Source: a virus
IMG/VR virus record: IMGVR_UViG_3300042448_001752
Coordinates: 1-64,000 of that record
DNA: 64,000 bases
Reading direction: 5' to 3' (one strand)
The notes beneath the pieces were generated by a model, which saw only the letters and a program-made list of their open reading frames with translations, was not told the DNA's origin and made no database searches. Of this stretch, positions 1-64,000 are shown one piece after another (the first letter of the stretch is position 1; every line of letters begins with the position of its first letter). The position numbers and the translations under genes are program-made.

Positions 1-1799
1 AACGATTTTGAATAAATGGTTTCATTATTTTTATTAATCTCAACATTAACGGTTCTATCATCAATATTATATGTAAAGAAATAAAATACCCATTTATTTT
101 GTGTGTTTAATATTGGTAGTATTGAATAGTATTCTGAGTTAGATGAAACACCTTTACCTGAATTAATTAAGAACGTGTTTTGTTCATTTGTTATGATATT
201 AACGTTGGTATCATTTATTAATTTTTTATAAAAGAAATCCTCTAAAAAGTTTTGGCAATTATTTATTTCACATTCTGATTTATAAATTTCTTTAGTTGTT
301 ATATGTGAAAATTTATTTAAAAAGAAATCGGTTTTAAATGTCATTGCGGTAGTTTCAATACCAACATTAGATGCTGTAGGTAATGTACACAAGAACGCAT
401 CTTTTTCATCCAAAGATTCAAACGATTGATTTACATATTCAATGTCATCATGATGTAATATCACATCGTAGGTTATATAAAATACTTTATTAAAATTAAA
501 ATCTTTAGCGGATTTAAACCCATTAATTAAATTAGTTAAAACAGGTAACGATTGGTTAGTATCTTTTAATCCATTAATATTAATCTCAACATCAAACTCT
601 GGTTTATAATTATAAAACTTAGTATAGTAAGAATGTTCAGTTGTTGGGTTATTTGAATCAAAAATATAATAGTCCACCATTTTTTGAATCTCATCCGATA
701 CTGGATAATGAGAAACCAACATTACTTTTCTACCTAATTTTTTAACTGACTCAATACACTCAACAGTTAATTTTTCACGTGATTTAGTGTTTGGGTAAGT
801 ACCGACAATGACCAATTCATTGTTATCGTACTTTTCCTTACGCGGATTTAAAATAGATAATAAATTAGAAATGTCAGTATCAACATTACCCGTTAAAAAA
901 GTAATATTTTCGTAATTATCATACTTTCCACAATAAACATCAAGATTATACATCATCATAGGAATCCTATACTCTAACGCCTCTTTCAATGCGATTGGAT
1001 TTAGTTCTTTATTATGTCTATCACCTTTTGATGGGAATAGGAATAAATCTGACGCCTCAATAAACGACGGTACATCTTTTCTTTCACTCCAGATAACACA
1101 GTTATCCGGTTTATTATTAATTAAAGGTTCCCAATAAGATTTAAAATTATCCGCCTGATTACCTAAGAAATGAAATTTTATTTTATAATCTTTTAATTTA
1201 TGAGCAATTTCAAAAATATAAGATTGATTTTTTCTTGATGTAAAAAGGCCAACATTTAATACGTGTTTATATGATGGGTCAAAACCGAGCAAATCTTGGT
1301 TTTGTTTTTTATTCTTATCTTTATAGTCGACAGGATATTCAACTATTTCATATGGGATATCATATATCGAATACCTAAAGGCATTAAACGCACTAACAAA
1401 AATAAATTTATCAGGAAACCATCTTTTAGATGACACAGGAAAACTTGAGTCGTGTGTTGTCTCTAATATAGTATAGGCTCTACCCTCTCGATATAATTCT
1501 TTTGTGACAGAGTCATCCATGAAAAATTCAGGGAATTCTTCCATACTAACAACATCAGGTTTAAACTCATTAACAATTCTAATTAACTCGTTTTTATCCT
1601 CCCCTAATGAATGAAAATTATTACCTAACAAATTTTGTATTTGATTTCTTTGGACAACGTAAGACCACGCAACAAATGCGTACTCAACGCACTTAATTTC
1701 ATATTCATCGTTTATTAATTGTATTTTATTTAAAGTTACTTGAGGCGCACCACCAGTGCTTAAATGAGGGGAAATTACTAATATTTTTTTCTTTTCCAT
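1..1799 (-). CDS. Two-domain glycosyltransferase (GT4-like N-terminus, second GT-like domain), partial
   Basis: The reading frame opens at an ATG at 1799 and runs off the left edge without a stop, giving about 599 residues. The N-terminus (ILVISPHLSTGGAPQ, about residues 6-20) matches the start of group 1 (GT4, GT-B fold) glycosyltransferases. Around residues 240-270 the segment FLFPSKGDRHNKELNPIALK contains the GT4 nucleotide-sugar-binding region with spaced acidic residues. From about residue 325 a new domain starts (VIVGTYPNTKSREKL), resembling the first strand and helix of a GT-A enzyme, with a later HHDD that could be a metal site. It probably adds two sugars in succession. Its start lies 2 bases after the stop of the FkbM gene, so it is the last visible member of a minus-strand operon. 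The family assignment of the second half is uncertain. Confidence 0.75.
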   Translation of the reverse strand, partial: MEKKKILVISPHLSTGGAPQVTLNKIQLINDEYEIKCVEYAFVAWSYVVQRNQIQNLLGNNFHSLGEDKNELIRIVNEFKPDVVSMEEFPEFFMDDSVTKELYREGRAYTILETTHDSSFPVSSKRWFPDKFIFVSAFNAFRYSIYDIPYEIVEYPVDYKDKNKKQNQDLLGFDPSYKHVLNVGLFTSRKNQSYIFEIAHKLKDYKIKFHFLGNQADNFKSYWEPLINNKPDNCVIWSERKDVPSFIEASDLFLFPSKGDRHNKELNPIALKEALEYRIPMMMYNLDVYCGKYDNYENITFLTGNVDTDISNLLSILNPRKEKYDNNELVIVGTYPNTKSREKLTVECIESVKKLGRKVMLVSHYPVSDEIQKMVDYYIFDSNNPTTEHSYYTKFYNYKPEFDVEININGLKDTNQSLPVLTNLINGFKSAKDFNFNKVFYITYDVILHHDDIEYVNQSFESLDEKDAFLCTLPTASNVGIETTAMTFKTDFFLNKFSHITTKEIYKSECEINNCQNFLEDFFYKKLINDTNVNIITNEQNTFLINSGKGVSSNSEYYSILPILNTQNKWVFYFFTYNIDDRTVNVEINKNNETIYSKS

Positions 1800-1801
1800 T
1801 G

Positions 1802-2752
1802 TTATATTAAATTGTTGTTATAAGCGTAGATTAATCCAATATCATTAGACCCAAAAGTGTCTTCAATTATAAAGTGGTTTAATTTTAATATTTCAATAAC
1901 CTCATCATAAATTTCTCTTGAGTGGTATTCCATGGCAATCTTACCAACATTGTTTTGTAAGTATTCTTTATTGATAGTACGGAATAAATCTAATTCACCC
2001 CCTTCACAGTCGACTTTTAAGAAATCTATTCGAGGAATATCATAATCAGATATTAATTGATTAATGGTGGTTGTCTCAACAATTTCTTCACCAATAACAC
2101 TTGATGGGCGAAACCCGTTTTTATTTTTTTGTGAAAAATTATTACCATTAACTTCGGTAATCATAAATTTTTCAAAACCGTTTTCACTACTAATTGATTT
2201 ATTAATACAAGTTACATTATATTCTAAAAGATTTTGTTTCATACTCTTAAAGGTTGCTTTTAGAGGTTCAACGGCATAAACTTTTTTTGGATTAAACATT
2301 TGTGAGTATAATGAGAAAACCCCATAATTAGCTCCAATGTCAACAACAACATCATTAATATTAAGTCTAACAAAATCTCTTTCGTATACTTTATCATAAA
2401 AGATTTCTGTGACAATTGGGAATAAATCATCCCCCAAATGAGATAATTTAACTTGTTTTGAGTTAATTACTAAAAATCTATTTTGACCAAATAGTTTTAA
2501 TTCCTGAGAATATTGTAGGTCACCATACATAATTGATAAGGTTATGTTTCTAAGTCTTTTCGCGTTAGATTCACCAGTTGATATCCACCAATTGGTTCCT
2601 TTTTGTAACCCCATGTTTGATTTGTGTACGGTTAACCCCGTATTGTCATCGATAATTGAGACCTCGTATGTTTCTTTTATGTCATCACCATTAAAGTCAA
2701 AATGGATTACGCCATTTTCTTCAATATTAGTTACTGTAAAAATATTATTCAT
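1802..2752 (-). CDS. FkbM-family SAM-dependent methyltransferase
   Basis: A protein of 316 residues with a class I methyltransferase core in its second half. VDIGANYGVFSLYS (about residues 137-150) is the SAM-binding glycine motif, AVEPLK with Glu162 is the acidic ribose-binding position, and FLKVDCEGGE (about 245) is the conserved FkbM signature. FkbM proteins O-methylate sugars or small molecules, so methylation of a glycan made by the neighbouring glycosyltransferases is the likely role. The first 100 or so residues form a separate beta-rich region without a recognisable family and may bind the substrate. It lies between the GT2 stub (1 base upstream) and the two-domain glycosyltransferase (2 bases downstream), which implies co-transcription. 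Family call is confident; substrate is inferred. Confidence 0.85.
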   Translation of the reverse strand: MNNIFTVTNIEENGVIHFDFNGDDIKETYEVSIIDDNTGLTVHKSNMGLQKGTNWWISTGESNAKRLRNITLSIMYGDLQYSQELKLFGQNRFLVINSKQVKLSHLGDDLFPIVTEIFYDKVYERDFVRLNINDVVVDIGANYGVFSLYSQMFNPKKVYAVEPLKATFKSMKQNLLEYNVTCINKSISSENGFEKFMITEVNGNNFSQKNKNGFRPSSVIGEEIVETTTINQLISDYDIPRIDFLKVDCEGGELDLFRTINKEYLQNNVGKIAMEYHSREIYDEVIEILKLNHFIIEDTFGSNDIGLIYAYNNNLI

Positions 2753-2753
2753 A

Positions 2754-2909
2754 TTATATGTGTATAAATTCGTTATGGATTATTTGTTTGTTTAATGTCA
2801 CCTCAACTCTAAATTTTTTGAACTCATTTTTTAAGTTTATCCAAGGACGTAAACACTCATCAATATATTCTTCGGAGTTGTATACCGAAAGTAATATTCC
2901 TATTTTCAT
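2754..2909 (-). pseudogene. Truncated GT2 glycosyltransferase (N-terminal stub, 51 residues)
   Basis: An open frame of 51 residues begins MKIGILLSVYNSEEYIDECL, which is the first beta strand and helix of a GT-A (GT2) glycosyltransferase, where the nucleotide-sugar would bind. A full enzyme needs at least 200 residues, but this one stops at 2754, just before the FkbM start at 2752. After about residue 30 the sequence no longer looks like a GT2. The start overlaps the stop of the GT9 gene as ATGA, so it is probably still translated by coupling. The simplest reading is an internal deletion that removed the catalytic part while the reading frame at the 5' end survived. A short functional peptide cannot be excluded. 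Confidence 0.6.
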
Positions 2910-3847
2910 ATAATTTCTAAAATTTTATTAAACACTTGGTCAACCGATGGATGACATTCAAATGTGGGTTTATTTTCCAAACAATTAATTAATGGAGGCA
3001 CTCCTTGAATATCTCCCCATTCCTTCACCCCATATTTCATATCAGAACCGCAGAACAAACTACACCCACCACCAACATAATGGTATTTATAATCTTGGGA
3101 ACCGTTTCGATACGGAGCTCTAAATTCTTTGTTAATTGAGCTACCTAATTGTAAAATATTAGAATCGGTTGTTCCGGCTAAGTGTAATAAACCCGAATCC
3201 ATTGTGATAAAACACATTGATTTATCAATCAAATGCCATGACTGACTTAATGTTGTTTTATTCATTAGGTTAATTCCGTTTTTGATTTCAAAATTAAAGA
3301 TTGGTTTCTTAACATTAAAAAATCCTACTTCGCTAGATTCTTTTCCTATTGAAACAACACTAATGTTTTGTTCATTTAATCTTTTAGTTAACTCCATCCA
3401 TTTAACCGCATCCCATGTTCTACTTGGCCAGTTTTGTACAGGATGAATTAGTACGTATTTATCAGGTAACTTATTAATTGGTTCGAAAGTGTCGGGAATA
3501 TAATCCAACCCCATCTCATCTTTAGTTAACATAAACCCAAGTTTAATTGCGTGATATTGTCTTATGTCTATTCTATTATGTTTGAACTCAATACCCTTAT
3601 TATTTTTTTGACCATTTTCATAAAATGAATTATGAGATATAAAATTTGAATTTATAAAGTCTCGATTAATTGAACTTGATTGGTATACCTTTTCAACCAA
3701 CGGATTATTCTTAAATAACTCAGGAAAATCTGTTACAACAATAATTTTTGAGTTATACGAGTCATATAATTTTCTAAGGACAGGTGTGGAACATAAAGTA
3801 TCCCCAATGGCCTTTGCTTCTGTTAAATCAAGACATATTTTTTTCAT
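2906..3847 (-). CDS. GT9-like (heptosyltransferase family) glycosyltransferase
   Basis: A protein of 313 residues with the layout of the GT9 (ADP-heptose LPS heptosyltransferase) family, GT-B fold. GDTLCSTPVLRKL near residues 16-28 is the N-terminal acceptor-side motif. YVLIHPVQNWPSRTW near 131-145 is the start of the C-terminal domain, with the family's Pro/Ser-Arg-Trp pattern. ITMDSGLLHLAGT near 214-226 matches the donor-binding TxDSGxxHLA motif. Phage members usually transfer a sugar other than heptose, so the donor is unknown. It is the first gene of the minus-strand glycan operon, and its stop overlaps the ATG of the GT2 stub by 4 bases. A 91-base divergent region separates it from the mucin-like gene. 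Confidence 0.75.
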   Translation of the reverse strand: MKKICLDLTEAKAIGDTLCSTPVLRKLYDSYNSKIIVVTDFPELFKNNPLVEKVYQSSSINRDFINSNFISHNSFYENGQKNNKGIEFKHNRIDIRQYHAIKLGFMLTKDEMGLDYIPDTFEPINKLPDKYVLIHPVQNWPSRTWDAVKWMELTKRLNEQNISVVSIGKESSEVGFFNVKKPIFNFEIKNGINLMNKTTLSQSWHLIDKSMCFITMDSGLLHLAGTTDSNILQLGSSINKEFRAPYRNGSQDYKYHYVGGGCSLFCGSDMKYGVKEWGDIQGVPPLINCLENKPTFECHPSVDQVFNKILEII

Positions 3848-3938
3848 ATGTAAAATATAAAATAAAAAGGGATAAAATACAGATTAAAGTTTGTTTACTT
3901 CACTTTAAGGTAAATGAATTTTCATAGTATTTATTGTA
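3848..3938. promoter_or_regulatory. Divergent intergenic region between the GT9 operon and the mucin-like gene
   Basis: This 91-base AT-rich stretch separates two outward-facing transcription units, so it should contain both promoters. On the plus strand TATTTATTG starts at 3928, only a few bases before the ATG at 3939, and matches the motif found before other structural genes here. No comparable motif is visible toward the minus-strand gene, only A/T tracts. No Shine-Dalgarno-like sequence precedes either start. Confidence 0.4.
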
Positions 3939-6900
3939 ATGACGAGTCTTGTAATAACTAGTTTGAGTGGGGTTGGCCCTTTTACCGTAACATTATGCGA
4001 TATAACTAACACGTATTGTTATATTGTTGCGACTAATGTAACAACCACTCCATTACTAGTTAATATACCAATACAGTTAACCAATGTTCAACAAATATTG
4101 GTTAATGTTACCGATTCCTATAATTGCGTTGATTTACAATTATATAGTTGCCCTGAACCAACACCAACATCAACAATAACCCCAACACCAACACAAACCT
4201 TAGGGGGATGTAATTGTATTACATTTACAAACTCAACACTGTTTAACCTTAATTTTGGGTTAGCCGAATGTAACGGAATTATATTATCGTCAGTAATAAA
4301 TCCTGGTGTAACTTTGTATTATTGTGGACAATCCCCATATGGGGATGTAGGTGTCGGTATTAATGTTGGTAATATTTGTATTAATACATGTTATCCACCG
4401 ACAAATACTCCTACACCAACAAATACACCAACATCTGTAACACCAACACCTACACCAACTAACACACCTACACAAACTGAAACTCCAACAAATACGCCAA
4501 CTAACACCCAAACGCCAACTAACACGCCAACTTCAACTGAAACTCCAACTAATACCCCAACTAATACACCTACACCAACACCAACTGAAACTCCGACTGA
4601 AACTCCGACTGAAACTCCGACAAATACACCAACTGAAACACCAACACCAACTGAAACACCAACACCAACTGAAACACCATCCCAAACACCTACACAAACA
4701 CCGACTAACACACCAACAAACACACCAACACCAGGATTATCACCAACCACAACCCCAACTAACACTCAAACACCAACAAATACACCAACAAATACAGTAA
4801 CACCAACTAACACTCCAACTCCAACCCAAACACCGACAAATACACCAACACCAGGATTATCACCAACCACAACCCCAACTAACACTCAAACTCCAACCCA
4901 AACACCAACAAATACAGTAACACCAACTAACACTTCAAGTCCAACCCAAACACCGACAAATACACCAACACCAGGATTATCACCAACCACAACCCCAACT
5001 AACACTCCAACACCAACTGAAACACCAACAAATACCCCAACGCCAACTGAAACGCCAACAAATACCCCAACTGAAACGCCAACAAATACCCCAACTGAAA
5101 CGCCAACTGAAACGCCAACTAACACTCCTACCCCAACAAACACACCAACGCCAGGATTATCACCAACCACAACCCCAACTAACACTCCAACTCCAACCCA
5201 AACACCAACAAATACACCAACAAATACAGTAACACCAACTAACACTCCAACTCCAACCCAAACACCGACAAATACACCAACAAGTACACCGACGGTAACT
5301 CCGACAAATACTCCAACTAAAACTCCGACAAATACTCCTACCCCAACAAATACAGTAACACCAGGATTATCACCAACCACAACCCCAACTAACACCCCAA
5401 CACCTACATCAACCCAAACACCAACAAATACCCCAACCCAAACACCTACCAACACACCAACAAATACCCAAACTCCAACAAATACCACAACCCAAACACC
5501 TACCAACACGCCGACAAATACTCCAACTCAAACACCAACACCAGGATTATCACCAACCACAACCTCAACTAACACTCCAACACCAACTGAAACTCCAACT
5601 AAAACGCCGACAAATACTCCAACAAGTACTCCAACTGAAACTCCAACTAACACACCTACACAAACTCCAACAAATACAGTAACACCAACAAATACAGTAA
5701 CACCAACAAATACTCCTACGACAACAAATACAGTAACACCAACAAATACTGTAACCCCAACAAATACAGTAACACCAACTAAAACTCCGACAAATACACC
5801 AACTAAAACACCAACTAAAACCCCAACTAAAACTCCAACCCAAACTCCAACACCAACTAAAACTCCAACCCAAACCCAAACTCCAACCCAAACTCCAACT
5901 CCTACATCAACGTATATTCCGTCTTGGGACTGTAATGGTATTTATTGTTTTGACCCAGGTGATGGTACAGGATATTTCTCTACATTTGAAGAGTGTGACA
6001 GTATATGTAACACTTATGATTGTGTCGAGGGTAATTGTGAACAAAATTTCACTGGTGAGGGAGAATATGTTGGTATAATTGAGTGTTTAACTTTTTGTTT
6101 ACCAACACCAACTCCAACCCAAACACCAACTAATACTCCAACAAATACTCCAACGCCAACTGAAACACCAACTAATACTCCAACAAATACTCCAACGCCA
6201 ACTCAAACACCAACGACAACTGAAACGCCAACCCAAACGCCAACCCAAACGCCAACTAACACTTCAACACCAACTAACACTCCAACACCAACTGAAACGC
6301 CAACCCAAACGCCAACTAACACTTCAACACCAACTAACACTCCAACACCAACTGAAACACCAACTAATACTCCAACAAATACTCCAACGCCAACCCAAAC
6401 ACCAACTAACACTCCAACGCCAACTAACACTCCAACACCAACTGAAACGCCAACCCAAACACCAACAAACACTCCAACACCAACTAATACTCCAACACCA
6501 ACTGAAACTCCAACCCAAACACCAACAAATACCCCAACACCAACTGAAACGCCAACAAATACCCCAACACCAACTGAAACGCCAACAAATACTCCAACTG
6601 AAACACCAACTGAAACGCCAACAAATACTCCAACTGAAACACCAACTAACACTCCAACCCAAACTAACACACCAAGTCCAACTGAAACTCCAACAAATAC
6701 TCCAACTGAAACACCAACAAATACTCCTACCCCAACTGAAACTCCAACAAATACCCCAACTGAAACTCCAACAAATACTCCAACTGAAACTCCAACAAAT
6801 ACGCCCACCCCAACTGAAACTCCAACAAATACCCCAACTGAAACTCCAACAAATACTCCAACTGAAACTCCGACCCAAACTCCGACCCAAACACCAACTG

Positions 6901-9203
6901 AAACTCCGACAAATACTCCAACTGAAACTCCAACAAATACGCCCACACCAACTAACACGCCAACACCAACAGTTACGCCAACACCAACTAACACTCCAAC
7001 ACCAACTGAAACGCCAACAAATACCCCAACTGAAACACCAACAAATACTCCAACTGAAACACCAACAAATACTCCAACTGAAACGCCAACAAATACTCCA
7101 ACTGAAACTCCAACAAATACTCCAACTGAAACCCCAACAAATACTCCAACAAATACTCCAACTGAAACTCCAACTAACACTCCAACCCCAACTGAAACTC
7201 CAACAAATACTCCAACTGAAACGCCAACTAACACTCCAACCCAAACTGAAACACCAACAAATACGCCAACAAATACTCCAACGCCAACTAACACTCCAAC
7301 CCCAACTGAAACACCAACAAATACCCCAACTAACACTCCAACACCAACTCAAACGCCTACACCAACTAACACTCCGACACCAACAGTCACACTTGGGTTA
7401 ACTCCAACACCAACAAATACTTCAACCCCGACAAATACTATAACGCCAACAAATACCCCTACAACAACAAATACTCCAACCCAAACACCGACTAACACCC
7501 CAACCCCAACAAATACACCAACCCAAACATCAACTAACACCCCAACCCAAACTAACACTCCGACAAATACTCCAACTCAAACTCCAACAAATACTCCAAC
7601 AAATACTCTAACACCAACACCAACAAATACACCAACAAATACAACAACAAATACACCAACAAATACTGTGACTCCAACCCAAACACCAACTAACACTCCA
7701 ACCCAAACACCAACTAACACTCCAACACCAACAAATACACCAACTCAAACACCGACAAATACTCCGACAAATACTGTAACTAACACCCAAACACCAACAA
7801 ATACACCAACAAATACACCAACTCAAACACCAACTGAAACTCCAACAAATACTCCGACAAATACTGTAACTAACACCCAAACACCAACAAATACGCCAAC
7901 AAATACTGTGACTAACACCCCAACTGAAACTCCAACAAATACGCCAACCCAAACTAACACTCCAACTAATACTGTAACACCAACAGTTACACCAACATCA
8001 CCGCCAGAATTACCAATTTATACTGGTGAAACTGTTTGTGATATTCCATATAACATTAACACAGGGATTACAGGTTCTTGGCAGATTACAGTTCAGTTAG
8101 GTTCGTATACGGGAACCGTTGCCTGTACTTTTAATGCATATCAGGTACCAGATAAGTTCCAAGTTTTTTGGGATGGGAATTTGGTTATTGATACAGGGTT
8201 TAGGGGTAACGCCATTTTTAATTCACAATTAAATGCCTTAGGATATCCAAGTGTTGTAGGTACAGGTTTTGTTACTGCTTCTTGGACTAAATTAACAGCG
8301 TTTCCTGATTTCGCAACAGTTGTGGTTACCGCTCCTATTGATTCAACTAGATTTTATTTTAAATTGGGTTGTCCGGCTGTAACACCAACACCAACGGTAA
8401 CCCCAACCCACACACCAGCACCAACAAATACCCCAACTAATACTCCAACACCTACACCTTTACCGATAATACCACTATGTTCTGTATTAATTAATGGGGG
8501 TACTGACGTATCCGCCTATTTTCCATCATCAAATACTAACGTATTGTTAGGTAATTCTTTTACTTTTTCCCCAGATATTGCACATACAACAACTAAACTA
8601 TGGTTGTATGATGGGACAATTCTAGAATATGACATAACATTAAGTCCTTGGTCGGCAACGTTCAACAGAACTATCGAATACCCTTTAGGTGTTAATTTAG
8701 GGAATGGTTTAGGCTCCATTACCAACACTGAGTTAATCTCAACAGACGATACAGTAACACCTAATCAAATAATTGTTTTAGATATTACCACAAGTACCGC
8801 AGTCTCAACTGTAATTGGAACACTAGGGGTTGGTAGGTATGTTTCGGGTGATATTTTATTAACAACTACAAATAAAATATTAGTTACTAATGAAGGTAAT
8901 GATGGAGTATTCCTTAGTCAATATAGTTATCCGTCAGGTACTTTTGAAGTTGAGGTCGATATTACGTCAACCACAAGCCAACCGTATGGTTTATTTATTG
9001 ATAGTGGTAATATATATGTTTGTAACAGTGGTGGTGAAATATATAATGTTGATGTTAACTTCCCATACACACAAACATTATCTAATATCTCAGGATTATT
9101 TGTTGGAGGAGCATCTCAAGTACCAAGTTGTTGTGATACTAACCTAAACTTACCACCAACTCCTACACCAACAAATACTCCAACACCTACACCAATCGCA
9201 TAA
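3939..9203 (+). CDS. Giant Thr/Pro-rich mucin-like virion surface protein
   Basis: A protein of 1754 residues. Residues about 1-75 form a small beta-rich domain ([11 protein letters not shown]), followed by a Cys-containing globular segment to about 150. Two long tracts (about 152-658 and 721-1353) are built from four-residue units X-Thr-Pro-Thr, with X mostly Asn, Glu, Pro or Gln, so that every second residue is Thr. Between them sits a Cys-rich module (about 663-720) made of two tandem copies. Two globular domains follow (about 1355-1480 and 1512-1735), joined by short Thr/Pro linkers; the last looks like beta-propeller blades. The composition is that of a mucin or stalk: extended, rigid and rich in potential O-glycosylation sites. 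Glycosyltransferase operons lie on both sides, so it is the obvious candidate substrate. Attachment to the virion is inferred. There are no frameshifts across more than 5 kb, so it is under selection. Confidence 0.85.
4394..5913 (+). repeat. Thr/Pro coding repeat tract 1, with six higher-order PGLSPTTT blocks
   Basis: The 12-base unit encoding X-Thr-Pro-Thr is repeated throughout, with varied Thr codons. On top of it, a block beginning ccaggattatcaccaacc (Pro-Gly-Leu-Ser-Pro-Thr-Thr-Thr) starts at 4731, 4851, 4971, 5151, 5361 and 5541. The spacings are 120, 120, 180, 210 and 180 bases, all multiples of 30. The first three blocks are nearly identical over their full 120 bases, which points to recent duplication by recombination or slippage. 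All changes preserve the reading frame. Confidence 0.9.
6101..7998 (+). repeat. Thr/Pro coding repeat tract 2
   Basis: This second low-complexity tract has the same 12-base X-Thr-Pro-Thr unit but is dominated by Glu-Thr-Pro-Thr-Asn-Thr-Pro-Thr pairs (24-base unit). A duplicated 60-base segment is visible near 6237-6356. It lacks the PGLSPTTT blocks apart from one degenerate copy near 7388 (Leu-Gly-Leu-Thr). Long antisense open frames in this region are by-products of the periodic composition. Confidence 0.9.
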
Positions 9204-9291
9204 CCAACAACAGAATTATTCATAAAAAAACTAAAGGGTAATACTTTATTAACAACAAATATTTTTTATATTTTATTTAAAAATAAAAACC

Positions 9292-10539
9292 ATGAAAATA
9301 TTTGTTCAGATAGCCTCTTATCGTGACCCCCAACTTATCCCAACAATCAAATCAATGTTGGAGAATGCCAAAAACCCAAAAAATTTAGTAATCGGAATTT
9401 GTCGTCAATACCATCCTGAGGATGGGTTTGATGATTTATCAGAATATGCTAAAGATAAACGATTTAGAGTTATTGATGTTTTATATTCTGACGCTAAAGG
9501 AGTTTGTTGGGCAAGAAACCAAGTTCAACAATTATATAAAGGCGAAGAATATACCCTACAAATAGACTCCCATATGAGATTTGAAAAATATTGGGACGAC
9601 ACCTTAATCAAAATGGTTAAACAACTTCAAAAGAAAGGATTTGAGAAACCTTTATTAACAGGATACGTATCTTCATTTGACCCGGACAATGACCCGGAAG
9701 GCAGAGTTACGGTACCTTGGAGAATGGCTTTTGATAGATTCATTCCTGAAGGGGCGGTATTCTTTTTACCTGAAACAATTCCTGGATGGGAAACCCTTAA
9801 AGAACCGGTTACTTCACGATTTTATTCTGCCCATATGGCATTCACTCTTGGTCAATTTAGTGTTGAAGTTCAACACGACCCTGAATTTTATTTTCACGGA
9901 GAAGAGATATCAATCGCCGTTAGAGCATTCACTCACGGATATGATTTATTCCACCCACATAAAGTTGTGATTTGGCACGAATACACCCGTAAAGGTAGAA
10001 CAAAACAATGGGACGACGATAAAGAGTGGGGAAAGAAAAATGAATTATCCCATAAAAAAAATCGTCAACTATTTGGTATGGATGGTGAAGAGGTAACAAT
10101 GGATTTTAGTTATTATGGATTTGGAACCGAAAGAACTTTAAAAGACTATGAGATTTATTCAGGTCTTAGATTTTCAAATAGAGCCGCACAACAATATACT
10201 TTAGATAAACATTACGCACCTAATCCAACAATTTATGAAACTGAAGAAGAATGGTTAGCAAGTTACGCCACTATTTTTAAACATTGTATTGATGTTGGTT
10301 TTACTCAAGTTCCAGAAAATGACTATGATTTTTGGGCGGTAATTTTTGAGGGTAGTAATGGTAATGAGTTATATAGGAAAGATGCGGATAAGGAAGAAAT
10401 TAATCGATTAAAATCTGACAAAGATGGATATTGTAAAATATGGAGAGATTTTCAAACAACTGAGAAACCAAATAAATGGATTGTATGGCCACATAGTGAG
10501 TCTAAAGGTTGGTGTGAGATAATAACAGGTAACTTATAA
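9292..10539 (+). CDS. GT60-like polypeptide GlcNAc transferase (PF11397 family)
   Basis: A protein of 415 residues. The first 120 match the GlcNAc (PF11397/GT60) family closely: IFVQIASYRDPQLIPTIKSM at the N-terminus, the strand with IGICRQYH, the segment GVCWARNQVQQLY, and QIDSHMRF near 94-101, where Asp-Ser-His replaces the usual DxD metal motif. Further conserved segments include FYSAHMAFTLGQF and YFHGEEISIAVRAFTHGYD near 195-220. Eukaryotic members attach alpha-GlcNAc to hydroxyproline of Skp1 or to Thr of mucin-like proteins. It is the first gene after the Thr/Pro mucin-like protein and heads a tight plus-strand operon (the next start is 2 bases downstream). Family call is strong; that its acceptor is the phage mucin is an inference. 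Confidence 0.85.
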   Translation: MKIFVQIASYRDPQLIPTIKSMLENAKNPKNLVIGICRQYHPEDGFDDLSEYAKDKRFRVIDVLYSDAKGVCWARNQVQQLYKGEEYTLQIDSHMRFEKYWDDTLIKMVKQLQKKGFEKPLLTGYVSSFDPDNDPEGRVTVPWRMAFDRFIPEGAVFFLPETIPGWETLKEPVTSRFYSAHMAFTLGQFSVEVQHDPEFYFHGEEISIAVRAFTHGYDLFHPHKVVIWHEYTRKGRTKQWDDDKEWGKKNELSHKKNRQLFGMDGEEVTMDFSYYGFGTERTLKDYEIYSGLRFSNRAAQQYTLDKHYAPNPTIYETEEEWLASYATIFKHCIDVGFTQVPENDYDFWAVIFEGSNGNELYRKDADKEEINRLKSDKDGYCKIWRDFQTTEKPNKWIVWPHSESKGWCEIITGNL

Positions 10540-10541
10540 AA

Positions 10542-11390
10542 ATGGTTAAAATTTACGATGAATATGATTCATATTTAGAGGGAGGACATTTTTCATCACC
10601 AAGAAAAAATTTGGGGAATAAATTGTTTATATATTCCGCTTGTAGAATAATTAGTGAACTATTAGGGTATGAGTTAATATCTCCCGAAAACGCGTTAGTA
10701 AGAAGAGAAGATACCGAAAATGGACAATATAAAGAAATCCTATTCCCATTTAAAGGTGTTAAAGGAAATATTGTGGATGACCCAATTAAAGTTATTCAAG
10801 ATGGCGACATCATACAATTAGGTAGTATTGAAAATTTAATACAATCCTACCCAAATCATGGATTTTTAAATCAATCATATTTTTCAAAATATGATTACAT
10901 TAAACCATATAAGACTAAGGTTAAAGAATATTTTAAAAGTATCGTTAAAGATAAAAGGGTTGGTAACGATTTAGTAATTATGTTAAGAAGTAGTAATTAC
11001 GACGGAAGTTTTGTTTTACCCGACAGTTATTACCTTAATATTATATCTCAAGAAACTTTTGATAATTTATATATTTCATTTGACCATATAAACAAACATC
11101 AATCATTAATTAATAAATTAGAGAAATATAACCCTAAATTAATTGATGGTGATATACTTGAAGTTTTTTCAGAAATCACATCATTTAATACAATAATCGC
11201 CGCTCAAGGAACATTTTCTTTTTGGGCTTGTTTTTTATCTAACGCCAATAAAATATATTGGCCGATTACCAATGATGGTCCAAATTCCGGTAAAAACTCA
11301 AATAACCCCGTGTTTAACTCATATGTTAATTTAACGGTCGATGATGAACCAAGATATGAATTAATAAACGTAACAGATATATACAAATGA
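10542..11390 (+). CDS. GT11-like (fucosyltransferase-fold) glycosyltransferase
   Basis: A protein of 282 residues. The N-terminal LGNKLFIYSACRIISELLGY (about residues 24-43) resembles the GT11 start, where LGNQLFQYAFAR precedes a helix. Near the C-terminus, IIAAQGTFSFWACFLSNANK (about 226-245) resembles the GT11 donor-binding segment containing S-x-F-S-W-W-A-x-x-L. These two anchors in the right order suggest an alpha-1,2-fucosyltransferase-like GT-B enzyme. The sugar and linkage cannot be read from the sequence. It starts 2 bases after the GlcNAc transferase stop and overlaps the next gene by 4 bases, so it belongs to the same operon. The match is remote, so another GT-B family is possible. 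Confidence 0.5.
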   Translation: MVKIYDEYDSYLEGGHFSSPRKNLGNKLFIYSACRIISELLGYELISPENALVRREDTENGQYKEILFPFKGVKGNIVDDPIKVIQDGDIIQLGSIENLIQSYPNHGFLNQSYFSKYDYIKPYKTKVKEYFKSIVKDKRVGNDLVIMLRSSNYDGSFVLPDSYYLNIISQETFDNLYISFDHINKHQSLINKLEKYNPKLIDGDILEVFSEITSFNTIIAAQGTFSFWACFLSNANKIYWPITNDGPNSGKNSNNPVFNSYVNLTVDDEPRYELINVTDIYK

Positions 11391-12067
11391 TAAAAACAAT
11401 CAATTTTAGTCTTTTTGGTACTGAAATGAAGTATTACATGGGAGCCGAAAAAAATGTTATAATTAATAAAGAATTATTACCAGATTGGACAACCGTAATA
11501 TATTACCATCCTCAAAACATAATTCAAGGTTATGTCGAAAAACTGTCTTCATTAGGTGCGACAATGGTGGATGTGTCAAATATAAAGTTAGGTGATAAAG
11601 AATCAATTCACTTCCCATATTTTTGGAGATTTCTTTCATTTTTACAAGACAGTCCCTCAATAGTTAGAGATTTGGACAGTAGAATTTCTGAAAGAGAAGT
11701 AAAATATATTAGAAAATGGGAAGAAACAAATAAAGATTATTTTATTATCCGAGACCATCCGTGGCATGCACCCGTACCAAGTGGGTTATTTGGTATTAAG
11801 AAAAAAATAGAAGAGTTTGAAAAACACTTTATTGAGTTTGTTAATATTGATGAGTTACGTTGGGGGTCCGACCAAGAAATTTTAAGAATTTATATGGAAA
11901 ATATTAGTGACGAAAATGTGTTTTATTGTGGTTACGATATTCAAACCAATTATATACATAGAGACGATAAAACTTTTTTTATTGGAATGCAAATGAATGA
12001 AAATGATGAACCAACAGTCCCAAGTGGCGTACAGTGTTTAAATTACCTAAACGAAATAAATTTATAA
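11387..12067 (+). CDS. Putative glycosyltransferase with RDLDSR motif
   Basis: A protein of 226 residues. Its central segment IVRDLDSRISEREVKYIRKW (about residues 87-106), followed by IIRDHPWHAPVPSGLFGIKK, matches a conserved pattern that I recall from bacterial and viral proteins annotated as polysaccharide-modifying. In that pattern DxDSR could act like a DxD metal-nucleotide motif and the RDHPxH segment like a substrate loop. GSDQEILRIYM near 160 resembles the late acidic helix of GT-A enzymes. A glycosyltransferase role is inferred from this and from the operon (4-base ATGA overlap with the previous gene, next start 1 base downstream). No precise family is claimed. Confidence 0.5.
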   Translation: MIKTINFSLFGTEMKYYMGAEKNVIINKELLPDWTTVIYYHPQNIIQGYVEKLSSLGATMVDVSNIKLGDKESIHFPYFWRFLSFLQDSPSIVRDLDSRISEREVKYIRKWEETNKDYFIIRDHPWHAPVPSGLFGIKKKIEEFEKHFIEFVNIDELRWGSDQEILRIYMENISDENVFYCGYDIQTNYIHRDDKTFFIGMQMNENDEPTVPSGVQCLNYLNEINL

Positions 12068-12068
12068 A

Positions 12069-12830
12069 ATGAAGTATTGTTTTACAACTTTGGCTGTTGG
12101 TGAGCCATATGAAGAATTAACCGCAAAGTTATACACAAGTTTAAGAGATAAAACTCAAAACTGTGAATTTTTTATAACAACAAATAACCCTAACTTCCCT
12201 GATTTAGGTGAAAAAATTCACATTAATAGAGAGTCATTACAAAGTCTACACGATTCTAAAGGTGGGTTTAGTTTTCATTTAAATTATAAGTGTTTATCAA
12301 TTAAACACGTTTTGTCTAATGAAAAACAAATGTTAGCGTTAGACACAGAATTTAAAAAATTTGATTACGTAATCTTTACTGACGGTGATTGGATTTTGGA
12401 AAGCGGGTTTTCTGAAGAGAAGATTTTAAATATGTTAAATTATATGGAAACCGAAGGATTTGATTTTGCATTTGAAAGACCTGCAAGTATCGGTGATGGT
12501 AGACGAGACCCTGAAAATAGTTTCTATAGAGATAAAATTTATGATTATGATATATTAGAATATGATAAATGGGATGAGGCTCACGTTGTTAATGAACAAT
12601 GTTTGGTATTTAAAAATAATTATAAATTTAGATTTTTTGCCCAAAGATGGGAACAATTTTTATGGTATTCAATCCATAATGATATTAGAAACTACCCTGA
12701 CGGTTTTGAGATTGGGGTATCGGCTTTAGAAGCAGGGATGAAATGGAACTACAATGGAGTGTTTAATCACTTTTTACAAGGATGTTTCGGATTTTATACT
12801 AAACTTGGTGATTATCACATTAGATTTTAA
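12069..12830 (+). CDS. GT-A-like glycosyltransferase
   Basis: A protein of 253 residues with the order of elements of a nucleotide-diphospho-sugar transferase. A beta strand (YCFTTLAVGEPYEELTAKLY) is followed by a helix, a second strand (CEFFITTNNPNF), a long region, and VIFTDGDWILESG (about 99-111), where TDGDW supplies a DxD-type metal motif. VVNEQCLVFKNN and FEIGVSALEAGM later in the protein fit the acceptor or catalytic side. The early strand, DxD and late acidic helix suggest GT-A, but I cannot name a CAZy family. It sits in the middle of the plus-strand glycan operon, 1 base after the preceding stop. Confidence 0.55.
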   Translation: MKYCFTTLAVGEPYEELTAKLYTSLRDKTQNCEFFITTNNPNFPDLGEKIHINRESLQSLHDSKGGFSFHLNYKCLSIKHVLSNEKQMLALDTEFKKFDYVIFTDGDWILESGFSEEKILNMLNYMETEGFDFAFERPASIGDGRRDPENSFYRDKIYDYDILEYDKWDEAHVVNEQCLVFKNNYKFRFFAQRWEQFLWYSIHNDIRNYPDGFEIGVSALEAGMKWNYNGVFNHFLQGCFGFYTKLGDYHIRF

Positions 12831-12845
12831 TTATATATATATATT

Positions 12846-13382
12846 ATGTCACACAAAGAACAACAAGATTTCCTAACGTATGTTAGAGACAAATTCCCAA
12901 ATAAATTTGAGAATTGTAGAGTTTTAGATATCGGCTCATTAGATATCAATGGTAATAACAGGTATTTGTTTACAAATTACGAATACATCGGACTAGATAT
13001 TGGTGAAGGAAACAACGTAGATGTTGTATGTAGAGGTCACGAATATAATGATGAAAAATTATTTGACGTAATTGTGTCTTCAGAATGTTTTGAACACGAT
13101 GAATTTTGGGAATTAACAATAAAGAAAGGTATCGATTTACTTAAACCAGATGGCGTGTTTTTATTTACTTGCGCCACAACAGGTAGACCGGAACACGGAA
13201 CAAAAAGAACATCACCAAGCGATAGTCCATTTACTTCAAGTTTAGAAAACAATTATTATCGAAATTTAGAAGAAGATGATATTCGACAATCAATTAATGT
13301 TGATGAAATATTTTCAGAATATGAATTTCAAAGTAGACTAAATTGGCCACAAGATTTGTATTTTTGGGGTATTAAAAAATAA
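12846..13382 (+). CDS. Class I SAM-dependent methyltransferase
   Basis: A compact methyltransferase of 178 residues. CRVLDIGSLDINGNNRYLF (about 24-42) is motif I, YIGLDIGEGNNVDVV with the acidic residue at the end of strand 2 is motif II, FDVIVSSECFEHDEFW (about 75-90) matches motif IV and post-IV, and LLKPDGVFLFTCATTGR (about 99-115) is motif V/VI. This is the Methyltransf_11/23 layout. A short AT dinucleotide run (tatatatata) precedes its ATG after the previous stop. Given the neighbours it probably methylates a sugar. An amino acid or other target cannot be excluded. Confidence 0.75.
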   Translation: MSHKEQQDFLTYVRDKFPNKFENCRVLDIGSLDINGNNRYLFTNYEYIGLDIGEGNNVDVVCRGHEYNDEKLFDVIVSSECFEHDEFWELTIKKGIDLLKPDGVFLFTCATTGRPEHGTKRTSPSDSPFTSSLENNYYRNLEEDDIRQSINVDEIFSEYEFQSRLNWPQDLYFWGIKK

Positions 13383-13385
13383 AAT

Positions 13386-14309
13386 ATGAAATCAAAAATT
13401 GTAACGGCTTATTGGATGGATGTTGAGGGGTATCCATTTCAAGGAGTACTTCCAGTTAGAAAAATAAGATATCAAGGTTCTTTAATTTCTCATTGTACTG
13501 GTAGTGGACTACCGGTTATTTGCTATACTCATAGTAAAAATTATGACGAACTTAATGATATTAAAGTAAAGTATAATTTAACTAATTTAGAGTTGAAAAT
13601 ATTAGAATTATCTGATGTAAAATATCACGCTGAAATTGAAATGATTAGAAATAATAATTTTGATACCGATTTGGATGGTAGAGGTCCTGAAATAATGTGG
13701 GGAAAATTTGATGTGTTAGAAAGAGAACTTGACGGATTTGATAGGGTTTATTGGGTGGATGTTGGTTTACAACACCCGGGCATATTCCCTTGGATGTACT
13801 CTAAAGTTCACAATGAGAATTCTGAAAATTTAGGCGTACCAACAAATTGGTGGGCTCATTTAGATGTGTTTAATTTTTCAAAATTAATTGATAGTGAAGT
13901 GTATGATAAATTAAATAAAATCTGTGAAAATAAAATAATGTTTGTTTGTTCATATGGTCCTCAAATAAGTTATCCGTTTTTAAATTATGGAATATTAAAC
14001 AAATCGTTTGAATCTCCATACCCGGTTGGTGGTATGTTTGGTGGAGATGTTCAAGTATTAAAGAAATATATAAATTTATTTTGGGAATTCACTGAGAAAA
14101 TTTTAGAAAAAAACTTACTTTGTACTGAAGAAGTAATTATGAAACCGTCCTACGATTTAATTGATAACGATGAAAAGGTTACACTTATGTTTAACGCGTT
14201 TGCGTCTGGGGAACACGATGATTATCACTACACTATGTGGAATGAAGGAAAAAATACACCAAAACCTTTCTATATGATGTGGCACAATATAAAAAATTTT
14301 AAAATATGA
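13386..14309 (+). CDS. YibB/HtrL-like glycosyltransferase
   Basis: A protein of 307 residues. KIVTAYWMDVEG at the start, FDRVYWVDVGLQHPGIFP (about 118-135, a V-D-x-G metal-site-like motif), GMFGGDVQVLKKY (about 217-229) and LLCTEEVIMKPSY (about 246-258) give the pattern of the WlaTC/HtrL (YibB) glycosyltransferase family: a hydrophobic strand followed by D-x-G and a downstream glycine loop with an acidic TEE. The next gene has the same elements (MFWIDAGL, GFFGGKK, GTEESLF), so the two are paralogues. The stop overlaps the next start by 4 bases. Family assignment is by motif pattern only. Confidence 0.5.
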   Translation: MKSKIVTAYWMDVEGYPFQGVLPVRKIRYQGSLISHCTGSGLPVICYTHSKNYDELNDIKVKYNLTNLELKILELSDVKYHAEIEMIRNNNFDTDLDGRGPEIMWGKFDVLERELDGFDRVYWVDVGLQHPGIFPWMYSKVHNENSENLGVPTNWWAHLDVFNFSKLIDSEVYDKLNKICENKIMFVCSYGPQISYPFLNYGILNKSFESPYPVGGMFGGDVQVLKKYINLFWEFTEKILEKNLLCTEEVIMKPSYDLIDNDEKVTLMFNAFASGEHDDYHYTMWNEGKNTPKPFYMMWHNIKNFKI

Positions 14310-15982
14310 ATAAAATAACATTAGTAACCGGTTTATGGGATTTAGGTAGAGATAAACTCACCGAAGGGTGGTCTCGGACATATCAACATTATTTAGATAA
14401 ATTTCAACAACTTTTACAAGTTGATGTAAATATGATAATTTTTGGTGATGAGGAATTAGAAAAATTTGTTTCAGAGAATAGACGTAATGAAAATACACAA
14501 TTTGTTCGCAGAGAGTTATCTTGGTTTAAAAATAATGATTTTTATGATAAAATACAAAAGATAAGAACCAATCCTGATTGGTATAATCAAGTTGGTTGGT
14601 TAACAGAGTCAACTCAAGCTAAACTAGAGATGTATAACCCTTTAGTTATGTCTAAAATTTATCTTTTACACGACGCAAAAATTTTAGATAAGTTTAATTC
14701 AGAATATATGTTTTGGATTGACGCGGGATTAACAAATACAATTCACCCTGGATATTTTACAAGTGATAAGGTTTTAGATAAACTACCTAAGTTAGTTAAG
14801 AATTTCCATTTTGTTTGTTTTCCTTATGAAACAACTAGTGAGATTCACGGATTTAAATATCAAGAGTTATGTGAATTAGCAGGAAAACCTGTTAATATGG
14901 TTGCAAGAGCAGGATTCTTTGGTGGAAAAAAAGATTTTATTTCTGAAATAAATAGTTTATACTATGGATTAATGAACGATACATTATCCCAAGGATTGAT
15001 GGGAACTGAAGAGTCGTTATTTACAATTATGACATACAAATACCCTAATTTAATTACTTATTCTGAAATTGAAGGTAATGGGTTAATGGGTAAATTTTTT
15101 GAGGATTTAAAAGATATGACAGTTGAGGTAAAATCGGAAGTATCAAAAGATGTTGTTGTTAATAATTTGGACACATCAAAAGTTGGATTATACGTGATTA
15201 CTTTTAACTCACCAAAACAATTGGAGGTTCTTATTCAGTCAATGTTAGATTACGATAAAGATTTTGTAGAGAAACCAAAGAAATTCTTATTAGATAATTC
15301 AACTGATTTATCAACAACACCAAGATATCTTGAACTATGTGAACAATATGGTTTTGAACATATTAAAAAAAATAATATAGGTATTGTTGGTGGTAGAGTA
15401 TTTGTTGCCGAACATTTTGATGAAACTGATTTGGATTTTTATTATTGGTTTGAAGATGACATGTCATTTTATCCTAAAAAGAATGAAGTTTGTAGAAATG
15501 GTTTTCCTCGTTTTGTGGGTAACTTATATCAAAAATCATTAGAGATTATTCAAAAAGAAAATTTTGATTTTTTAAAATTAAATTTTAGTGAATTTTACGG
15601 CTCAAACGATATTCAATTCTCATGGTATAATGTGCCCCAAGATTTCAGACAAAAACATTGGCCAAACAATCCTAAATTACCTGTACAAGGATTAGACACC
15701 AATTCCCCCAAAACAAAATTTGATGAAATACATATTCACAAAGGATTACCATATGTATTGGGTGAGATTTTTTTATGTAATTGGCCAATTGTATTAACAA
15801 AAGAGGGTAATTATAAATGTTATTTAGAGACAAAATGGGCTCACCCTCACGAACAGGTACTAATGAGTTATTCTTATCAAGAAACGGTTAAAGGTAATAT
15901 TAAACCGGGATTACTGTTATTAACACCAACAGAACACAATCGATTTGACCATTATGACGGCTCATTAAGAAAAGAAAGTTAG
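14306..15982 (+). CDS. Two-domain glycosyltransferase (YibB-like plus GT-A-like)
   Basis: A protein of 558 residues with two parts. Residues 1 to about 280 look like a YibB/HtrL-type glycosyltransferase: ITLVTGLWDLGRD, EYMFWIDAGLTN (about 129-140), ARAGFFGGKKDF and GLMGTEESLFTIM. Residues about 290-558 begin again with a strand-helix pair (GLYVITFNSPKQLEVLIQSM) and contain YYWFEDDMSFYP (about 389-400), where FEDDM is the metal-binding position of GT2-like enzymes, and later YKCYLETKWAHPHEQVL. This suggests a bifunctional enzyme that adds two sugars. It is the last gene of the plus-strand glycan operon. The convergent HNH relic overlaps its stop codon. Confidence 0.6.
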   Translation: MNKITLVTGLWDLGRDKLTEGWSRTYQHYLDKFQQLLQVDVNMIIFGDEELEKFVSENRRNENTQFVRRELSWFKNNDFYDKIQKIRTNPDWYNQVGWLTESTQAKLEMYNPLVMSKIYLLHDAKILDKFNSEYMFWIDAGLTNTIHPGYFTSDKVLDKLPKLVKNFHFVCFPYETTSEIHGFKYQELCELAGKPVNMVARAGFFGGKKDFISEINSLYYGLMNDTLSQGLMGTEESLFTIMTYKYPNLITYSEIEGNGLMGKFFEDLKDMTVEVKSEVSKDVVVNNLDTSKVGLYVITFNSPKQLEVLIQSMLDYDKDFVEKPKKFLLDNSTDLSTTPRYLELCEQYGFEHIKKNNIGIVGGRVFVAEHFDETDLDFYYWFEDDMSFYPKKNEVCRNGFPRFVGNLYQKSLEIIQKENFDFLKLNFSEFYGSNDIQFSWYNVPQDFRQKHWPNNPKLPVQGLDTNSPKTKFDEIHIHKGLPYVLGEIFLCNWPIVLTKEGNYKCYLETKWAHPHEQVLMSYSYQETVKGNIKPGLLLLTPTEHNRFDHYDGSLRKES

Positions 15983-16110
15983 TTTAATATTTTATCGTTT
16001 TTTTTTAAATTATCTTCAGCCCATAGTGGTTGAAGATTTGTGTAATGACAAAATTTACACATCCCTTCTTTAGTTTTTGATGATGATGATAAATAAAAAA
16101 TAATTTTGTT
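15979..16110 (-). pseudogene. HNH homing endonuclease remnant (C-terminal end)
   Basis: On the minus strand, a frame of 43 residues (bounded upstream by a stop, with its only ATG at 16062) encodes CHYTNLQPLWAEDNLKKNDK. This is the highly conserved C-terminal end of phage HNH endonucleases, where the last His of the HNH site is followed by (S/T)NLQPLWAxDNLxKxD. The rest of the gene is absent: upstream lie only a stop and the late-promoter-like motif of the next plus-strand gene. It shows that a mobile HNH gene once sat between the glycan operon and the fibre genes. Its stop overlaps the stop of the plus-strand gene ending at 15982. Confidence 0.7.
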
Positions 16111-16118
16111 TTATCAAG

Positions 16119-16130
16119 TATTTATAATAA
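16119..16130 (+). promoter_or_regulatory. Putative late promoter before the 220-residue protein
   Basis: TATTTATAATAA lies 10 bases before the ATG at 16140 and is followed by A-rich sequence. The same 12 bases occur before the 1693-residue baseplate gene (40789), and an almost identical form occurs on the minus strand before the superoxide dismutase gene. Confidence 0.55.
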
Positions 16131-16139
16131 AAACTTTAA

Positions 16140-16802
16140 ATGGATTTCTACATTAAGAAAAACGCAACCTTACCTGTGATTAAACTCCAAGTGGTGAAGG
16201 ATGGTCGAAGTGACTATGATAGCTTCATGAAAACTATTGAGTTATCGGCAATATTCTTTTCAATGGTTGATTCTGATACAGGTATTCCAAAAATTAGTTC
16301 AAGACCGGCAGGATTTGTTGAGAAAACATTCTTAGACCCCAACGCCGAACCAGAATATTACATTTATTATCAATTTACCTCAAAAGACACTAATAGAGTT
16401 GGTTCATATGAAGGACAATTTATGTTAAGAAACGATGATGGTGTTTTAATATTGCCAATACGTGAAAAATTAAACATCAACATCCAAGACTCATTTATTG
16501 CGGATGACTTAGTTTATGATAGTTGTTATGTTTCAGAATTCCCTTGTTGTGTTAACGGACCTTTTGTTTCGACAACAACAACTTCTCCATGTCCAAGTTG
16601 TCCAACATGTCCTGAACCAACACCGACACCTCAACCAACAACAACTACTACGACATATAACCCAACAACAACAACCACACATTCGCCAACTCCAACACCA
16701 ACATTAACACCAACGCCAGAACCCGAAATTTTAATCAATCCTATCTTAGTTGGTGAAGACCAATATTTGAGTGTTGGGGATAATGAATATTTAGAATATT
16801 AA
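16140..16802 (+). CDS. Putative baseplate/fibre protein with Thr/Pro-rich linker
   Basis: A protein of 220 residues. The first 135 or so form a compact beta-rich domain (FYIKKNATLPVIKLQVVKDG; later FEITEtype strands are absent but YIYYQFTSKDTNRVGSYEGQ and LPIREKLNINIQDSF are clear), reminiscent of N-terminal attachment domains of phage receptor-binding or decoration proteins. Then follow a Cys-rich turn (CPSCPTCPEP) and a Thr/Pro-rich stretch (about 155-200) like that of the giant mucin-like protein. A short C-terminal strand ends the chain. It follows a late-promoter-like motif and heads the fibre cluster. Function beyond a structural role is not evident. Confidence 0.55.
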   Translation: MDFYIKKNATLPVIKLQVVKDGRSDYDSFMKTIELSAIFFSMVDSDTGIPKISSRPAGFVEKTFLDPNAEPEYYIYYQFTSKDTNRVGSYEGQFMLRNDDGVLILPIREKLNINIQDSFIADDLVYDSCYVSEFPCCVNGPFVSTTTTSPCPSCPTCPEPTPTPQPTTTTTTYNPTTTTTHSPTPTPTLTPTPEPEILINPILVGEDQYLSVGDNEYLEY

Positions 16803-16825
16803 TAATCCATCTTTAAAAATTAAAC

Positions 16826-16840
16826 TATTTATAAAATAAA
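16826..16840 (+). promoter_or_regulatory. Putative late promoter before the Asn-repeat fibre
   Basis: TATTTATAAAATAAA lies 10 bases before the ATG at 16850 and matches the recurrent TATTTATA-plus-A-rich pattern. Confidence 0.5.
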
Positions 16841-16849
16841 AAACAAATT

Positions 16850-19123
16850 ATGGCATTAACAGGAAAAACAATTGGACAACTAACATATCTTTCGGGAGTA
16901 ACAACGGATACATTATTTCCCGTAGAATTGAGTGGTGATACATACCATATAGCATATTCTGCGTTCACTAATTCAAACTATAACGAAGGAACTTACGATA
17001 ATTTATATTCATTTGCCACAGGTGGCACACTAACCGCTGGAAGTTATTATTTAATGACCAACTTCCAAACTTGTTATGACCAACCAAACTACGATAATAC
17101 CAAAAACCCTATTACTACGGGTAACTATAAAACAGGAACAACAGAGCCAATTTTATTATTGGCAATATCTACAACAGGATTTTCTCCTACCGTATATTCA
17201 ACATTATACCCTAATGATAAAATAACATACGACATAACTTGGAATACCACCGAAATCACGAGTAGTCCTGCAAAAGGTAGAATCACTGAAAGAATTGATA
17301 ACTTTAATAATAGAACTGATTATGATAACAGAAGTATTTTATTTAAAAGATATAACGGATATTCATATTACGAAAATCTACCATTAAGTGGTCTTGTTGG
17401 GATAAGTGGTTTAACAGGAACAACTGCCGTGTTATATGGTAACACGGGTACAACATTTACCTCAAATTTCTCAACTGGTGACATTGTTTCAGTGCGAAAT
17501 TTAGACCCTTCATTTTTTGAAGTTATATCTGTTGTAAGTAATTCTTTAGCAATTATATCAGGTGTAACAATAAGTGTAACTACTGACTCACCATATTATT
17601 TTGGAATTGATGATGGTATAATGAGTTATTACCAACCTAATATAAGACAAGACCAAGTTTTTGAATATACAACATTTGGTGATGCCATTGATGAAAGTGG
17701 AGCGGTTAATAATTATATTGGTAACTATTCTAACCTACATTTAGAATTTGGTACTGGAAATTTTTTACTCGCAAATAATGTATTCTTAATAGGTTCAATT
17801 AGAAACAACACCATTGGTAACGGTTCATATAATAACACATTTAATGATGATTGTGATAATAATCAAATAGGTGATGGATTTTATAATAACTCAACGAACA
17901 ATGATTTTGACGGTAATATAATTGGTGAGAGTTTCAATAATAATTACATTACCTCTAATTTTGACAATAATAGAATTGGTAGTGATTTTGACAATAACAT
18001 TTTAATTGGTGGTTCTTTTTATAGAAACAATATTGGGAACGACTTTAACAATAATGTTTGGACTAATAGTGACTTTCAAAATAATGAAATAGGAAATCAG
18101 TTTAATGATAATAAAATTTATGGTGACTTCTATAATAATGATATTGGTAATGGGTATAATAATAATGAAAGTTACTCAACTTATAATCGTAATTTAATTG
18201 GGAACGGGTATAATGGTAATACGGTATATTCACAATTTTACGAAAATAATATTGAACACGTTTTTCAAAATAATACTATTGGAACCAATTTAACTATTGG
18301 GACAGATAATTTTAGGGCTAATAGAGTTGGAAACAATTTTGAAGATAATATAATTAAAGTTAATTTTCAATACAACAACATTTTAAATAATTTTAATAAT
18401 AATACCATATATTGGGAGTTTAGAAAAAATTCAATATTAAATGATTTCAACCTAAACACAATTGGTGGAGTTGATAATTTAGGTCTTCTTTTTGAGAACA
18501 ACCAAATTATGAATAATTTTAAAGGTAACGACATTCAAGGGGATTTTTGGAGTAACCAAATTAAAACAGATTTTAAGGGTAATGATATATTTGAGGAGTT
18601 TGGATATAATAATATAGGATTTGGGTGTTCACCTAATTCTTTTAGTGGTGTAACAACACATAACAATATTGGTGATAATTTTTCATTTAATACTTGTTAT
18701 GGTTCATTTTCGTACAACACAATAGGAACTGATTTTAACTCTAATGAGGTACAAGATGGATTTGGTTTTGGTGGGTCGTCTTCTCAAGGAAATAGAATTG
18801 GAAATGATTTTACAGATAATACCATCGGTGAATATTTCTACAATAATACTATTCCTGATAACTTTTACAATAACACAATTGGTGATTCATTCCAATGGAA
18901 TATTGTTAATACTGAAGTTAATAATGTTTGTTTAAGTACAGGTATGTTATATAACACAACAACAGTTAATGTATTCAAAAATAAAAATGAAGATTATAGA
19001 TTATCGTATTACGATGAAGTGGATGTTCTAACAATAGAAACATTAACTGAAGCTCCTTGTTTAGGTGGGTTAAACGTATTAGACATACCAGAAAATGATT
19101 TGAATTTCGGATTAATATTATAA
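16850..19123 (+). CDS. Fibre/spike protein with nonapeptide Asn-rich repeats
   Basis: A protein of 757 residues. The N-terminus (GKTIGQLTYLSGV, about 4-16) looks like an attachment segment of a tail fibre. Residues about 40-310 form a globular beta-rich region. From about 318 to 695 the chain consists of roughly nine-residue units with alternating hydrophobic positions and an Asn ladder, as in NIGNDFNNN, EIGNQFNDN and DIGNGYNNN, mostly x-I-G-x-x-F-x-x-N. Such spacing fits a beta-solenoid or beta-roll with stacked Asn and Ile/Phe. The C-terminal 60 residues are a small cap. The protein is probably a host-binding spike or a long decoration. No enzymatic motif is visible. Confidence 0.7.
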   Translation: MALTGKTIGQLTYLSGVTTDTLFPVELSGDTYHIAYSAFTNSNYNEGTYDNLYSFATGGTLTAGSYYLMTNFQTCYDQPNYDNTKNPITTGNYKTGTTEPILLLAISTTGFSPTVYSTLYPNDKITYDITWNTTEITSSPAKGRITERIDNFNNRTDYDNRSILFKRYNGYSYYENLPLSGLVGISGLTGTTAVLYGNTGTTFTSNFSTGDIVSVRNLDPSFFEVISVVSNSLAIISGVTISVTTDSPYYFGIDDGIMSYYQPNIRQDQVFEYTTFGDAIDESGAVNNYIGNYSNLHLEFGTGNFLLANNVFLIGSIRNNTIGNGSYNNTFNDDCDNNQIGDGFYNNSTNNDFDGNIIGESFNNNYITSNFDNNRIGSDFDNNILIGGSFYRNNIGNDFNNNVWTNSDFQNNEIGNQFNDNKIYGDFYNNDIGNGYNNNESYSTYNRNLIGNGYNGNTVYSQFYENNIEHVFQNNTIGTNLTIGTDNFRANRVGNNFEDNIIKVNFQYNNILNNFNNNTIYWEFRKNSILNDFNLNTIGGVDNLGLLFENNQIMNNFKGNDIQGDFWSNQIKTDFKGNDIFEEFGYNNIGFGCSPNSFSGVTTHNNIGDNFSFNTCYGSFSYNTIGTDFNSNEVQDGFGFGGSSSQGNRIGNDFTDNTIGEYFYNNTIPDNFYNNTIGDSFQWNIVNTEVNNVCLSTGMLYNTTTVNVFKNKNEDYRLSYYDEVDVLTIETLTEAPCLGGLNVLDIPENDLNFGLIL

Positions 19124-19150
19124 ATAAATAAAATAAAAAAAAACAAAAAA

Positions 19151-20227
19151 ATGATACAAGGAATTAGAATAACAAGTACAAATTTATCAGGACTAACGGC
19201 AAACGTTACTTTTTTACCCACAACTGGTGGAACTATTAATTTAGGGCCTGAAGTAATACCATTTGATAATATTTCGGATTATCCTTACGGAACATACGAA
19301 TTAGACGTTCCATTATATGATAGAATATATGAAATAGTTGTACCGGCACCATTAACAGGTCAGAGTGCATATACTGAAACAGTAAGAACTGTTACCGTTG
19401 ACGGAGGAGTACAACCATTCTCAGGAGCGGTATTATCTGAAGTGTGGGGAACATATACAACAGAATATATTACAAATGAAGGAATACCATCAACTGATAT
19501 TGTTTTAGCTGAAGGTATTTGTTCTGATGACGTTGACGCAGCATACTTACCCGGAAATATCGGTGGATGGCCAACAAGTATTAATTCTTTCTTAGGACCA
19601 TTTATGTCCGGTGGATTGGCAGGTTATCCGTTTGTTGGTAGTGTCGGATTTGGAGCGTTTTCAAGTCACGTAGCTACAACTCTTGACGGAACCTTGTTCG
19701 TTACAAGTATGCCACACATTGGTGTTACTGAAGATGGACGTTCAGGTAGAATGTTAAGAAGAGGTAAAGCAAATAGTTTAACTGATAATACCTGTGGTGC
19801 CGTTGCAGGGGCAATTGACCAAGTTGTAAATGTATTAACTAATGCTCCAAATATAGAAAATCCACCATTTGACAATGGTAATTATTCTTTTTGGAAATTA
19901 ACTGATATTTTATGGCCGCACAAATATTCATTATCAAATTTTACAGGTACTAGTGAAGAAGTATATAATAAACAAATGATTTTAGCAACTGAAATAATTA
20001 GAGATTCTGCTTATGATTATATTATTGCAAATTTACCTGCAGCAACCGAAGCAAACACTGAGAATGACGTATATTTTTTAAGTGGTATTTTTATTAATTC
20101 TGATGTTAGTTCCGGTACAACACAATTTGAATCATATGTTGTTGTTGATAAAGTTATGAAATATGTGTTTGATGACCAGTGGTATGATATAACTGTTGAT
20201 TATATGGCTGGATTACCTATTGACTAA
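19151..20227 (+). CDS. Putative LCIB/theta-type carbonic anhydrase fused to a fibre-like N-terminal domain
   Basis: A protein of 358 residues. Residues 1-90 are a beta-rich domain (ITSTNLSGLTANVTFLPTTG) of the kind seen in tail fibre proteins. Residues about 91-358 carry what I read as the LCIB_C (limiting-CO2-inducible B/C, theta-type carbonic anhydrase) pattern: GICSDDVDA with Cys124-Ser-Asp126 (compare the C-x-D of beta-carbonic anhydrases), GGLAGYPFVGSVGFGAFSSH ending at His173, MPHIGVTEDGRSGRMLRRG with His189, and NTCGAVAGAID with Cys215. Cys124, His189 (or His173) and Cys215 would be the zinc ligands. The reaction would be reversible CO2 hydration. It is flanked by fibre genes with short A-rich leaders. 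Virion location is inferred from context; the enzyme family is recognised by eye only. Confidence 0.6.
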   Translation: MIQGIRITSTNLSGLTANVTFLPTTGGTINLGPEVIPFDNISDYPYGTYELDVPLYDRIYEIVVPAPLTGQSAYTETVRTVTVDGGVQPFSGAVLSEVWGTYTTEYITNEGIPSTDIVLAEGICSDDVDAAYLPGNIGGWPTSINSFLGPFMSGGLAGYPFVGSVGFGAFSSHVATTLDGTLFVTSMPHIGVTEDGRSGRMLRRGKANSLTDNTCGAVAGAIDQVVNVLTNAPNIENPPFDNGNYSFWKLTDILWPHKYSLSNFTGTSEEVYNKQMILATEIIRDSAYDYIIANLPAATEANTENDVYFLSGIFINSDVSSGTTQFESYVVVDKVMKYVFDDQWYDITVDYMAGLPID

Positions 20228-20247
20228 ATAAATTAAAAAATAAAAAA

Positions 20248-21462
20248 ATGGCAACAAAATATATTGTTAATGATTTAACAGGACAAACCATAACGGGTGA
20301 CCTAACAATCAATGGAAATTTAAATGTTACAGGAACAACAAGTGGTTTATCGACTTACAAAGCACTATTAACTCAATTAGGTTCCCAAACAGGTACCACC
20401 TTAGGTGGTTTTGGTGGTCTTAATGATGGTTTAATTATAGGTGAAACCTATACAATAACTGATTATGTTAGTGATGATGATTTTAGTAATATTGCCGATG
20501 TAACAAGTGGAGGAATTCTTAATATTGATTATGTTGGTACCGCAACAAATGGTTCTGGAGTCTTTAACGGTCTTACAGGAACAACAAGTGGTTTGGGTAG
20601 TGGGGCATCTTTTGATGTTTATATATGTGGAACGACATATAATTCAATTACCGTTGTAACAAGTGGAGTTGATTATGTTGTGGGAGACACAATAACAATA
20701 TTAGGAACTGAACTTAGTGGTAGTACGCCTACAAATGATATAACAATTACAGTTACTGGTTTTAATCCTAATCAAACGGGTTGTGTTTTTATTGCAACAG
20801 GAGAAATACCAACAAATTGGAGTAACGGTTCTACTTTAGTATCTAGCGGTAATTTAGTGGTAAAAGTATTAGAAAACAATTTGGGATTTGACATTGAGTG
20901 GGATTATGGTATTTTTGACGAAGGAATTTATTTTGGAGTTAATTCAACCACAGGACCATTGTATAATACTTTTAATAGAAACACAACATTTGTTTTAGGT
21001 GGTGGAAATCCAAATCCGTATATCGGTCCTAACCTATTAGAAACTTTTATAGGTCCTATAAGTATATCCGAGAAAGATGACGCGATTATTGTTGCGGTGT
21101 TTGATACGGAGATACTTGAATCAGTTCCTGATAGTTTGTATTATTTTCCTATTGAGATTCAAATTCAACAAGATACCGACACAACACCAATTGTAATAAG
21201 TGGAACTGTAGAAACATCTTTTCCTATTACTCTTACTAGTATTGATTTGCGTTGTAATGGAAATTACATCCAATCACTTTACGGAGATGGTACAGTAAAT
21301 GATATGTCAGAACTTATAACTTACTTAAACTCTGAATCAGATATGAGTTATTTAGGTGTATATTCTGATGACGGTGATGGAGTTCTTTTAGAAATGTCAA
21401 CCAATTTAGTAAATCAATTCTGTTCTAGTGGAACATTAACGTTTGAGGTATTCAACGATTAA
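20248..21462 (+). CDS. Putative tail fibre protein
   Basis: A protein of 404 residues. Near the N-terminus GQTITGDLTINGNLNVTG (about 12-29) is the short beta-repeat often seen at the start of phage tail fibres, which precedes a trimeric shaft. The middle is Gly/Thr/Ser-rich with several strands and few charged residues. The C-terminal part (about 260-404) looks like one or two beta-sandwich domains (PIEIQIQQDTDTTPIVISGT). The leader is A-rich without a Shine-Dalgarno sequence. No enzymatic motif is visible. The role is inferred from composition and from its place after other fibre-like genes. Confidence 0.55.
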   Translation: MATKYIVNDLTGQTITGDLTINGNLNVTGTTSGLSTYKALLTQLGSQTGTTLGGFGGLNDGLIIGETYTITDYVSDDDFSNIADVTSGGILNIDYVGTATNGSGVFNGLTGTTSGLGSGASFDVYICGTTYNSITVVTSGVDYVVGDTITILGTELSGSTPTNDITITVTGFNPNQTGCVFIATGEIPTNWSNGSTLVSSGNLVVKVLENNLGFDIEWDYGIFDEGIYFGVNSTTGPLYNTFNRNTTFVLGGGNPNPYIGPNLLETFIGPISISEKDDAIIVAVFDTEILESVPDSLYYFPIEIQIQQDTDTTPIVISGTVETSFPITLTSIDLRCNGNYIQSLYGDGTVNDMSELITYLNSESDMSYLGVYSDDGDGVLLEMSTNLVNQFCSSGTLTFEVFND

Positions 21463-21481
21463 ATTTATAAAATTTAAAAAA

Positions 21482-21721
21482 ATGATAAAATATATTAAAA
21501 GAAAAAGTGATAATAAGTTTCTACAATCTTTAGAAAATGATGTTTGGGTTGATAACTCAAAGGAGGCTTATGAAATGACATATAGAGAATGTGAGAATAC
21601 AAAAACCACATTACTTAACACATATACTTCTGAAGAAATAACTGAAGTTTTTAATATGTTTAAGAGTAAACCAATGTCAAGAGAAGAAAAAAAAGAACTA
21701 CTTAATTTACTAAAAAAATAA
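21482..21721 (+). CDS. Small hypothetical protein
   Basis: A small basic protein of 79 residues. The ATG at 21482 is chosen because it follows the previous gene after an A-rich leader; an upstream in-frame ATG at 21443 would overlap the preceding gene. KYIKRKSDNKFLQSLENDVW looks like a short beta hairpin, and the C-terminal half is helical and charged (SREEKKELLNLLKK). No family is recognised. It lies between fibre genes and a 2OG oxygenase and is probably co-transcribed with them. Confidence 0.55.
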   Translation: MIKYIKRKSDNKFLQSLENDVWVDNSKEAYEMTYRECENTKTTLLNTYTSEEITEVFNMFKSKPMSREEKKELLNLLKK

Positions 21722-21725
21722 CCCT

Positions 21726-21974
21726 ATGAGAATAAATATTTTAACAGAAAACGATAAGGTAGAACAAGTAAGAGAAGCTTGGATAAATAAAAATGTTATG
21801 AAAATACCTTGTTCATCAACAGGAGAAGAACCTGCAACTCATTGGTTTTGTACAATGGCAGGTTCTGAGGAAAAAATGAACTCTATTTACGCTAAGAAAA
21901 ACTTATCTATAATGGAATTAGAAATTGGTCCAAAAGAATTTCTTAATAAATGGAATCTGAAAATTATAAGATAG
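21726..21974 (+). CDS. Small hypothetical protein
   Basis: A protein of 82 residues starting MRINILTENDK, similar in style to the MKI(I/L)ITE(S/T)Q starts of the proteins at 30885 and 31178. Two cysteines (IPCSSTGEEPATHWFC) flank a Thr-His-Trp. No known family. Its end overlaps the start of the oxygenase gene by 25 bases, which suggests translational coupling. Confidence 0.55.
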   Translation: MRINILTENDKVEQVREAWINKNVMKIPCSSTGEEPATHWFCTMAGSEEKMNSIYAKKNLSIMELEIGPKEFLNKWNLKIIR

Positions 21975-22582
21975 TAAAAAATTTCATCAGTAATGATGAG
22001 GTCAAAATAATTGTAGATTGGGTAGATTCATTAAATCCTGAAGACGGTGACCCCAATTACCACTTAAGTGAAATCTCAAAAACACTAAAGGGAAAATCTT
22101 GTGTTATAGACATCTCAAATACCGAACTTACAAACTACATTACAAACTTTCAATCAGTTTCTAAAGTTTCAAATCAAGAGACACCCCCAATTATCAAAAC
22201 TATTTTTAAAAGGATATCTGAAAAAAATAACCTACCCCTTGATAATATCTTTATTCAAGCGGTTGATATGAAAAAAGGTGGTAAAATACAACCCCACTAT
22301 GATGCGTCGATTGATGGTTACATAAATTATAAGTGTAACATAAGTGTGTTATCAGAAGATTATAAAATTTTTATAGACGGTTCTTCACCTGTAATAGAAC
22401 AAAAAGACCTATACTGTTTTGAGGCTTCGTTATACAAACATTGGACAGAAGAGTTTAACTCAAGAAGAGTTTTTTTAAGTTTTGGGTTTATAGTTCCATA
22501 TCATGTTTTGGGTAGAACTCATGACGACCCAAGAGTTAGATTAAGTCAAAGAATTGAAAAATATTTTCAAAAACTTAGTTGA
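21950..22582 (+). CDS. 2OG-Fe(II) dioxygenase (prolyl-hydroxylase-like fold)
   Basis: A protein of 210 residues with the iron triad of 2-oxoglutarate dioxygenases: His116-x-Asp118 in IQPHYDASIDG, His164 in YKHWTEEFNSRRVFLSFGF, and Arg172 or Arg173 placed to bind the 2OG carboxylate. The domain fills the protein, with a helical N-terminus (NFISNDEVKIIVDWVDS) typical of prolyl-4-hydroxylase-like and AlkB-like phage enzymes. The substrate could be protein (Pro) or nucleic acid. The Pro-rich mucin-like protein and the GT60-like enzyme make protein hydroxylation worth considering. The start overlaps the previous gene by 25 bases. Confidence 0.75.
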   Translation: MESENYKIVKNFISNDEVKIIVDWVDSLNPEDGDPNYHLSEISKTLKGKSCVIDISNTELTNYITNFQSVSKVSNQETPPIIKTIFKRISEKNNLPLDNIFIQAVDMKKGGKIQPHYDASIDGYINYKCNISVLSEDYKIFIDGSSPVIEQKDLYCFEASLYKHWTEEFNSRRVFLSFGFIVPYHVLGRTHDDPRVRLSQRIEKYFQKLS

Positions 22583-22669
22583 TATAAAACAAAACAAAAC
22601 CTATATTTATTTACGAAGGTAAATGCCGACCTTATTCGGTAGCTAATACACCAACTAAAATAATTTATA
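22583..22669 (+). promoter_or_regulatory. Leader of the DNA polymerase gene
   Basis: The 87-base leader contains TATTTATTT at 22604-22612, matching the phage promoter motif. It also contains a short frame at 22623-22646 preceded by GAAGG, which would encode Met-Pro-Thr-Leu-Phe-Gly-Ser. A small inverted repeat CCGA...TCGG lies inside this frame. T4 gene 43 is autoregulated by a translational operator in its leader, so a similar role is possible, but the sequence does not resemble the T4 operator. Confidence 0.35.
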
Positions 22670-25456
22670 GTGATAAGTCAAGAAGAAATTAAGTCGTTTC
22701 TTGAAGGGAGCGACCCTGAAGAACATATTGTGGCCATAGAGTTTGATTATGTCACAGATTCTATATACAAAATTAAAGAAATACCTGGTCAAGGTAAAAT
22801 AATCAAAAAAGATACTTTCACGGCATTTGCTTGGGTTGGTGACTTAAGAGGTTTGAATTTTTATTCATCTTCTAAGGACCAACAGAAAGCGGCAATGACC
22901 AAATATGGTATTGTTATAGATAAGTTAGAAACTGAAGGTAATGAAAGATTAGAACAAGGACTTAAGTTCATGGTCAAATCTTTAAAAGGATACCGAACAT
23001 TAATACAATTTTTTAGGGACGGTGGGTTAGACCCATGGTCAGAACGAGCTAAAAATTTAATCTTAGTTCTTCCTCCTGTAGAACAATATCTAATCTCAAG
23101 GGAGAAGAGGTTATTCAAAGGGTACGAGGAATATAATGACATCACGAGACTCGGATTCGACTTAGAGACGACCTCTCTTGAACCTAAAGACGGTCGTATA
23201 TTCATGATAGGAATCAAAACCAATAAAGGATTCCAAAGAGTTATTGAATGTGCTGACGAAGACCAAGAAAGAAGAGGTATTGTAGAATTTTTTAGAATTA
23301 TAGATGAATTAAAACCATCAATTATTGGTGGATATAACTCTTTTAACTTTGACTGGTTTTGGATATTCGAAAGATGTAAGGCTCTAAATTTAGACATTAA
23401 AAAGATATCAAAATCACTAAACCCATCAAGGCCAATCTCTCAAAAGGATGGTATGTTAAAACTTGCTAACGAGGTTGAGAGATTTGTTCAAACAGGGTTA
23501 TGGGGGTATAACATCATCGACATCATTCACTCTGTCCGTAGAGCTCAAGCAATTAACTCAAGTATTAAATCAGCGGGTTTGAAATATATAACTCAATACA
23601 TTAACGCTGAAGCGCCTGACCGTGTATACATCCCCCATGAAGAAATTGGTTCTATGTATGCCAATAAAGAAGAGTTTTGGTTAAACGTAACTAATGGGAA
23701 ATACAAGAGGGCGGATAAACCTGAGTTTAATAATTTAGACACTCGTTTTCCTGGCACCTACATTAAAGTTACAGGTGATAATATAGTTGAGCGTTATCTT
23801 GACGATGACTTAGAGGAAACGTTAACTGTCGATGATGAGTTCAATCAGGGAACGTTTCTATTAGCATCAATGGTACCTACAACATATGAAAGAGTATCAA
23901 CAATGGGTACCGCAACATTATGGAAAATGTTGATGTTAGCTTGGTCTCATAAATACAAATTAGCAATCCCAAAAAAACAAGAAAAGACAGAATTTGTTGG
24001 TGGTTTATCAAGACTACTTAAAGTAGGGTATTCAAGAAACGTATTAAAACTTGACTACTCTTCTCTATATCCATCAATTCAGTTAGTACATGACGTATTC
24101 CCTGAATGTGATGTTAGAGGGGCGATGAAAGGAATGTTATCTTATTTCCGTAATGCTCGTATTATGTATAAAAACTTGGCGTCAGAATTTTATGATGTGG
24201 ATAAAAAGAAATCATTATCTTATGACCGTAAACAATTACCGATTAAGATTTTTATTAACTCAATGTTTGGCGCGTTATCCGCACCTCAAGTATTTGCGTG
24301 GGGTGATATGTATATGGGGGAACAAATTACCTGTACAGGTAGACAATATCTTCGTCAGATGATTAAGTTTTTTATTAAAAAAGGTTATACTCCACTTGTA
24401 ATGGATACTGACGGTGTCAACTTTGCTAAACCTGAGGGGTGGGAAAATAGACGTTATATTGGTAAAGGTCTTAACTGGAAAGTTAAAGAAGGTAAGGAAT
24501 ACACTGGTGATGATTCGGACGTTGCAGAATTTAACGATTTATTCATGAGAGGTGAAATGGCTTTAGATACTGATGGTACTTGGCCGTCATGTATTAACTT
24601 GGCTCGTAAGAACTATGCTGTTATGGAGTCAAGCGGTAAAGTTAAATTAACTGGTAATACAATTAAATCTAAAAAATTACCACTATACATTGAGGACTTT
24701 TTAGATAAAGGGGTTAAACAATTACTTGAGGGTAAAGGTCAAGAATTTGTTGAGTGGTACTACGAGTATGTTCAGAAAATATTTAATTTAGAAATTCCTT
24801 TAATGAAAATTGCCCAAAGAGCTAAAGTTAAATTATCTTTAGATGATTATAAAAAACGTTGTACTCAAAAAACCAAAGCCGGCTCATTAATGAGTAGAAT
24901 GGCTCATATGGAGTTAGCCATCAAACATAATCTAAACATTCAGTTAGGTGATGTTATTTATTATGTAAATAACGGATTAAGAGCTTCTCATGGTGATGTT
25001 CAAAAAATTACTAAAGCTAACTATACTAAAAAAGAATTAGATTTATTTTCCCAAGAAAATGGTAAAGAACCTGAGAATAAAAGTACCTCAATAATACAAC
25101 TTAATTGTTATATGTTAGAACCAACTGAGATTGAGAATAATCCAAACATGAAAGGTGAATATAACATACAAAGAGCCATAACAACCTTTAATAAAAGAAT
25201 TGCTCCCCTATTAGTAGTATTCAAAGAAGAAGTTAGAAACGGATTAATTGTAAACAATCCTGAAGACCGTGGTTTTTTTACTAAGGGACAATGTGAATTA
25301 ATTAATGGAGTACCATTTAAAGAGGGTGACCAAGATACCTTAGAGGAAGTGTTAACTTTATCTGATGGTGAAGTTAAATATTGGGATAAAAGAGGAATGA
25401 GCCCTGATTATATATATGAATTAGCTTCTGAAGGATGGGAAAAGTTTATAAATTAA
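22670..25456 (+). CDS. 43: DNA polymerase, family B (T4 gp43-like)
   Basis: A replicative polymerase of 928 residues (T4 gp43 has 898). The 3'-5' exonuclease motifs are present: GFDLETTSL with Asp164/Glu166 (Exo I) and IIGGYNSFNFDWFW (Exo II), with YNIIDIIHSV further on. Polymerase motif A is LDYSSLYPSIQ near residue 461, motif B is KIFINSMFGALSA, and motif C is VMDTDGVNF near 579, with the two catalytic aspartates. The start is GTG; the preceding bases contain no in-frame ATG that extends the N-terminus. The gene is intact, with no intein or intron. It ends convergently with the minus-strand gene at 25453 (4-base overlap) with no terminator between them. Its leader carries a promoter-like motif. 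Confidence 0.95.
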   Translation: MISQEEIKSFLEGSDPEEHIVAIEFDYVTDSIYKIKEIPGQGKIIKKDTFTAFAWVGDLRGLNFYSSSKDQQKAAMTKYGIVIDKLETEGNERLEQGLKFMVKSLKGYRTLIQFFRDGGLDPWSERAKNLILVLPPVEQYLISREKRLFKGYEEYNDITRLGFDLETTSLEPKDGRIFMIGIKTNKGFQRVIECADEDQERRGIVEFFRIIDELKPSIIGGYNSFNFDWFWIFERCKALNLDIKKISKSLNPSRPISQKDGMLKLANEVERFVQTGLWGYNIIDIIHSVRRAQAINSSIKSAGLKYITQYINAEAPDRVYIPHEEIGSMYANKEEFWLNVTNGKYKRADKPEFNNLDTRFPGTYIKVTGDNIVERYLDDDLEETLTVDDEFNQGTFLLASMVPTTYERVSTMGTATLWKMLMLAWSHKYKLAIPKKQEKTEFVGGLSRLLKVGYSRNVLKLDYSSLYPSIQLVHDVFPECDVRGAMKGMLSYFRNARIMYKNLASEFYDVDKKKSLSYDRKQLPIKIFINSMFGALSAPQVFAWGDMYMGEQITCTGRQYLRQMIKFFIKKGYTPLVMDTDGVNFAKPEGWENRRYIGKGLNWKVKEGKEYTGDDSDVAEFNDLFMRGEMALDTDGTWPSCINLARKNYAVMESSGKVKLTGNTIKSKKLPLYIEDFLDKGVKQLLEGKGQEFVEWYYEYVQKIFNLEIPLMKIAQRAKVKLSLDDYKKRCTQKTKAGSLMSRMAHMELAIKHNLNIQLGDVIYYVNNGLRASHGDVQKITKANYTKKELDLFSQENGKEPENKSTSIIQLNCYMLEPTEIENNPNMKGEYNIQRAITTFNKRIAPLLVVFKEEVRNGLIVNNPEDRGFFTKGQCELINGVPFKEGDQDTLEEVLTLSDGEVKYWDKRGMSPDYIYELASEGWEKFIN

Positions 25457-25827
25457 CTTAACTTTAATCCATCAGAGGATATAATGTACCAAACATCGTC
25501 CATCATAAGAAATTCAACACAAGCACCTTTATCGATTAAAATTTCGTCATAGTACTCGTCAATTTTATTTTTACTAGGAACAATTAATACTTTTGTTAAT
25601 GTTTTAATAACAATATATTCTGTAGTGTCTGAGTTTAAAGTTATTTTTGATTGTTCAACATCTTTAACTAATATAAACTCTTCACCATTAGTACTATAAT
25701 TAGGTTCTCTGACAACTAATCTAAGTTCGGGGTTTTGAGACATACTAACGGGCGGTTGAGTTTCTCTACCCCCAACAAATATTTTATCCCCAATTTGTTT
25801 TCTACCAAAATTTTTTCTTATTGTCAT
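25453..25827 (-). CDS. Hypothetical protein downstream of the neck protein
   Basis: A protein of 124 residues, predominantly beta strand in its second half (ITLNSDTTEYIVIKTLTKVL and VWYIISSDGLKLS), with a basic N-terminus (TIRKNFGRKQIGDKIFVGG). It begins 1 base after the stop of the gp13-like gene and must be co-transcribed with it. A small virion protein, perhaps a decoration or head-tail joining component, is plausible, but I recognise no family. It converges on the polymerase gene. Confidence 0.5.
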   Translation of the reverse strand: MTIRKNFGRKQIGDKIFVGGRETQPPVSMSQNPELRLVVREPNYSTNGEEFILVKDVEQSKITLNSDTTEYIVIKTLTKVLIVPSKNKIDEYYDEILIDKGACVEFLMMDDVWYIISSDGLKLS

Positions 25828-25828
25828 A

Positions 25829-26950
25829 TTAGATTACATATATTTGTCTTGGCATTGCTCTAAACTTAAGTGATTTGTTTAAATTCTCCGCCAAAAGAGC
25901 TTCACGCTCCATTACTTTATCAGGTTTTAATCTGGCTAAAGTACCCTCAACACCAATTAATTCCTCTACTAATTTAAGTTTTTCGTCTTTACCTTCAGTT
26001 AATAAACTAGTATAATCCATTGTTAATTCACTATCAGGTGTTTTAATGTTACCACTAAATTTACCTCTAACTCTACCTAAAGTTTCTTTACAAGTTGCGA
26101 TGAAATATCTTCTAACCCATTGTTTTGCGGGGTTATTTAATTCGGGCCAAGAGAACTTATCTAAAGGAACATCTGAAGGCATTTTAATAATGTCAGGATT
26201 ATTTTTTAAACATTTGTCTCTATCTTCAGGACCAACATCATAATACCAATACCATACTTTACCCCTATTTAAATTTCTATTACCAAAATCAAATTTACCA
26301 CCAGGTGTATTCATTAAATGAATTGCTTTTTTACCTTCAGGTAACGCGGTTATTGTATAGGTTAAATCTCCTGATATAATTCTTCTTTGAATATTAATTT
26401 CTTGCATTCTTAATAACATATCAAATGCTGGCATCATAAAATATGACCCCGTATTACCCATTTGTGAAAAACCACCAGGTCCACCAATTCCACCACCGCC
26501 TAAACCTCCAAATGAAAAAGCATCAAAATATACACCATTTAAGTCTGATGGTGTAAACCATAATAACTCGTTAATCTCTCTATGTGCGGGTATTTCGTAA
26601 ATTTGTTGATTAGGTTCTAATTGTATATAGTCTTTTTTAAGGACCCAATCACCACCAGCTTGTAATCCAACAATTTTAGAATAGGCGTAAGTATATCTTG
26701 TTTCAAAGTCTAATGTCTTTGTAACAAAGGCTCTTGATAAAGATTGTGTGTCTAAGTTTAATCCCCATAGATTTGACCACTGAGATTCAATTAACCAATT
26801 TTGTACGTATTGAGAATAGTCGTCAATTGCGAATTCCAATAACGTATCCATTTGTTCGTCCTCTAATTCAACCGAACGTAGAGGTGCCCCAAGTAAATGT
26901 CTTACTTTAGTATATAATGGGCTTCTTTCATTTTCTGGTATTATTGCCAT
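25829..26950 (-). CDS. 13: Putative neck protein (T4 gp13-like)
   Basis: A protein of 373 residues. The N-terminus is helical and acidic (LEDEQMDTLLEFAIDDYSQYV, broken by loops), the centre has a Gly-rich loop, and the C-terminal third contains PAKQWVRRYFIATCKETLGR followed by VRGKFSG and later a Leu/Glu-rich helix. That C-terminal pattern (W-I/V-R-R/E-Y, K-E-T/Q-L-G-R-x-R-x-K-F) resembles head-completion or neck proteins of T4-like phages as I recall them. Gp14-, gp15-, gp18- and gp19-like genes follow in T4 order across the strand switch, which supports the call. A TATTTATA motif stands before its ATG. Confidence is moderate, as the match is by pattern and synteny. Confidence 0.5.
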   Translation of the reverse strand: MAIIPENERSPLYTKVRHLLGAPLRSVELEDEQMDTLLEFAIDDYSQYVQNWLIESQWSNLWGLNLDTQSLSRAFVTKTLDFETRYTYAYSKIVGLQAGGDWVLKKDYIQLEPNQQIYEIPAHREINELLWFTPSDLNGVYFDAFSFGGLGGGGIGGPGGFSQMGNTGSYFMMPAFDMLLRMQEINIQRRIISGDLTYTITALPEGKKAIHLMNTPGGKFDFGNRNLNRGKVWYWYYDVGPEDRDKCLKNNPDIIKMPSDVPLDKFSWPELNNPAKQWVRRYFIATCKETLGRVRGKFSGNIKTPDSELTMDYTSLLTEGKDEKLKLVEELIGVEGTLARLKPDKVMEREALLAENLNKSLKFRAMPRQIYVI

Positions 26951-26964
26951 GTTTTTCGTTTCTA

Positions 26965-26972
26965 TATAAATA
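26965..26972 (-). promoter_or_regulatory. Putative late promoter (minus strand) before the neck gene
   Basis: On the minus strand TATTTATA is followed by TAGAAAC and ends 14 bases before the ATG at 26950. It overlaps the stop region of the superoxide dismutase fusion gene. This is a minus-strand instance of the same directional motif. Confidence 0.5.
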
Positions 26973-28511
26973 TCAATTTAGTCGGTAAATTAAATTAGAT
27001 TCCGGGAAAACATATTGACCCCCGATTATCTTAGTATTTTTATTACTAAAAACTAACACTTCTTTATTATTTTTTGTAAATATTAACCAATCAGTTGAAT
27101 ATTTTTTAACATTTGCGGAACCTGAGACATGAATTTCACCATCAACATTTTTTATATAGGTGAACGGTTTAACCTGACTTGTTAATTTAACGCCATCAAC
27201 TATGATTTCACAGTCAATACCATCAATCATATCTTCTTTACTTCCTAATTTACCAACAGAAATAACGTTATCATCACCAAATTTTTTCTTAAGAATCTTA
27301 ACTGTTTCATCCTCTCTTTTTTGTCCCCAACTATTAGTTTGAGTTAAAATTTTCATTAAGTTTTGAAATGTTGAGGAATTTTGAGAAAAAATTCTGAACT
27401 TATAATCATCTAGTACTTTAACAAGTTTTTTAACTTCACTAATTTGTTCAGATGGTGTTAGGCCAATCATTTTAATTTCAGGTTTATCTTGTTTTTTAAG
27501 TACTTGGTTAATATCGTTTAGTAGAACACAGAAACAACTATAATTTGTGTTTAATTTGTTAATTACTGAACGTCCGTCACTTTCTAAATTATAAACTCCT
27601 GACATCTCACCAGGGGCAAATTCGTTATTTTCATAAAAGTTTTCAGGAAAGACTTCTTTCATCATTTTATTAACACTCATTTTAAAGATTTCTTTAACTT
27701 TTGGGTTGATATTAAATATAAATCTAATCGCCTCGTTAGTATCTCTACCACATCTTTCAGATTTACCTTCAGAGATAACTGTTTTTAACATAAGACTTTC
27801 ATTTAATTTAGATTCAACCTTTAATTGGTAAAGTTTGTTTACAAATTCCCAATTAACACATTTCCAAAAGTTTTTAATATAGTCATCTTTTTTGTTTCTA
27901 TATTTCAAATAGTAAGCATGTTCCCATAAATCTAATCCAAGTATTGGATAACCACCATCTTCAACAACGTTCATTAAAGGATTGTCTTGATTTGCTGTGG
28001 ACACAATTTTTAATTTATTAGTCTTTGTTAAAACTAACCAAACCCATCCCGAACCAAATCGTTCTTTTGCAACTTCCTCAAATTTAATTCTAAATGAATT
28101 ATAACTTTTGAAGTCTTTATTAATTTGAGTTAAAACTTCACCGTGAGGTTTTTGAGTTTCAGGAGTTAACATTTTCCAAAATAACGCGTGGTTAAAAGCA
28201 CCACCTGCGTTATTTCTAATGTTTTTATCAAATCTACTTATTGATTTTATAATTTCTTCTAACTCTAAATCCCCATATTTTTTTTTACTAAGAGCAGAAT
28301 TTAATTTATCAACATAACCTTTATAATGTTTATTATAATGGTAGTTCATAGTTTCTGAGTCAATAAATTGTTTCAGGGCTGAGTAGGCGTATGGTAATCG
28401 TTCGATTCCAATTCTTTTCATTTCGTTTAAGAAAAGTTTTTGATTCTCATTTTTTTCAACCGTTTTAATTTTTTCGGTTATGAGGTCAATTTTTTTTTCA
28501 ATATTTTTCAT
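26973..28511 (-). CDS. Fe/Mn superoxide dismutase fused to a PD-(D/E)XK-like nuclease domain
   Basis: The chosen ATG at 28511 gives 512 residues. An ATG at 28550 would add 13, but the TATTTATAATAA motif would then lie inside the gene. Numbering below uses the longer form. Residues about 50-245 are an Fe/Mn superoxide dismutase: LPYAYSAL, NYHYNKHYKGYVDKLN (His71), GGAFNHALFW (His121), FGSGWVWLV and LGLDLWEHAYYLKYRN (Asp207, His211), so all four metal ligands are present. Residues about 245-405 are mostly helical. Residues 405-525 contain WGQKREDETVKILKKKFG, then GIDCEII (Asp446) and SQVKPF (Gln459, Lys461), the pattern of a PD-(D/E)XK fold with Gln replacing the acidic residue. Superoxide dismutation is well supported; nuclease activity is inferred. 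It lies between the SNF2 helicase and the neck gene. Confidence 0.8.
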   Translation of the reverse strand: MKNIEKKIDLITEKIKTVEKNENQKLFLNEMKRIGIERLPYAYSALKQFIDSETMNYHYNKHYKGYVDKLNSALSKKKYGDLELEEIIKSISRFDKNIRNNAGGAFNHALFWKMLTPETQKPHGEVLTQINKDFKSYNSFRIKFEEVAKERFGSGWVWLVLTKTNKLKIVSTANQDNPLMNVVEDGGYPILGLDLWEHAYYLKYRNKKDDYIKNFWKCVNWEFVNKLYQLKVESKLNESLMLKTVISEGKSERCGRDTNEAIRFIFNINPKVKEIFKMSVNKMMKEVFPENFYENNEFAPGEMSGVYNLESDGRSVINKLNTNYSCFCVLLNDINQVLKKQDKPEIKMIGLTPSEQISEVKKLVKVLDDYKFRIFSQNSSTFQNLMKILTQTNSWGQKREDETVKILKKKFGDDNVISVGKLGSKEDMIDGIDCEIIVDGVKLTSQVKPFTYIKNVDGEIHVSGSANVKKYSTDWLIFTKNNKEVLVFSNKNTKIIGGQYVFPESNLIYRLN

Positions 28512-28528
28512 AAGGCTTATTTTATTAT

Positions 28529-28536
28529 TATAAATA
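28529..28536 (-). promoter_or_regulatory. Putative late promoter (minus strand) before the SOD fusion gene
   Basis: On the minus strand TATTTATAATAATAAAA begins at 28536 and ends shortly before the ATG at 28511. It is nearly the same sequence as at 16119 and 40789, and it decides the start of the gene in favour of 28511. Confidence 0.55.
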
Positions 28537-28551
28537 AGCGGAAGTTTCAAA

Positions 28552-30321
28552 TTATCTGCGATTGTTTATTCTATTCATCACTTCTTCAATAAAGTCGGCT
28601 TTATCTAAATTGTCACCCATAACGGTTTCAAATATATTTTTCTTCTTTATTAAAATGTCATAAATTGCTCCCTCAATAGTATTTTCAAATATTGGGTAAT
28701 AAACTGATACATTAGATTTTTGACCGTATCTGTACGCTCTATCTTCCGCTTGTGTGTGGTCTGATGGAACAAAAGATAAATCATTCATGATTACGGCCTC
28801 AGCGGCGGTTAAGGTTAACCCAACACCTGCGGCTTTTAAGTTACCAACAAAAACTGTAATCTTTTCATTATCCTGAAATTGGTCAACTGCGTGTTGTCTC
28901 ATAGATTTAGAGGTTGACCCATCTAATCTAACCGCCTGTTTACCAAAATGGTCGGCAATTTTATTTAATGTATTTGTGAAATTAGTAAAAATAATAACCT
29001 TTTTTCCTTGGTCAATTATATTCTGAACTAATTCAATCGTATCGTTAATTTTTTCTTCCGCAATGACTTGTCTAACTTTCATTAACTTACTAAATTGTAC
29101 CGTTAACGATGAAGATTCGTCTGTTTTATTTTCATACCAATCATAGTACTCTCCCATTAAGCCTTCATATAATTTAGATTTAAGTCTTAGGTAGACTGGC
29201 GATATTATTTTGTCAGGTAAATCAAGTACCTCAGTTTTTAAACGTCGTAATACTTGTCTTGAGGTTCGGTCTCTTAATTCCTCTAAGTTAGATGCCCCCG
29301 TAACATTCCAAACTTTTCTATTTCCCGCTTTAAATTGGTAACCTTGACAATACCTAATGGCATATGCCATCCAATTCTGAGCTACGGGACTCTCAATGAG
29401 TGATAACAAGTTAAAATAATTCATTGGTCTTGATGTCATTGGTGTTCCCGTTAACAACCAAAGTTTATCAACACTTTTAACAAAACTATTAACTAATTTA
29501 GTTCTTTGTGCTTGACCGTTTTGTAAATAATGGGCCTCATCAATAATGATTATACCAAAATTACTTTTATATATTTCAGATTTTTCTTTATCTTTTAAAT
29601 CGTAAAAATTTTTAAGAATATCGTAATTAACAATTACAAAATCGTGTTCTTGGGAGAAGTTTTTACCTTCGGCAATATAAACACTCCTATCTGTGTAGTT
29701 TTCAATCTCTCTTAGCCAATTTATTTTTAAAGAAGCGGGACAAATAATTAATATTTTCTTAACACCTGTTTCTAAAGCGGCAATAATGGTGGAAGTTGTT
29801 TTACCTAAACCCATATCATCTGCGAGAATAAATCTTTTAGCCCCGGCAAGTTTCTCAATGGCAATTTTTTGATGTTCTAATGGAGGTCTGTGAGAGTACT
29901 TTGAATAATCCACCTCAACATTTTTAATTGTGTGTGTCTTAATTAAAGCTCCTTTAGGTAACCAAAACTCGTGTATAGTTTCCCCCGATAACACTTTTCC
30001 CCAAACATGATAGGCTTTCTCTTTCTCAACCAATAACTTCTCAACCCAAACTTGTTCAGGTATTGTAGTTAATAATTTTTCGTCAGCAATTTTTTTGGCA
30101 AAGTAAGGGTCAAGGTCAACCCATTTTTTTCCAACTTTAGGTGTTACATCGTAATAATTAATAATATAATCAGATTGGGCTCTTGTGGGATAAAATTTCT
30201 TATTAGATTCTTTTTGAGTTTTTAATTTTAGGATATAGTTATTTGCACCTGAATAAGTTTCAAGTAACTCTAATGCTCTTCTCTCTAATAGAGGTTTGTT
30301 ATTTTCTATATTATTTTCCAA
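28552..30321 (-). CDS. SNF2-family DNA helicase/translocase
   Basis: A superfamily 2 ATPase of 589 residues. After an N-terminal region of about 150 residues comes the helicase core: HQKIAIEKLAG (Q-like motif), ILADDMGLGKTT (Walker A, about 163-174), IIIIDEAHYLQNG (DEAH, about 256), WLLTGTPMTSRP (motif III), FTNFTNTLNKIADHF, VRLDGSTS and VGLTLTAAE, and QAEDRAYRYGQ (motif VI, about 525), where SNF2 proteins have Q-x-x-D-R-x-x-R-x-G-Q. T4-like phages carry UvsW-type helicases for fork reversal and recombination; this SMARCAL1-like protein may serve the same purpose. It is divergent from the gp14-like gene at 30370 and 2 bases upstream of the longest form of the superoxide dismutase fusion. Confidence 0.9.
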   Translation of the reverse strand: MENNIENNKPLLERRALELLETYSGANNYILKLKTQKESNKKFYPTRAQSDYIINYYDVTPKVGKKWVDLDPYFAKKIADEKLLTTIPEQVWVEKLLVEKEKAYHVWGKVLSGETIHEFWLPKGALIKTHTIKNVEVDYSKYSHRPPLEHQKIAIEKLAGAKRFILADDMGLGKTTSTIIAALETGVKKILIICPASLKINWLREIENYTDRSVYIAEGKNFSQEHDFVIVNYDILKNFYDLKDKEKSEIYKSNFGIIIIDEAHYLQNGQAQRTKLVNSFVKSVDKLWLLTGTPMTSRPMNYFNLLSLIESPVAQNWMAYAIRYCQGYQFKAGNRKVWNVTGASNLEELRDRTSRQVLRRLKTEVLDLPDKIISPVYLRLKSKLYEGLMGEYYDWYENKTDESSSLTVQFSKLMKVRQVIAEEKINDTIELVQNIIDQGKKVIIFTNFTNTLNKIADHFGKQAVRLDGSTSKSMRQHAVDQFQDNEKITVFVGNLKAAGVGLTLTAAEAVIMNDLSFVPSDHTQAEDRAYRYGQKSNVSVYYPIFENTIEGAIYDILIKKKNIFETVMGDNLDKADFIEEVMNRINNRR

Positions 30322-30358
30322 AAGATTTGGTTTGAGTTAAAAATAAGTAATCTTTTAA

Positions 30359-30368
30359 TATTTATCAA
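30359..30368 (+). promoter_or_regulatory. Putative late promoter abutting the gp14-like start
   Basis: TATTTATCAA ends one base before the ATG at 30370. If it is a -10 element, transcription would begin at or just after the start codon, giving a leaderless mRNA. Confidence 0.45.
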
Positions 30369-30369
30369 T

Positions 30370-30885
30370 ATGTCAACTAATAAAGTACCAATTACTCGAA
30401 TAGGGAAATTCTTTGGAGATGAAGATTTCAATTTAGACCTTTCAATAGGGGAGGAATGGTTATATGGTGATATGAACTTCACATTAGTTCTTTATCGTAT
30501 TGATAGACTGAAAACAAAAACCGATGATGTTTATGGTGAAACTGTTAGTGATGGTATTAAATTTTTACCACCAATAGAGTTTAAAGGGTATGTTCAAATT
30601 ATGGCACCTGAAAATAAATATTTAGGTAATTCAAAAATAGAACAATTTGAGCCGGGTAATATTAAAGTGTCAGTTTACCAAAGACAATTGGATGAGTTAG
30701 GTGTTGATATTAGTTATGGTGACTATATTGGTTACTATGAAACAGAAGATAGAGTTAGATATTATACCGTAAATAATGACGGAAGAGTCATCTCAGATAA
30801 TAAACACACGTATGCAGGGTTTAAACCGTTTTATAGAACTATTATGGCGTCAGCGGTTACTAATAACGAATTTAGAGGTTTATAA
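30370..30885 (+). CDS. 14: Putative neck protein (T4 gp14-like)
   Basis: A protein of 171 residues. DDVYGETVSDGIKFLPPIEF (about 52-71) resembles the LYGE motif followed by Pro-Ile in T4-like gp14 neck proteins. YGDYIGYYETEDRVRYYTVN (about 117-136) and the aromatic-rich C-terminus fit a mixed alpha/beta structural protein. It heads the plus-strand neck-tail operon, and gp15-, gp18- and gp19-like genes follow in T4 order. A TATTTATCAA motif directly abuts its ATG. The next gene overlaps its stop by 1 base. The family match is weak, so synteny carries most of the weight. Confidence 0.45.
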   Translation: MSTNKVPITRIGKFFGDEDFNLDLSIGEEWLYGDMNFTLVLYRIDRLKTKTDDVYGETVSDGIKFLPPIEFKGYVQIMAPENKYLGNSKIEQFEPGNIKVSVYQRQLDELGVDISYGDYIGYYETEDRVRYYTVNNDGRVISDNKHTYAGFKPFYRTIMASAVTNNEFRGL

Positions 30886-31181
30886 TGAAAATAATAATAA
30901 CAGAATCTCAAGTGGCATTAATAAGAAGGTTAACTGAGTTAGAACACTATCTTGATATGGCTATTAAAGAATTAAATGAGGATATAAAAAGTGGAAGTCC
31001 AGGTAATAGACCTGATAATTTTGGTGTTTACGAAGGGTGGGTAATGAATAGAACTAAACGGTATTTTGAAAATAATAATCCAAATCTTGAATGGCTAAGT
31101 CACGATTTTAAGATGTTAGTATCAGGACAATTTAATAATAAAATTAGAAAAGGTTTTAATCAAGTTAAAAATAGAAGATGA
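30885..31181 (+). CDS. Small hypothetical protein with MKIIITESQ start
   Basis: A helical, basic protein of 98 residues. It begins MKIIITESQVALIRRL, a start almost shared by the next gene. The middle contains a proline/glycine loop (SGSPGNRPDNFG) and the end is positively charged (KGFNQVKNRR). It overlaps the gp14-like gene by 1 base and the next gene by 4 bases (ATGA). It could be a small virion or assembly protein; no family is recognised. Confidence 0.55.
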   Translation: MKIIITESQVALIRRLTELEHYLDMAIKELNEDIKSGSPGNRPDNFGVYEGWVMNRTKRYFENNNPNLEWLSHDFKMLVSGQFNNKIRKGFNQVKNRR

Positions 31182-31615
31182 AAATACTAATTACAGAAAC
31201 ACAGGACCATGATAATTCTGAGGATAAGTTTAAAGGTGAAAGAGTTATGGTTTATTATAATTTACACAAACATACTTTTTCTGTGTCGTATAAATCAAAA
31301 GTTATTTTACATGCCGATTACGTTAAATTAAAAGATGTTGAGTTTAGAGTTAGAAAGGCTGGTAAAGAACGAGTTAGACGTGAAATGGTAAAAAATGTTC
31401 ACGCATTTGTTATTGGTGATTTAGTTGATTATTGTCAGTCGCCATGTAAAAATATTCCTAAAGAACCAACGGATAATGTAATAACGTATAACCCTTACAA
31501 GTATGATAGTTTTGTATATAAATCGAATAAAAACCCAATATACAAAACAAAAGAAATTGATATGATTAATTTAAAAAACAAATTATTCGTAATAAAAAAA
31601 ATAAAAAAACATTAA
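31178..31615 (+). CDS. Conserved phage hypothetical protein
   Basis: A basic protein of 145 residues. It begins MKILITETQ. The segment VMVYYNLHKHTFSVSYKSKV followed by ILHADYVKLKDVEFRVRKAG and VHAFVIGDLV matches a small conserved phage protein family that I recall with the pattern YYNLHK-x-x-FS-V, HAD, and a conserved HAF near the end; its function is unknown. It lies inside the neck-tail operon with 4-base overlap upstream and a 1-base gap downstream, so it may assist assembly. Confidence 0.6.
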   Translation: MKILITETQDHDNSEDKFKGERVMVYYNLHKHTFSVSYKSKVILHADYVKLKDVEFRVRKAGKERVRREMVKNVHAFVIGDLVDYCQSPCKNIPKEPTDNVITYNPYKYDSFVYKSNKNPIYKTKEIDMINLKNKLFVIKKIKKH

Positions 31616-31616
31616 A

Positions 31617-32651
31617 ATGCCATTACCTAAAATTAAAAAAAACATTCCTTTGACACAGTCAAAAACTCTTTTACCTAGAAGACAGGAATTGGTTGATAAG
31701 ATTAATAGGGATGGTACCTATCTCCCTAAATCAATATTACATGCCGACTTGGACGGTGGGTTTTTAAATTTTGTTAAAACAGATTTAAAAACTGTTGTTG
31801 ACGGAAAGGTAATACCTATGGTTGATATTTTAGTTACAACTCAGAATTGGTCTCAATTCACGGAAACTTGGAACATTCAAAATATTGATAAAAATGTCGA
31901 GCCCCCATTCATAACAGTTGTTCGTATTCCTGAAGTTAAGTTTGGAACTAATCCCGCAACACTATACAATATTCCTAATAGAAAACAATATTTCTACGCA
32001 CAAGTACCTACTTGGGACGGACAAAGACACGGAGCGGACATTTATAAAATACCACAACCTGTACCTGTTGATATAACATATAATGTTAAGATAGTATGTA
32101 ATAGAATGAGAGAACTAAACAGTTTCAATAAAAATGTAATTGAGATGTTTGCGTCAAAACAAGCCTATACTGTGATTAAAGGACATTATATTCCAATAGT
32201 AATGGGTAATATTAGTGATGAATCGGTATTTGATTTGGAAAAAAGAAAATATTATGTACAAAGTTATGAATTTATATTACTTGGTTTTTTAATTGATGAA
32301 GATGAGTTTGAAGTTTCTCCAGCAATTTCAAGAGTATTACAAGTTGTTGAGTTTGAAACACAGACAACAAGAAAACAACCAAAAAAACTTTCAAACCCCG
32401 CAAGTACAACTTTAGATGTTTTATTTGTCGTTGGAAATAATATTATTACACAAATTTTTGATTATACTGTTGACCTAAATTTAGGTGAAACCGATAATGT
32501 TGAATCGTTTGAGGTGTACATTAATAACGACTATTATGGCTCTGATATTGAACAAATTCAAATAAACACTAACGACACTCTTAAATTAATTATTGTTAAA
32601 AATGATGACACAAAAGACAGTATAATTAAGCTCAATAATCTATTGGTTTAA
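31617..32651 (+). CDS. 15: Putative tail terminator / proximal sheath stabiliser (T4 gp15-like)
   Basis: A protein of 344 residues. Residues about 80-240 resemble the T4 gp15 core. VPVDITYNVKIVCNRMRELN (about 142-161) parallels the gp15 segment where Pro-x-x-I/M-x-Y-x-L is followed by a charged Arg. A helix, then a Gly-x-x-I-P-I/F strand (KGHYIPIVMGNISDESVFDL, about 191-210), then a strand-rich segment (YVQSYEFILLGFLIDE) follow in the same order. The N-terminus is basic and probably extended; the C-terminal 100 residues look like an added beta domain. Position immediately upstream of the tail sheath gene supports a terminator role (capping the tail tube and sheath). It ends convergently with the small RHH-like gene. 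Confidence 0.55.
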   Translation: MPLPKIKKNIPLTQSKTLLPRRQELVDKINRDGTYLPKSILHADLDGGFLNFVKTDLKTVVDGKVIPMVDILVTTQNWSQFTETWNIQNIDKNVEPPFITVVRIPEVKFGTNPATLYNIPNRKQYFYAQVPTWDGQRHGADIYKIPQPVPVDITYNVKIVCNRMRELNSFNKNVIEMFASKQAYTVIKGHYIPIVMGNISDESVFDLEKRKYYVQSYEFILLGFLIDEDEFEVSPAISRVLQVVEFETQTTRKQPKKLSNPASTTLDVLFVVGNNIITQIFDYTVDLNLGETDNVESFEVYINNDYYGSDIEQIQINTNDTLKLIIVKNDDTKDSIIKLNNLLV

Positions 32652-32812
32652 TTCTCTCCGTATATATCGGGTTTTCCTTTACATTTCTCAACAATAAGTC
32701 TTTCTAAGAAACGATACATCTTTATCCCTCTTTTTTCACAATAGGTCTTTAAGATATCATGAGCTTCAATCGATATCTTTAAATTCTTTATTTTTTTTTC
32801 GTTGTTATCCAT
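32648..32812 (-). CDS. Small ribbon-helix-helix-like protein
   Basis: A basic protein of 54 residues encoded antisense in the 281-base gap between the gp15-like and sheath genes. NLKISIEAHDILKTYCEKRG followed by IKMYRFLERLIVEKCK gives one short strand and two helices with the spacing of Arc/CopG-type ribbon-helix-helix DNA-binding proteins. The putative DNA-contacting strand (NLKIS) is preceded by a Lys-rich start. A TATTTATT motif and AGGGAG lie upstream on the minus strand, so it has its own expression signals. Its stop overlaps the stop of the gp15-like gene by 4 bases. It could be a transcriptional regulator. A DNA-binding role is inferred. Confidence 0.6.
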   Translation of the reverse strand: MDNNEKKIKNLKISIEAHDILKTYCEKRGIKMYRFLERLIVEKCKGKPDIYGEN

Positions 32813-32845
32813 GGTAGAAAAAAGGCAGAATTTATTCTCCCTAAT

Positions 32846-32853
32846 AATAAATA
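32846..32853 (-). promoter_or_regulatory. Putative promoter (minus strand) before the RHH-like gene
   Basis: On the minus strand GTATTTATTATTAGGGAG precedes the ATG at 32812 by about 30 bases. The TATTTAT motif is followed by AGGGAG, although that is a long way from the start for a ribosome-binding site. Confidence 0.35.
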
Positions 32854-32890
32854 CTTATAGGAAAGTAAAGTGTTTTGGTTTTTTTTATAA

Positions 32891-32900
32891 TATTTATCAA
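32891..32900 (+). promoter_or_regulatory. Putative late promoter before the tail sheath gene
   Basis: TATTTATCAATAAAATAAA lies 33 bases before the sheath ATG. It shares TATTTATCAA with the sites at 30359 and 57420. Confidence 0.55.
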
Positions 32901-32932
32901 TAAAATAAATTAATTAAGAAAACACAAGACTA

Positions 32933-35900
32933 ATGGCAACAAACAGTAAAGTATTTGTATCACCTGGAGTGTATACTTCTGAAGTCGATTTAAGTTTCGT
33001 AGCACAGAGTGTAGGGGTTACTACACTAGGTATTGTAGGGGAGACATTAAAAGGTCCAGCCTTCGAACCTATTTTTATTACAAACTTCGACGAATTCTCA
33101 ACTTACTTTGGGGGAAGTTCTCCCGAAAAATTCATAAATACTCAAATACCAAAATATGAAGCGGCGTATATCGCTAAATCTTATTTACAACAATCTAACC
33201 AATTGTTTGTTACAAGAATATTAGGTTTATCAGGGTATGATGCGGGTCCATCATGGACAATAACAACTAAAGCAAACGTAGACCCAGCAACAGTAGATTT
33301 CTATTGTGAAAGTGCTACTACGGTTAACTGTATTGACACATGTGTTGATTATAAAGTAGTTGACTTTGCAATTGATTTCTCAGGTTGTAATAACAGTTTT
33401 GGTTCAATATCATTTATTAACCCAACACAAATTCCGGCAGAAATTGCTGAAAAATTAGACATTCCTTACGAATTGTTTGATGGAAGTTTATCAACTGTTC
33501 GTACAAACATGACTAACCAAATTTTTGATATTCTAAACGAACCGTCTTCAGAAAACACCTCTATTTATTATTACGGACCAATTTCAGGAGAAACTTACGA
33601 AGCGTTTAGTCCTATCTTTACTGCAGAAACAAATGTATATGGTGTTAATAATGTTGACGCTAACCTTATTGATTACGCGGCACCAGAAAATGACCCTTGG
33701 TATTATAGTTTATTTGATAATCTTGGTAGTGCGGCATATAGTGGATATTCATTTTGGTCTATTGTCACAGGTTTGACTTTAACACCACCTGTTATAACAA
33801 CGACAACAACATTACCAGGAACAACAACAACAACAACAACAAATCCTTGTATTACACCAACCCCAATATCAACAACAACTACAACAACTGCTGCACCTGT
33901 TAATTGTTATACAGGAACTTTAATTGGTAGAATTTATGTGTTTTCAGGAACTGCGTTTACTGATTATGATGATTTAGTAATTGCAACACTTCGTTCAAGA
34001 GGTTTGGCGACATACTCAACAGATGATGGACCTGTTTATGAGGTTAGCGGATTAACAGATGTTACTATGGATTGTTTAGGTGCATATTCAGGTGTAACTA
34101 AAAATCCATACGCAACATTTGGTATTAATATTACAAATAAAGATGGTAACACGTATTTCTTTGAAACATCATTCCAAAATTCTGACCCTAAGTATTTACC
34201 AAAAGTATTTGGTTCATCTAACTTTGCAAAACCAAGAACAGTAGTTCCTTTATTTGTTGAAGAAAGATTCCAAGCTTTATTAAACTACGGATGGAGAAAA
34301 GGGTTTATTAGAGGTTTAAGTTGTAACTTAACAGCTTTACCTAACGCAAGACAAGGTTCTGACCCTACATCAATCGCTTGGTATTTAGAACAATATCAAT
34401 CACCAACATCACCGTGGGTAGTATCGGAATTAAGAGGTAACAAAGTTTACAACTTATTTAAATTTACAACAATTGCTGATGGTGAGGCGGCTAACACGGA
34501 GGTTAAAATTTCAATAGCAAATATTTCATTTAACAATGGAACATTTGACGTATTAGTTAGAGATTTCTTTGATTCGGACTCAAGTCCAGTTGTTATTGAA
34601 AAATTCACTAACTGTAATATGGACCCTAATGATAATGCGTTCATTGCGAAGAAAATTGGCACTATTGACGGTGAGTATGAATTGAATTCTAAATACGTTA
34701 TGATTGAACTTAATGAAGACGCACCAATTGACGCATTACCTTGTGGATTCTTAGGATTTAATTTTAGAGAATATGCGGGTGTTAGACCTCCATTCCCAAT
34801 TATTAAACAAAAATATGATTTTCCAGGTGAGGTAGTATATAATCCACCATTTGGTTTATCTTCAGGAGCTGACGATATTACAAGAAGTAATGGTGATAAT
34901 GTACGTAGAACTTATTTAGGTATTTCTGATACTATAGGTATTGACGTTGATTACTACTATTACAAAGGTAAACAACTTCCTTTAGATATTTGTAGTGATT
35001 CTACGGGTGAAGATTGGAACTTTAGAAGTAGAGGATTCCATATGGATATTGATGCAAGTGGTATTACTATAGCTAATGCATTTGTAACAAGTGGAACCCC
35101 AGCATTCTATTGTGGTAGTGCACCGTTTACTAAAGACCCTGATACAGAAGCTAACCCTTACTACAGAATTTTTGCTCGTAAGTTCTCATTCTTAGTACAA
35201 GGAGGATTTGACGGATGGGATATCTATAGAGAACATAGAACAAACAGTGATAGATTCGTATTAGGTAGAAATGGATACTTAAAAGGTTCATGTCCATCAA
35301 TCAAATATCCTACGGCGACAGGTTGGGGAGCATTTAAACAAATTACGGTTGGAGATAACACACAAGGTTACGCTAACACCGATTACTACGCTTACTTATT
35401 AGGACAAAAAACTTTTGTTAATCCTGAAGCGGTTAATATTAATTTATTTGTTACACCTGGTGTCGATTATGTAAATCATTCTGACTTAGTTGGAAGTGCG
35501 GTTGATATGATTGAAAATGATAGAGCTGACTCACTTTATGTTTGTACAACTCCTGACTTCAACATGTTTGTTCCAACAACAACTAATACGCAGGATTTAA
35601 TTTATCCACAAGAAGCTGTTGATAATTTAGACACTGCAGGAATAGACTCTAACTATACCGCAACTTACTACCCATGGGTATTAACAAGAGATACTGTAAA
35701 CAACACACAAATCTATCTACCTGCAACTGCTGAGGTTACAAGAAACTTAGCTTTAACAGATAACATAGCATTCCCTTGGTTTGCCGCGGCGGGTTACACA
35801 AGAGGTATTGTAAATGCTATTAAAGCACGTAAGAAGTTAACACAAGAAGATAGAGATACTTTATATCAAGGTCGTCTTAACCCAATTGCAACCTTCTCTG

Positions 35901-36268
35901 ATGTTGGAACTGTAATTTGGGGTAATAAAACACTACAAGTTAGACAATCAGCTCTTGATAGAATTAACGTAAGAAGATTATTACTTCAAGCTCGTAAATT
36001 AATTTCTGCGGTGTCTGTAAGATTACTGTTTGAACAAAACGACCAAAAAGTAAGACAAGATTTCTTAGATGCGGTTAACCCTATATTAGACGCAATCAGA
36101 AGAGACAGAGGTTTATACGATTTCCGTGTAACAGTTTCTTCAGATGCTGCTGACTTAGATAGAAACCAAATGACGGGTAAAATCTACGTTAAACCTACAA
36201 AGTCGTTAGAATTTATAGACATTACGTTCTATATTACTCCAACAGGTGCATCTTTTGAGAACATCTAA
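32933..36268 (+). CDS. 18: Tail sheath protein (T4 gp18-like) with Thr-rich insertion
   Basis: A protein of 1111 residues, much longer than the 659 of T4 gp18. The N-terminus VFVSPGVYTSEVDLSFVAQS and TTLGIVGETLKGPAFEPIFI is the standard sheath start. The C-terminal 300 residues (EEtype loop absent; NPIATFSDVGTVIWGNKTL, RINVRRLLLQARKLISAVSV, DFRVTVSSDAADLDRNQM) form the conserved sheath core that contacts the tube and makes the mesh. Between them, about residues 285-325, is a poly-Thr/Pro linker (TTTTTLPGTTTTTTTNP) leading to an extra domain (about 325-415, CYTGTLIGRIYVFSGTAFTD), presumably on the outer surface of the tail. A late-promoter-like motif precedes it and a hairpin follows. Confidence 0.92.
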   Translation: MATNSKVFVSPGVYTSEVDLSFVAQSVGVTTLGIVGETLKGPAFEPIFITNFDEFSTYFGGSSPEKFINTQIPKYEAAYIAKSYLQQSNQLFVTRILGLSGYDAGPSWTITTKANVDPATVDFYCESATTVNCIDTCVDYKVVDFAIDFSGCNNSFGSISFINPTQIPAEIAEKLDIPYELFDGSLSTVRTNMTNQIFDILNEPSSENTSIYYYGPISGETYEAFSPIFTAETNVYGVNNVDANLIDYAAPENDPWYYSLFDNLGSAAYSGYSFWSIVTGLTLTPPVITTTTTLPGTTTTTTTNPCITPTPISTTTTTTAAPVNCYTGTLIGRIYVFSGTAFTDYDDLVIATLRSRGLATYSTDDGPVYEVSGLTDVTMDCLGAYSGVTKNPYATFGINITNKDGNTYFFETSFQNSDPKYLPKVFGSSNFAKPRTVVPLFVEERFQALLNYGWRKGFIRGLSCNLTALPNARQGSDPTSIAWYLEQYQSPTSPWVVSELRGNKVYNLFKFTTIADGEAANTEVKISIANISFNNGTFDVLVRDFFDSDSSPVVIEKFTNCNMDPNDNAFIAKKIGTIDGEYELNSKYVMIELNEDAPIDALPCGFLGFNFREYAGVRPPFPIIKQKYDFPGEVVYNPPFGLSSGADDITRSNGDNVRRTYLGISDTIGIDVDYYYYKGKQLPLDICSDSTGEDWNFRSRGFHMDIDASGITIANAFVTSGTPAFYCGSAPFTKDPDTEANPYYRIFARKFSFLVQGGFDGWDIYREHRTNSDRFVLGRNGYLKGSCPSIKYPTATGWGAFKQITVGDNTQGYANTDYYAYLLGQKTFVNPEAVNINLFVTPGVDYVNHSDLVGSAVDMIENDRADSLYVCTTPDFNMFVPTTTNTQDLIYPQEAVDNLDTAGIDSNYTATYYPWVLTRDTVNNTQIYLPATAEVTRNLALTDNIAFPWFAAAGYTRGIVNAIKARKKLTQEDRDTLYQGRLNPIATFSDVGTVIWGNKTLQVRQSALDRINVRRLLLQARKLISAVSVRLLFEQNDQKVRQDFLDAVNPILDAIRRDRGLYDFRVTVSSDAADLDRNQMTGKIYVKPTKSLEFIDITFYITPTGASFENI

Positions 36269-36279
36269 AATAAAATAAC

Positions 36280-36310
36280 AAACAAGTCGACATAAAACCT
36301 CGGCTTGTTT
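36280..36310 (+). terminator. Hairpin after the tail sheath gene
   Basis: An inverted repeat, ACAAGTCGA with TCGGCTTGT (one G-T pair), encloses a 9-base A-rich loop and is followed by a short T-run. It could be a weak terminator or an mRNA-stabilising end, which would lower expression of the HAD gene relative to the sheath. Confidence 0.5.
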
Positions 36311-36325
36311 AGCCAAATAGTGAAA

Positions 36326-37147
36326 ATGATAAATAGAAAAAGAATAGTAGAAGGTATTGATGAAGAGGGAACACCTGACATGAAATACTATTCATTTGAT
36401 TGGGATGACAACATACTGATAATGCCAACTAAGATTATCTTAAAAGATGAGGACGGTAATAATTTTGGTATGTCAACTGAGGATTTTGCGGAATATAGAA
36501 CAGACATAGGTGAGGAACCGTTTGAATATGAAGGACATACTATTGTAGGGTTTAGTGATGAACCATTTAAATATTTTGGGGTTGATGGAGATAAACAATT
36601 TATTGTTGACTCAATGTTAGCTAAACAAGGTCCTGCTTGGCCTGATTTTGTGGAGGCGTTAAATAACGGGTCTATTTTTTCTATCGTTACCGCTAGAGGT
36701 CACACCCCTTCGGTAATTAAAGAGGCGGTATACAACCTAATTGTTTCAAATAAAAATGGAATTAACTCAGACGAGTTAGTTAAGAACTTAGAAAAATTTC
36801 GACACATTGCCGATGAGGGTGATTTAAATAAACGTGAAATAATTCGTGAATATTTAGACCTTTGTAGATTTTATCCTGTGAGTTATGGAGAAGGCTCGGC
36901 AACAAATCCCGAAGAAGGAAAAATTAAAGCTTTAAAAGAATTTGTTCAGTATATTAAAGAAGTTTCTGAACAAATTAAGAAGAAAGCGTATTTAAAGAAT
37001 AAAATAACTAATAACTTTTTACCTATAATTGGTTTTTCAGATGATGATTTAAGAAATGTGGAAAAAGTTAAAAGTCATTTTGAAAATGAGCCAGATAATA
37101 TAATTAAGACTTATTCTACTGCAGGAGGAATTAAAAAAGAATATTAA
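36326..37147 (+). CDS. HAD-superfamily phosphatase-like protein
   Basis: The ATG at 36326 gives 273 residues; a TTG further upstream is possible but sits in the hairpin. YYSFDWDDNILIMP contains the HAD motif I (Asp25-x-Asp27), SIVTARGHTP is motif II, and IGFSDDDLRNVEKV (about 232-245) is the acidic motif IV. A cap region of about 90 residues separates motifs I and II. HAD enzymes of this type dephosphorylate small molecules or DNA ends. A role in tail morphogenesis is suggested only by its place between the sheath and the tube. It is in a transcription unit that runs on from the sheath gene. Confidence 0.75.
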   Translation: MINRKRIVEGIDEEGTPDMKYYSFDWDDNILIMPTKIILKDEDGNNFGMSTEDFAEYRTDIGEEPFEYEGHTIVGFSDEPFKYFGVDGDKQFIVDSMLAKQGPAWPDFVEALNNGSIFSIVTARGHTPSVIKEAVYNLIVSNKNGINSDELVKNLEKFRHIADEGDLNKREIIREYLDLCRFYPVSYGEGSATNPEEGKIKALKEFVQYIKEVSEQIKKKAYLKNKITNNFLPIIGFSDDDLRNVEKVKSHFENEPDNIIKTYSTAGGIKKEY

Positions 37148-37224
37148 TAAATAAAACTAGATACTTATATGCTAAGAATAATTTTTTAAATCTTGAAAGT
37201 AAAGATAAAAAATTTATTTGGAGA

Positions 37225-37233
37225 TATTTATAG
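37225..37233 (+). promoter_or_regulatory. Putative late promoter before the tail tube gene
   Basis: TATTTATAGAAAACAAAATA is followed by a purine- and A-rich leader of about 40 bases up to the ATG at 37273. This fits strong late expression of the tube protein. Confidence 0.55.
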
Positions 37234-37272
37234 AAAACAAAATAAACACAAAATAACAAAAAAAGAAAGAAA

Positions 37273-37761
37273 ATGGCTGATTTATTGATGAAAATGCCGA
37301 TACCGTATGAACCAAAAAGACAAAACAGGTTCATTCTTCGGTTCCCAACAACATTGGGTATTAACGAATGGTTCGTTGAATCTACGTCAAGACCACATAT
37401 AACTATAAACCCTGTTGAGATTCCCTTCTTAAACACTTCAACCTATGTTGCAGGTCGTTTTACTTGGGGAACTCTTAACGTTAAATTCCGTGACCCTATT
37501 GGTCCGTCTGCGTCTCAAGCTCTTATGGAGTGGGTACGTCTATGTGCTGAATCAGTGACAGGTCGTATGGGTTATGCCGCAGGATACAAAAAGAACGTCG
37601 ATTTAGAAATGTTAGACCCAACTGGTGTTGTTGTTGAGAAATGGATTTTAGAGGGAACATTCTTATCGGATGTTAACTTTGACTCATTGGCTTATAATAC
37701 AGACGCTTTAGCAAGTATCACAGCTACAATGCGAATGGACCGTTGTATATTAGTTTATTGA
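37273..37761 (+). CDS. 19: Tail tube protein (T4 gp19-like)
   Basis: A protein of 162 residues, almost the same length as T4 gp19 (163). NRFILRFPTTLGINEWFVES is the conserved N-terminal strand of the tube fold. The segment RFTWGTLNVKFRDPIGPSAS contains the W-x-x-L-x-V-x-F-x-D-P motif, followed by a helix (QALMEWVRLC). GYKKNVDLEMLDPTGVVVEK with the C-terminal strands (ITATMRMDRCIL) completes the tube protein. The tube polymerises inside the sheath. A strong hairpin terminator follows. Confidence 0.93.
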   Translation: MADLLMKMPIPYEPKRQNRFILRFPTTLGINEWFVESTSRPHITINPVEIPFLNTSTYVAGRFTWGTLNVKFRDPIGPSASQALMEWVRLCAESVTGRMGYAAGYKKNVDLEMLDPTGVVVEKWILEGTFLSDVNFDSLAYNTDALASITATMRMDRCILVY

Positions 37762-37797
37762 TTTTTAACTATTAAAATATTTCAGTCAAAATATATT

Positions 37798-37830
37798 TAA
37801 ATCCACATGCTTAGGTATGTGGATTTTTTT
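37798..37830 (+). terminator. Intrinsic terminator after gp19
   Basis: A perfect stem, AATCCACAT with ATGTGGATT, has an 8-base loop (gcttaggt) and is followed by a run of T. It is a typical Rho-independent terminator separating the tail tube unit from the chaperone gene. Confidence 0.85.
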
Positions 37831-37886
37831 GTTTCTATTTAAAAAAAAAGAAATTACTGTATATTTTATTATAAAAGACAAACAAT

Positions 37887-38645
37887 ATGGACCAAAGTAT
37901 CATTGACGCAGGAACGGAGAGTTTTAACTTACCTCACGATATAGTACAACTACCTTCAGGTGGTGTATTTTATAAATCAAAAAAGAAATCAATTAAAGTC
38001 GGTTACTTGACCGCAAATGACGAAAACGCTTTGATGGGGGCAACACAAATGAGTAATGATAATATCATTATGACTTTATTACGTAGTAAAATTTATGAAC
38101 ACGATTTAAGACCTGAAGAATTATTGGACGGTGATATTGAGGCTATTCTTATTTTCTTACGTAACACTTCATTTGGCCCTGAATATAAAATATCTGTAAC
38201 TGACCCCAAAACAAGTAAACCTTTTTCACATACAGTAGTATTGGATGAGTTAAACATTAAAAAAACACAACACCAACCTGACGAAAATGGTGTTTTTACA
38301 ACAACATTACCGAAATCAGGAGTTTCGGTTAAATTAAAACCATTAAGTTTTGCTGAAACAACTGAAATCAGTAAAATGGCTGACCAATATCCTGTAGGAC
38401 GAACGGCGCCAGTCATTACTTGGAGACTAGCAAAACAAATTATTGAAATTAACGGGAATGATTCCAAGGAACAAATTTCAAATTTCGTTAACTCAATGCC
38501 AATTATGGATTCTAAGTATATCCGTAATTTTATTAGAGAAAATCAACCTTCATTAGATTTAGTAAAATCAGTAAAAGCCCCTTCAGGAGACTTGGTATCT
38601 TTCGAGATTACCTTTGGGGTGGAGTTTTTTCGGCCTTTCTTCTAA
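37887..38645 (+). CDS. Tail assembly chaperone / baseplate hub protein (T4 gp26-like), upstream frame
   Basis: A protein of 252 residues. The N-terminus VQLPSGGVFYKSKKKSIKVG, followed by YLTANDENAL, LRPEELLDGDIEAILIFLRN and FGPEYKISVTDP, matches the gp26-like family of T4-like and other myophages. It ends GVEFFRPFF, close to the FF-x-P end that I associate with this family. It lies between the tail tube and tape measure genes, the place where tail assembly chaperones with frameshift extensions sit in many tailed phages. Near the end TTT TTT CGG precedes an in-frame stop by three codons, and the +1 frame continues into an intact 52-codon extension. A terminator precedes it and a promoter-like A/T run lies just upstream. 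Confidence 0.75.
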   Translation: MDQSIIDAGTESFNLPHDIVQLPSGGVFYKSKKKSIKVGYLTANDENALMGATQMSNDNIIMTLLRSKIYEHDLRPEELLDGDIEAILIFLRNTSFGPEYKISVTDPKTSKPFSHTVVLDELNIKKTQHQPDENGVFTTTLPKSGVSVKLKPLSFAETTEISKMADQYPVGRTAPVITWRLAKQIIEINGNDSKEQISNFVNSMPIMDSKYIRNFIRENQPSLDLVKSVKAPSGDLVSFEITFGVEFFRPFF

Positions 38646-38790
38646 TCACAAACAATTTTTAATTGAGGAGTATTATTTTTTGGCGAGATTTATAAGATTA
38701 TCTTATACTGAATTTCACATTATGCCAACTTATATGCGAAAGTACCTAATCGATAGAATTATTGAGGACAATACACCTAAAAACGGTTAG
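38632..38790 (+). CDS. Frameshift extension of the tail assembly chaperone (+1/-2 frame)
   Basis: In the frame shifted +1 relative to the chaperone gene, an open stretch from 38575 to 38790 continues past the chaperone stop. From the codon after the slip site it encodes 52 residues: GLSSNHKQFLIEEYYFLARF, then SYTEFHIMPTYMRKYLIDRI. The helix with H-x-x-F-L-I-E-E and the MPTYMRK segment look like a genuine chaperone extension, and they begin before the only available start codon (TTG at 38680, preceded by GAGGAG). A +1 slip of tRNA-Phe from UUU to UUC at the rare CGG, or a -2 slip on the six Ts, would join it to the upstream protein. Separate initiation at TTG is the alternative. Confidence 0.6.
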   Translation, partial: GLSSNHKQFLIEEYYFLARFIRLSYTEFHIMPTYMRKYLIDRIIEDNTPKNG

Positions 38791-38807
38791 TAAAATTGTT
38801 TTTGGTG

Positions 38808-38817
38808 TATTTATACA
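38808..38817 (+). promoter_or_regulatory. Putative late promoter before the tape measure gene
   Basis: TATTTATACA followed by TATATAATATTTAAA lies 17 bases before the ATG at 38835. Confidence 0.5.
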
Positions 38818-38834
38818 TATATAATATTTAAACT

Positions 38835-40772
38835 ATGGCAGGACCTGAAGATAACGAACTTGGCGGTGACTTTTTAAGTAAAGTCCAAGGAGCCCTCGAA
38901 CAGAGTGTTGGTAGAATTACCGACGCTTTGGCAACTAATTTACGTGCTGGTGATATTGCGAAACAAATTCAAGAAATTGATGATAAAGCGACAACCATTG
39001 TTAAATCTTTTGGTCAAGGTCGTGAAAACATTGTTAATTTAAAGGCCGCTATGGCCGATGCGGCCTCTGAAGTTGAACGAATGGGGGGTAGTTTTGATAA
39101 TATTGTCACTATCCAAAAAGACGTTGCCGAAGCATTAGGCAGAAATTTAATACTAACATCAAGTTCTTATAAAGATTTATATGCAACTGCCGAAGTTACA
39201 GGTGAATCCGCAAAAACCCTTGTCACTAATTTTAAAGCTGCGGGTATGTCCGTATACCAAGTGGCGGGTGAAATGAATAAAGTTGTTAATGTTGCTAGAG
39301 AGTCAGGTGTTAACGCTCAGGCGGTTAGTAAAGAGGTTCTTTCAAACATGACCGCATTAAATCAATTTAATTTTGCGGGTGGTGTTACAGGTTTGGCTAA
39401 GATGGCGGCCCAAGCGTCGTTATTAAGAGTTGATATGAATAGGACTCTTACATTGGCGGATGACTTATTTAGTCCTGATAAGGCAATTGAATTAGCGGCA
39501 TCTATGCAAAGATTAGGTGTTGCAAATTCTGAATTATTAGACCCTTTACGTTTAATGGATATGGCTCAGAATGACCCCGCTGAACTTCAAAACCAAATCT
39601 CAAAAATGAGTGAACAGTTTGTTCAATTGGGTGAGGACGGTAAGTTTGAAATTATGCCAGGTGCTAAAAGACAATTAATGGAGGTTGAAAAGTCTTTGGG
39701 TATGAATAAAGGTGAATTAGCTAAAATGGCGTTAGCAAGTGCTGAGGTTGCGGATAAAATGCAAAAAATTAAATTCCCGTCAAGTTTTACTGAAGAAGAA
39801 AAAGGGTTAATTGCGGGTATGGCCGAAATGGGTGCTGGTGGAGAGTATAAAATTCAATTAGGTGACGAAGAATTAGGTATTAATGAAGCAATTGAAAAAC
39901 TACAAAAAGACCCTGACCAAATGAAGGCTCTTAAAGAAATGGCTCAACCAAAAACTATGGAGGATTTAGCCAAAGACCAACTAACAATTTCAAAATCTAT
40001 GGATAAGTCGTTAGAGTCTATTGCCAATAGAACAGGACGAGCATTGGCTGGTAGTAAAATTGCTAATCAAGCCTTAGAAGCTCCAAAACTATTATACGAT
40101 GCGGGAGCTGAAGCCTTATCTGGGGATAAATTAAGTAGTAGAAATATTAGAAGTGGTTTAGGTTCAGGGGCAGAAGAAGTTTTAGGTTCAATTAACAAGA
40201 TATTTAAAGGTGAAGGTTCTTTAAGTGATACTTTTAATGTGGTTAAAGATAGTATGTCAACTAGTGCCAAATTTGTAGACGGAGCTTGGTCTCAGGCATT
40301 AGATAAGGGGGCCGCAGCGGCATCAAATTTGGCAAAAGAACAAAACATTTTTCTTGAAATGTTACAAAATGGTAGTAAAAAATTAGGTAATGCTTTTATG
40401 ACTTCCGAAAATATACCCACAACAACTGCGAAAGATATGTTAAAGTTACCTGGTCAAAATGTTGAATTTTTACCTGAAGATACCTTAGCGTCGTTCACTA
40501 AAGGTAAGGATGTTTTATCTGCGTTAATGGGTTCTAATAATAGAAACGAACCCCCAACACAAAGAATGACCGATTCAGGGCCTGTTAATATTAATTTAAA
40601 CATAACCGCACCTTCAAATATTGATACTTCTCAACTTATGTTAGCCTTTGAAAATTCAGGAGTTAAAGAAGCCATGGTTACTGCGGTTACTAAAGGTCGA
40701 TATAATAATGGATTAACCGCCCCAACATCTAATCAAACACAATTGATGGAAATGGCAAGTATGAGAGTCTAA
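38835..40772 (+). CDS. Tape measure protein
   Basis: A protein of 645 residues, almost entirely helical with Ala/Lys/Glu/Gln-rich segments and few aromatic residues. The N-terminal 120 residues are coiled-coil-like (IQEIDDKATTIVKSFGQGRE). The middle contains repeated Ala- and Met-rich helices (AQASLLRVDMNRTLTLADDL). Towards the end there is a Gly/Ser-rich region, and the C-terminus has strands (PVNINLNITAPSNI) that may anchor to the baseplate hub. Its place after the tube and chaperone genes is canonical. T4 gp29 has 590 residues, so a tail of roughly T4 length is expected. Sequence similarity to gp29 is not evident by eye. Confidence 0.75.
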   Translation: MAGPEDNELGGDFLSKVQGALEQSVGRITDALATNLRAGDIAKQIQEIDDKATTIVKSFGQGRENIVNLKAAMADAASEVERMGGSFDNIVTIQKDVAEALGRNLILTSSSYKDLYATAEVTGESAKTLVTNFKAAGMSVYQVAGEMNKVVNVARESGVNAQAVSKEVLSNMTALNQFNFAGGVTGLAKMAAQASLLRVDMNRTLTLADDLFSPDKAIELAASMQRLGVANSELLDPLRLMDMAQNDPAELQNQISKMSEQFVQLGEDGKFEIMPGAKRQLMEVEKSLGMNKGELAKMALASAEVADKMQKIKFPSSFTEEEKGLIAGMAEMGAGGEYKIQLGDEELGINEAIEKLQKDPDQMKALKEMAQPKTMEDLAKDQLTISKSMDKSLESIANRTGRALAGSKIANQALEAPKLLYDAGAEALSGDKLSSRNIRSGLGSGAEEVLGSINKIFKGEGSLSDTFNVVKDSMSTSAKFVDGAWSQALDKGAAAASNLAKEQNIFLEMLQNGSKKLGNAFMTSENIPTTTAKDMLKLPGQNVEFLPEDTLASFTKGKDVLSALMGSNNRNEPPTQRMTDSGPVNINLNITAPSNIDTSQLMLAFENSGVKEAMVTAVTKGRYNNGLTAPTSNQTQLMEMASMRV

Positions 40773-40788
40773 AAATAAACATAATGTC

Positions 40789-40800
40789 TATTTATAATAA
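40789..40800 (+). promoter_or_regulatory. Putative late promoter before the 1693-residue baseplate gene
   Basis: TATTTATAATAA, followed by AATTATAGAAA, lies 11 bases before the ATG at 40812. It is identical to the site at 16119. Confidence 0.55.
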
Positions 40801-40811
40801 AATTATAGAAA

Positions 40812-43800
40812 ATGCCTGATAGTACATTATCGTTTGTTAACAGTTCTTCATTTAGAAATGCGTTATTAGCCACAAATTTGGAGCCATATGATGTACCTGG
40901 TGTTTACACACCACCCTCAGGACCTATTGCCTATGAAATACAACAAACAGTAAGTAATGTTATTGATTCACCCGATGGTTTAATTGCTAATGACCCATTT
41001 GCAGCGATATTATATCCATTAAATGAATACGGACCTAATGGTGGTTTTAATACAACTATCACATACAATGGACCTCCATTACCCGTTAACCCTAATCAAG
41101 GGGAGTACAGTCCAACAGATACGGTATTAGACTTAGTTAATGAGTTTTATATCGACGCCGCATATATTGAAAACATATATGGACCTTCTGGTGGGTTTAA
41201 TGATATGGTAGTTATTACGGATATCCAAAACAATAATAAAATTTATCAACCTTATTGGAATCCACCAACATTTGTACCGTCTTCTTATACACCATATAGT
41301 ATATTATTTTCAGATAACCCAAATGGAACTGACGGTTCATTATCTCAGGATTCTTATATTGCTAAAATTGGGGCGGAACAACTTAATTACTTATTCCAAC
41401 AAAGAATTGCCGCTGAGATATTTCAAAATACTGTTGGTCAAGTTAACTTAGATTCTTTAAGTGACCCTTTTGAGGCTGCCTTAATTGCAACAGGACAAGA
41501 ACCATTAATTTATAAAAACTATAGAATTACTGTCCCTGAAAATCCTATTGTTGCGGCGTTTGATTTGGCAACTAGATTAGCAAGTGCTTATTGGCCTGTT
41601 TCTATGATTCCTGGTGATTACTTCACACAACAACACAAGCCAGGGTTTTTATCACAACAAACATCAAACGCTTTAAATGTTATCAATCAACTAACGGGAG
41701 GGTTTTTAGGTCCAATTCTAAACACATCTAGAAGTGCATCTGAATTATTTTTGGCCAATACGGGTAACGGTCAAAGGTCAGTTTTATTTCGTAATATTGA
41801 TTATAACAGATATCAACCTGATTATAAAAATCAATATGGTGGATTATTAGGCGTTGCTCAAGGTTTGGTTAATTTAGCTGTTAATTTAATTAATCCTAAT
41901 AATGGAACTTTAGTTGGTGGTTATTATGTTGGCAGTAGAAATGCGGAACCATCAACAATAACATCACCAGCAAATCAAATACCAGTTAATGTCTTTGGAC
42001 AACAGGACCCTGCGCCTGTTTATGGACCTTCAGAACTTGCAATATTATATGAAGGTAATAATGAAGTGTTAAAATTTGGTCTTGCGGCAAAACCATTAAG
42101 TGATGGTGGTGGTATTGACGGACAATTTGTTTGGACTTCACCTAAATATAAAGGTAATGCTGGTTTTAATGCAACACCTGGTGGAGGTACAGGTAGTTTA
42201 GACCCTGAGTTTAACCAAGTTAGTAGTTACTATACAAGAGATGAGTCAACTAATATAACATTCAAAGAGACTTCAATTTTAGACCAAACTCAAAGATTAA
42301 TTGAGTCTGCGGATAATGTTACGGGTATTTCTCGTTTAAAACATGTTGGTAATGCAATTAACCAAGTTAGTAAGGTATTCCATGATGGATATAAAGAAAT
42401 AACTAAAGGTTCTCAAGTATTATCGTACACTGATTTTACTACGGGGGCAGAAAAAGGAATTGAGTATTGTCGTGTATTCACTAAGGACACACCTTACTAC
42501 ACTTACGCCGATTTACAAAAAACTGATGGTATTACTACTTCGGGTAGACGTTTTAGTAATTCTGTATTTGATAACACATACAACTTAAACATAGCCCCAC
42601 TTAAAAACCCTGGTTCAACAAATATTCAAATGAATAACCAAGGTAAATTAGTCGCTAAAAAATATATGTTTTCCATTGAGAATTTAGCTTGGAGAACTTC
42701 AAGTAGACCAGGATTTACATATGATGAATTACCTACATGTGAGAAAGGGCCTAATGGGGGTAGAGTTATGTGGTTCCCACCTTATGATTTAAAATTCTCA
42801 GACCAAAGTTCTGCGAATTGGAATTCACAATCATTTTTAGGTAGACCTGAACCAATTTACACTTATAAAGATACAAGTAGAACAGGAACACTTTCTTGGA
42901 AAATTATTGTTGACCACCCTTCTGTTATGAATGTTATTGTTGAAAAACAATTAAAGGGTCAAAGTAAAGAAAAATTAAATTCAATCATTGATTCGTTCTT
43001 TGCGGGTTGTGTGAAGTATGATATCTATCAATTAGGACTTAAATTTAATACGATACCGACTAAGGATTTGTATACCTACCAAGAGATATTAAATAACCCT
43101 AGAATAACTAAAGAAGAGTTACAAGGTATTAATCAATCTATTCCTAAAGATAATTCGGGTGGGTTGGTGACTAACACTGTTGCAACTCCCGCAAATAATA
43201 CTAATAAGGCGGACACACCTGACAATTCAGGCGTTGAATTTGAAAACGAATTTAACGAATTATCGTTCTATTTTTACAACGATATTCCCGACCCTAACAC
43301 AAATAAAATAGTTTCGTCAGTACCTTATCAAGTAACCTATGGAAGTTATACCGCGTCATCATTCATTAGTAATTATGTAGATAAAGCCAATGCAGTATTT
43401 GCACCAAATTTAAGTTATTGTACAACAAACTCATCATATTGTGATACTAATAAAAAAGTTAAAGAGTTTTATGATACGGTAATTATCGACAACTTTAATA
43501 CAATTGACAATGCGGATAACGGTTTTATTAAAAAGGCGTTTAATTTATTAAAAGAAAAAAACGCAACAATTAATTTAACTTTAGTTGGTTCGGCTTCAGC
43601 ACCTGCCTCAGTACCATATAACATAAATCTTTCTAAAAGAAGAAATGATTCTGTTTTACAATATCTTAAAATTAGAGGTAAAGAAATTGGGTGTGATATA
43701 ACACCGTTTATTGATAGTAAAAAATTTATTTTAAATGAATCCGCTTCAGGTGAAACAGAAACTGTGGTGATACCAAAATCGATATCTGGAGGTGCGGGGG

Positions 43801-45893
43801 CGTCGGTTAATTGTACGACTGATATTAAAAATGGTTCGGGCGTTGTTACATCTAATTCACAAATTTATTCGGTTGATGCTATGGCTTGTAGACGTGTTAA
43901 AATTGTGTCTAAAGTAGTTTTACCGCCAGGGGAAAGTAAAAAAGATACACCGGCCAGCACTACAGAAACCTCAACACAACCTAAAACTATTGACATAACA
44001 GTTAAACCTATTACCCCAAAACCAACGGTTAGCATTGAGACAAAACTTAAAGAAGGTATTGGTAAACGAATATTAAGACAGTTACTTTCTGAATGTGATT
44101 ATTTCCAAGTAATTGAGGAAAATGTTCCGATGTTATATGACTCAATAAAAGAAAAAATTAAGTATTTTAATCCTGCGTTTCACTCTATGACACCTGAAGG
44201 ATTGAATGCTCGTTTAACCTTCTTAAATCAATGTGTTAGACCTGGTGAAACAATCCCAACAATTGGTCCTGATGGTAAACCAAAATATAATGACGCTGTT
44301 AATACGTCATTTGGAGCACCACCAGTATTAATATTACGTATTGGTGACTTTTATAATACAAAAATTATTCCTAAGAGTGTTTCATTCACATATGAACCAT
44401 TGTTATTTGATATGAACCCTGAGGGTATTGGTATCCAACCAATGATTGCCAATGTTACGATGAATTTTGATTTTATTGGGGGTATGGGTCTTGCTAAACC
44501 TGTAGAACAATTACAAAACGCATTATCGTTTAACTATTATGCAAATACTGAGATTTATGATGAGAGGTCGGTATGGACTGAAGATACCTCAGCATTAGAT
44601 AAAACTTTAATGGAATCCATATTACAAAGTCAACCTGTTGAAACTGTTGACAATGTTGATAACCAAATTCAAAATGATTTCGGTAATACAATAGGTGACA
44701 TCGTTAATTTCAACAGAGTTGTTGGAGGTGAAACTGGTGAAATTAGTTATGGTGTTATTATGGATAAGATGTTGTCTGAGACAACTTCATATTTTAATTC
44801 TTTATATAATCAATTGGAAAGTATTGTGTTACAAACTAATTATGGTGTGTTACAATTAGTTAATCAATACAGAGATTATCAAGATGGTCCTTTAACGGTA
44901 GGAACTGTTAGTTACCCAACTAAGATTTATGGTAAACCGTTAATTTCAAAAACATCGGGTAATGACAAAGTTAATTTATTCCAAGAATTGTTGGATAAAT
45001 GCATTGTTGACATTGAGAATGGACTTAATCCAATAATTGCTGAATTAGATACTAACAACTATCCGGATATACTCCCTAATGAATTTAGTGTCATAAAAAC
45101 TAATATGATATCTTATTTAAAACAGGTTTATTTAACTTTACCTAATAGTACACAAAAAATTGTTACTGATTTAACAGTTAAAGAACAAAACTATGTACAA
45201 GTAATTAGAAAATTAATTGTTGTCAATGATAAGACTGATGGTAAAAAATTAGAAAACGGAACACCATTAGTATATAGTATTAGTGGTACTTCAAAAGTTA
45301 GTGAAAGTACTAAACAATCGGACCCTTTAATTGGGGATACCTATGATGAGTTTACAACTGACTGTGGTAAAATATACAAAGCACTTAATGATTTTTTAGA
45401 TGTGTTAAATGCTAAAGAAATTATCACAAACACATATGAAAATACGGGGGATTTTAAAACTGCGGACAATTCTTTCTTTACCGATGTTTATAAGAAAGAG
45501 TTCTTCATGATGGTTGGTAGAAACTTTAGTGATAAAAATAAATTACAGGAGTTTAAAACATTTATATTAACCGCAAACATTTCATCAAATAAAAAGTTAA
45601 CGAAGAAGTTTGATGATGTTACTGATGATTTAGCTAAAGAATATAGTAAAGAAATTAAAAAAGAAGAAAAAATATTTTCAGATTTTAGAAAAAGTTCTGA
45701 ATATAAAACATATATTGAAAGTCCTGATGATATTTTATATCCCGCAGGAAAAACAAGGGTTTTTGATTATACAACAGTACCTGACCCAGCAACAGAGGCG
45801 GCTCAAAAGAAATTATTAACTGATTTATTTACGACAGTAAACTTAGAACCTGCTAATACTACAATCTTTACAGGTAAAATTAAATTTGATTAA
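40812..45893 (+). CDS. Large baseplate/tail tube cap-like protein with OmpA-like domain
   Basis: A protein of 1693 residues. The N-terminal 600 residues are rich in Pro, Asn and Tyr without a recognisable family. Around 665-720, FLGRPEPIYTYKDTSRTGTL followed by SWKIIVDHPS resembles the G-R-x-E/D-P-x-Y/F-x-Y-x-x-T-x-R motif of tail proteins of the T4 gp48/gp54 tube-cap type. About 895-960 contains FIKKAFNLLKEKNATINLTL, then VGSASAPAS and NLSKRRNDSVLQYLK, the pattern of an OmpA C-terminal-like peptidoglycan-binding domain. Residues about 1167-1250 (PPVLILRIGDFYNTKIIPKS, then FTYEPLLFDMNPEGIGIQPM) match LysM/gp53-gp48-like cap regions. It is probably a baseplate hub-proximal protein spanning tube cap and periplasmic contact. 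It follows the tape measure gene; the next gene starts 2 bases downstream. Confidence 0.65.
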   Translation: MPDSTLSFVNSSSFRNALLATNLEPYDVPGVYTPPSGPIAYEIQQTVSNVIDSPDGLIANDPFAAILYPLNEYGPNGGFNTTITYNGPPLPVNPNQGEYSPTDTVLDLVNEFYIDAAYIENIYGPSGGFNDMVVITDIQNNNKIYQPYWNPPTFVPSSYTPYSILFSDNPNGTDGSLSQDSYIAKIGAEQLNYLFQQRIAAEIFQNTVGQVNLDSLSDPFEAALIATGQEPLIYKNYRITVPENPIVAAFDLATRLASAYWPVSMIPGDYFTQQHKPGFLSQQTSNALNVINQLTGGFLGPILNTSRSASELFLANTGNGQRSVLFRNIDYNRYQPDYKNQYGGLLGVAQGLVNLAVNLINPNNGTLVGGYYVGSRNAEPSTITSPANQIPVNVFGQQDPAPVYGPSELAILYEGNNEVLKFGLAAKPLSDGGGIDGQFVWTSPKYKGNAGFNATPGGGTGSLDPEFNQVSSYYTRDESTNITFKETSILDQTQRLIESADNVTGISRLKHVGNAINQVSKVFHDGYKEITKGSQVLSYTDFTTGAEKGIEYCRVFTKDTPYYTYADLQKTDGITTSGRRFSNSVFDNTYNLNIAPLKNPGSTNIQMNNQGKLVAKKYMFSIENLAWRTSSRPGFTYDELPTCEKGPNGGRVMWFPPYDLKFSDQSSANWNSQSFLGRPEPIYTYKDTSRTGTLSWKIIVDHPSVMNVIVEKQLKGQSKEKLNSIIDSFFAGCVKYDIYQLGLKFNTIPTKDLYTYQEILNNPRITKEELQGINQSIPKDNSGGLVTNTVATPANNTNKADTPDNSGVEFENEFNELSFYFYNDIPDPNTNKIVSSVPYQVTYGSYTASSFISNYVDKANAVFAPNLSYCTTNSSYCDTNKKVKEFYDTVIIDNFNTIDNADNGFIKKAFNLLKEKNATINLTLVGSASAPASVPYNINLSKRRNDSVLQYLKIRGKEIGCDITPFIDSKKFILNESASGETETVVIPKSISGGAGASVNCTTDIKNGSGVVTSNSQIYSVDAMACRRVKIVSKVVLPPGESKKDTPASTTETSTQPKTIDITVKPITPKPTVSIETKLKEGIGKRILRQLLSECDYFQVIEENVPMLYDSIKEKIKYFNPAFHSMTPEGLNARLTFLNQCVRPGETIPTIGPDGKPKYNDAVNTSFGAPPVLILRIGDFYNTKIIPKSVSFTYEPLLFDMNPEGIGIQPMIANVTMNFDFIGGMGLAKPVEQLQNALSFNYYANTEIYDERSVWTEDTSALDKTLMESILQSQPVETVDNVDNQIQNDFGNTIGDIVNFNRVVGGETGEISYGVIMDKMLSETTSYFNSLYNQLESIVLQTNYGVLQLVNQYRDYQDGPLTVGTVSYPTKIYGKPLISKTSGNDKVNLFQELLDKCIVDIENGLNPIIAELDTNNYPDILPNEFSVIKTNMISYLKQVYLTLPNSTQKIVTDLTVKEQNYVQVIRKLIVVNDKTDGKKLENGTPLVYSISGTSKVSESTKQSDPLIGDTYDEFTTDCGKIYKALNDFLDVLNAKEIITNTYENTGDFKTADNSFFTDVYKKEFFMMVGRNFSDKNKLQEFKTFILTANISSNKKLTKKFDDVTDDLAKEYSKEIKKEEKIFSDFRKSSEYKTYIESPDDILYPAGKTRVFDYTTVPDPATEAAQKKLLTDLFTTVNLEPANTTIFTGKIKFD

Positions 45894-45895
45894 TT

Positions 45896-46222
45896 ATGGC
45901 GTCAAAACAATATTATAATAGATATAATGACTTTATTTTAAATGGACAACAGACTGTTGTTCCTTATATTACGTTGCCAAGTAAAAGTACCGATAAACGA
46001 TACATTTATAAGGCAGGACAGTCTAGATTAGATAAAATGTCGCAACAGTATTATGGTTCACCATTCTTTGGTTGGGTAATAATGCAGGCAAATCCAATTT
46101 ATGGAGGACAAGAGTGGAACATTAGTGACGGTTCTATCTTGACAATTCCATTTCCTTTAGTAGCTTCTTTACAGGATTATAAAAATCAATTGGATAATCA
46201 TTTCTTTTATTATGGTAGGTGA
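45896..46222 (+). CDS. LysM-like baseplate protein (gp53 / tail protein X type)
   Basis: A protein of 108 residues. YIYKAGQSRLDKMSQQYYGS followed by PFFGWVIMQANPI and a strand ending ILTIPFP gives the LysM-like arrangement: a strand, a helix with D-x-(I/M)-S-x-x-Y-Y-G, W-x-I-M-x-A-N, and a Gly/Pro turn. It occurs in T4 gp53 and P2 gpX, which join the tail tube to the baseplate. It overlaps the giant hub gene by 11 bases and lies 2 bases after the tube-cap-like gene, so the three are co-translated. Assigning gp53 rather than gpX is uncertain. Confidence 0.65.
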   Translation: MASKQYYNRYNDFILNGQQTVVPYITLPSKSTDKRYIYKAGQSRLDKMSQQYYGSPFFGWVIMQANPIYGGQEWNISDGSILTIPFPLVASLQDYKNQLDNHFFYYGR

Positions 46223-49200
46223 CACAGAAAATATTTTAGTCGAATTTGACTATAACAACATAACAATCGTAGACCCAAACAAAGTTATCGATATAAATGG
46301 TAACGCGAAAGAACGATTTATTAAACAAGAAGATTTAGTTTTTTATGCTAACTTGGAGTGTAAAGTTTTACCAAGAACTAAACTAGCCGTTGGTGTTGCA
46401 AATAACGACCAAATTCAAACAGTTTCTATTGCAACAATCAATTTCTTAAAACCTGGTGATAAGACATTTTTAGATAATAGTTATACTGACGAAATTACAG
46501 GTAAAAATAGTGTTACGGGTGAAGGGGTTAATCAACCTAAAAAAAATTCAATTAGTAATCCTAACAAACCTGCGGATTTTTTCTTAAGACAAAGTATTAA
46601 TTCTGGTGGAAAACCAGGGGCGACCGATAACGGACTACTTGGTATAACATCAATTAATATTCGACAAGGATTGGATTTTTTACCAACAATCAATGTGCAA
46701 CTTGAAGACGTAAAAGGTAAAGCGTTATTTGAATCAGGAGATAATTCACCTTATGCTGCGTTCTTTAATTTACCTTACCCACTTTTCCATTTAACGATTA
46801 AAGGTTATTATGGCAAGGCAATTAAATTAGGACTTATGTTACAATCTTTTAGTTCAAGATATGACACATATAGTGGAAATTTTAAAATTGATTTAAAGTT
46901 TTATACTTACAAATATACAATCTTAAGTGAGATTACTATGGCCGCATTGACAGCGACCCCTCACATGTATAAATCAAGAATTAAGGTTCAAACAACACAA
47001 GGAAGTACTGATAGTAAATTTGTTAAAGTTGAGGATGGTGTTGTTGAAGGTGGGTATCAAAAAGTTAAAGAAATGTATAGTGAATATAAATCAAAAGGTA
47101 TGATACCTGATGATTTTCCCGAAATCACTTTGGTTCAAATGCAAGAAAGAATTGAGAATTTTATTAAAAATGTGTTGGATAGTTTTACTAAACAAAATTT
47201 GGACCCATTAACTAATTTAGATGTTTATCAAAAAACTCTTAATGATTATTCCGGTAATGTTTATTATTTTAATGGTTCATCATGGTTTGAAAAGTATATG
47301 GATAAGAACACTGCTTTTGTATTAACCAATGGTAATAAAGTTTACACTTTTAAACCTGAAATTAGTTTACAAAATAGAGTTACCGCAAAGGCAGAATTAG
47401 ATGGATATGTAAAAAAATATAATGAGTTATTAGATGGTAATGAAACTGTGGGAGCAAATGGTTCATATAAGATTAATAATAAAACAACTAAAATAACAAT
47501 ACCTAATGGTATTAAATCACCAGACACTTTTATCCCAAAACCTGAGATTACAGAAAAAGATATTGATTTAGTTCAAAGTTATCGATTAGTTAAAGGTGTA
47601 AAAACTACACCAACCGACACACAACTTGCGGCATACCAAGCCGAATTGATTAAAAATAAAGTGTTTAATACCCCTGTTATTAAAAACGCGGACGGTAATA
47701 TTGAACTAATAAAAGATTATTACATTTTTGAAGGTACAAACACATTTATTGATAATATTGATAAAATGGGTAAAAAATTAAAAGTTTTTAGAGAACAAAT
47801 ACAAGAAGAACTTACAAAGGCTCTTTCAGAATTGTTACAAAGTAAGGATAATGGTATTGGGTTTGTACCTAACATTAGAAATGTTCTTGCCGTTGTTTTT
47901 GCCAATGGAGAGGCGTTCTTAAGATTAATGGACGATGTTCACACGAAAGCTTGGGATAAGAGAGATTCTACAATTAGAAAAAACTCTATCTTTAATAGTC
48001 AAACCGCTGGTGCGTCACAAGACAATTTAAGTAGTGGTAATAACAAGGAACAACCTATATATCCTTGGCCACAAATGATTAAAGAAACCTCAGGAACAGA
48101 CGGGCACGAAAAGTTTGAGATTGTTTATCCTGGTGATTCTTCAGTGATTACTCAGACAAAAGGATTTTTAGCGGATGAATGGCCTGAAGTTGAATTTGTT
48201 GAAGAATTTATTCGAGGTTATGTGGAGAGAACTTCACCTCCGTCAGATAGTACCGCATCTCCAAATGAGTTAACGGAACCTCAAAGAATTTCGGTGGACG
48301 CTATTGAATTTCCAATTAAAAATGACGTTTATGGTAATAAAGAAGAAGTTAAGTTTTTTTATGAAATATATGAGAGAGTTTTATTAACAACCTTTTATTC
48401 AAGACTTGGTAGATGTAACGACTTTATATCTGATTCGGATAAAGTTACAACTATTATTGCTGATGCTGAGAATATTAACATACTTAAAAGTTTATCAAAT
48501 GATAATCCATTTATAATTCAAAAACTTAAAGAATATGCCTATACTGGTGAAAATTTTGAGACTGTCCTTAGACATATTTCAAATGAAGGTTTGGGGGAAA
48601 GTTGGCAAAATTTTATTAGAGGTATTTTTAATACAAAATATATTAAAAACTTAGTTAATAATTCTAGTTTTGAATTTATTAATGAACAAATCCTTAAGAA
48701 TAGTTTATCACAACCAATGGTTTCATTACCAAGTGAAACTCAATTTGCAGAATATATTAATGACTCAACAACATCCAACGAATATGATTTTGCCGATACA
48801 TACCCTTTTACAAATAAAAATTGGGTTAAAAAATATTTGGCAAATAGTAACACAGTGTTAGATGAAAAATCGGCTTTTGATACAACACAAATATTAACGT
48901 ACACTTCGGATAATAAAATTATTACGAATATTGCATCTTATGATTCAGGCAAAAAACCATTTACTAACTTTATTTCAGAAATAACAGTGACTCCCACAGA
49001 GTATAGTACAACTGTTGGTATGAAAGCGTTTTATGAGACAAGAAAAAACGATTATAAAAATCAATTATTTACTGAAGGTAATTTAAAGTACAATAATTAT
49101 AATGGTCTTGTAACTAGTGAACAAACAGTGTCTATGTTTAATACACCGTATTTTATTAATGCAATTCAACAAGGTGTAAGTAATTTTAGAAATTTTAGTG

Positions 49201-52200
49201 AGACACCATATACTGAAGCCGCGTACCTTTTCTTAAATAGTTTACCATTGTCTACTCTACGAGAAAAGTATAAAACAAAAAATGAGTCTGATGATTTAAA
49301 TTATATTTTTGCAACACTGAATAAATTTGGTGGAGTACATAAAATACCATATTCTTGGGTTTTAAAATACGGTTCAATATGGCACCGTTATAAAAAGTAT
49401 GTTGAAACTGGCGTTGATATTATAGGGGTTTCTTGGGCTAATTTTGATTATCTTAATAACTATGACCCTGTTAATAGTTTACCATCAACAATGTATACAT
49501 TTAGTGCTAGTACTCAAATTGGTATTGTTGATATTGTTTTAGAGAATAATGTAACAATTGGTGGGGAAGTATCTACAACAATTAACACAGGATTTTATCC
49601 TAAATTAATTAATGATTTTAATGTCTTTTACCAAGGATTTGAAATTTTCTCGGCGTACACTAGTACCGCAATTCAAGAAGGAATTAAATCAGGGTTTACG
49701 TTAAATTATGTTGATAAAGCCATTATTAGCAAATCAGAAGGTTTTGACACTTCAATACCTAATAGAGATTTAAGAATATTTCCTTGGACAGTATCTGTAA
49801 ATACTTTAGATAATATATCTTCATTTATATTCCCATCCCAAGGTTCATTAGTTAATCAAACAAACAATGAATGTTTTGACGCAAATACAGGAGAAATAAA
49901 ATTTGAAGTTATGGGTAATAAGTCAATGTATGATGGTTCAGTTAGAACTTTTTGGACAGCACCCAATTACGGATATTTTGATGATAGTAAAATAGTTAAG
50001 GTTAATCCGGACCAATACCTAAAAGAAATTTTTTCAGGAAAAAGTTTTCAAGAAAATTATTCATTAAATGGCGTAATTACTCAATATTCAAATATTAGTG
50101 AAATGTTTTCTGTTTTCGAAAAGGATGTTTTAGATTTATTTGAAGTTGAGTTTTTAAATTTTTCAAAATCAAAATATGATTATAGTTCGGAAGGTGTCGG
50201 TGCAAATGATTCCAATACCGCTAAATTGTTTAAGAACTTTCAAGTTTTAATGATTGAGTTGATGAAGCAACCTAAAATAACAGGGTCAACAGGTGAAGAT
50301 TATGTAAGAAATGCTCAATCTGCACAACTTACAAATATTACTAATCTATTAACTAGATTTATTAATAATGATGTTGTATTTAAAAACGGAAATCCGTCTA
50401 ACTACGATAAAAAATTATTTTATACGTTCTCAAACTATGATATTACCGACCCATATATTTTGGACAAATACACACTATTAACGCCAAACGCAGTTCCTGT
50501 AAATGGTGGAACAACTACATTATCTTCATCAAAAAGTTTATACCCTAATGAGTGGACTACATTAGAAACTTATGTTGGTTTTTCAGAAATCCCGCAATTA
50601 GTTTATGGAAATAACGGTTCATACATTACTGACTTTTTTGTTGACTTAAACATTTCTTTTACGGTTAATAATATAATTAATTTTTCACCAATAATTAAAA
50701 TTTATGCGACTCAGAAATTAAAAGAGTCCACGATGAATAAAAAAAAATTCATTGGTTTAATGGATGAGTATTTGAAAAAGTCTTTAGATTTTAAAAATAA
50801 AATATTTAATAATTTAATTATTAAACTACAAAAAGCTTTACCCGATGTTAATAACACAGTACAAACGACAATTGATTCTGTTTTAGAGGGACCACAAACA
50901 AAGGTTGAATTATGGGAATCATTTAAGGCAATAAATGATAAATGGATTTCAGGTAATGATTTTAAAACTAAAACATTATTTGAGGATGTTTTATTGTTAG
51001 ATAGAGCGAGTAGAAATATTGGTGATAAGATATTGGTTGATGTTTTTAAATTAAAAAACAGATTAATTAATATAAACCCTAAAGCGACAATGCTTAGTTT
51101 TGTACAATCAATATTAGTTGAAAATAACTTTGTTGTAATGAATTTACCGTCATATGTTAATTTCTATAATGTACAAGATGCGGTTAAAAACCCAAAACCA
51201 AAGGTTGAAGGAACATTAGAGTTTGCTAATACACTATTTGGAACTTTCATGAACGTTGATTATAGAGAATCAAGTGCTAAAATGGTTTGTTTCTTTGGTG
51301 GTAAACCAAGTGAACAATTAGATTTAAAAAACAATGTTGATTTTAGATATAGAAATGACGCGTTTGATTTAAGAAGAGCTAGTGATAATCCGTTAGTTGA
51401 AGATTTAACTAATAAGAATGATTGGGATAAATCAAATAAAGTTGTAGGGTTTAATGTTGATATTGGACCTCAAAATCAGTCTATGTTTTATGGGTTTACT
51501 GTTTCCCAAGATGCTGGTCAAGCCACTGCAGAATCTCTTGAAGTGTTAAATCAAATGGCCAATCAAGGTGGTAATAGGGGAGGTGCAACACAAAGTAACT
51601 CATTATATAACCTATACAAAAATAGAAGTTATTCTTGTAATGTATCCATGATGGGTAATGCTATGATACAACCAACAATGTACTTTAATTTAAGATACGT
51701 CCCAATGTTTAGTGGGCCTTATATGATTACAAGTGTTAATCATAGTATATCACCAGGTAGTTTTGAAACAATTATTGAAGGTATTAGACAACCAACCGCA
51801 TCATTACCTAAAATTGATAATTATTTACAAACATTAAAAACTAATTTATTACAATCTATTATTGAAAAGAATAAACTTGATACTCAGAAAAAAAATGCGG
51901 AAACAAAAGTTAATAGTACTAATGTAATTGGTCAGTCAACTGAGGTTAATAACCAAGCAACACAACAAGATAGCACCACAGCAAATGATACTATTCAGGA
52001 AACTTGTCAACCAAACTCTAAATATGCTCAATGGACACCATTAACAGGGCCGTCAATAACAACATTAAATTATAAAAGTGTTATTGGTACTATTGTTAGT
52101 CTAACGAATGATGTTAAATTACAAAAAGTTATTTTTTCCTCAATTTATATATCGTCAAATAATAATAACACCTTAACAACTTATGAGAATAACTTTGCGG

Positions 52201-52952
52201 GTATAACTATAGACCAAGATTGGGGTCAATCATCTACTTATTTTGTTGATAAATATTTTTATTGTTCAAGCCAAAATGTACCTAACGCCACATTCTCAGA
52301 CTCAACTCAATCAGTCAAATTTTTAGTTGAAAGATGGTCACAAAGAATGAGTTTATTATCCAATGACAGTGCATCGGAAATTGCTAAATTTTGGATATTA
52401 AATGCTAACACATCTGTTACTGATAAAAAATTAAATCCTGTTAATGTTTACGACCAAATGTCGTCAATAGATAAAGGAAATATTGAAACTAAAGTACAAT
52501 CGGCGATTAATGAGTTTAATACTCAAACGGGACAACTTAATGTGGGGTCAACACCACCAGTAACACCACCATTAATTGATACATACACTTACGCAGTAAC
52601 AACACCACCATTATTTGAAAATTTAAAGGTTATTGTGGACCCATCGGTCGATGGACTAAGAAATATATTTCAAATAGAGTATGGTTATAATATTACTGCG
52701 GAGTGTCATGAGGGTAGTGGTTCAGGACAACAATTTGGGACTAATTATGTTTCAACAAATAAACAAAAATTTGAAATTGATTTACAAGGGTTATTAACAG
52801 AATCTGGTTGTAATAATGTGTCGAAAAGTGAGTATACAGGAACTTATAAATACCAAATAACGGTATTTACTAAACCTGTTAAACCTGATGGGTCACTTGA
52901 TACGTCAAGAAACGATTTTTACAAAAGTTATCCTGTAACTTTCACTTTGTAA
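46212..52952 (+). CDS. Giant baseplate hub protein
   Basis: A protein of 2246 residues. The N-terminal 270 contain ITSINIRQGLDFLPTINVQL and YPLFHLTIKGYYGKAIKLGL, like the first tube-initiator domain of gp27/gp44-type hubs. A long middle (about 270-1780) has no recognisable family and contains many charged loops and aromatic residues. About 1800-1870 (SYSCNVSMMGNAMIQPTMYF, then MFSGPYMITSVNHSISPGSF and ETIIEGIRQP) is the conserved second tube domain of baseplate hub proteins, with G-N-x-x-I-x-P, G-x-Y-x-I-x-x-V-x-H and P-G-x-F-E-T. The last 350 residues are two further domains (Gln/Asn-rich linker, then SKYAQWTPLTG). So the hub appears split by an insertion of about 1500 residues. T4 gp27 has 391. 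No stop codon or frameshift interrupts it. Confidence 0.65.
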   Translation: MVGDTENILVEFDYNNITIVDPNKVIDINGNAKERFIKQEDLVFYANLECKVLPRTKLAVGVANNDQIQTVSIATINFLKPGDKTFLDNSYTDEITGKNSVTGEGVNQPKKNSISNPNKPADFFLRQSINSGGKPGATDNGLLGITSINIRQGLDFLPTINVQLEDVKGKALFESGDNSPYAAFFNLPYPLFHLTIKGYYGKAIKLGLMLQSFSSRYDTYSGNFKIDLKFYTYKYTILSEITMAALTATPHMYKSRIKVQTTQGSTDSKFVKVEDGVVEGGYQKVKEMYSEYKSKGMIPDDFPEITLVQMQERIENFIKNVLDSFTKQNLDPLTNLDVYQKTLNDYSGNVYYFNGSSWFEKYMDKNTAFVLTNGNKVYTFKPEISLQNRVTAKAELDGYVKKYNELLDGNETVGANGSYKINNKTTKITIPNGIKSPDTFIPKPEITEKDIDLVQSYRLVKGVKTTPTDTQLAAYQAELIKNKVFNTPVIKNADGNIELIKDYYIFEGTNTFIDNIDKMGKKLKVFREQIQEELTKALSELLQSKDNGIGFVPNIRNVLAVVFANGEAFLRLMDDVHTKAWDKRDSTIRKNSIFNSQTAGASQDNLSSGNNKEQPIYPWPQMIKETSGTDGHEKFEIVYPGDSSVITQTKGFLADEWPEVEFVEEFIRGYVERTSPPSDSTASPNELTEPQRISVDAIEFPIKNDVYGNKEEVKFFYEIYERVLLTTFYSRLGRCNDFISDSDKVTTIIADAENINILKSLSNDNPFIIQKLKEYAYTGENFETVLRHISNEGLGESWQNFIRGIFNTKYIKNLVNNSSFEFINEQILKNSLSQPMVSLPSETQFAEYINDSTTSNEYDFADTYPFTNKNWVKKYLANSNTVLDEKSAFDTTQILTYTSDNKIITNIASYDSGKKPFTNFISEITVTPTEYSTTVGMKAFYETRKNDYKNQLFTEGNLKYNNYNGLVTSEQTVSMFNTPYFINAIQQGVSNFRNFSETPYTEAAYLFLNSLPLSTLREKYKTKNESDDLNYIFATLNKFGGVHKIPYSWVLKYGSIWHRYKKYVETGVDIIGVSWANFDYLNNYDPVNSLPSTMYTFSASTQIGIVDIVLENNVTIGGEVSTTINTGFYPKLINDFNVFYQGFEIFSAYTSTAIQEGIKSGFTLNYVDKAIISKSEGFDTSIPNRDLRIFPWTVSVNTLDNISSFIFPSQGSLVNQTNNECFDANTGEIKFEVMGNKSMYDGSVRTFWTAPNYGYFDDSKIVKVNPDQYLKEIFSGKSFQENYSLNGVITQYSNISEMFSVFEKDVLDLFEVEFLNFSKSKYDYSSEGVGANDSNTAKLFKNFQVLMIELMKQPKITGSTGEDYVRNAQSAQLTNITNLLTRFINNDVVFKNGNPSNYDKKLFYTFSNYDITDPYILDKYTLLTPNAVPVNGGTTTLSSSKSLYPNEWTTLETYVGFSEIPQLVYGNNGSYITDFFVDLNISFTVNNIINFSPIIKIYATQKLKESTMNKKKFIGLMDEYLKKSLDFKNKIFNNLIIKLQKALPDVNNTVQTTIDSVLEGPQTKVELWESFKAINDKWISGNDFKTKTLFEDVLLLDRASRNIGDKILVDVFKLKNRLININPKATMLSFVQSILVENNFVVMNLPSYVNFYNVQDAVKNPKPKVEGTLEFANTLFGTFMNVDYRESSAKMVCFFGGKPSEQLDLKNNVDFRYRNDAFDLRRASDNPLVEDLTNKNDWDKSNKVVGFNVDIGPQNQSMFYGFTVSQDAGQATAESLEVLNQMANQGGNRGGATQSNSLYNLYKNRSYSCNVSMMGNAMIQPTMYFNLRYVPMFSGPYMITSVNHSISPGSFETIIEGIRQPTASLPKIDNYLQTLKTNLLQSIIEKNKLDTQKKNAETKVNSTNVIGQSTEVNNQATQQDSTTANDTIQETCQPNSKYAQWTPLTGPSITTLNYKSVIGTIVSLTNDVKLQKVIFSSIYISSNNNNTLTTYENNFAGITIDQDWGQSSTYFVDKYFYCSSQNVPNATFSDSTQSVKFLVERWSQRMSLLSNDSASEIAKFWILNANTSVTDKKLNPVNVYDQMSSIDKGNIETKVQSAINEFNTQTGQLNVGSTPPVTPPLIDTYTYAVTTPPLFENLKVIVDPSVDGLRNIFQIEYGYNITAECHEGSGSGQQFGTNYVSTNKQKFEIDLQGLLTESGCNNVSKSEYTGTYKYQITVFTKPVKPDGSLDTSRNDFYKSYPVTFTL

Positions 52953-52970
52953 TTTTCTAATAATAAACGA

Positions 52971-52985
52971 TATTTATATATAAAC
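52971..52985 (+). promoter_or_regulatory. Putative late promoter before the 74-residue gene
   Basis: TATTTATATATAAAC lies 6 bases before the ATG at 52992, part of the same motif set. A short transcript leader is implied. Confidence 0.5.
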
Positions 52986-52991
52986 ACTATT

Positions 52992-53216
52992 ATGGACACA
53001 AAATTAATATTAGACAACTATTTAGGTAAAAACACCAGAAGCACTGAGAAAGACTTGGGTAATGGTTCTAAACAAGTTTGCGATTTAGACACAGGAGATT
53101 GTTATACTATCAGAATGAAGGATGGTTTAATTGAAAGAGTTGACAATACAATGACAAAAAATAAAAAAATTCAGGTTGAAACTCTAACAGGAGTGAAACA
53201 ACTTTTAAACGGGTAA
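52992..53216 (+). CDS. Small hypothetical protein
   Basis: A small acidic/basic protein of 74 residues. KQVCDLDTGDCYTIRMKDGL gives two cysteines six residues apart in a beta hairpin. The N-terminal helix (DTKLILDNYLGK) and the C-terminal helix (VETLTGVKQLLNG) flank it. No family is recognised. It is the first gene of a short unit with the 228-residue Pro-rich protein (4 bases downstream). Confidence 0.55.
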   Translation: MDTKLILDNYLGKNTRSTEKDLGNGSKQVCDLDTGDCYTIRMKDGLIERVDNTMTKNKKIQVETLTGVKQLLNG

Positions 53217-53220
53217 TCAA

Positions 53221-53907
53221 ATGAAAAGAGTAGACAACAGAATTATTGAGGAAATCTCAAGATATAAATCAATTAACGATTATATTTTTGAACAAGAGGC
53301 AACATTACCTCCACCACCTGAAGAAGGTATTTTACCTCCTGCAGACCCAAGTGCGTTACCACCACCTCCTGCTGATGCGGGGGCATTACCACCACCTCCT
53401 GGCATTGAACCACCTGCGGCACCTGGTGCAGTACCAACCCCTGTTGATGTTGCAACTGACCCTGATGTTGAAAAAGTTGGTGAAGAAAAAGGTAAGACTG
53501 AGGAACTTGATATTAGTGACTTAGTTAATTCCCAAAAACAAGTAGAAAAAAAACAAGAAGAATATTTTGATAATTTATTCAAACATCTTACAGACTTAGA
53601 AGGTAAATTAGGTGAAATGGATAATATCATGAATAAGTTGAATGACTTAGAAATGAAAGTTGAGAAATATAGAGAAAAAACACCTCAAGAGAAATTAGAA
53701 CTTAGAAGTTTAGATTCTGGTCCATTTAATCAAAAATTATCAGATTTCTTTGAAGATAAAGAAGAAGATATGGAAAAGTCGGGAAAAAATGAATATATTT
53801 TAACCCAAGATGAGGTTGAGGATTACTCACCAGTAGATATCAAAAAAACTTTTAGAAATTTTGAAGATTTGGATAATCAAATCGATTCTTTCAAACAAGT
53901 CAAGTAA
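53221..53907 (+). CDS. Proline-rich coiled-coil protein, putative virion/assembly component
   Basis: A protein of 228 residues. It has an N-terminal helix (RIIEEISRYKSINDYIF), then a Pro-rich stretch at about 28-76 with repeated L-P-P-P-P and A-L-P-P-P (LPPPPEEGILPPADPSALPP), followed by an acidic region. Residues about 105-165 form a heptad-like coiled coil (VEKKQEEYFDNLFKHL and EGKLGEMDNIMNKLNDLEMK). The C-terminal 60 residues are acidic and charged. Layout and position after the baseplate genes suggest a scaffold or structural protein. A strong UUCG-loop terminator directly follows, so it ends a late unit. Confidence 0.6.
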   Translation: MKRVDNRIIEEISRYKSINDYIFEQEATLPPPPEEGILPPADPSALPPPPADAGALPPPPGIEPPAAPGAVPTPVDVATDPDVEKVGEEKGKTEELDISDLVNSQKQVEKKQEEYFDNLFKHLTDLEGKLGEMDNIMNKLNDLEMKVEKYREKTPQEKLELRSLDSGPFNQKLSDFFEDKEEDMEKSGKNEYILTQDEVEDYSPVDIKKTFRNFEDLDNQIDSFKQVK

Positions 53908-53912
53908 AATAT

Positions 53913-53935
53913 AAAACGGTCTTCGGACCGTTTTT
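53913..53935 (+). terminator. Intrinsic terminator with UUCG tetraloop
   Basis: A perfect 9-base-pair stem, AAAACGGTC with GACCGTTTT, closes a TTCG tetraloop, the very stable C(UUCG)G hairpin. Ts follow directly. It marks the boundary between the late tail genes and the replication genes. Confidence 0.9.
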
Positions 53936-53949
53936 AGTTTAAAATTTAT

Positions 53950-53978
53950 TTGACAAATACTCAGATTGTACTTATACT
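53950..53978 (+). promoter_or_regulatory. Sigma-70-like promoter before gp32
   Basis: TTGACA at 53950-53955 and TATACT at 53973-53978 are separated by exactly 17 bases, close to the classical -35/-10 consensus. It lies about 36 bases before the gp32 start at 54014. It differs from the TATTTAT motif of the structural genes. A Bacteroidetes-type reading (TTTG then TACTTATG) is also possible on the same bases. Confidence 0.55.
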
Positions 53979-54013
53979 TATGATAATATAAATCATTAAA
54001 TACTTTAACAACT

Positions 54014-54865
54014 ATGGCGACAAATTCATTAGACGCAGTTTTGGCTCAATACGAGCAGGCAAAACAAGGTGGTTCTTCTAACACCTCAAAATTTACACAA
54101 GAAGAAAGAATGAAAAAATACTTTGCAGCTATCCTTAAAGATACTGAAAAACAAGGGCAACGAAGACTACGTATTTTACCAACACCCGATGGTTCTTCAC
54201 CATTTAAAGAAGTTTGGTATCACGAAATTCAAGTTGACGGTAAATTTCAAAAATTTTATGACCCGGGTAAGAATGACAACGAGCGTTCACCATTGAATGA
54301 AGTTTATGAAGAACTACGCTCAACAGGAAAAGAGTCTGACAAAGAATTGGCAAAACAATATTTATCTCGTAAATTTTACATTGTTAAAGTTATGGACCGT
54401 GATAACGAGTCTGATGGGGTTAAGTTTTGGAGATTCAAACACAACTACAAAAATGAGGGGATTTTAGATAAGATTATTCCTATTTGGAGAGCTAAAGGTG
54501 ATATTACTGACCCTGATAACGGTCGTGACATTATTCTTGAATTAACCAAAGCAAAAACACCTAAAGGTGCCACTTACACAGTTATTCAAACTGTTATGTA
54601 TGATGACCCAACTCCTGTACACGAAAATAAACAAACCGCGGATTCTTGGATTAATGATGAGTTAACATGGGAAGATGTTTATTCTAAAAAACCTGAAGAA
54701 TACCTTGAAGCTATTGCTCGTGGAGAAACACCACGTTGGGATTCTGACAAAGGCGGTTTTGTATACGAAAACAATCTTGAGACAACAACATCTTTTGGTG
54801 GTAAAACTGAACCAATCGTTGACCCACAAGCAAATGATGATAGTGACACCGAATTACCTTTCTAA
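54014..54865 (+). CDS. 32: Single-stranded DNA-binding protein (T4 gp32-like)
   Basis: A protein of 283 residues. The N-terminus is helical and basic (KFTQEERMKKYFAAILKD). GQRRLRILPTPDGSSPFKEV followed by WYHEIQ is the beta-strand start of the gp32 core, and RKFYIVKVMDRDNESDGVKF with WRFKHNY continues it. The C-terminus is acidic and ends DDSDTELPF, like the tips of SSBs that recruit partner proteins. Unlike T4 gp32 it contains no cysteines, so the structural zinc site (His and three Cys) is absent. A sigma-70-like promoter and a terminator flank it as a single-gene unit. Gene order (gp32, UvsX, nuclease, helicase) supports the call. Confidence 0.88.
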   Translation: MATNSLDAVLAQYEQAKQGGSSNTSKFTQEERMKKYFAAILKDTEKQGQRRLRILPTPDGSSPFKEVWYHEIQVDGKFQKFYDPGKNDNERSPLNEVYEELRSTGKESDKELAKQYLSRKFYIVKVMDRDNESDGVKFWRFKHNYKNEGILDKIIPIWRAKGDITDPDNGRDIILELTKAKTPKGATYTVIQTVMYDDPTPVHENKQTADSWINDELTWEDVYSKKPEEYLEAIARGETPRWDSDKGGFVYENNLETTTSFGGKTEPIVDPQANDDSDTELPF

Positions 54866-54877
54866 TTAAACTTTAAC

Positions 54878-54911
54878 ATAGACACTTGGTATTACTGAGT
54901 GTCTATTTTTT
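54878..54911 (+). terminator. Intrinsic terminator after gp32
   Basis: The stem ATAGACACT with AGTGTCTAT has an 11-base loop and is followed by TTTTT. It makes the gp32 gene its own unit and lies before the uvsX leader. Confidence 0.85.
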
Positions 54912-54944
54912 ATAGTTCAAAACAATAATTTAATTTAACCTAAC

Positions 54945-55928
54945 ATGGCAATAAGAAAAAGAGAAATATCTTTGGATACAATCAAAGATAAGTTCTCAAC
55001 AAAAACAAAATACAAAACAGAAAGTTTTTATAATTGTGGTGAGGCTTTTATGAATGCTTGCGGATTACCTGGACCTGTAATGGGGGGTATTAATATGTTC
55101 TTGGGACATTCAAACACCTCAAAAACAACTGCAATGATATTAGCGGCGGCAGATGCTCAGAAAAAAGGACATTTACCTGTTCTTATTATAACGGAAAAAA
55201 AATGGTCTTGGGAACACGCTATTGAATTGGGATTACAAGCCGAAAAAAATGACCTTGGTGAGTATGATGGTATGTTTATCTTTAATGACTCATTTGATGT
55301 TATTGAACAAGCAACTAATTTTATTAATGATATTCTTGATGCTCAAGAGAAAGGGGATATCCCTTATAGTATATTATTTTTATGGGATTCAATAGGTAGT
55401 ATTCCTTGTCAGATGACTTTTGATGGTAAAGGTGGTGGAATGCACTCCGCTAAAGTGTTGGCGGATAAAATTGGATTGGGAATTCATTCTCGCATCTCAA
55501 AATCAAAAAAAGAAGATTATCCGTATTATAATACTTTAGTTATTTTAAACCAACCATGGGTGGAATTAGCGGATAACCCTTTTGGTCAACCTGAAATTCG
55601 TGCCAAAGGTGGGACCGCGGTATGGTTAGCAAGTAGTTTAATATTTTTATTTGGTAATCAGAAAAAAGCGGGTATTAGTCATATTGACGCAACTAAAAAT
55701 GGTAGAAAAGTGTCGTTTGCAATTAGAACCAAAATTTCTATTTTGAAAAATCACGTAAATGGTCTCGGTTATAAAGATGGTAAAATAGTTGCAGTGCCAC
55801 AAGGTTATATTGCAGATACAAAAGAATCTTTAGATAACTATAAAAAAGAATATTCAGATTATTGGGAAACAAAATTAGGGTATTCTGATTATTCTTTGGA
55901 TGAATCTGAAGATGACTTTGACGAGTAA
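54945..55928 (+). CDS. uvsX: UvsX RecA-like recombinase
   Basis: A recombinase of 327 residues (T4 UvsX has 391). GINMFLGHSNTSKTTAMIL (about 49-67) is the Walker A region, with Ser in the position before Lys as in the variant P-loop of T4 UvsX. IPYSILFLWDSIGSIP (about 141-156) is Walker B. GGTAVWLASSLIFLF (about 222-236) resembles the L2/core region, and the C-terminus is acidic (SLDESEDDFDE), as usual for recombinases. It catalyses strand invasion in recombination-dependent replication, with gp32 and the gp41 helicase encoded alongside. Confidence 0.92.
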   Translation: MAIRKREISLDTIKDKFSTKTKYKTESFYNCGEAFMNACGLPGPVMGGINMFLGHSNTSKTTAMILAAADAQKKGHLPVLIITEKKWSWEHAIELGLQAEKNDLGEYDGMFIFNDSFDVIEQATNFINDILDAQEKGDIPYSILFLWDSIGSIPCQMTFDGKGGGMHSAKVLADKIGLGIHSRISKSKKEDYPYYNTLVILNQPWVELADNPFGQPEIRAKGGTAVWLASSLIFLFGNQKKAGISHIDATKNGRKVSFAIRTKISILKNHVNGLGYKDGKIVAVPQGYIADTKESLDNYKKEYSDYWETKLGYSDYSLDESEDDFDE

Positions 55929-55959
55929 AAAATATTTTCAAAATACTTAAAAATTTTAA

Positions 55960-56964
55960 ATGGTCAAAACATTAATTGTTGATGGTAACAATTTATTAAA
56001 AATAGGATTTCACGGAGTTAAAGATTTTTACCACAACGGAAAACACATAGGAGGGTTATGGCATTTTATCAACACAATTAGACGGTTTATTGACGAACAA
56101 AATTTTGATAAGGTTGTTGTTATATGGGATGGGGATGATAACTCTTCTACCCGCAAACTTATTTACCCTCAGTATAAAAAAAAACTACTTATAACCGAAG
56201 ATTTTAAAGACCAATCTTTTGGAGAACAAAAAGAGAGAGTTAAACAATATTTGGAGGAATGTTATATAAGACAAATTGAAGTAGATAATAACGAAGGTGA
56301 CGATTTGATTGCGTACTACTGCCAAATATCTGAAGACGAAATTAAAACTATTTTTTCGGGAGATAAAGATTTGACACAACTTATCTCAGATAAGGTTTCG
56401 GTCTATTCCCCAAACTCAAAACAAGTGTATAAAAATGGGGATAAAATAAAGATTCAATTCCATGAATTTCCGCATCAGAATATTAAAACATATAAAATAT
56501 TATCGGGTGATAAGTCAGATAATATAGATGGAATTTATTATTTGGGCGAAAAAACTTTAGTTAAATTATTTCCTGAATTGCTTGACCAAACGGTAACTAT
56601 TACCGATATTTTAATAAAGGCAGAAACTCTTTTAAAAGAAGATAAAGGTAATAAATCTTTACAAAATTTATTATCAGGTAAAACTAAAACAGGAGTATAC
56701 GGTGAAGAATTTTTTATTATTAATGAAAAAATAATAGATTTATCAAAACCATTAATCACCGATGAAGCAAAAGAATTAGTTGAACTATATTATCGAGAAA
56801 GTTTAGACCCTGATGGGAGAGGGTATAGGAATCTTTTAAAGATGATGATGGAAGACGGGTTCTTTAAATTCCTACCAAAAGTAGATGATGCTTGGGTTGA
56901 CTTTGTTCGTCCATACATGAAATTAACAAGAAAAGAAAAAAAAAATTACAAACAAATAAAATAA
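55960..56964 (+). CDS. rnh: 5'-3' exonuclease / RNase H (T4 Rnh-like, FEN family)
   Basis: A protein of 334 residues with FEN-type metal residues in order: LIVDGNNLLKIG (Asp8), VVVIWDGDDNSSTR (about 50-63), NNEGDDLIAYYC (about 110-121), IFSGDKDLTQLIS (about 130-142) and LSGDKSDNIDGIYYLGEKT, the helix-hairpin region that binds DNA. T4 RNase H removes primers from lagging-strand fragments. It starts 31 bases after uvsX and is followed 2 bases later by the next gene, so it belongs to the same replication operon. Confidence 0.9.
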   Translation: MVKTLIVDGNNLLKIGFHGVKDFYHNGKHIGGLWHFINTIRRFIDEQNFDKVVVIWDGDDNSSTRKLIYPQYKKKLLITEDFKDQSFGEQKERVKQYLEECYIRQIEVDNNEGDDLIAYYCQISEDEIKTIFSGDKDLTQLISDKVSVYSPNSKQVYKNGDKIKIQFHEFPHQNIKTYKILSGDKSDNIDGIYYLGEKTLVKLFPELLDQTVTITDILIKAETLLKEDKGNKSLQNLLSGKTKTGVYGEEFFIINEKIIDLSKPLITDEAKELVELYYRESLDPDGRGYRNLLKMMMEDGFFKFLPKVDDAWVDFVRPYMKLTRKEKKNYKQIK

Positions 56965-56966
56965 AT

Positions 56967-57419
56967 ATGAAAGAACAAGAATCAACAAAATTAGAATTTT
57001 TAATGATGGTAAATGATAATATCATTGTACAAAGATATTTTAATGTTAGAAACTTTAACCCTGACGGTAAAAACTCATTAGAGTTTTATAACCTGTTGGC
57101 TAATTTTAGTTATGATATTAAGTATCAACTAAAAATGAAAACCGCATCATACATGATTGACAATCATTATGAAATTATTAACAATCCTACAATATTAGAT
57201 ACATCGTATATTGATGGTCCTGAATATTTTAATGTGTATATTAAGATGGGTGATGTGACAATTTGTCAGAGACAGTTCGACGCAAAAATATACCCACCTA
57301 AGATAAGATACACCGTAGACGTACGCCCACACCTAAAAAATTTACTTATGTCTTTGACTGACATTTTTTCATCTGAAAATTTAACACTCGAGTACCTTGG
57401 ACTTCCTTTAAAAGGGTAA
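56967..57419 (+). CDS. Hypothetical protein in the replication operon
   Basis: A mixed alpha/beta protein of 150 residues. It starts 2 bases after the nuclease gene. KLEFLMMVNDNIIVQRYFNV at the start and FNVYIKMGDVTICQRQFDAK further on are strands. VDVRPHLKNLLMSLTDIFSS is a helix. No family is recognised; T4 carries dsbA and gene 33 next to rnh, but the sequences do not look alike. The stop overlaps the promoter-like motif of gene 41. A replication or late-transcription accessory role is only a guess from position. Confidence 0.5.
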   Translation: MKEQESTKLEFLMMVNDNIIVQRYFNVRNFNPDGKNSLEFYNLLANFSYDIKYQLKMKTASYMIDNHYEIINNPTILDTSYIDGPEYFNVYIKMGDVTICQRQFDAKIYPPKIRYTVDVRPHLKNLLMSLTDIFSSENLTLEYLGLPLKG

Positions 57420-57430
57420 TATTTATCAAA
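57420..57430 (+). promoter_or_regulatory. Putative late-type promoter before gene 41
   Basis: TATTTATCAAATACAACAA, starting at 57420 right after the previous stop, is followed by the ATG at 57449. It shares TATTTATCAA with 30359 and 32891, although gene 41 is a replication gene. An in-frame ATG at 57438 is not used in this annotation. Confidence 0.45.
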
Positions 57431-57448
57431 TACAACAATGAAAAAACT

Positions 57449-58831
57449 ATGGCGTCAAACAAAAATTTCGAATATCTAGGTAGCAGTTTTCAGCTACAAT
57501 TATTAAACCAAATTATTATCGACAAAGACTTTGCGAGGTCTATTCTTGATGTAATTGAAACAAATTACTTTGAAAACAAATACTTCAAAATAATTATTCA
57601 GATGGTTAAAGAATATTACACAAAGTATGAACATGCACCAGCATTTGACACTTTAGAACAAATCACCAAATCTGAATTACAACAGGAACTAGCGTCAAAA
57701 ATTGTTATTGATACTATTAATAAAATCAAAGAAGCTCCACTTGAGGGTGGGGAATTTGTTCAGGAAAAAGCTATGAAATTCTGTAAACAACAAGAATTAC
57801 AGAAAGTAATGAACAAAGCTCAAAAAATCATCGATGGAGGTGAATTTGAAAACTATGATAAAGTAGAACAATTAGTGAGGAACGCTTTACAAGTTGGGGA
57901 AAGAGAAGATGGACAATCTGATGTATTTTTCAATTTAAGTGAGGTTTTAAATGAGGATTATCGTCATCCAATACCAATGGGTATCCCAGGTATTGATAGA
58001 CTCTTAAAAGGAGGTTTGGCTAAAGGAGAAATCGGTGTAGTGTTAGCTCCTACTGGGGTTGGTAAATCAACACTACTAACAAAAGTTGCAAATCACGCTT
58101 TTAATTTAGGGTATAACGTATTACAAATCTTCTTTGAAGATAACCCAAAGATTATTCAAAGAAAACATATTACTTTATGGACAAAGGTTCATCCTGATGA
58201 ATTGTCCTTAAAGAAAGAGGAAGTTATGATTAAAGTACAAGAGGTAAAAGATACAATGACCAATAAATTAATCTTAAAAAAACTTCCATCTGATACCGTA
58301 ACTATGTTACAAATTAAAAATCAAATTAGAAAAATGATTGCCGATGGAGTAAGAGTTGATATGGTATTATTAGATTATATTGACTGTGTTGTTCCTGATA
58401 GGAATTTAAGTGATGAATGGAAATCTGAAGGTTCGGTTATGAGAGCATTTGAATCAATGTGTCACGAGTTGGATTTAGTTGGATGGACCGCAACTCAAGG
58501 TAACAGAAGTTCAATTTCGTCTGATGTAGTAACTACCGACCAAATGGGTGGTTCTATTAAAAAAGCACAAGTTGGACACGTAATCATTACCGTGGCAAAA
58601 TCCCTACAACAAAAAGAAATGAAACTAGCAACAATAGCAATTACTAAATCTCGTATTGGTGATGATGGGGTTGTGTTTGAAAATTGTAAATTTGATAATG
58701 GAATGTTAGAGATTGATACCGAAAGTTCGGTTACATTCTTAGGACTAGAGGGACAACAAGAAGAGAGAAACCGTCAACGAGTTAAAGACTTGTTAGACAA
58801 AAGAAAAGAAAAACAACAAACACAAAACTAA
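57449..58831 (+). CDS. 41: Replicative DNA helicase (T4 gp41/DnaB-like)
   Basis: A hexameric helicase of 460 residues. The N-terminal 150 are helical ([20 protein letters not shown]). The RecA-like core follows with [20 protein letters not shown], then [20 protein letters not shown] (Walker A, about 195-214), [16 protein letters not shown] (motif 1a with E), [16 protein letters not shown] (Walker B, about 306-321) and [14 protein letters not shown] (motif H3). [20 protein letters not shown] carries the C-terminal arginine region. It unwinds the fork for the gp43 polymerase. A promoter-like motif precedes it. Confidence 0.92.
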
Positions 58832-58839
58832 AAAAAAAC

Positions 58840-59787
58840 ATGGAAAAAATTTTAATAGAGAATCCAAATAGATTCGTTATTTTCCCAATCGAGCACAATG
58901 ATATTTGGGAATATTACAAACAACATCAAGCGGCTTTCTGGACTGCGGAAGAGGTTGATTTATCAAATGATATTAGAGATTGGGAAAACTTATCAGATAA
59001 TGAGAGATTTTTCGTAAAAAACGTCTTATCATTCTTTGCGGCATCCGATGGTATTGTTAATGAAAATTTAGCAGAAAACTTCTTAAAAGAAGTCCAATAC
59101 CCTGAAGCAAAATTCTTTTACGGATTTCAGTTAATGGCAGAAAATATTCACTCTTTAATGTATTCATTACTTATTGATACCTATGTGTCAAACCCACAAG
59201 AAAAAGATGAATGCTTTCACGCTATTGATAGATTACCTGCGGTACAAAAAAAGGCAAAATGGGCTTTAAATTGGATAGAGAACTCAACATTTGAAGAAAG
59301 ATTAATTGCTTTTGCGGCGGTTGAAGGTATCTTTTTTTCAGGTTCGTTCTGTGCTATTTTTTGGTTAAAGTCTCGAGGTATTTTACAAGGACTATGTAAT
59401 GCAAACACTTTGATTTTCAAAGATGAGAACTTACACTGTGACTTTGCAATTCATTTATTAAATAATCACATTGAAAACAAACCAAGTGAGAAAAGAATTA
59501 GAGAAATTTTATTATCCGCATTAGAGATTGAGAAAGAATTCATTATTGAGTCATTACCAATATCTTTAATTGGGATGAATTCAAATTTAATGAAACAATA
59601 TCTTGAATTTGTTACTGATGGTTTATTACTTAAACTTGGATGTAAAAAAGAATTTAATGTGGACCAACCATTTAAATTTATGGAACAAATTGCGGTAGAA
59701 ACAAAAGGTAATTTTTTTGAATCAAGGACTATGGAATACCAAAAAGCTAAATTGAACGAAACATTGTCATTTACGGATGATTTTTAA
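58840..59787 (+). CDS. nrdB: Ribonucleotide reductase class I small subunit NrdB
   Basis: A protein of 315 residues. The di-iron ligands are visible in order: Asp in [11 protein letters not shown], Glu and His in [16 protein letters not shown], Glu in [11 protein letters not shown], and Glu/His in [12 protein letters not shown]. The Tyr after ENIHSLM corresponds to the radical Tyr122 of the E. coli enzyme. The protein ends with a short acidic tail ([10 protein letters not shown]), which usually binds NrdA. It precedes nrdA by 10 bases, the reverse of the usual nrdA-nrdB order, and lies 8 bases after gene 41. It supplies deoxynucleotides for phage replication. Confidence 0.93.
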
Positions 59788-59797
59788 ATAAAAATAT

Positions 59798-62230
59798 ATG
59801 ATGTCATTAAAAATTAAAAAAAGAGGGGGCGATGAGGTGTCCTTTAATCCTCAGAAAATTTATCAGAGAGTTAAGAAAGCCGCTAAAGGGTTAAATGTTA
59901 ATTCTGATGAAATTTTTATTAAAGTTATTACTTCGGTACCTACCGAGGGTAGTATAACAACAAAAGAGTTAGATAAGTTAGTGTACGAAATTGCGGCGGC
60001 ATATACTGGTAGTCATCACGATTATTCAAGATTAGCTTCATCAGTTGCAATATCTTCATATCACAAAGAAACTAATCATAGTTTTAGTGAAACAATGACA
60101 GAATTGTACAATAATGGTATTGTTAATGAGATATTAATGAAAACTATTGAAAAATATGGTTCAGAAAATATTGATAAAATAATTAATCATGAGAATGATT
60201 ATAATTTTGATTATTTTGCTTGGCGCTCATTACAAGAAATGTATTTGTTAAAGTTATCTAGTGGTAAGGTTATTGAAAGACCACAACACATGTATATGAG
60301 AGTTGCCTTATGGGTGACTAAAACATTTGAAGAGGCAGTTGAATATTACAATTCATTATCAAATCAATTGATTTCACCAGCAACACCTATCATGATTAAT
60401 GCGGGGACAAAGACACCTCAGTTAGCGTCATGTGTATTACATTACAATAATTCCGATTCCCGCAAAGGTTTATTAGGGACATTGAGTGACATTTCAACGT
60501 ACTCCTCTGACGCGGCAGGTATCGGACTTTCAATGTCAAATATTAGAAGTAAAGAAAGTAGAATTTCAAGTTCAGGAGGATTTGCGGGTGGACTTTTAAA
60601 ATATTTAAAAATAGTTAATGAGTCACTTAGATTCTTTAACCAACAAGGTCGTAGACCAGGTAGTGCTGCTATCTATATTGAACCTTGGCATAAAGATATT
60701 ATTGATTTATTAGAGATTAAGAAAAATACAGGTTCGGAAGAAATGAGAGCTCGTGATTTATTTACCGCACTTTGGATTCCTGATAATTTCATGCGAGCGG
60801 TTGAAAATAATGATGATTGGTATTTATTCTGCCCTAACGACATTATCTCAAATAATATTAAACCATTACAAGAGTGTTATGGAAATGAGTACGAAGAAAA
60901 TTATAAATTAGCTGTCAGTAAAGGTCTTGGTAAAAAAGTTAAGGCTCAAGATATTTGGAATAAAATTATTGAATCTCAGATTGAAACTGGAGTCCCTTAT
61001 TTATGTTCTAAAGATAATGCGAATAAGAAAACAAATCACCAAAATATTGGTGTGATTAAACAATCTAATTTGTGTAACGAGATTTATCAATTTACTGATG
61101 AGAATACTACCGCAATTTGTACCTTGTCTTCTATGGTTTTAAAGAACTTTATTATTGACGGTAAATTTGACTTTAGATTATTATACAGTGAGGTTAGAAA
61201 AGTTGTTAGAGCTTTAAATAAAGTTGTTGATATTAATAGCTACTCTACTGAAAAAGGACGTAAAGGTGGTCTTGAACAAAGAGCAATTGCGATTGGAACT
61301 CAAGGTCTTGCGGATGTCTTTTATCTAATGGATTATATTTTTACTTCTGAAGAAGCAAAGTCATTGAATAAAGATATTTTTGAAACTATCTATTATGCGG
61401 CTATCAGCGAAAGTAATGAATTATGTAGAACTGAAGAATACCAACCATACAAATTCTTTGAGGGGTCACCAATGTCTAAAGGAGAATTCCAATTTGATAT
61501 GTGGGGATTAAAAAAAGAAGGTTTATCGGGTTATTGGGATTGGGACACGTTAAAAGAAGACGTTAAAAAATATGGGGTATGTAACTCTTTATTTACGGCA
61601 CAAATGCCTGTTGCGTCTTCAGCTAAAATCACTGGGTCTTTTGAAATGACAGAACCGGCTCACTCAGCTTTGTTTAATAGACGTGTTGTTGGTGGAGAAA
61701 TTTTGATTGTAAATAAATATTTAATCAATGATTTTGAAAAAATTGGTATTTGGTCTGAGGATTTAAAAAATGAAATAATTATGAATGAAGGTTCAGTTCA
61801 AGGGATTAACTTTAACCATTATTTAGACCCTGAAGACAAAAATTACAATAAAAAAGTTAAACGTATTGAACATCTACTTCCTAAGTACAAAACTATATGG
61901 GAAATTTCCCAAAGAGATTTGATTGATATGGCTGCGGATAGAGGTCCTTTTATTGACCAATCACAATCAATGAATATCTACATGTCAGCACCAACATTAC
62001 CTAAAATTTCGTCGGCACATTTTCATGGATGGAGACAAGGATTAAAAACTCTTTGTTATTATGTTAGAACTAAGGCGATTTCTACAGGAGCAAAACATTT
62101 AGCTATGGACATCTCTAAAGTTGAAAAACCAAAGATTGAAAAACAAATACCAAAATTGGATGTTATACCTTTTGACCCAACAATTAAACCAAAGGATTCA
62201 GAATTTGAATGTTTTGGATGTGGGTCTTAA
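59798..62230 (+). CDS. nrdA: Ribonucleotide reductase class I large subunit NrdA
   Basis: A protein of 810 residues. The N-terminal 95 are an ATP-cone (LKIKKRGGDEVSFNPQKIYQ), so activity is probably regulated by ATP/dATP. Active-site residues are present: Cys in TPQLASCVLHY, the Asn-Cys-Glu triad in SNLCNEIYQF, its redox partner Cys in TAICTLSSMV, and PGSAAIYIEPWHKDI. MPVASSAKITGSFEMTEPAH and the C-terminal CFGCGS, with the two cysteines that reduce the active site, complete the pattern. The first of two adjacent ATGs was chosen. A terminator hairpin follows. Confidence 0.94.
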   Translation: MMSLKIKKRGGDEVSFNPQKIYQRVKKAAKGLNVNSDEIFIKVITSVPTEGSITTKELDKLVYEIAAAYTGSHHDYSRLASSVAISSYHKETNHSFSETMTELYNNGIVNEILMKTIEKYGSENIDKIINHENDYNFDYFAWRSLQEMYLLKLSSGKVIERPQHMYMRVALWVTKTFEEAVEYYNSLSNQLISPATPIMINAGTKTPQLASCVLHYNNSDSRKGLLGTLSDISTYSSDAAGIGLSMSNIRSKESRISSSGGFAGGLLKYLKIVNESLRFFNQQGRRPGSAAIYIEPWHKDIIDLLEIKKNTGSEEMRARDLFTALWIPDNFMRAVENNDDWYLFCPNDIISNNIKPLQECYGNEYEENYKLAVSKGLGKKVKAQDIWNKIIESQIETGVPYLCSKDNANKKTNHQNIGVIKQSNLCNEIYQFTDENTTAICTLSSMVLKNFIIDGKFDFRLLYSEVRKVVRALNKVVDINSYSTEKGRKGGLEQRAIAIGTQGLADVFYLMDYIFTSEEAKSLNKDIFETIYYAAISESNELCRTEEYQPYKFFEGSPMSKGEFQFDMWGLKKEGLSGYWDWDTLKEDVKKYGVCNSLFTAQMPVASSAKITGSFEMTEPAHSALFNRRVVGGEILIVNKYLINDFEKIGIWSEDLKNEIIMNEGSVQGINFNHYLDPEDKNYNKKVKRIEHLLPKYKTIWEISQRDLIDMAADRGPFIDQSQSMNIYMSAPTLPKISSAHFHGWRQGLKTLCYYVRTKAISTGAKHLAMDISKVEKPKIEKQIPKLDVIPFDPTIKPKDSEFECFGCGS

Positions 62231-62254
62231 TATAAAATAGAAAATTACAACATT

Positions 62255-62280
62255 AATCACGGCAAACTGTCGTGATTTTT
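62255..62280 (+). terminator. Intrinsic terminator after nrdA
   Basis: The stem AATCACG with CGTGATT has a 9-base loop and is followed by TTTTTATTTT. It separates the nucleotide metabolism genes from the wedge operon. Confidence 0.75.
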
Positions 62281-62290
62281 TATTTTACTC

Positions 62291-62300
62291 TATTTATAAG
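62291..62300 (+). promoter_or_regulatory. Putative late promoter before gp25
   Basis: TATTTATAAGAAATAA lies about 30 bases before the gp25 ATG at 62329, immediately after the nrdA terminator. Confidence 0.55.
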
Positions 62301-62317
62301 AAATAATCACGACACTA

Positions 62318-62326
62318 TATTTATTG
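62318..62326 (+). promoter_or_regulatory. Second TATTTAT motif abutting gp25
   Basis: TATTTATTG ends two bases before the gp25 ATG. It may be a second promoter giving a leaderless transcript, or just an A/T-rich translation start region. Confidence 0.3.
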
Positions 62327-62328
62327 AT

Positions 62329-62787
62329 ATGGCAAATGGAACTACATATGGGATTAATTTTCCTTTTAGAGATTCTTATGATGGTAAGTATTTAGACCTT
62401 TCTGAGGTAAATGATGAAGAAATCAGAACTGATTTAATTCATCTTTTATTGACTAGAAAAGGTACTCGATATTATTTACCTGATTTTGGTACAAGACTAT
62501 ATGAGTTTATATTTGAACCTTTAGATGGACCTACGTTTTCAGAAATTGAAGCGGAGATTAGAGCCTCTGTTGAAGAGTATATTCCAGGAATAACAATTAC
62601 TAAGATTGACATAAGTGCGGCTTCCGAAGGGGAGGAAAATAAAGGTACTTATATAAACGACAACGACGAAAGAGTTTACCGAGTTTCTGATATTGGAACT
62701 TTAGAACATACTGCAAGAGTTAAAATTGATTACATCATTACTAATGATGCTTTTAACAATTCAGATTTTGTAATTATAAATATTTAA
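62329..62787 (+). CDS. 25: Baseplate wedge protein (T4 gp25-like)
   Basis: The ATG at 62329 gives 152 residues; the upstream open frame has no ATG supported by a leader. YGINFPFRDSYDGKYLDLSE, then IHLLLTRKGTRYYLPDFGTR and LYEFIFEPLD are the gp25/GpW signature: a short N-terminal strand, a helix with T-x-x-G-x-R, and P-D-F-G-x-x-L. The C-terminal part has strands (RVKIDYIITNDAFN). Gp25 is a lysozyme-like fold wedge component that joins the sheath to the baseplate. The gp6 gene follows 6 bases after its stop. Confidence 0.92.
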   Translation: MANGTTYGINFPFRDSYDGKYLDLSEVNDEEIRTDLIHLLLTRKGTRYYLPDFGTRLYEFIFEPLDGPTFSEIEAEIRASVEEYIPGITITKIDISAASEGEENKGTYINDNDERVYRVSDIGTLEHTARVKIDYIITNDAFNNSDFVIINI

Positions 62788-62793
62788 TGATAT

Positions 62794-64000
62794 ATGGCTA
62801 ACAAGAAAATATCATACACAACTAGAGACTTCCAATCAATTAGAACTGAGTTAATAAATTTTACAAGAACTTATTATCCTGACACTATTGATAACTTTAA
62901 CGACGCCTCAGTTTTTTCAGTATTGTTGGACTTAAACGCAGCTGTAACTGACAACTTACAATTTAACATTGATAGAAGTGTTCAGGAAACTGTATTACAA
63001 TATGCACAACAAAGGTCATCAATTTTTAATATTGCAAGAACTTACGGATTAAAAGTTCCTGGACTTAGACCGTCAGTCTCATTAGTTGACTTTTCAATTA
63101 CGGTACCCGCATTTGGGGATAAGGAAGATTTAAGATACTGTGGTATCTTAAGAAGAGGTTCCCAAGCTAATGGTGCTGGTCAAGTTTTTGAAACAATTTA
63201 CGATATTGACTTTACATCAGCAATAAACGCCGAAGGTTATCCTAATAGATTAAAAATACCTAATTTTGATTCTAATAATAAATTAATTAATTATACCATT
63301 GTTAAAAGAGAAACTGTTGTTAATGGTATTACAAAAGTTTTTAAAAGAGTTATAACATCGTCTGATGTTAAACCATTTTTAGAAATATTTTTACCTGAAA
63401 AAAATGTATTAGGGGTTACAAGTGTTTTATTAAAAGATGGTACGCAATACGCTAATATTCCTACTACCCAAGAATTTTTAGGTTCCAACAATAGATGGTA
63501 TGAAGTTAAAGCGTTAGTTGAAGATAGAGTATTTATTGAAGACCCAACAAAAGTTTCTGATAATCCGGGAATTAAAGTGGGTAAGTACGTCCAAACAAAT
63601 GATAAATTTATTACTGAGTACACACCTGAAGGATTTTTTAAAATGACATATGGTGGTGGTAGTCAATCTGCGGATGAACAATTAAGGGAGTTTGCAAAAA
63701 ATGGGTTCACATTAGATTTAAATAAATATTCAAATAACTTTGCTTTAGGTAGTGTTCTTAAAGCTAATAGTACATTATTTGTACAATACCGAGTTGGTGG
63801 TGGAACAGGAACTAATTTAGGTGTTAATATTATTAATCAAATAGGCACAGTTTCATTCTTTGTTAATGGTCCATCAGAATCAGTTAATACAAGTGTTGTT
63901 AATTCATTACGTTGTACTAACGTTGTTGCCGCAATTGGTGGGGCAAATTACCCAACAACAGAAGAAGTTAGAAACTTAGTGGCTTTTAACTTTGCGGCTC
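62794..64000 (+). CDS. 6: Baseplate wedge protein (T4 gp6-like), partial at right edge
   Basis: An open frame of 402 codons runs off the right edge. The N-terminus MANKKISYTTRDFQSIRTEL followed by ASVFSVLLDLNAAVTDNLQF and NIDRSVQETVLQYAQQRSSI is the typical start of gp6/gpJ-like baseplate wedge proteins: D-F-x-x-I/L, a long helix with a D-x-x-x-D-N-L motif, and a helix with E-T-x-x-x-x-A. The YGLKVPGLRPS region then begins the second domain. Gp6 forms the wedge ring with gp25 and gp53. The end of the gene is outside this window. Confidence 0.88.
   Translation, partial: MANKKISYTTRDFQSIRTELINFTRTYYPDTIDNFNDASVFSVLLDLNAAVTDNLQFNIDRSVQETVLQYAQQRSSIFNIARTYGLKVPGLRPSVSLVDFSITVPAFGDKEDLRYCGILRRGSQANGAGQVFETIYDIDFTSAINAEGYPNRLKIPNFDSNNKLINYTIVKRETVVNGITKVFKRVITSSDVKPFLEIFLPEKNVLGVTSVLLKDGTQYANIPTTQEFLGSNNRWYEVKALVEDRVFIEDPTKVSDNPGIKVGKYVQTNDKFITEYTPEGFFKMTYGGGSQSADEQLREFAKNGFTLDLNKYSNNFALGSVLKANSTLFVQYRVGGGTGTNLGVNIINQIGTVSFFVNGPSESVNTSVVNSLRCTNVVAAIGGANYPTTEEVRNLVAFNFAA

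What the first reader, a model, noticed from the sequence alone, without database searches (positions are those of the whole stretch)
1..15982. Phage glycan island wrapped around a mucin-like protein: a candidate virion O-glycosylation system
At least eight intact glycosyltransferase-like genes and two methyltransferases flank, on both sides, a 1754-residue protein whose tracts have Thr at every second position, alternating with Pro, Asn, Glu and Gln. The GT set contains chain-elongation types (GT9-like, GT11-like, GT-A-like) as well as a GT60-like enzyme that in eukaryotes acts on Thr or hydroxyproline of proteins. The arrangement fits a phage that builds O-glycans on its own mucin-like appendage. 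Such dense coats could hide it from host defences or bind host surface lectins. What is seen is the gene order and composition; the enzyme-substrate link is inferred.
Basis: partly seen in the sequence, partly recalled or inferred. Interest (0 to 1): 0.87.

Follow-up and report, generated by a model that had tools for sequence, protein, structure and literature searches.

The report
Phage glycosyltransferase beside its mucin-like protein
A large bacterial virus carries an enzyme of the type that starts sugar chains on mucins, directly beside a huge threonine-rich mucin-like protein, and the pairing recurs in many related viruses, so these viruses probably sugar-coat their own tail proteins.

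Summary
Window 3939-9203 encodes a 1754-aa protein with Thr at nearly every second position (314 of 316 in aa 723-1354). Directly downstream, 9292-10539 encodes a GT60-type polypeptide HexNAc-transferase: PF11397 at 238 bits, cut-off 21; the best solved-structure matches of its model are mucin-type ppGalNAc-transferases. In relatives the gene before GT60 carries a Thr/Pro tract in 71 of 80 loci (30 of 36 clusters), against 46 of 441 other slots. Loci found through the mucin's N-terminal module encode GT60 within the stretch held in 67 of 72 judgeable cases. In tracts of GT60-bearing phages, Thr codons change almost only silently (235 silent, 6 replacing, 12 pairs); Pro codons do not (49, 35). 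XacN1, an isolated phage with homologous GT60 and HtrL-type genes, is reported to have glycoproteins (PMC5852040). Corrections: five, not eight, GT genes have profile support; GT60 also stands beside short tract-less module proteins; some tract-bearing records lack GT60. New variant of a known kind: a phage-encoded mucin-type O-glycosylation system.

The parts
3..1799 (-). GT1-type glycosyltransferase (599 aa, runs off the record's first base); peripheral, variable part of the island
   Evidence: PF00534 E 3.2e-11; homologues in 7 of 35 other cluster representatives
1802..2752 (-). FkbM-type methyltransferase; possible O-methyl capping of sugars (inferred)
   Evidence: PF05050 E 6.9e-18; 5 of 35 representatives
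2906..3847 (-). GT9 (heptosyltransferase-type) glycosyltransferase; possible chain elongation (inferred)
   Evidence: PF01075 E 4.1e-15; 6 of 35 representatives. XacN1 also has a GT9 gene, ORF328, near its GT60, but the two GT9 proteins do not match each other at E 1e-5
3939..9203 (+). Mucin-like protein, 1754 aa: N-terminal module, Thr/Pro tracts, C-terminal domain; proposed acceptor
   Evidence: homologous N-module before GT60 in relatives
3939..4397 (+). N-terminal module (about aa 1-153; two small Cys-containing beta domains joined by a short T/P linker)
   Evidence: alignment of 17 with 21 invariant columns, ten of them Cys; AF2 pLDDT 83.9, pTM 0.44, two well-predicted domains; no significant solved-structure match
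4401..8000 (+). Thr/Pro tract region (interrupted, e.g. by a Cys-rich stretch at aa 660-722)
   Evidence: codon tests
8460..9158 (+). C-terminal domain (aa 1508-1740), 75% identical over 230 aa to a domain of an SprB-repeat protein of the same record (77,982-81,269)
   Evidence: SprB PF13573 E 8.5e-18 in that protein
9292..10539 (+). GT60-type polypeptide HexNAc-transferase (415 aa), proposed initiating enzyme; D92-S93-H94 invariant
   Evidence: PF11397 238 bits; phrog_24687 E 7.6e-168; alignment of 31; fold
10542..11390 (+). Weak GT11-like gene; rare in relatives
   Evidence: PF01531 E 0.0056, below cut-off; phrog_2644 E 1.3e-4; 1 of 35
11387..12067 (+). Unidentified; GT assignment unproven
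   Evidence: no GT family; 2 of 35
12069..12830 (+). Unidentified; GT assignment unproven
   Evidence: no GT family; 3 of 35
12846..13382 (+). SAM-dependent methyltransferase
   Evidence: PF13489 E 5.5e-8; phrog_32762 E 2.5e-53; 2 of 35
13386..14309 (+). Possible HtrL-like gene; related to XacN1 ORF332
   Evidence: 28.6% identity to XacN1 ORF332; 7 of 35; weak match to 14306-15982, E 0.006
14306..15982 (+). HtrL_YibB-domain protein (558 aa), second conserved member of the cassette; probable elongating GT (inferred)
   Evidence: PF09612 E 5e-17; homologue in 34 of 35 representatives with XacN1 ORF330 as query, 31 of 35 with the window protein; 41% identical to XacN1 ORF330
16140..16802 (+). Conserved 220-aa protein with Thr/Pro tail; second candidate acceptor bordering the cassette
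   Evidence: homologue in 35 of 35 representatives; T/S/P-rich stretch in 32 of 41 family members; no match in 50,697 phage records
32933..36268 (+). Tail sheath with an internal Thr-rich insert; further candidate acceptor on the virion
   Evidence: phrog_23 E 1.4e-53; Thr-rich stretch in 73 of 78 relatives, taking the first plus-strand ORF of at least 800 aa in each locus as the sheath

Best explanation
The island is a phage-encoded, cytoplasmic mucin-type O-glycosylation system. The GT60-type enzyme (9292-10539) most likely transfers a HexNAc from a host UDP-sugar to Thr hydroxyls in the Thr/Pro tracts of the mucin-like protein encoded directly upstream, and probably also of the conserved tract protein at 16140-16802, the tail sheath and other tail proteins. 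The HtrL_YibB-type protein, conserved with it, probably extends the sugar, and a changing set of GTs and methyltransferases diversifies the chain ends. The mucin-like protein is probably a tail-attached, modular adhesin: N-terminal module, glycosylated stalk of variable length, exchangeable C-terminal domain. Shown here: gene order, enzyme family and fold, recurrence across relatives, and selection on Thr. Inferred: catalysis, the sugar, the acceptor, the order of action, virion location, and the benefit (stiff, protease-resistant stalk; surface shielding or receptor reach).
For: PF11397 238 bits vs cut-off 21. CAZy GT60 is described as the pp-alphaGlcNAc-transferase family recognised in Dictyostelium and T. 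cruzi, where mucin-type O-glycans start with GlcNAc (PMC8724618, passages). AF2 model pLDDT 90.8; Foldseek's first 23 PDB matches are ppGalNAc-Ts; VIA-align's first 29 entries are GalNAc-Ts, Z 19.0-21.8, next entry 17.1. GT60 is preceded by a tract gene in 71 of 80 loci, 30 of 36 clusters; other slots within ten genes 46 of 441 in the cluster representatives (summed by hand). N-module loci: GT60 in 67 of 72 judgeable loci, 64 of them within 350 bp. Thr codons in tracts: 88 silent/8 replacing, 93/3 and 82/0 in three pairs, against 44/110 and 50/108 in a neutral simulation at p=0.1; over 12 GT60-positive pairs Thr 235/6, Pro 49/35, other 32/93. XacN1 encodes homologues of GT60 and HtrL plus a GT9 gene, has PT segments in a 3313-aa protein next to a baseplate wedge gene, and is reported to have at least two glycoproteins by proteomic analysis (PMC5852040). 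GT60-less records rarely hold HtrL (1 of 17). In the bacterial genome collection GT60-like genes also lie near T/P-tract ORFs: 13 of 291 slots within two genes vs 3 of 588 farther (P 9e-5).
Against: No glycan, activity or virion location has been measured. In several relatives (L360, L362, L366, L369-L373) the gene before GT60 is a 69-98 aa N-module without tract, so the tract is not the constant partner; and only 17 of 36 upstream proteins matched a pattern for the N-module, some being cut at their start. In the 14 XacN1-like loci no gene next to GT60 has a tract, and L299, whose GT60 is 72% identical to the window's, has none in the stretch held. Tract-bearing records without PF11397 exist (54 of 77; 3 of 12 at 100 kb or more). 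Two pairs from GT60-less records also conserve Thr (66/2), and there Pro equally (26/1), so Thr constraint is not specific to GT60. In one direction of one pair Pro is also well kept (window to L004 26/3; reverse 26/11). The +-2-gene grouping was chosen after seeing the data; for immediate neighbours P is 0.011, the ORFs are not verified genes, and some contigs (L392 by eye) may be viral.
Confidence: 0.77

Rival explanations
1. The GT60 enzyme is a polypeptide glycosyltransferase, but its constant substrate is the N-terminal module (or another tail protein), and the Thr/Pro tracts are ordinary flexible linkers that happen to sit in the same protein.
For: Short 69-98 aa N-module proteins without tract still stand directly before GT60 in eight loci. 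Tracts also occur in records without GT60.
Against: Thr in the tracts is far more constrained than Pro in GT60-bearing phages (235/6 vs 49/35), the reverse of what a mere linker needs. Of the eight short-form records, six have at least one TPTxTPT pattern somewhere (one of them, G108, a single one), and five of the seven short-form loci examined have a tract gene starting 3-5 kb downstream (L366 has one upstream, L371 none). Bacterial GT60s were found without any N-module query and lie near tract ORFs.
Confidence: 0.1
2. The GTs act on host surface glycans, LPS or phage DNA (superinfection exclusion, serotype change or DNA protection), and the mucin-like protein is an unrelated adhesin.
For: GT9, GT1 and HtrL_YibB are families with surface-glycan members (family names; HtrL's link to LPS core loci is recalled); DNA glucosylation and serotype change are roles reported for phage GTs (PMC12619734, passages).
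Against: The GT60 enzyme has the fold of polypeptide HexNAc-transferases and mostly stands behind the mucin-type gene. Peripheral GTs vary from phage to phage while GT60 and HtrL stay. XacN1 is reported to have glycoproteins (PMC5852040).
Confidence: 0.08
3. Coincidence of a tail-adhesin hot spot: the tracts and the GTs are both common near tail-fibre genes in this lineage and share no biochemistry.
For: Tracts are frequent in this lineage in general (13 of 13 long sheath-bearing records, of which 7 have GT60; 12 of 66 ORFs of this record).
Against: Position -1 is tract-bearing in 30 of 36 cluster representatives, other slots in 46 of 441; a similar neighbourhood in the bacterial collection; more divergent GT60s (L301, L302, near-duplicates; L302 43% identical to the window's) again have a tract gene at -1.
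Confidence: 0.05

Closest known systems
Eukaryotic GT60 pathway: UDP-GlcNAc:polypeptide alpha-GlcNAc-transferases of Dictyostelium and Trypanosoma cruzi, with their mucins (PMC8724618, passages)
   Same: Same enzyme family by Pfam PF11397 (that PF11397 corresponds to CAZy GT60 is recalled), Thr/Pro-rich acceptor-type protein, Thr far commoner than Ser in the tracts (583 vs 14).
   Different: Encoded by a phage, beside a single mucin-like gene, in a cell without ER or Golgi; donor sugar and activity untested.
Xanthomonas phage XacN1 glycoproteins (PMC5852040, passages)
   Same: GT60 homologue ORF334 (48% identity) and HtrL_YibB homologue ORF330 (41%), a GT9 gene ORF328, PT segments in a very large protein beside a baseplate wedge gene; authors report at least two glycoproteins by proteomics and suggest the phage GTs.
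   Different: GT60 is not next to the tract gene; tracts are short; ORF325 and ORF330 are not named in the main text, and the passages seen do not say which proteins are glycoproteins.
Mycobacteriophage capsid and tail-tube glycosylation (Freeman et al. 2023; not held, known from a passage in PMC12619734 and recall)
   Same: Phage virion proteins carry glycans, with a proposed shielding role.
   Different: Glycans at C-termini of capsid and tail-tube subunits; no mucin-like carrier in the passage seen.
Moraphages (PMC12619734, passages), jumbo phages of Bacteroidota with four core putative GT groups
   Same: Aquatic, large phages, mostly predicted to infect Bacteroidota, with several conserved GTs; may overlap with relatives seen here.
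   Different: The passages read assign no mucin-like partner; whether any of those GTs is GT60 was not tested.
Animal ppGalNAc-transferases (GT27)
   Same: Fold of the catalytic domain.
   Different: 10-18% identity in the Foldseek list; likeness to their lectin domain was not established.

Membership tests
GT60 / PF11397 polypeptide HexNAc-transferase | Profile match above curated cut-off | tested here: met
   238.2 bits vs 21
GT60 / PF11397 polypeptide HexNAc-transferase | GT-A fold of the mucin-type polypeptide HexNAc-transferases | tested here: met
   AF2 pLDDT 90.8; Foldseek and VIA-align top ranks all GalNAc-Ts
GT60 / PF11397 polypeptide HexNAc-transferase | Metal-binding DxH/DxD motif conserved | tested here: met
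   D92-S93-H94 invariant in 31 sequences; that this is the metal motif is recalled from GT27 enzymes, not shown by a call
GT60 / PF11397 polypeptide HexNAc-transferase | Transfer of alpha-HexNAc from UDP-sugar to Thr or hydroxyproline of a polypeptide | not testable with these tools
   needs biochemistry
Mucin-like protein | Long Thr/Ser- and Pro-rich tracts | tested here: met
   1144 aa of tract with 583 Thr and 289 Pro
Mucin-like protein | Selection to keep the hydroxyl residues | tested here: met
   also seen in two GT60-less pairs
Mucin-like protein | Dense O-glycans on the tracts | not testable with these tools
   needs mass spectrometry
Phage virion glycosylation system | Acceptor is a virion protein | tested here: inconclusive
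   C-terminal domain shared with an SprB-repeat protein encoded downstream of the baseplate wedge gene among long genes without PHROG names; no proteomics for this phage
Phage virion glycosylation system | GT and acceptor genes linked across phages | tested here: met
   71 of 80, 67 of 72 judgeable; not adjacent in 14 XacN1-like loci
Phage DNA-glucosylation enzyme | DNA-base glycosyltransferase family or base-hypermodification genes nearby | not tested
   no search for base-modification genes was made; searches list no DNA GT family for the island's proteins

The most novel reading that the evidence does not exclude
GT60-type enzymes and Thr/Pro mucin-like proteins form a general mucin-type O-glycosylation system of bacteria and their phages, working in the cytoplasm without a lipid carrier or oligosaccharyltransferase, from which phages build sugar-coated tail adhesins of freely variable stalk length; the eukaryotic GT60 mucin pathway would then have bacterial or viral relatives with the same enzyme-acceptor logic.
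Probability: 0.4. Interest if true: 0.9.

Novelty: new variant of a known kind. Interest (0 to 1): 0.82.

Why it matters
Mucin-type O-glycosylation is, as I recall, treated as a eukaryotic pathway. Here a virus of bacteria carries the initiating enzyme type and a cognate-looking mucin as one genetic unit, repeated over most of 36 phage GT60 clusters, with selection keeping Thr in the tracts. It gives a directly testable enzyme-acceptor pair (one enzyme, one peptide, in E. coli K-12), a candidate gene basis for the glycoproteins reported in XacN1, and a possible tool for making mucin-type glycoproteins in bacteria. It also points to a coat that could affect receptor reach, protease resistance or immune visibility of phage tails.

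Tried and rejected
Rejected: 'eight intact GTs' (five profile-supported). Rejected: tracts as DNA microsatellite noise (all four Thr codons used; Thr constraint). Considered and lowered: the tract itself as the constant partner of GT60, because of tract-less short N-module forms. phmmer of GT60 against solved structures gave only weak matches to T7-type RNA polymerases (best E 0.034), taken as chance. Foldseek of the N-module gave nothing at E 0.001; the second-ranked hit, Bacillus Ena1C, E 0.34, was not pursued. HtrL protein: no solved relative by sequence at E 1. p16140: no match in the phage collection. The sheath of isolated phages is only distantly related (best row 32% over 65%), so host and taxonomy rest on SprB repeats and on close bacterial GT60s in Bacteroidota MAGs (67-69%), an inference. 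Literature: searches (20 of 149 listed; 5 of 5; 10 of 10; 4 of 4; 15 of 56; 20 of 31; 15 of 282; 5 of 5); no listed title or abstract start describes a GT60-type enzyme with a mucin-like protein in a phage; the library holds open-licence papers only, and beyond the listings I saw passages of PMC12619734, PMC5852040 and PMC8724618. GT60 relatives: 80 of 349 kept; bacterial ones 80 of 169. In one search, 12 of 144 GT60-positive candidate pairs and 2 of 8 GT60-less ones were used (one pair per locus, ORFs up to 8 kb, at least five changed Thr codons); two of the 12 (L022/L312, L023/L034) are near-duplicates and some others come from related phages. The N-module and GT60 searches share many contigs.


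Full report
What is there. The window is bases 1-64,000 of a 95,473-base virus record. Searches show a large contractile-tailed phage with T4-like features: DNA polymerase at 22670, helicases at 28552 and 57449, a 1111-aa tail sheath at 32933, ribonucleotide reductase at 59798, baseplate wedge at 62794, and a protein with SprB repeats downstream. The 1754-aa ORF at 3939-9203 has 657 Thr and 335 Pro; its tracts cover 1144 residues with 583 Thr and only 14 Ser. In aa 723-1354, 314 of 316 T-phase positions are Thr; in aa 167-659 the figure is 94%.

The enzyme. The gene at 9292-10539 begins after an 88-base gap behind the mucin-like gene. It matches PF11397 at 238 bits (cut-off 21) and phrog_24687 at 7.6e-168. 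CAZy GT60 is described as the polypeptide alpha-GlcNAc-transferase family recognised in Dictyostelium and T. cruzi, for mucin-type glycans (PMC8724618, passages). An alignment of 31 phage proteins keeps D92-S93-H94 and W228-H229-E230-Y231 invariant. The AF2 model has mean pLDDT 90.8. Foldseek's first 23 PDB matches are ppGalNAc-transferases. VIA-align's first 29 entries are GalNAc-transferases with Z 19.0-21.8 over 261-309 residues, followed at 17.1 by SpsA. A shared fold does not prove the reaction, but family and fold agree.

Linkage in other phages. The GT60 query found 349 relatives in IMG/VR, of which 80 loci were kept. A tract here means at least 30 residues covered by 30-residue windows with 12 or more Thr+Ser and 4 or more Pro. 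The ORF directly upstream carries one in 71 of 80 loci, or 30 of 36 clusters at 95% identity. All other slots within ten genes of the cluster representatives give 46 of 441 (summed by hand). Of the 36 upstream proteins, 17 matched a pattern for a shared N-terminal module; some others are cut at their start and some begin differently. The module's alignment of 17 has 21 invariant columns, ten of them Cys. It is followed by a tract of very different length and by C-terminal parts that by eye differ from phage to phage. Searching with that module gave 80 loci. Eight are cut before the end of the gene. Of the other 72, 67 encode GT60 in the stretch held, 64 of them within 350 bases; five do not. 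The records of three of the eight cut loci hold PF11397; those of the five GT60-less loci do not. The contigs of the two searches overlap, so they are not independent.

The cassette. With XacN1 or window proteins as queries, the HtrL_YibB-type gene is found in 34 of 35 representatives (31 of 35 with the window protein) and the 16140-16802 protein in 35 of 35, whereas GT1, GT9, the two methyltransferases, the GT11-like gene and the unidentified genes are found in 1 to 7 of 35 (some loci are cut by contig ends, so these are lower bounds). HtrL_YibB is found in only 1 of 17 GT60-less records. So the constant core is GT60, the HtrL type and p16140; the rest is variable. This is what one would expect of a conserved initiator and extender with changing chain ends, but the order of action is inferred.

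Selection on threonine. Thr (ACN) and Pro (CCN) codons are both fourfold degenerate, so without selection both should show about twice as many replacing as silent changes. A neutral simulation through the same pipeline gave Thr 44/110 and 50/108, Pro 22/43 and 23/45 (silent/replacing, p=0.1). The real tracts gave Thr 88/8, 93/3 and 82/0 in three pairs (window to L004, window to L006, L005 to L006), while Pro gave 26/3, 12/17 and 12/14, and other residues 9/29, 14/35 and 12/28; read the other way round, L004 to window gives Thr 90/2, Pro 26/11 and L006 to window Thr 93/4, Pro 12/10. Over 12 GT60-positive pairs the sums are Thr 235/6, Pro 49/35 and other 32/93 (two of these pairs are near-duplicates, and the tract genes are not all at position -1). 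A stiff linker would need Pro; what is kept most is Thr. A result against a GT60-specific reading: two pairs from records without a GT60 match give Thr 66/2 and Pro 26/1. Those records are 6.5-56 kb long, so they may be fragments of GT60-bearing phages or may use another enzyme.

Results against the simple form of the story. (a) In eight loci the gene before GT60 is an N-module of 69-98 aa with no tract; six of their eight records have at least one TPTxTPT pattern, one of them a single one. The three without are G045, G067 and G076; G045 and G076 carry GT2-type genes, a family found in all 14 control genomes too, and G067 ends in an HtrL_YibB match. (c) Among 13 long sheath-bearing records, seven hold PF11397 and all 13 hold the tract pattern. 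(d) In the 14 XacN1-like loci (L286-L298, L300) GT60 is not next to a tract gene, though six of them have a tract five to eight genes away; L299, whose GT60 is 72% identical to the window's, has none in the stretch held.

An isolated phage. Only 3 of 50,697 phage records hold a GT60 homologue at E 1e-5: XacN1, CM1 and RAS14. XacN1 has GT60 (ORF334, 48% identity), an HtrL_YibB protein (ORF330, 41%), a GT9 gene (ORF328) and, beside a baseplate wedge gene, a 3313-aa protein with PT segments. Its authors report at least two glycoproteins by proteomic analysis and suggest the phage GTs as their source (PMC5852040, passages). Which proteins these are is in a supplement that could not be read.

Bacteria. 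The GT60 alignment found 169 relatives in the bacterial and archaeal genome collection, 80 kept. With a strict Thr/Pro criterion, tract ORFs lie within two genes of GT60 in 13 of 291 slots against 3 of 588 farther away (Fisher P 9e-5; grouping chosen after seeing the data). For immediate neighbours it is 7 of 151 against 9 of 728, P 0.011. The ORFs are stop-to-stop frames, not verified genes, and some contigs may be viral (L392 by eye). Examples are a Saprospiraceae MAG (L384) and Jiulongibacter sediminis (L389), both with the tract gene divergent from GT60. This hints at a wider bacterial system.

Virion location. The C-terminal domain of the mucin-like protein is 75% identical over 230 residues to a domain of the SprB-repeat protein at 77,982-81,269 of the record, which lies downstream of the baseplate wedge gene among long genes that mostly have no PHROG match. 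The tail sheath has a Thr-rich insert, as do 73 of 78 relatives. A tail attachment is likely but not shown.

Verdict. It is a new variant of a known kind: glycoproteins in phages and GT60 mucin glycosylation in protists are both known, but the linked enzyme and mucin in a bacterial virus was in none of the listings seen.

Noticed in passing
window 19151-20227: A phage gene with a strong match to LCIB/C-type beta-carbonic anhydrases (PF18599 E 3e-29), with homologues in 10 of 35 related loci; an unusual auxiliary gene for a phage.
   Followed up: no
record 87,133-90,627 (L003:8634-12128, minus strand): A second mucin-like protein of 1164 aa with about 600 aa of Thr/Pro tract; its non-repeat parts have no significant match to the four non-tract parts of the first that were compared.
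   Followed up: partly
window 32933-36268 and L086-L165: The tail sheath (1111 aa; T4's is about 660, recalled) carries a Thr-rich insert, also seen in 73 of 78 relatives.
   Followed up: partly
L360, L362, L366, L369-L373: Very short (69-98 aa) N-module proteins without tract stand directly before GT60 and HtrL genes; their role is unexplained.
   Followed up: partly
record G040 (locus L192): Two neighbouring GT60-type genes in one phage record.
   Followed up: no
window 16850-19123: 757-aa protein with Asn-rich N-N-x-I-G-type repeats beside the cassette, in 3 of 35 relatives.
   Followed up: no
L003:16385-16972: By eye a cysteine-synthase-like gene at the record's right end; no profile search made.
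   Followed up: no
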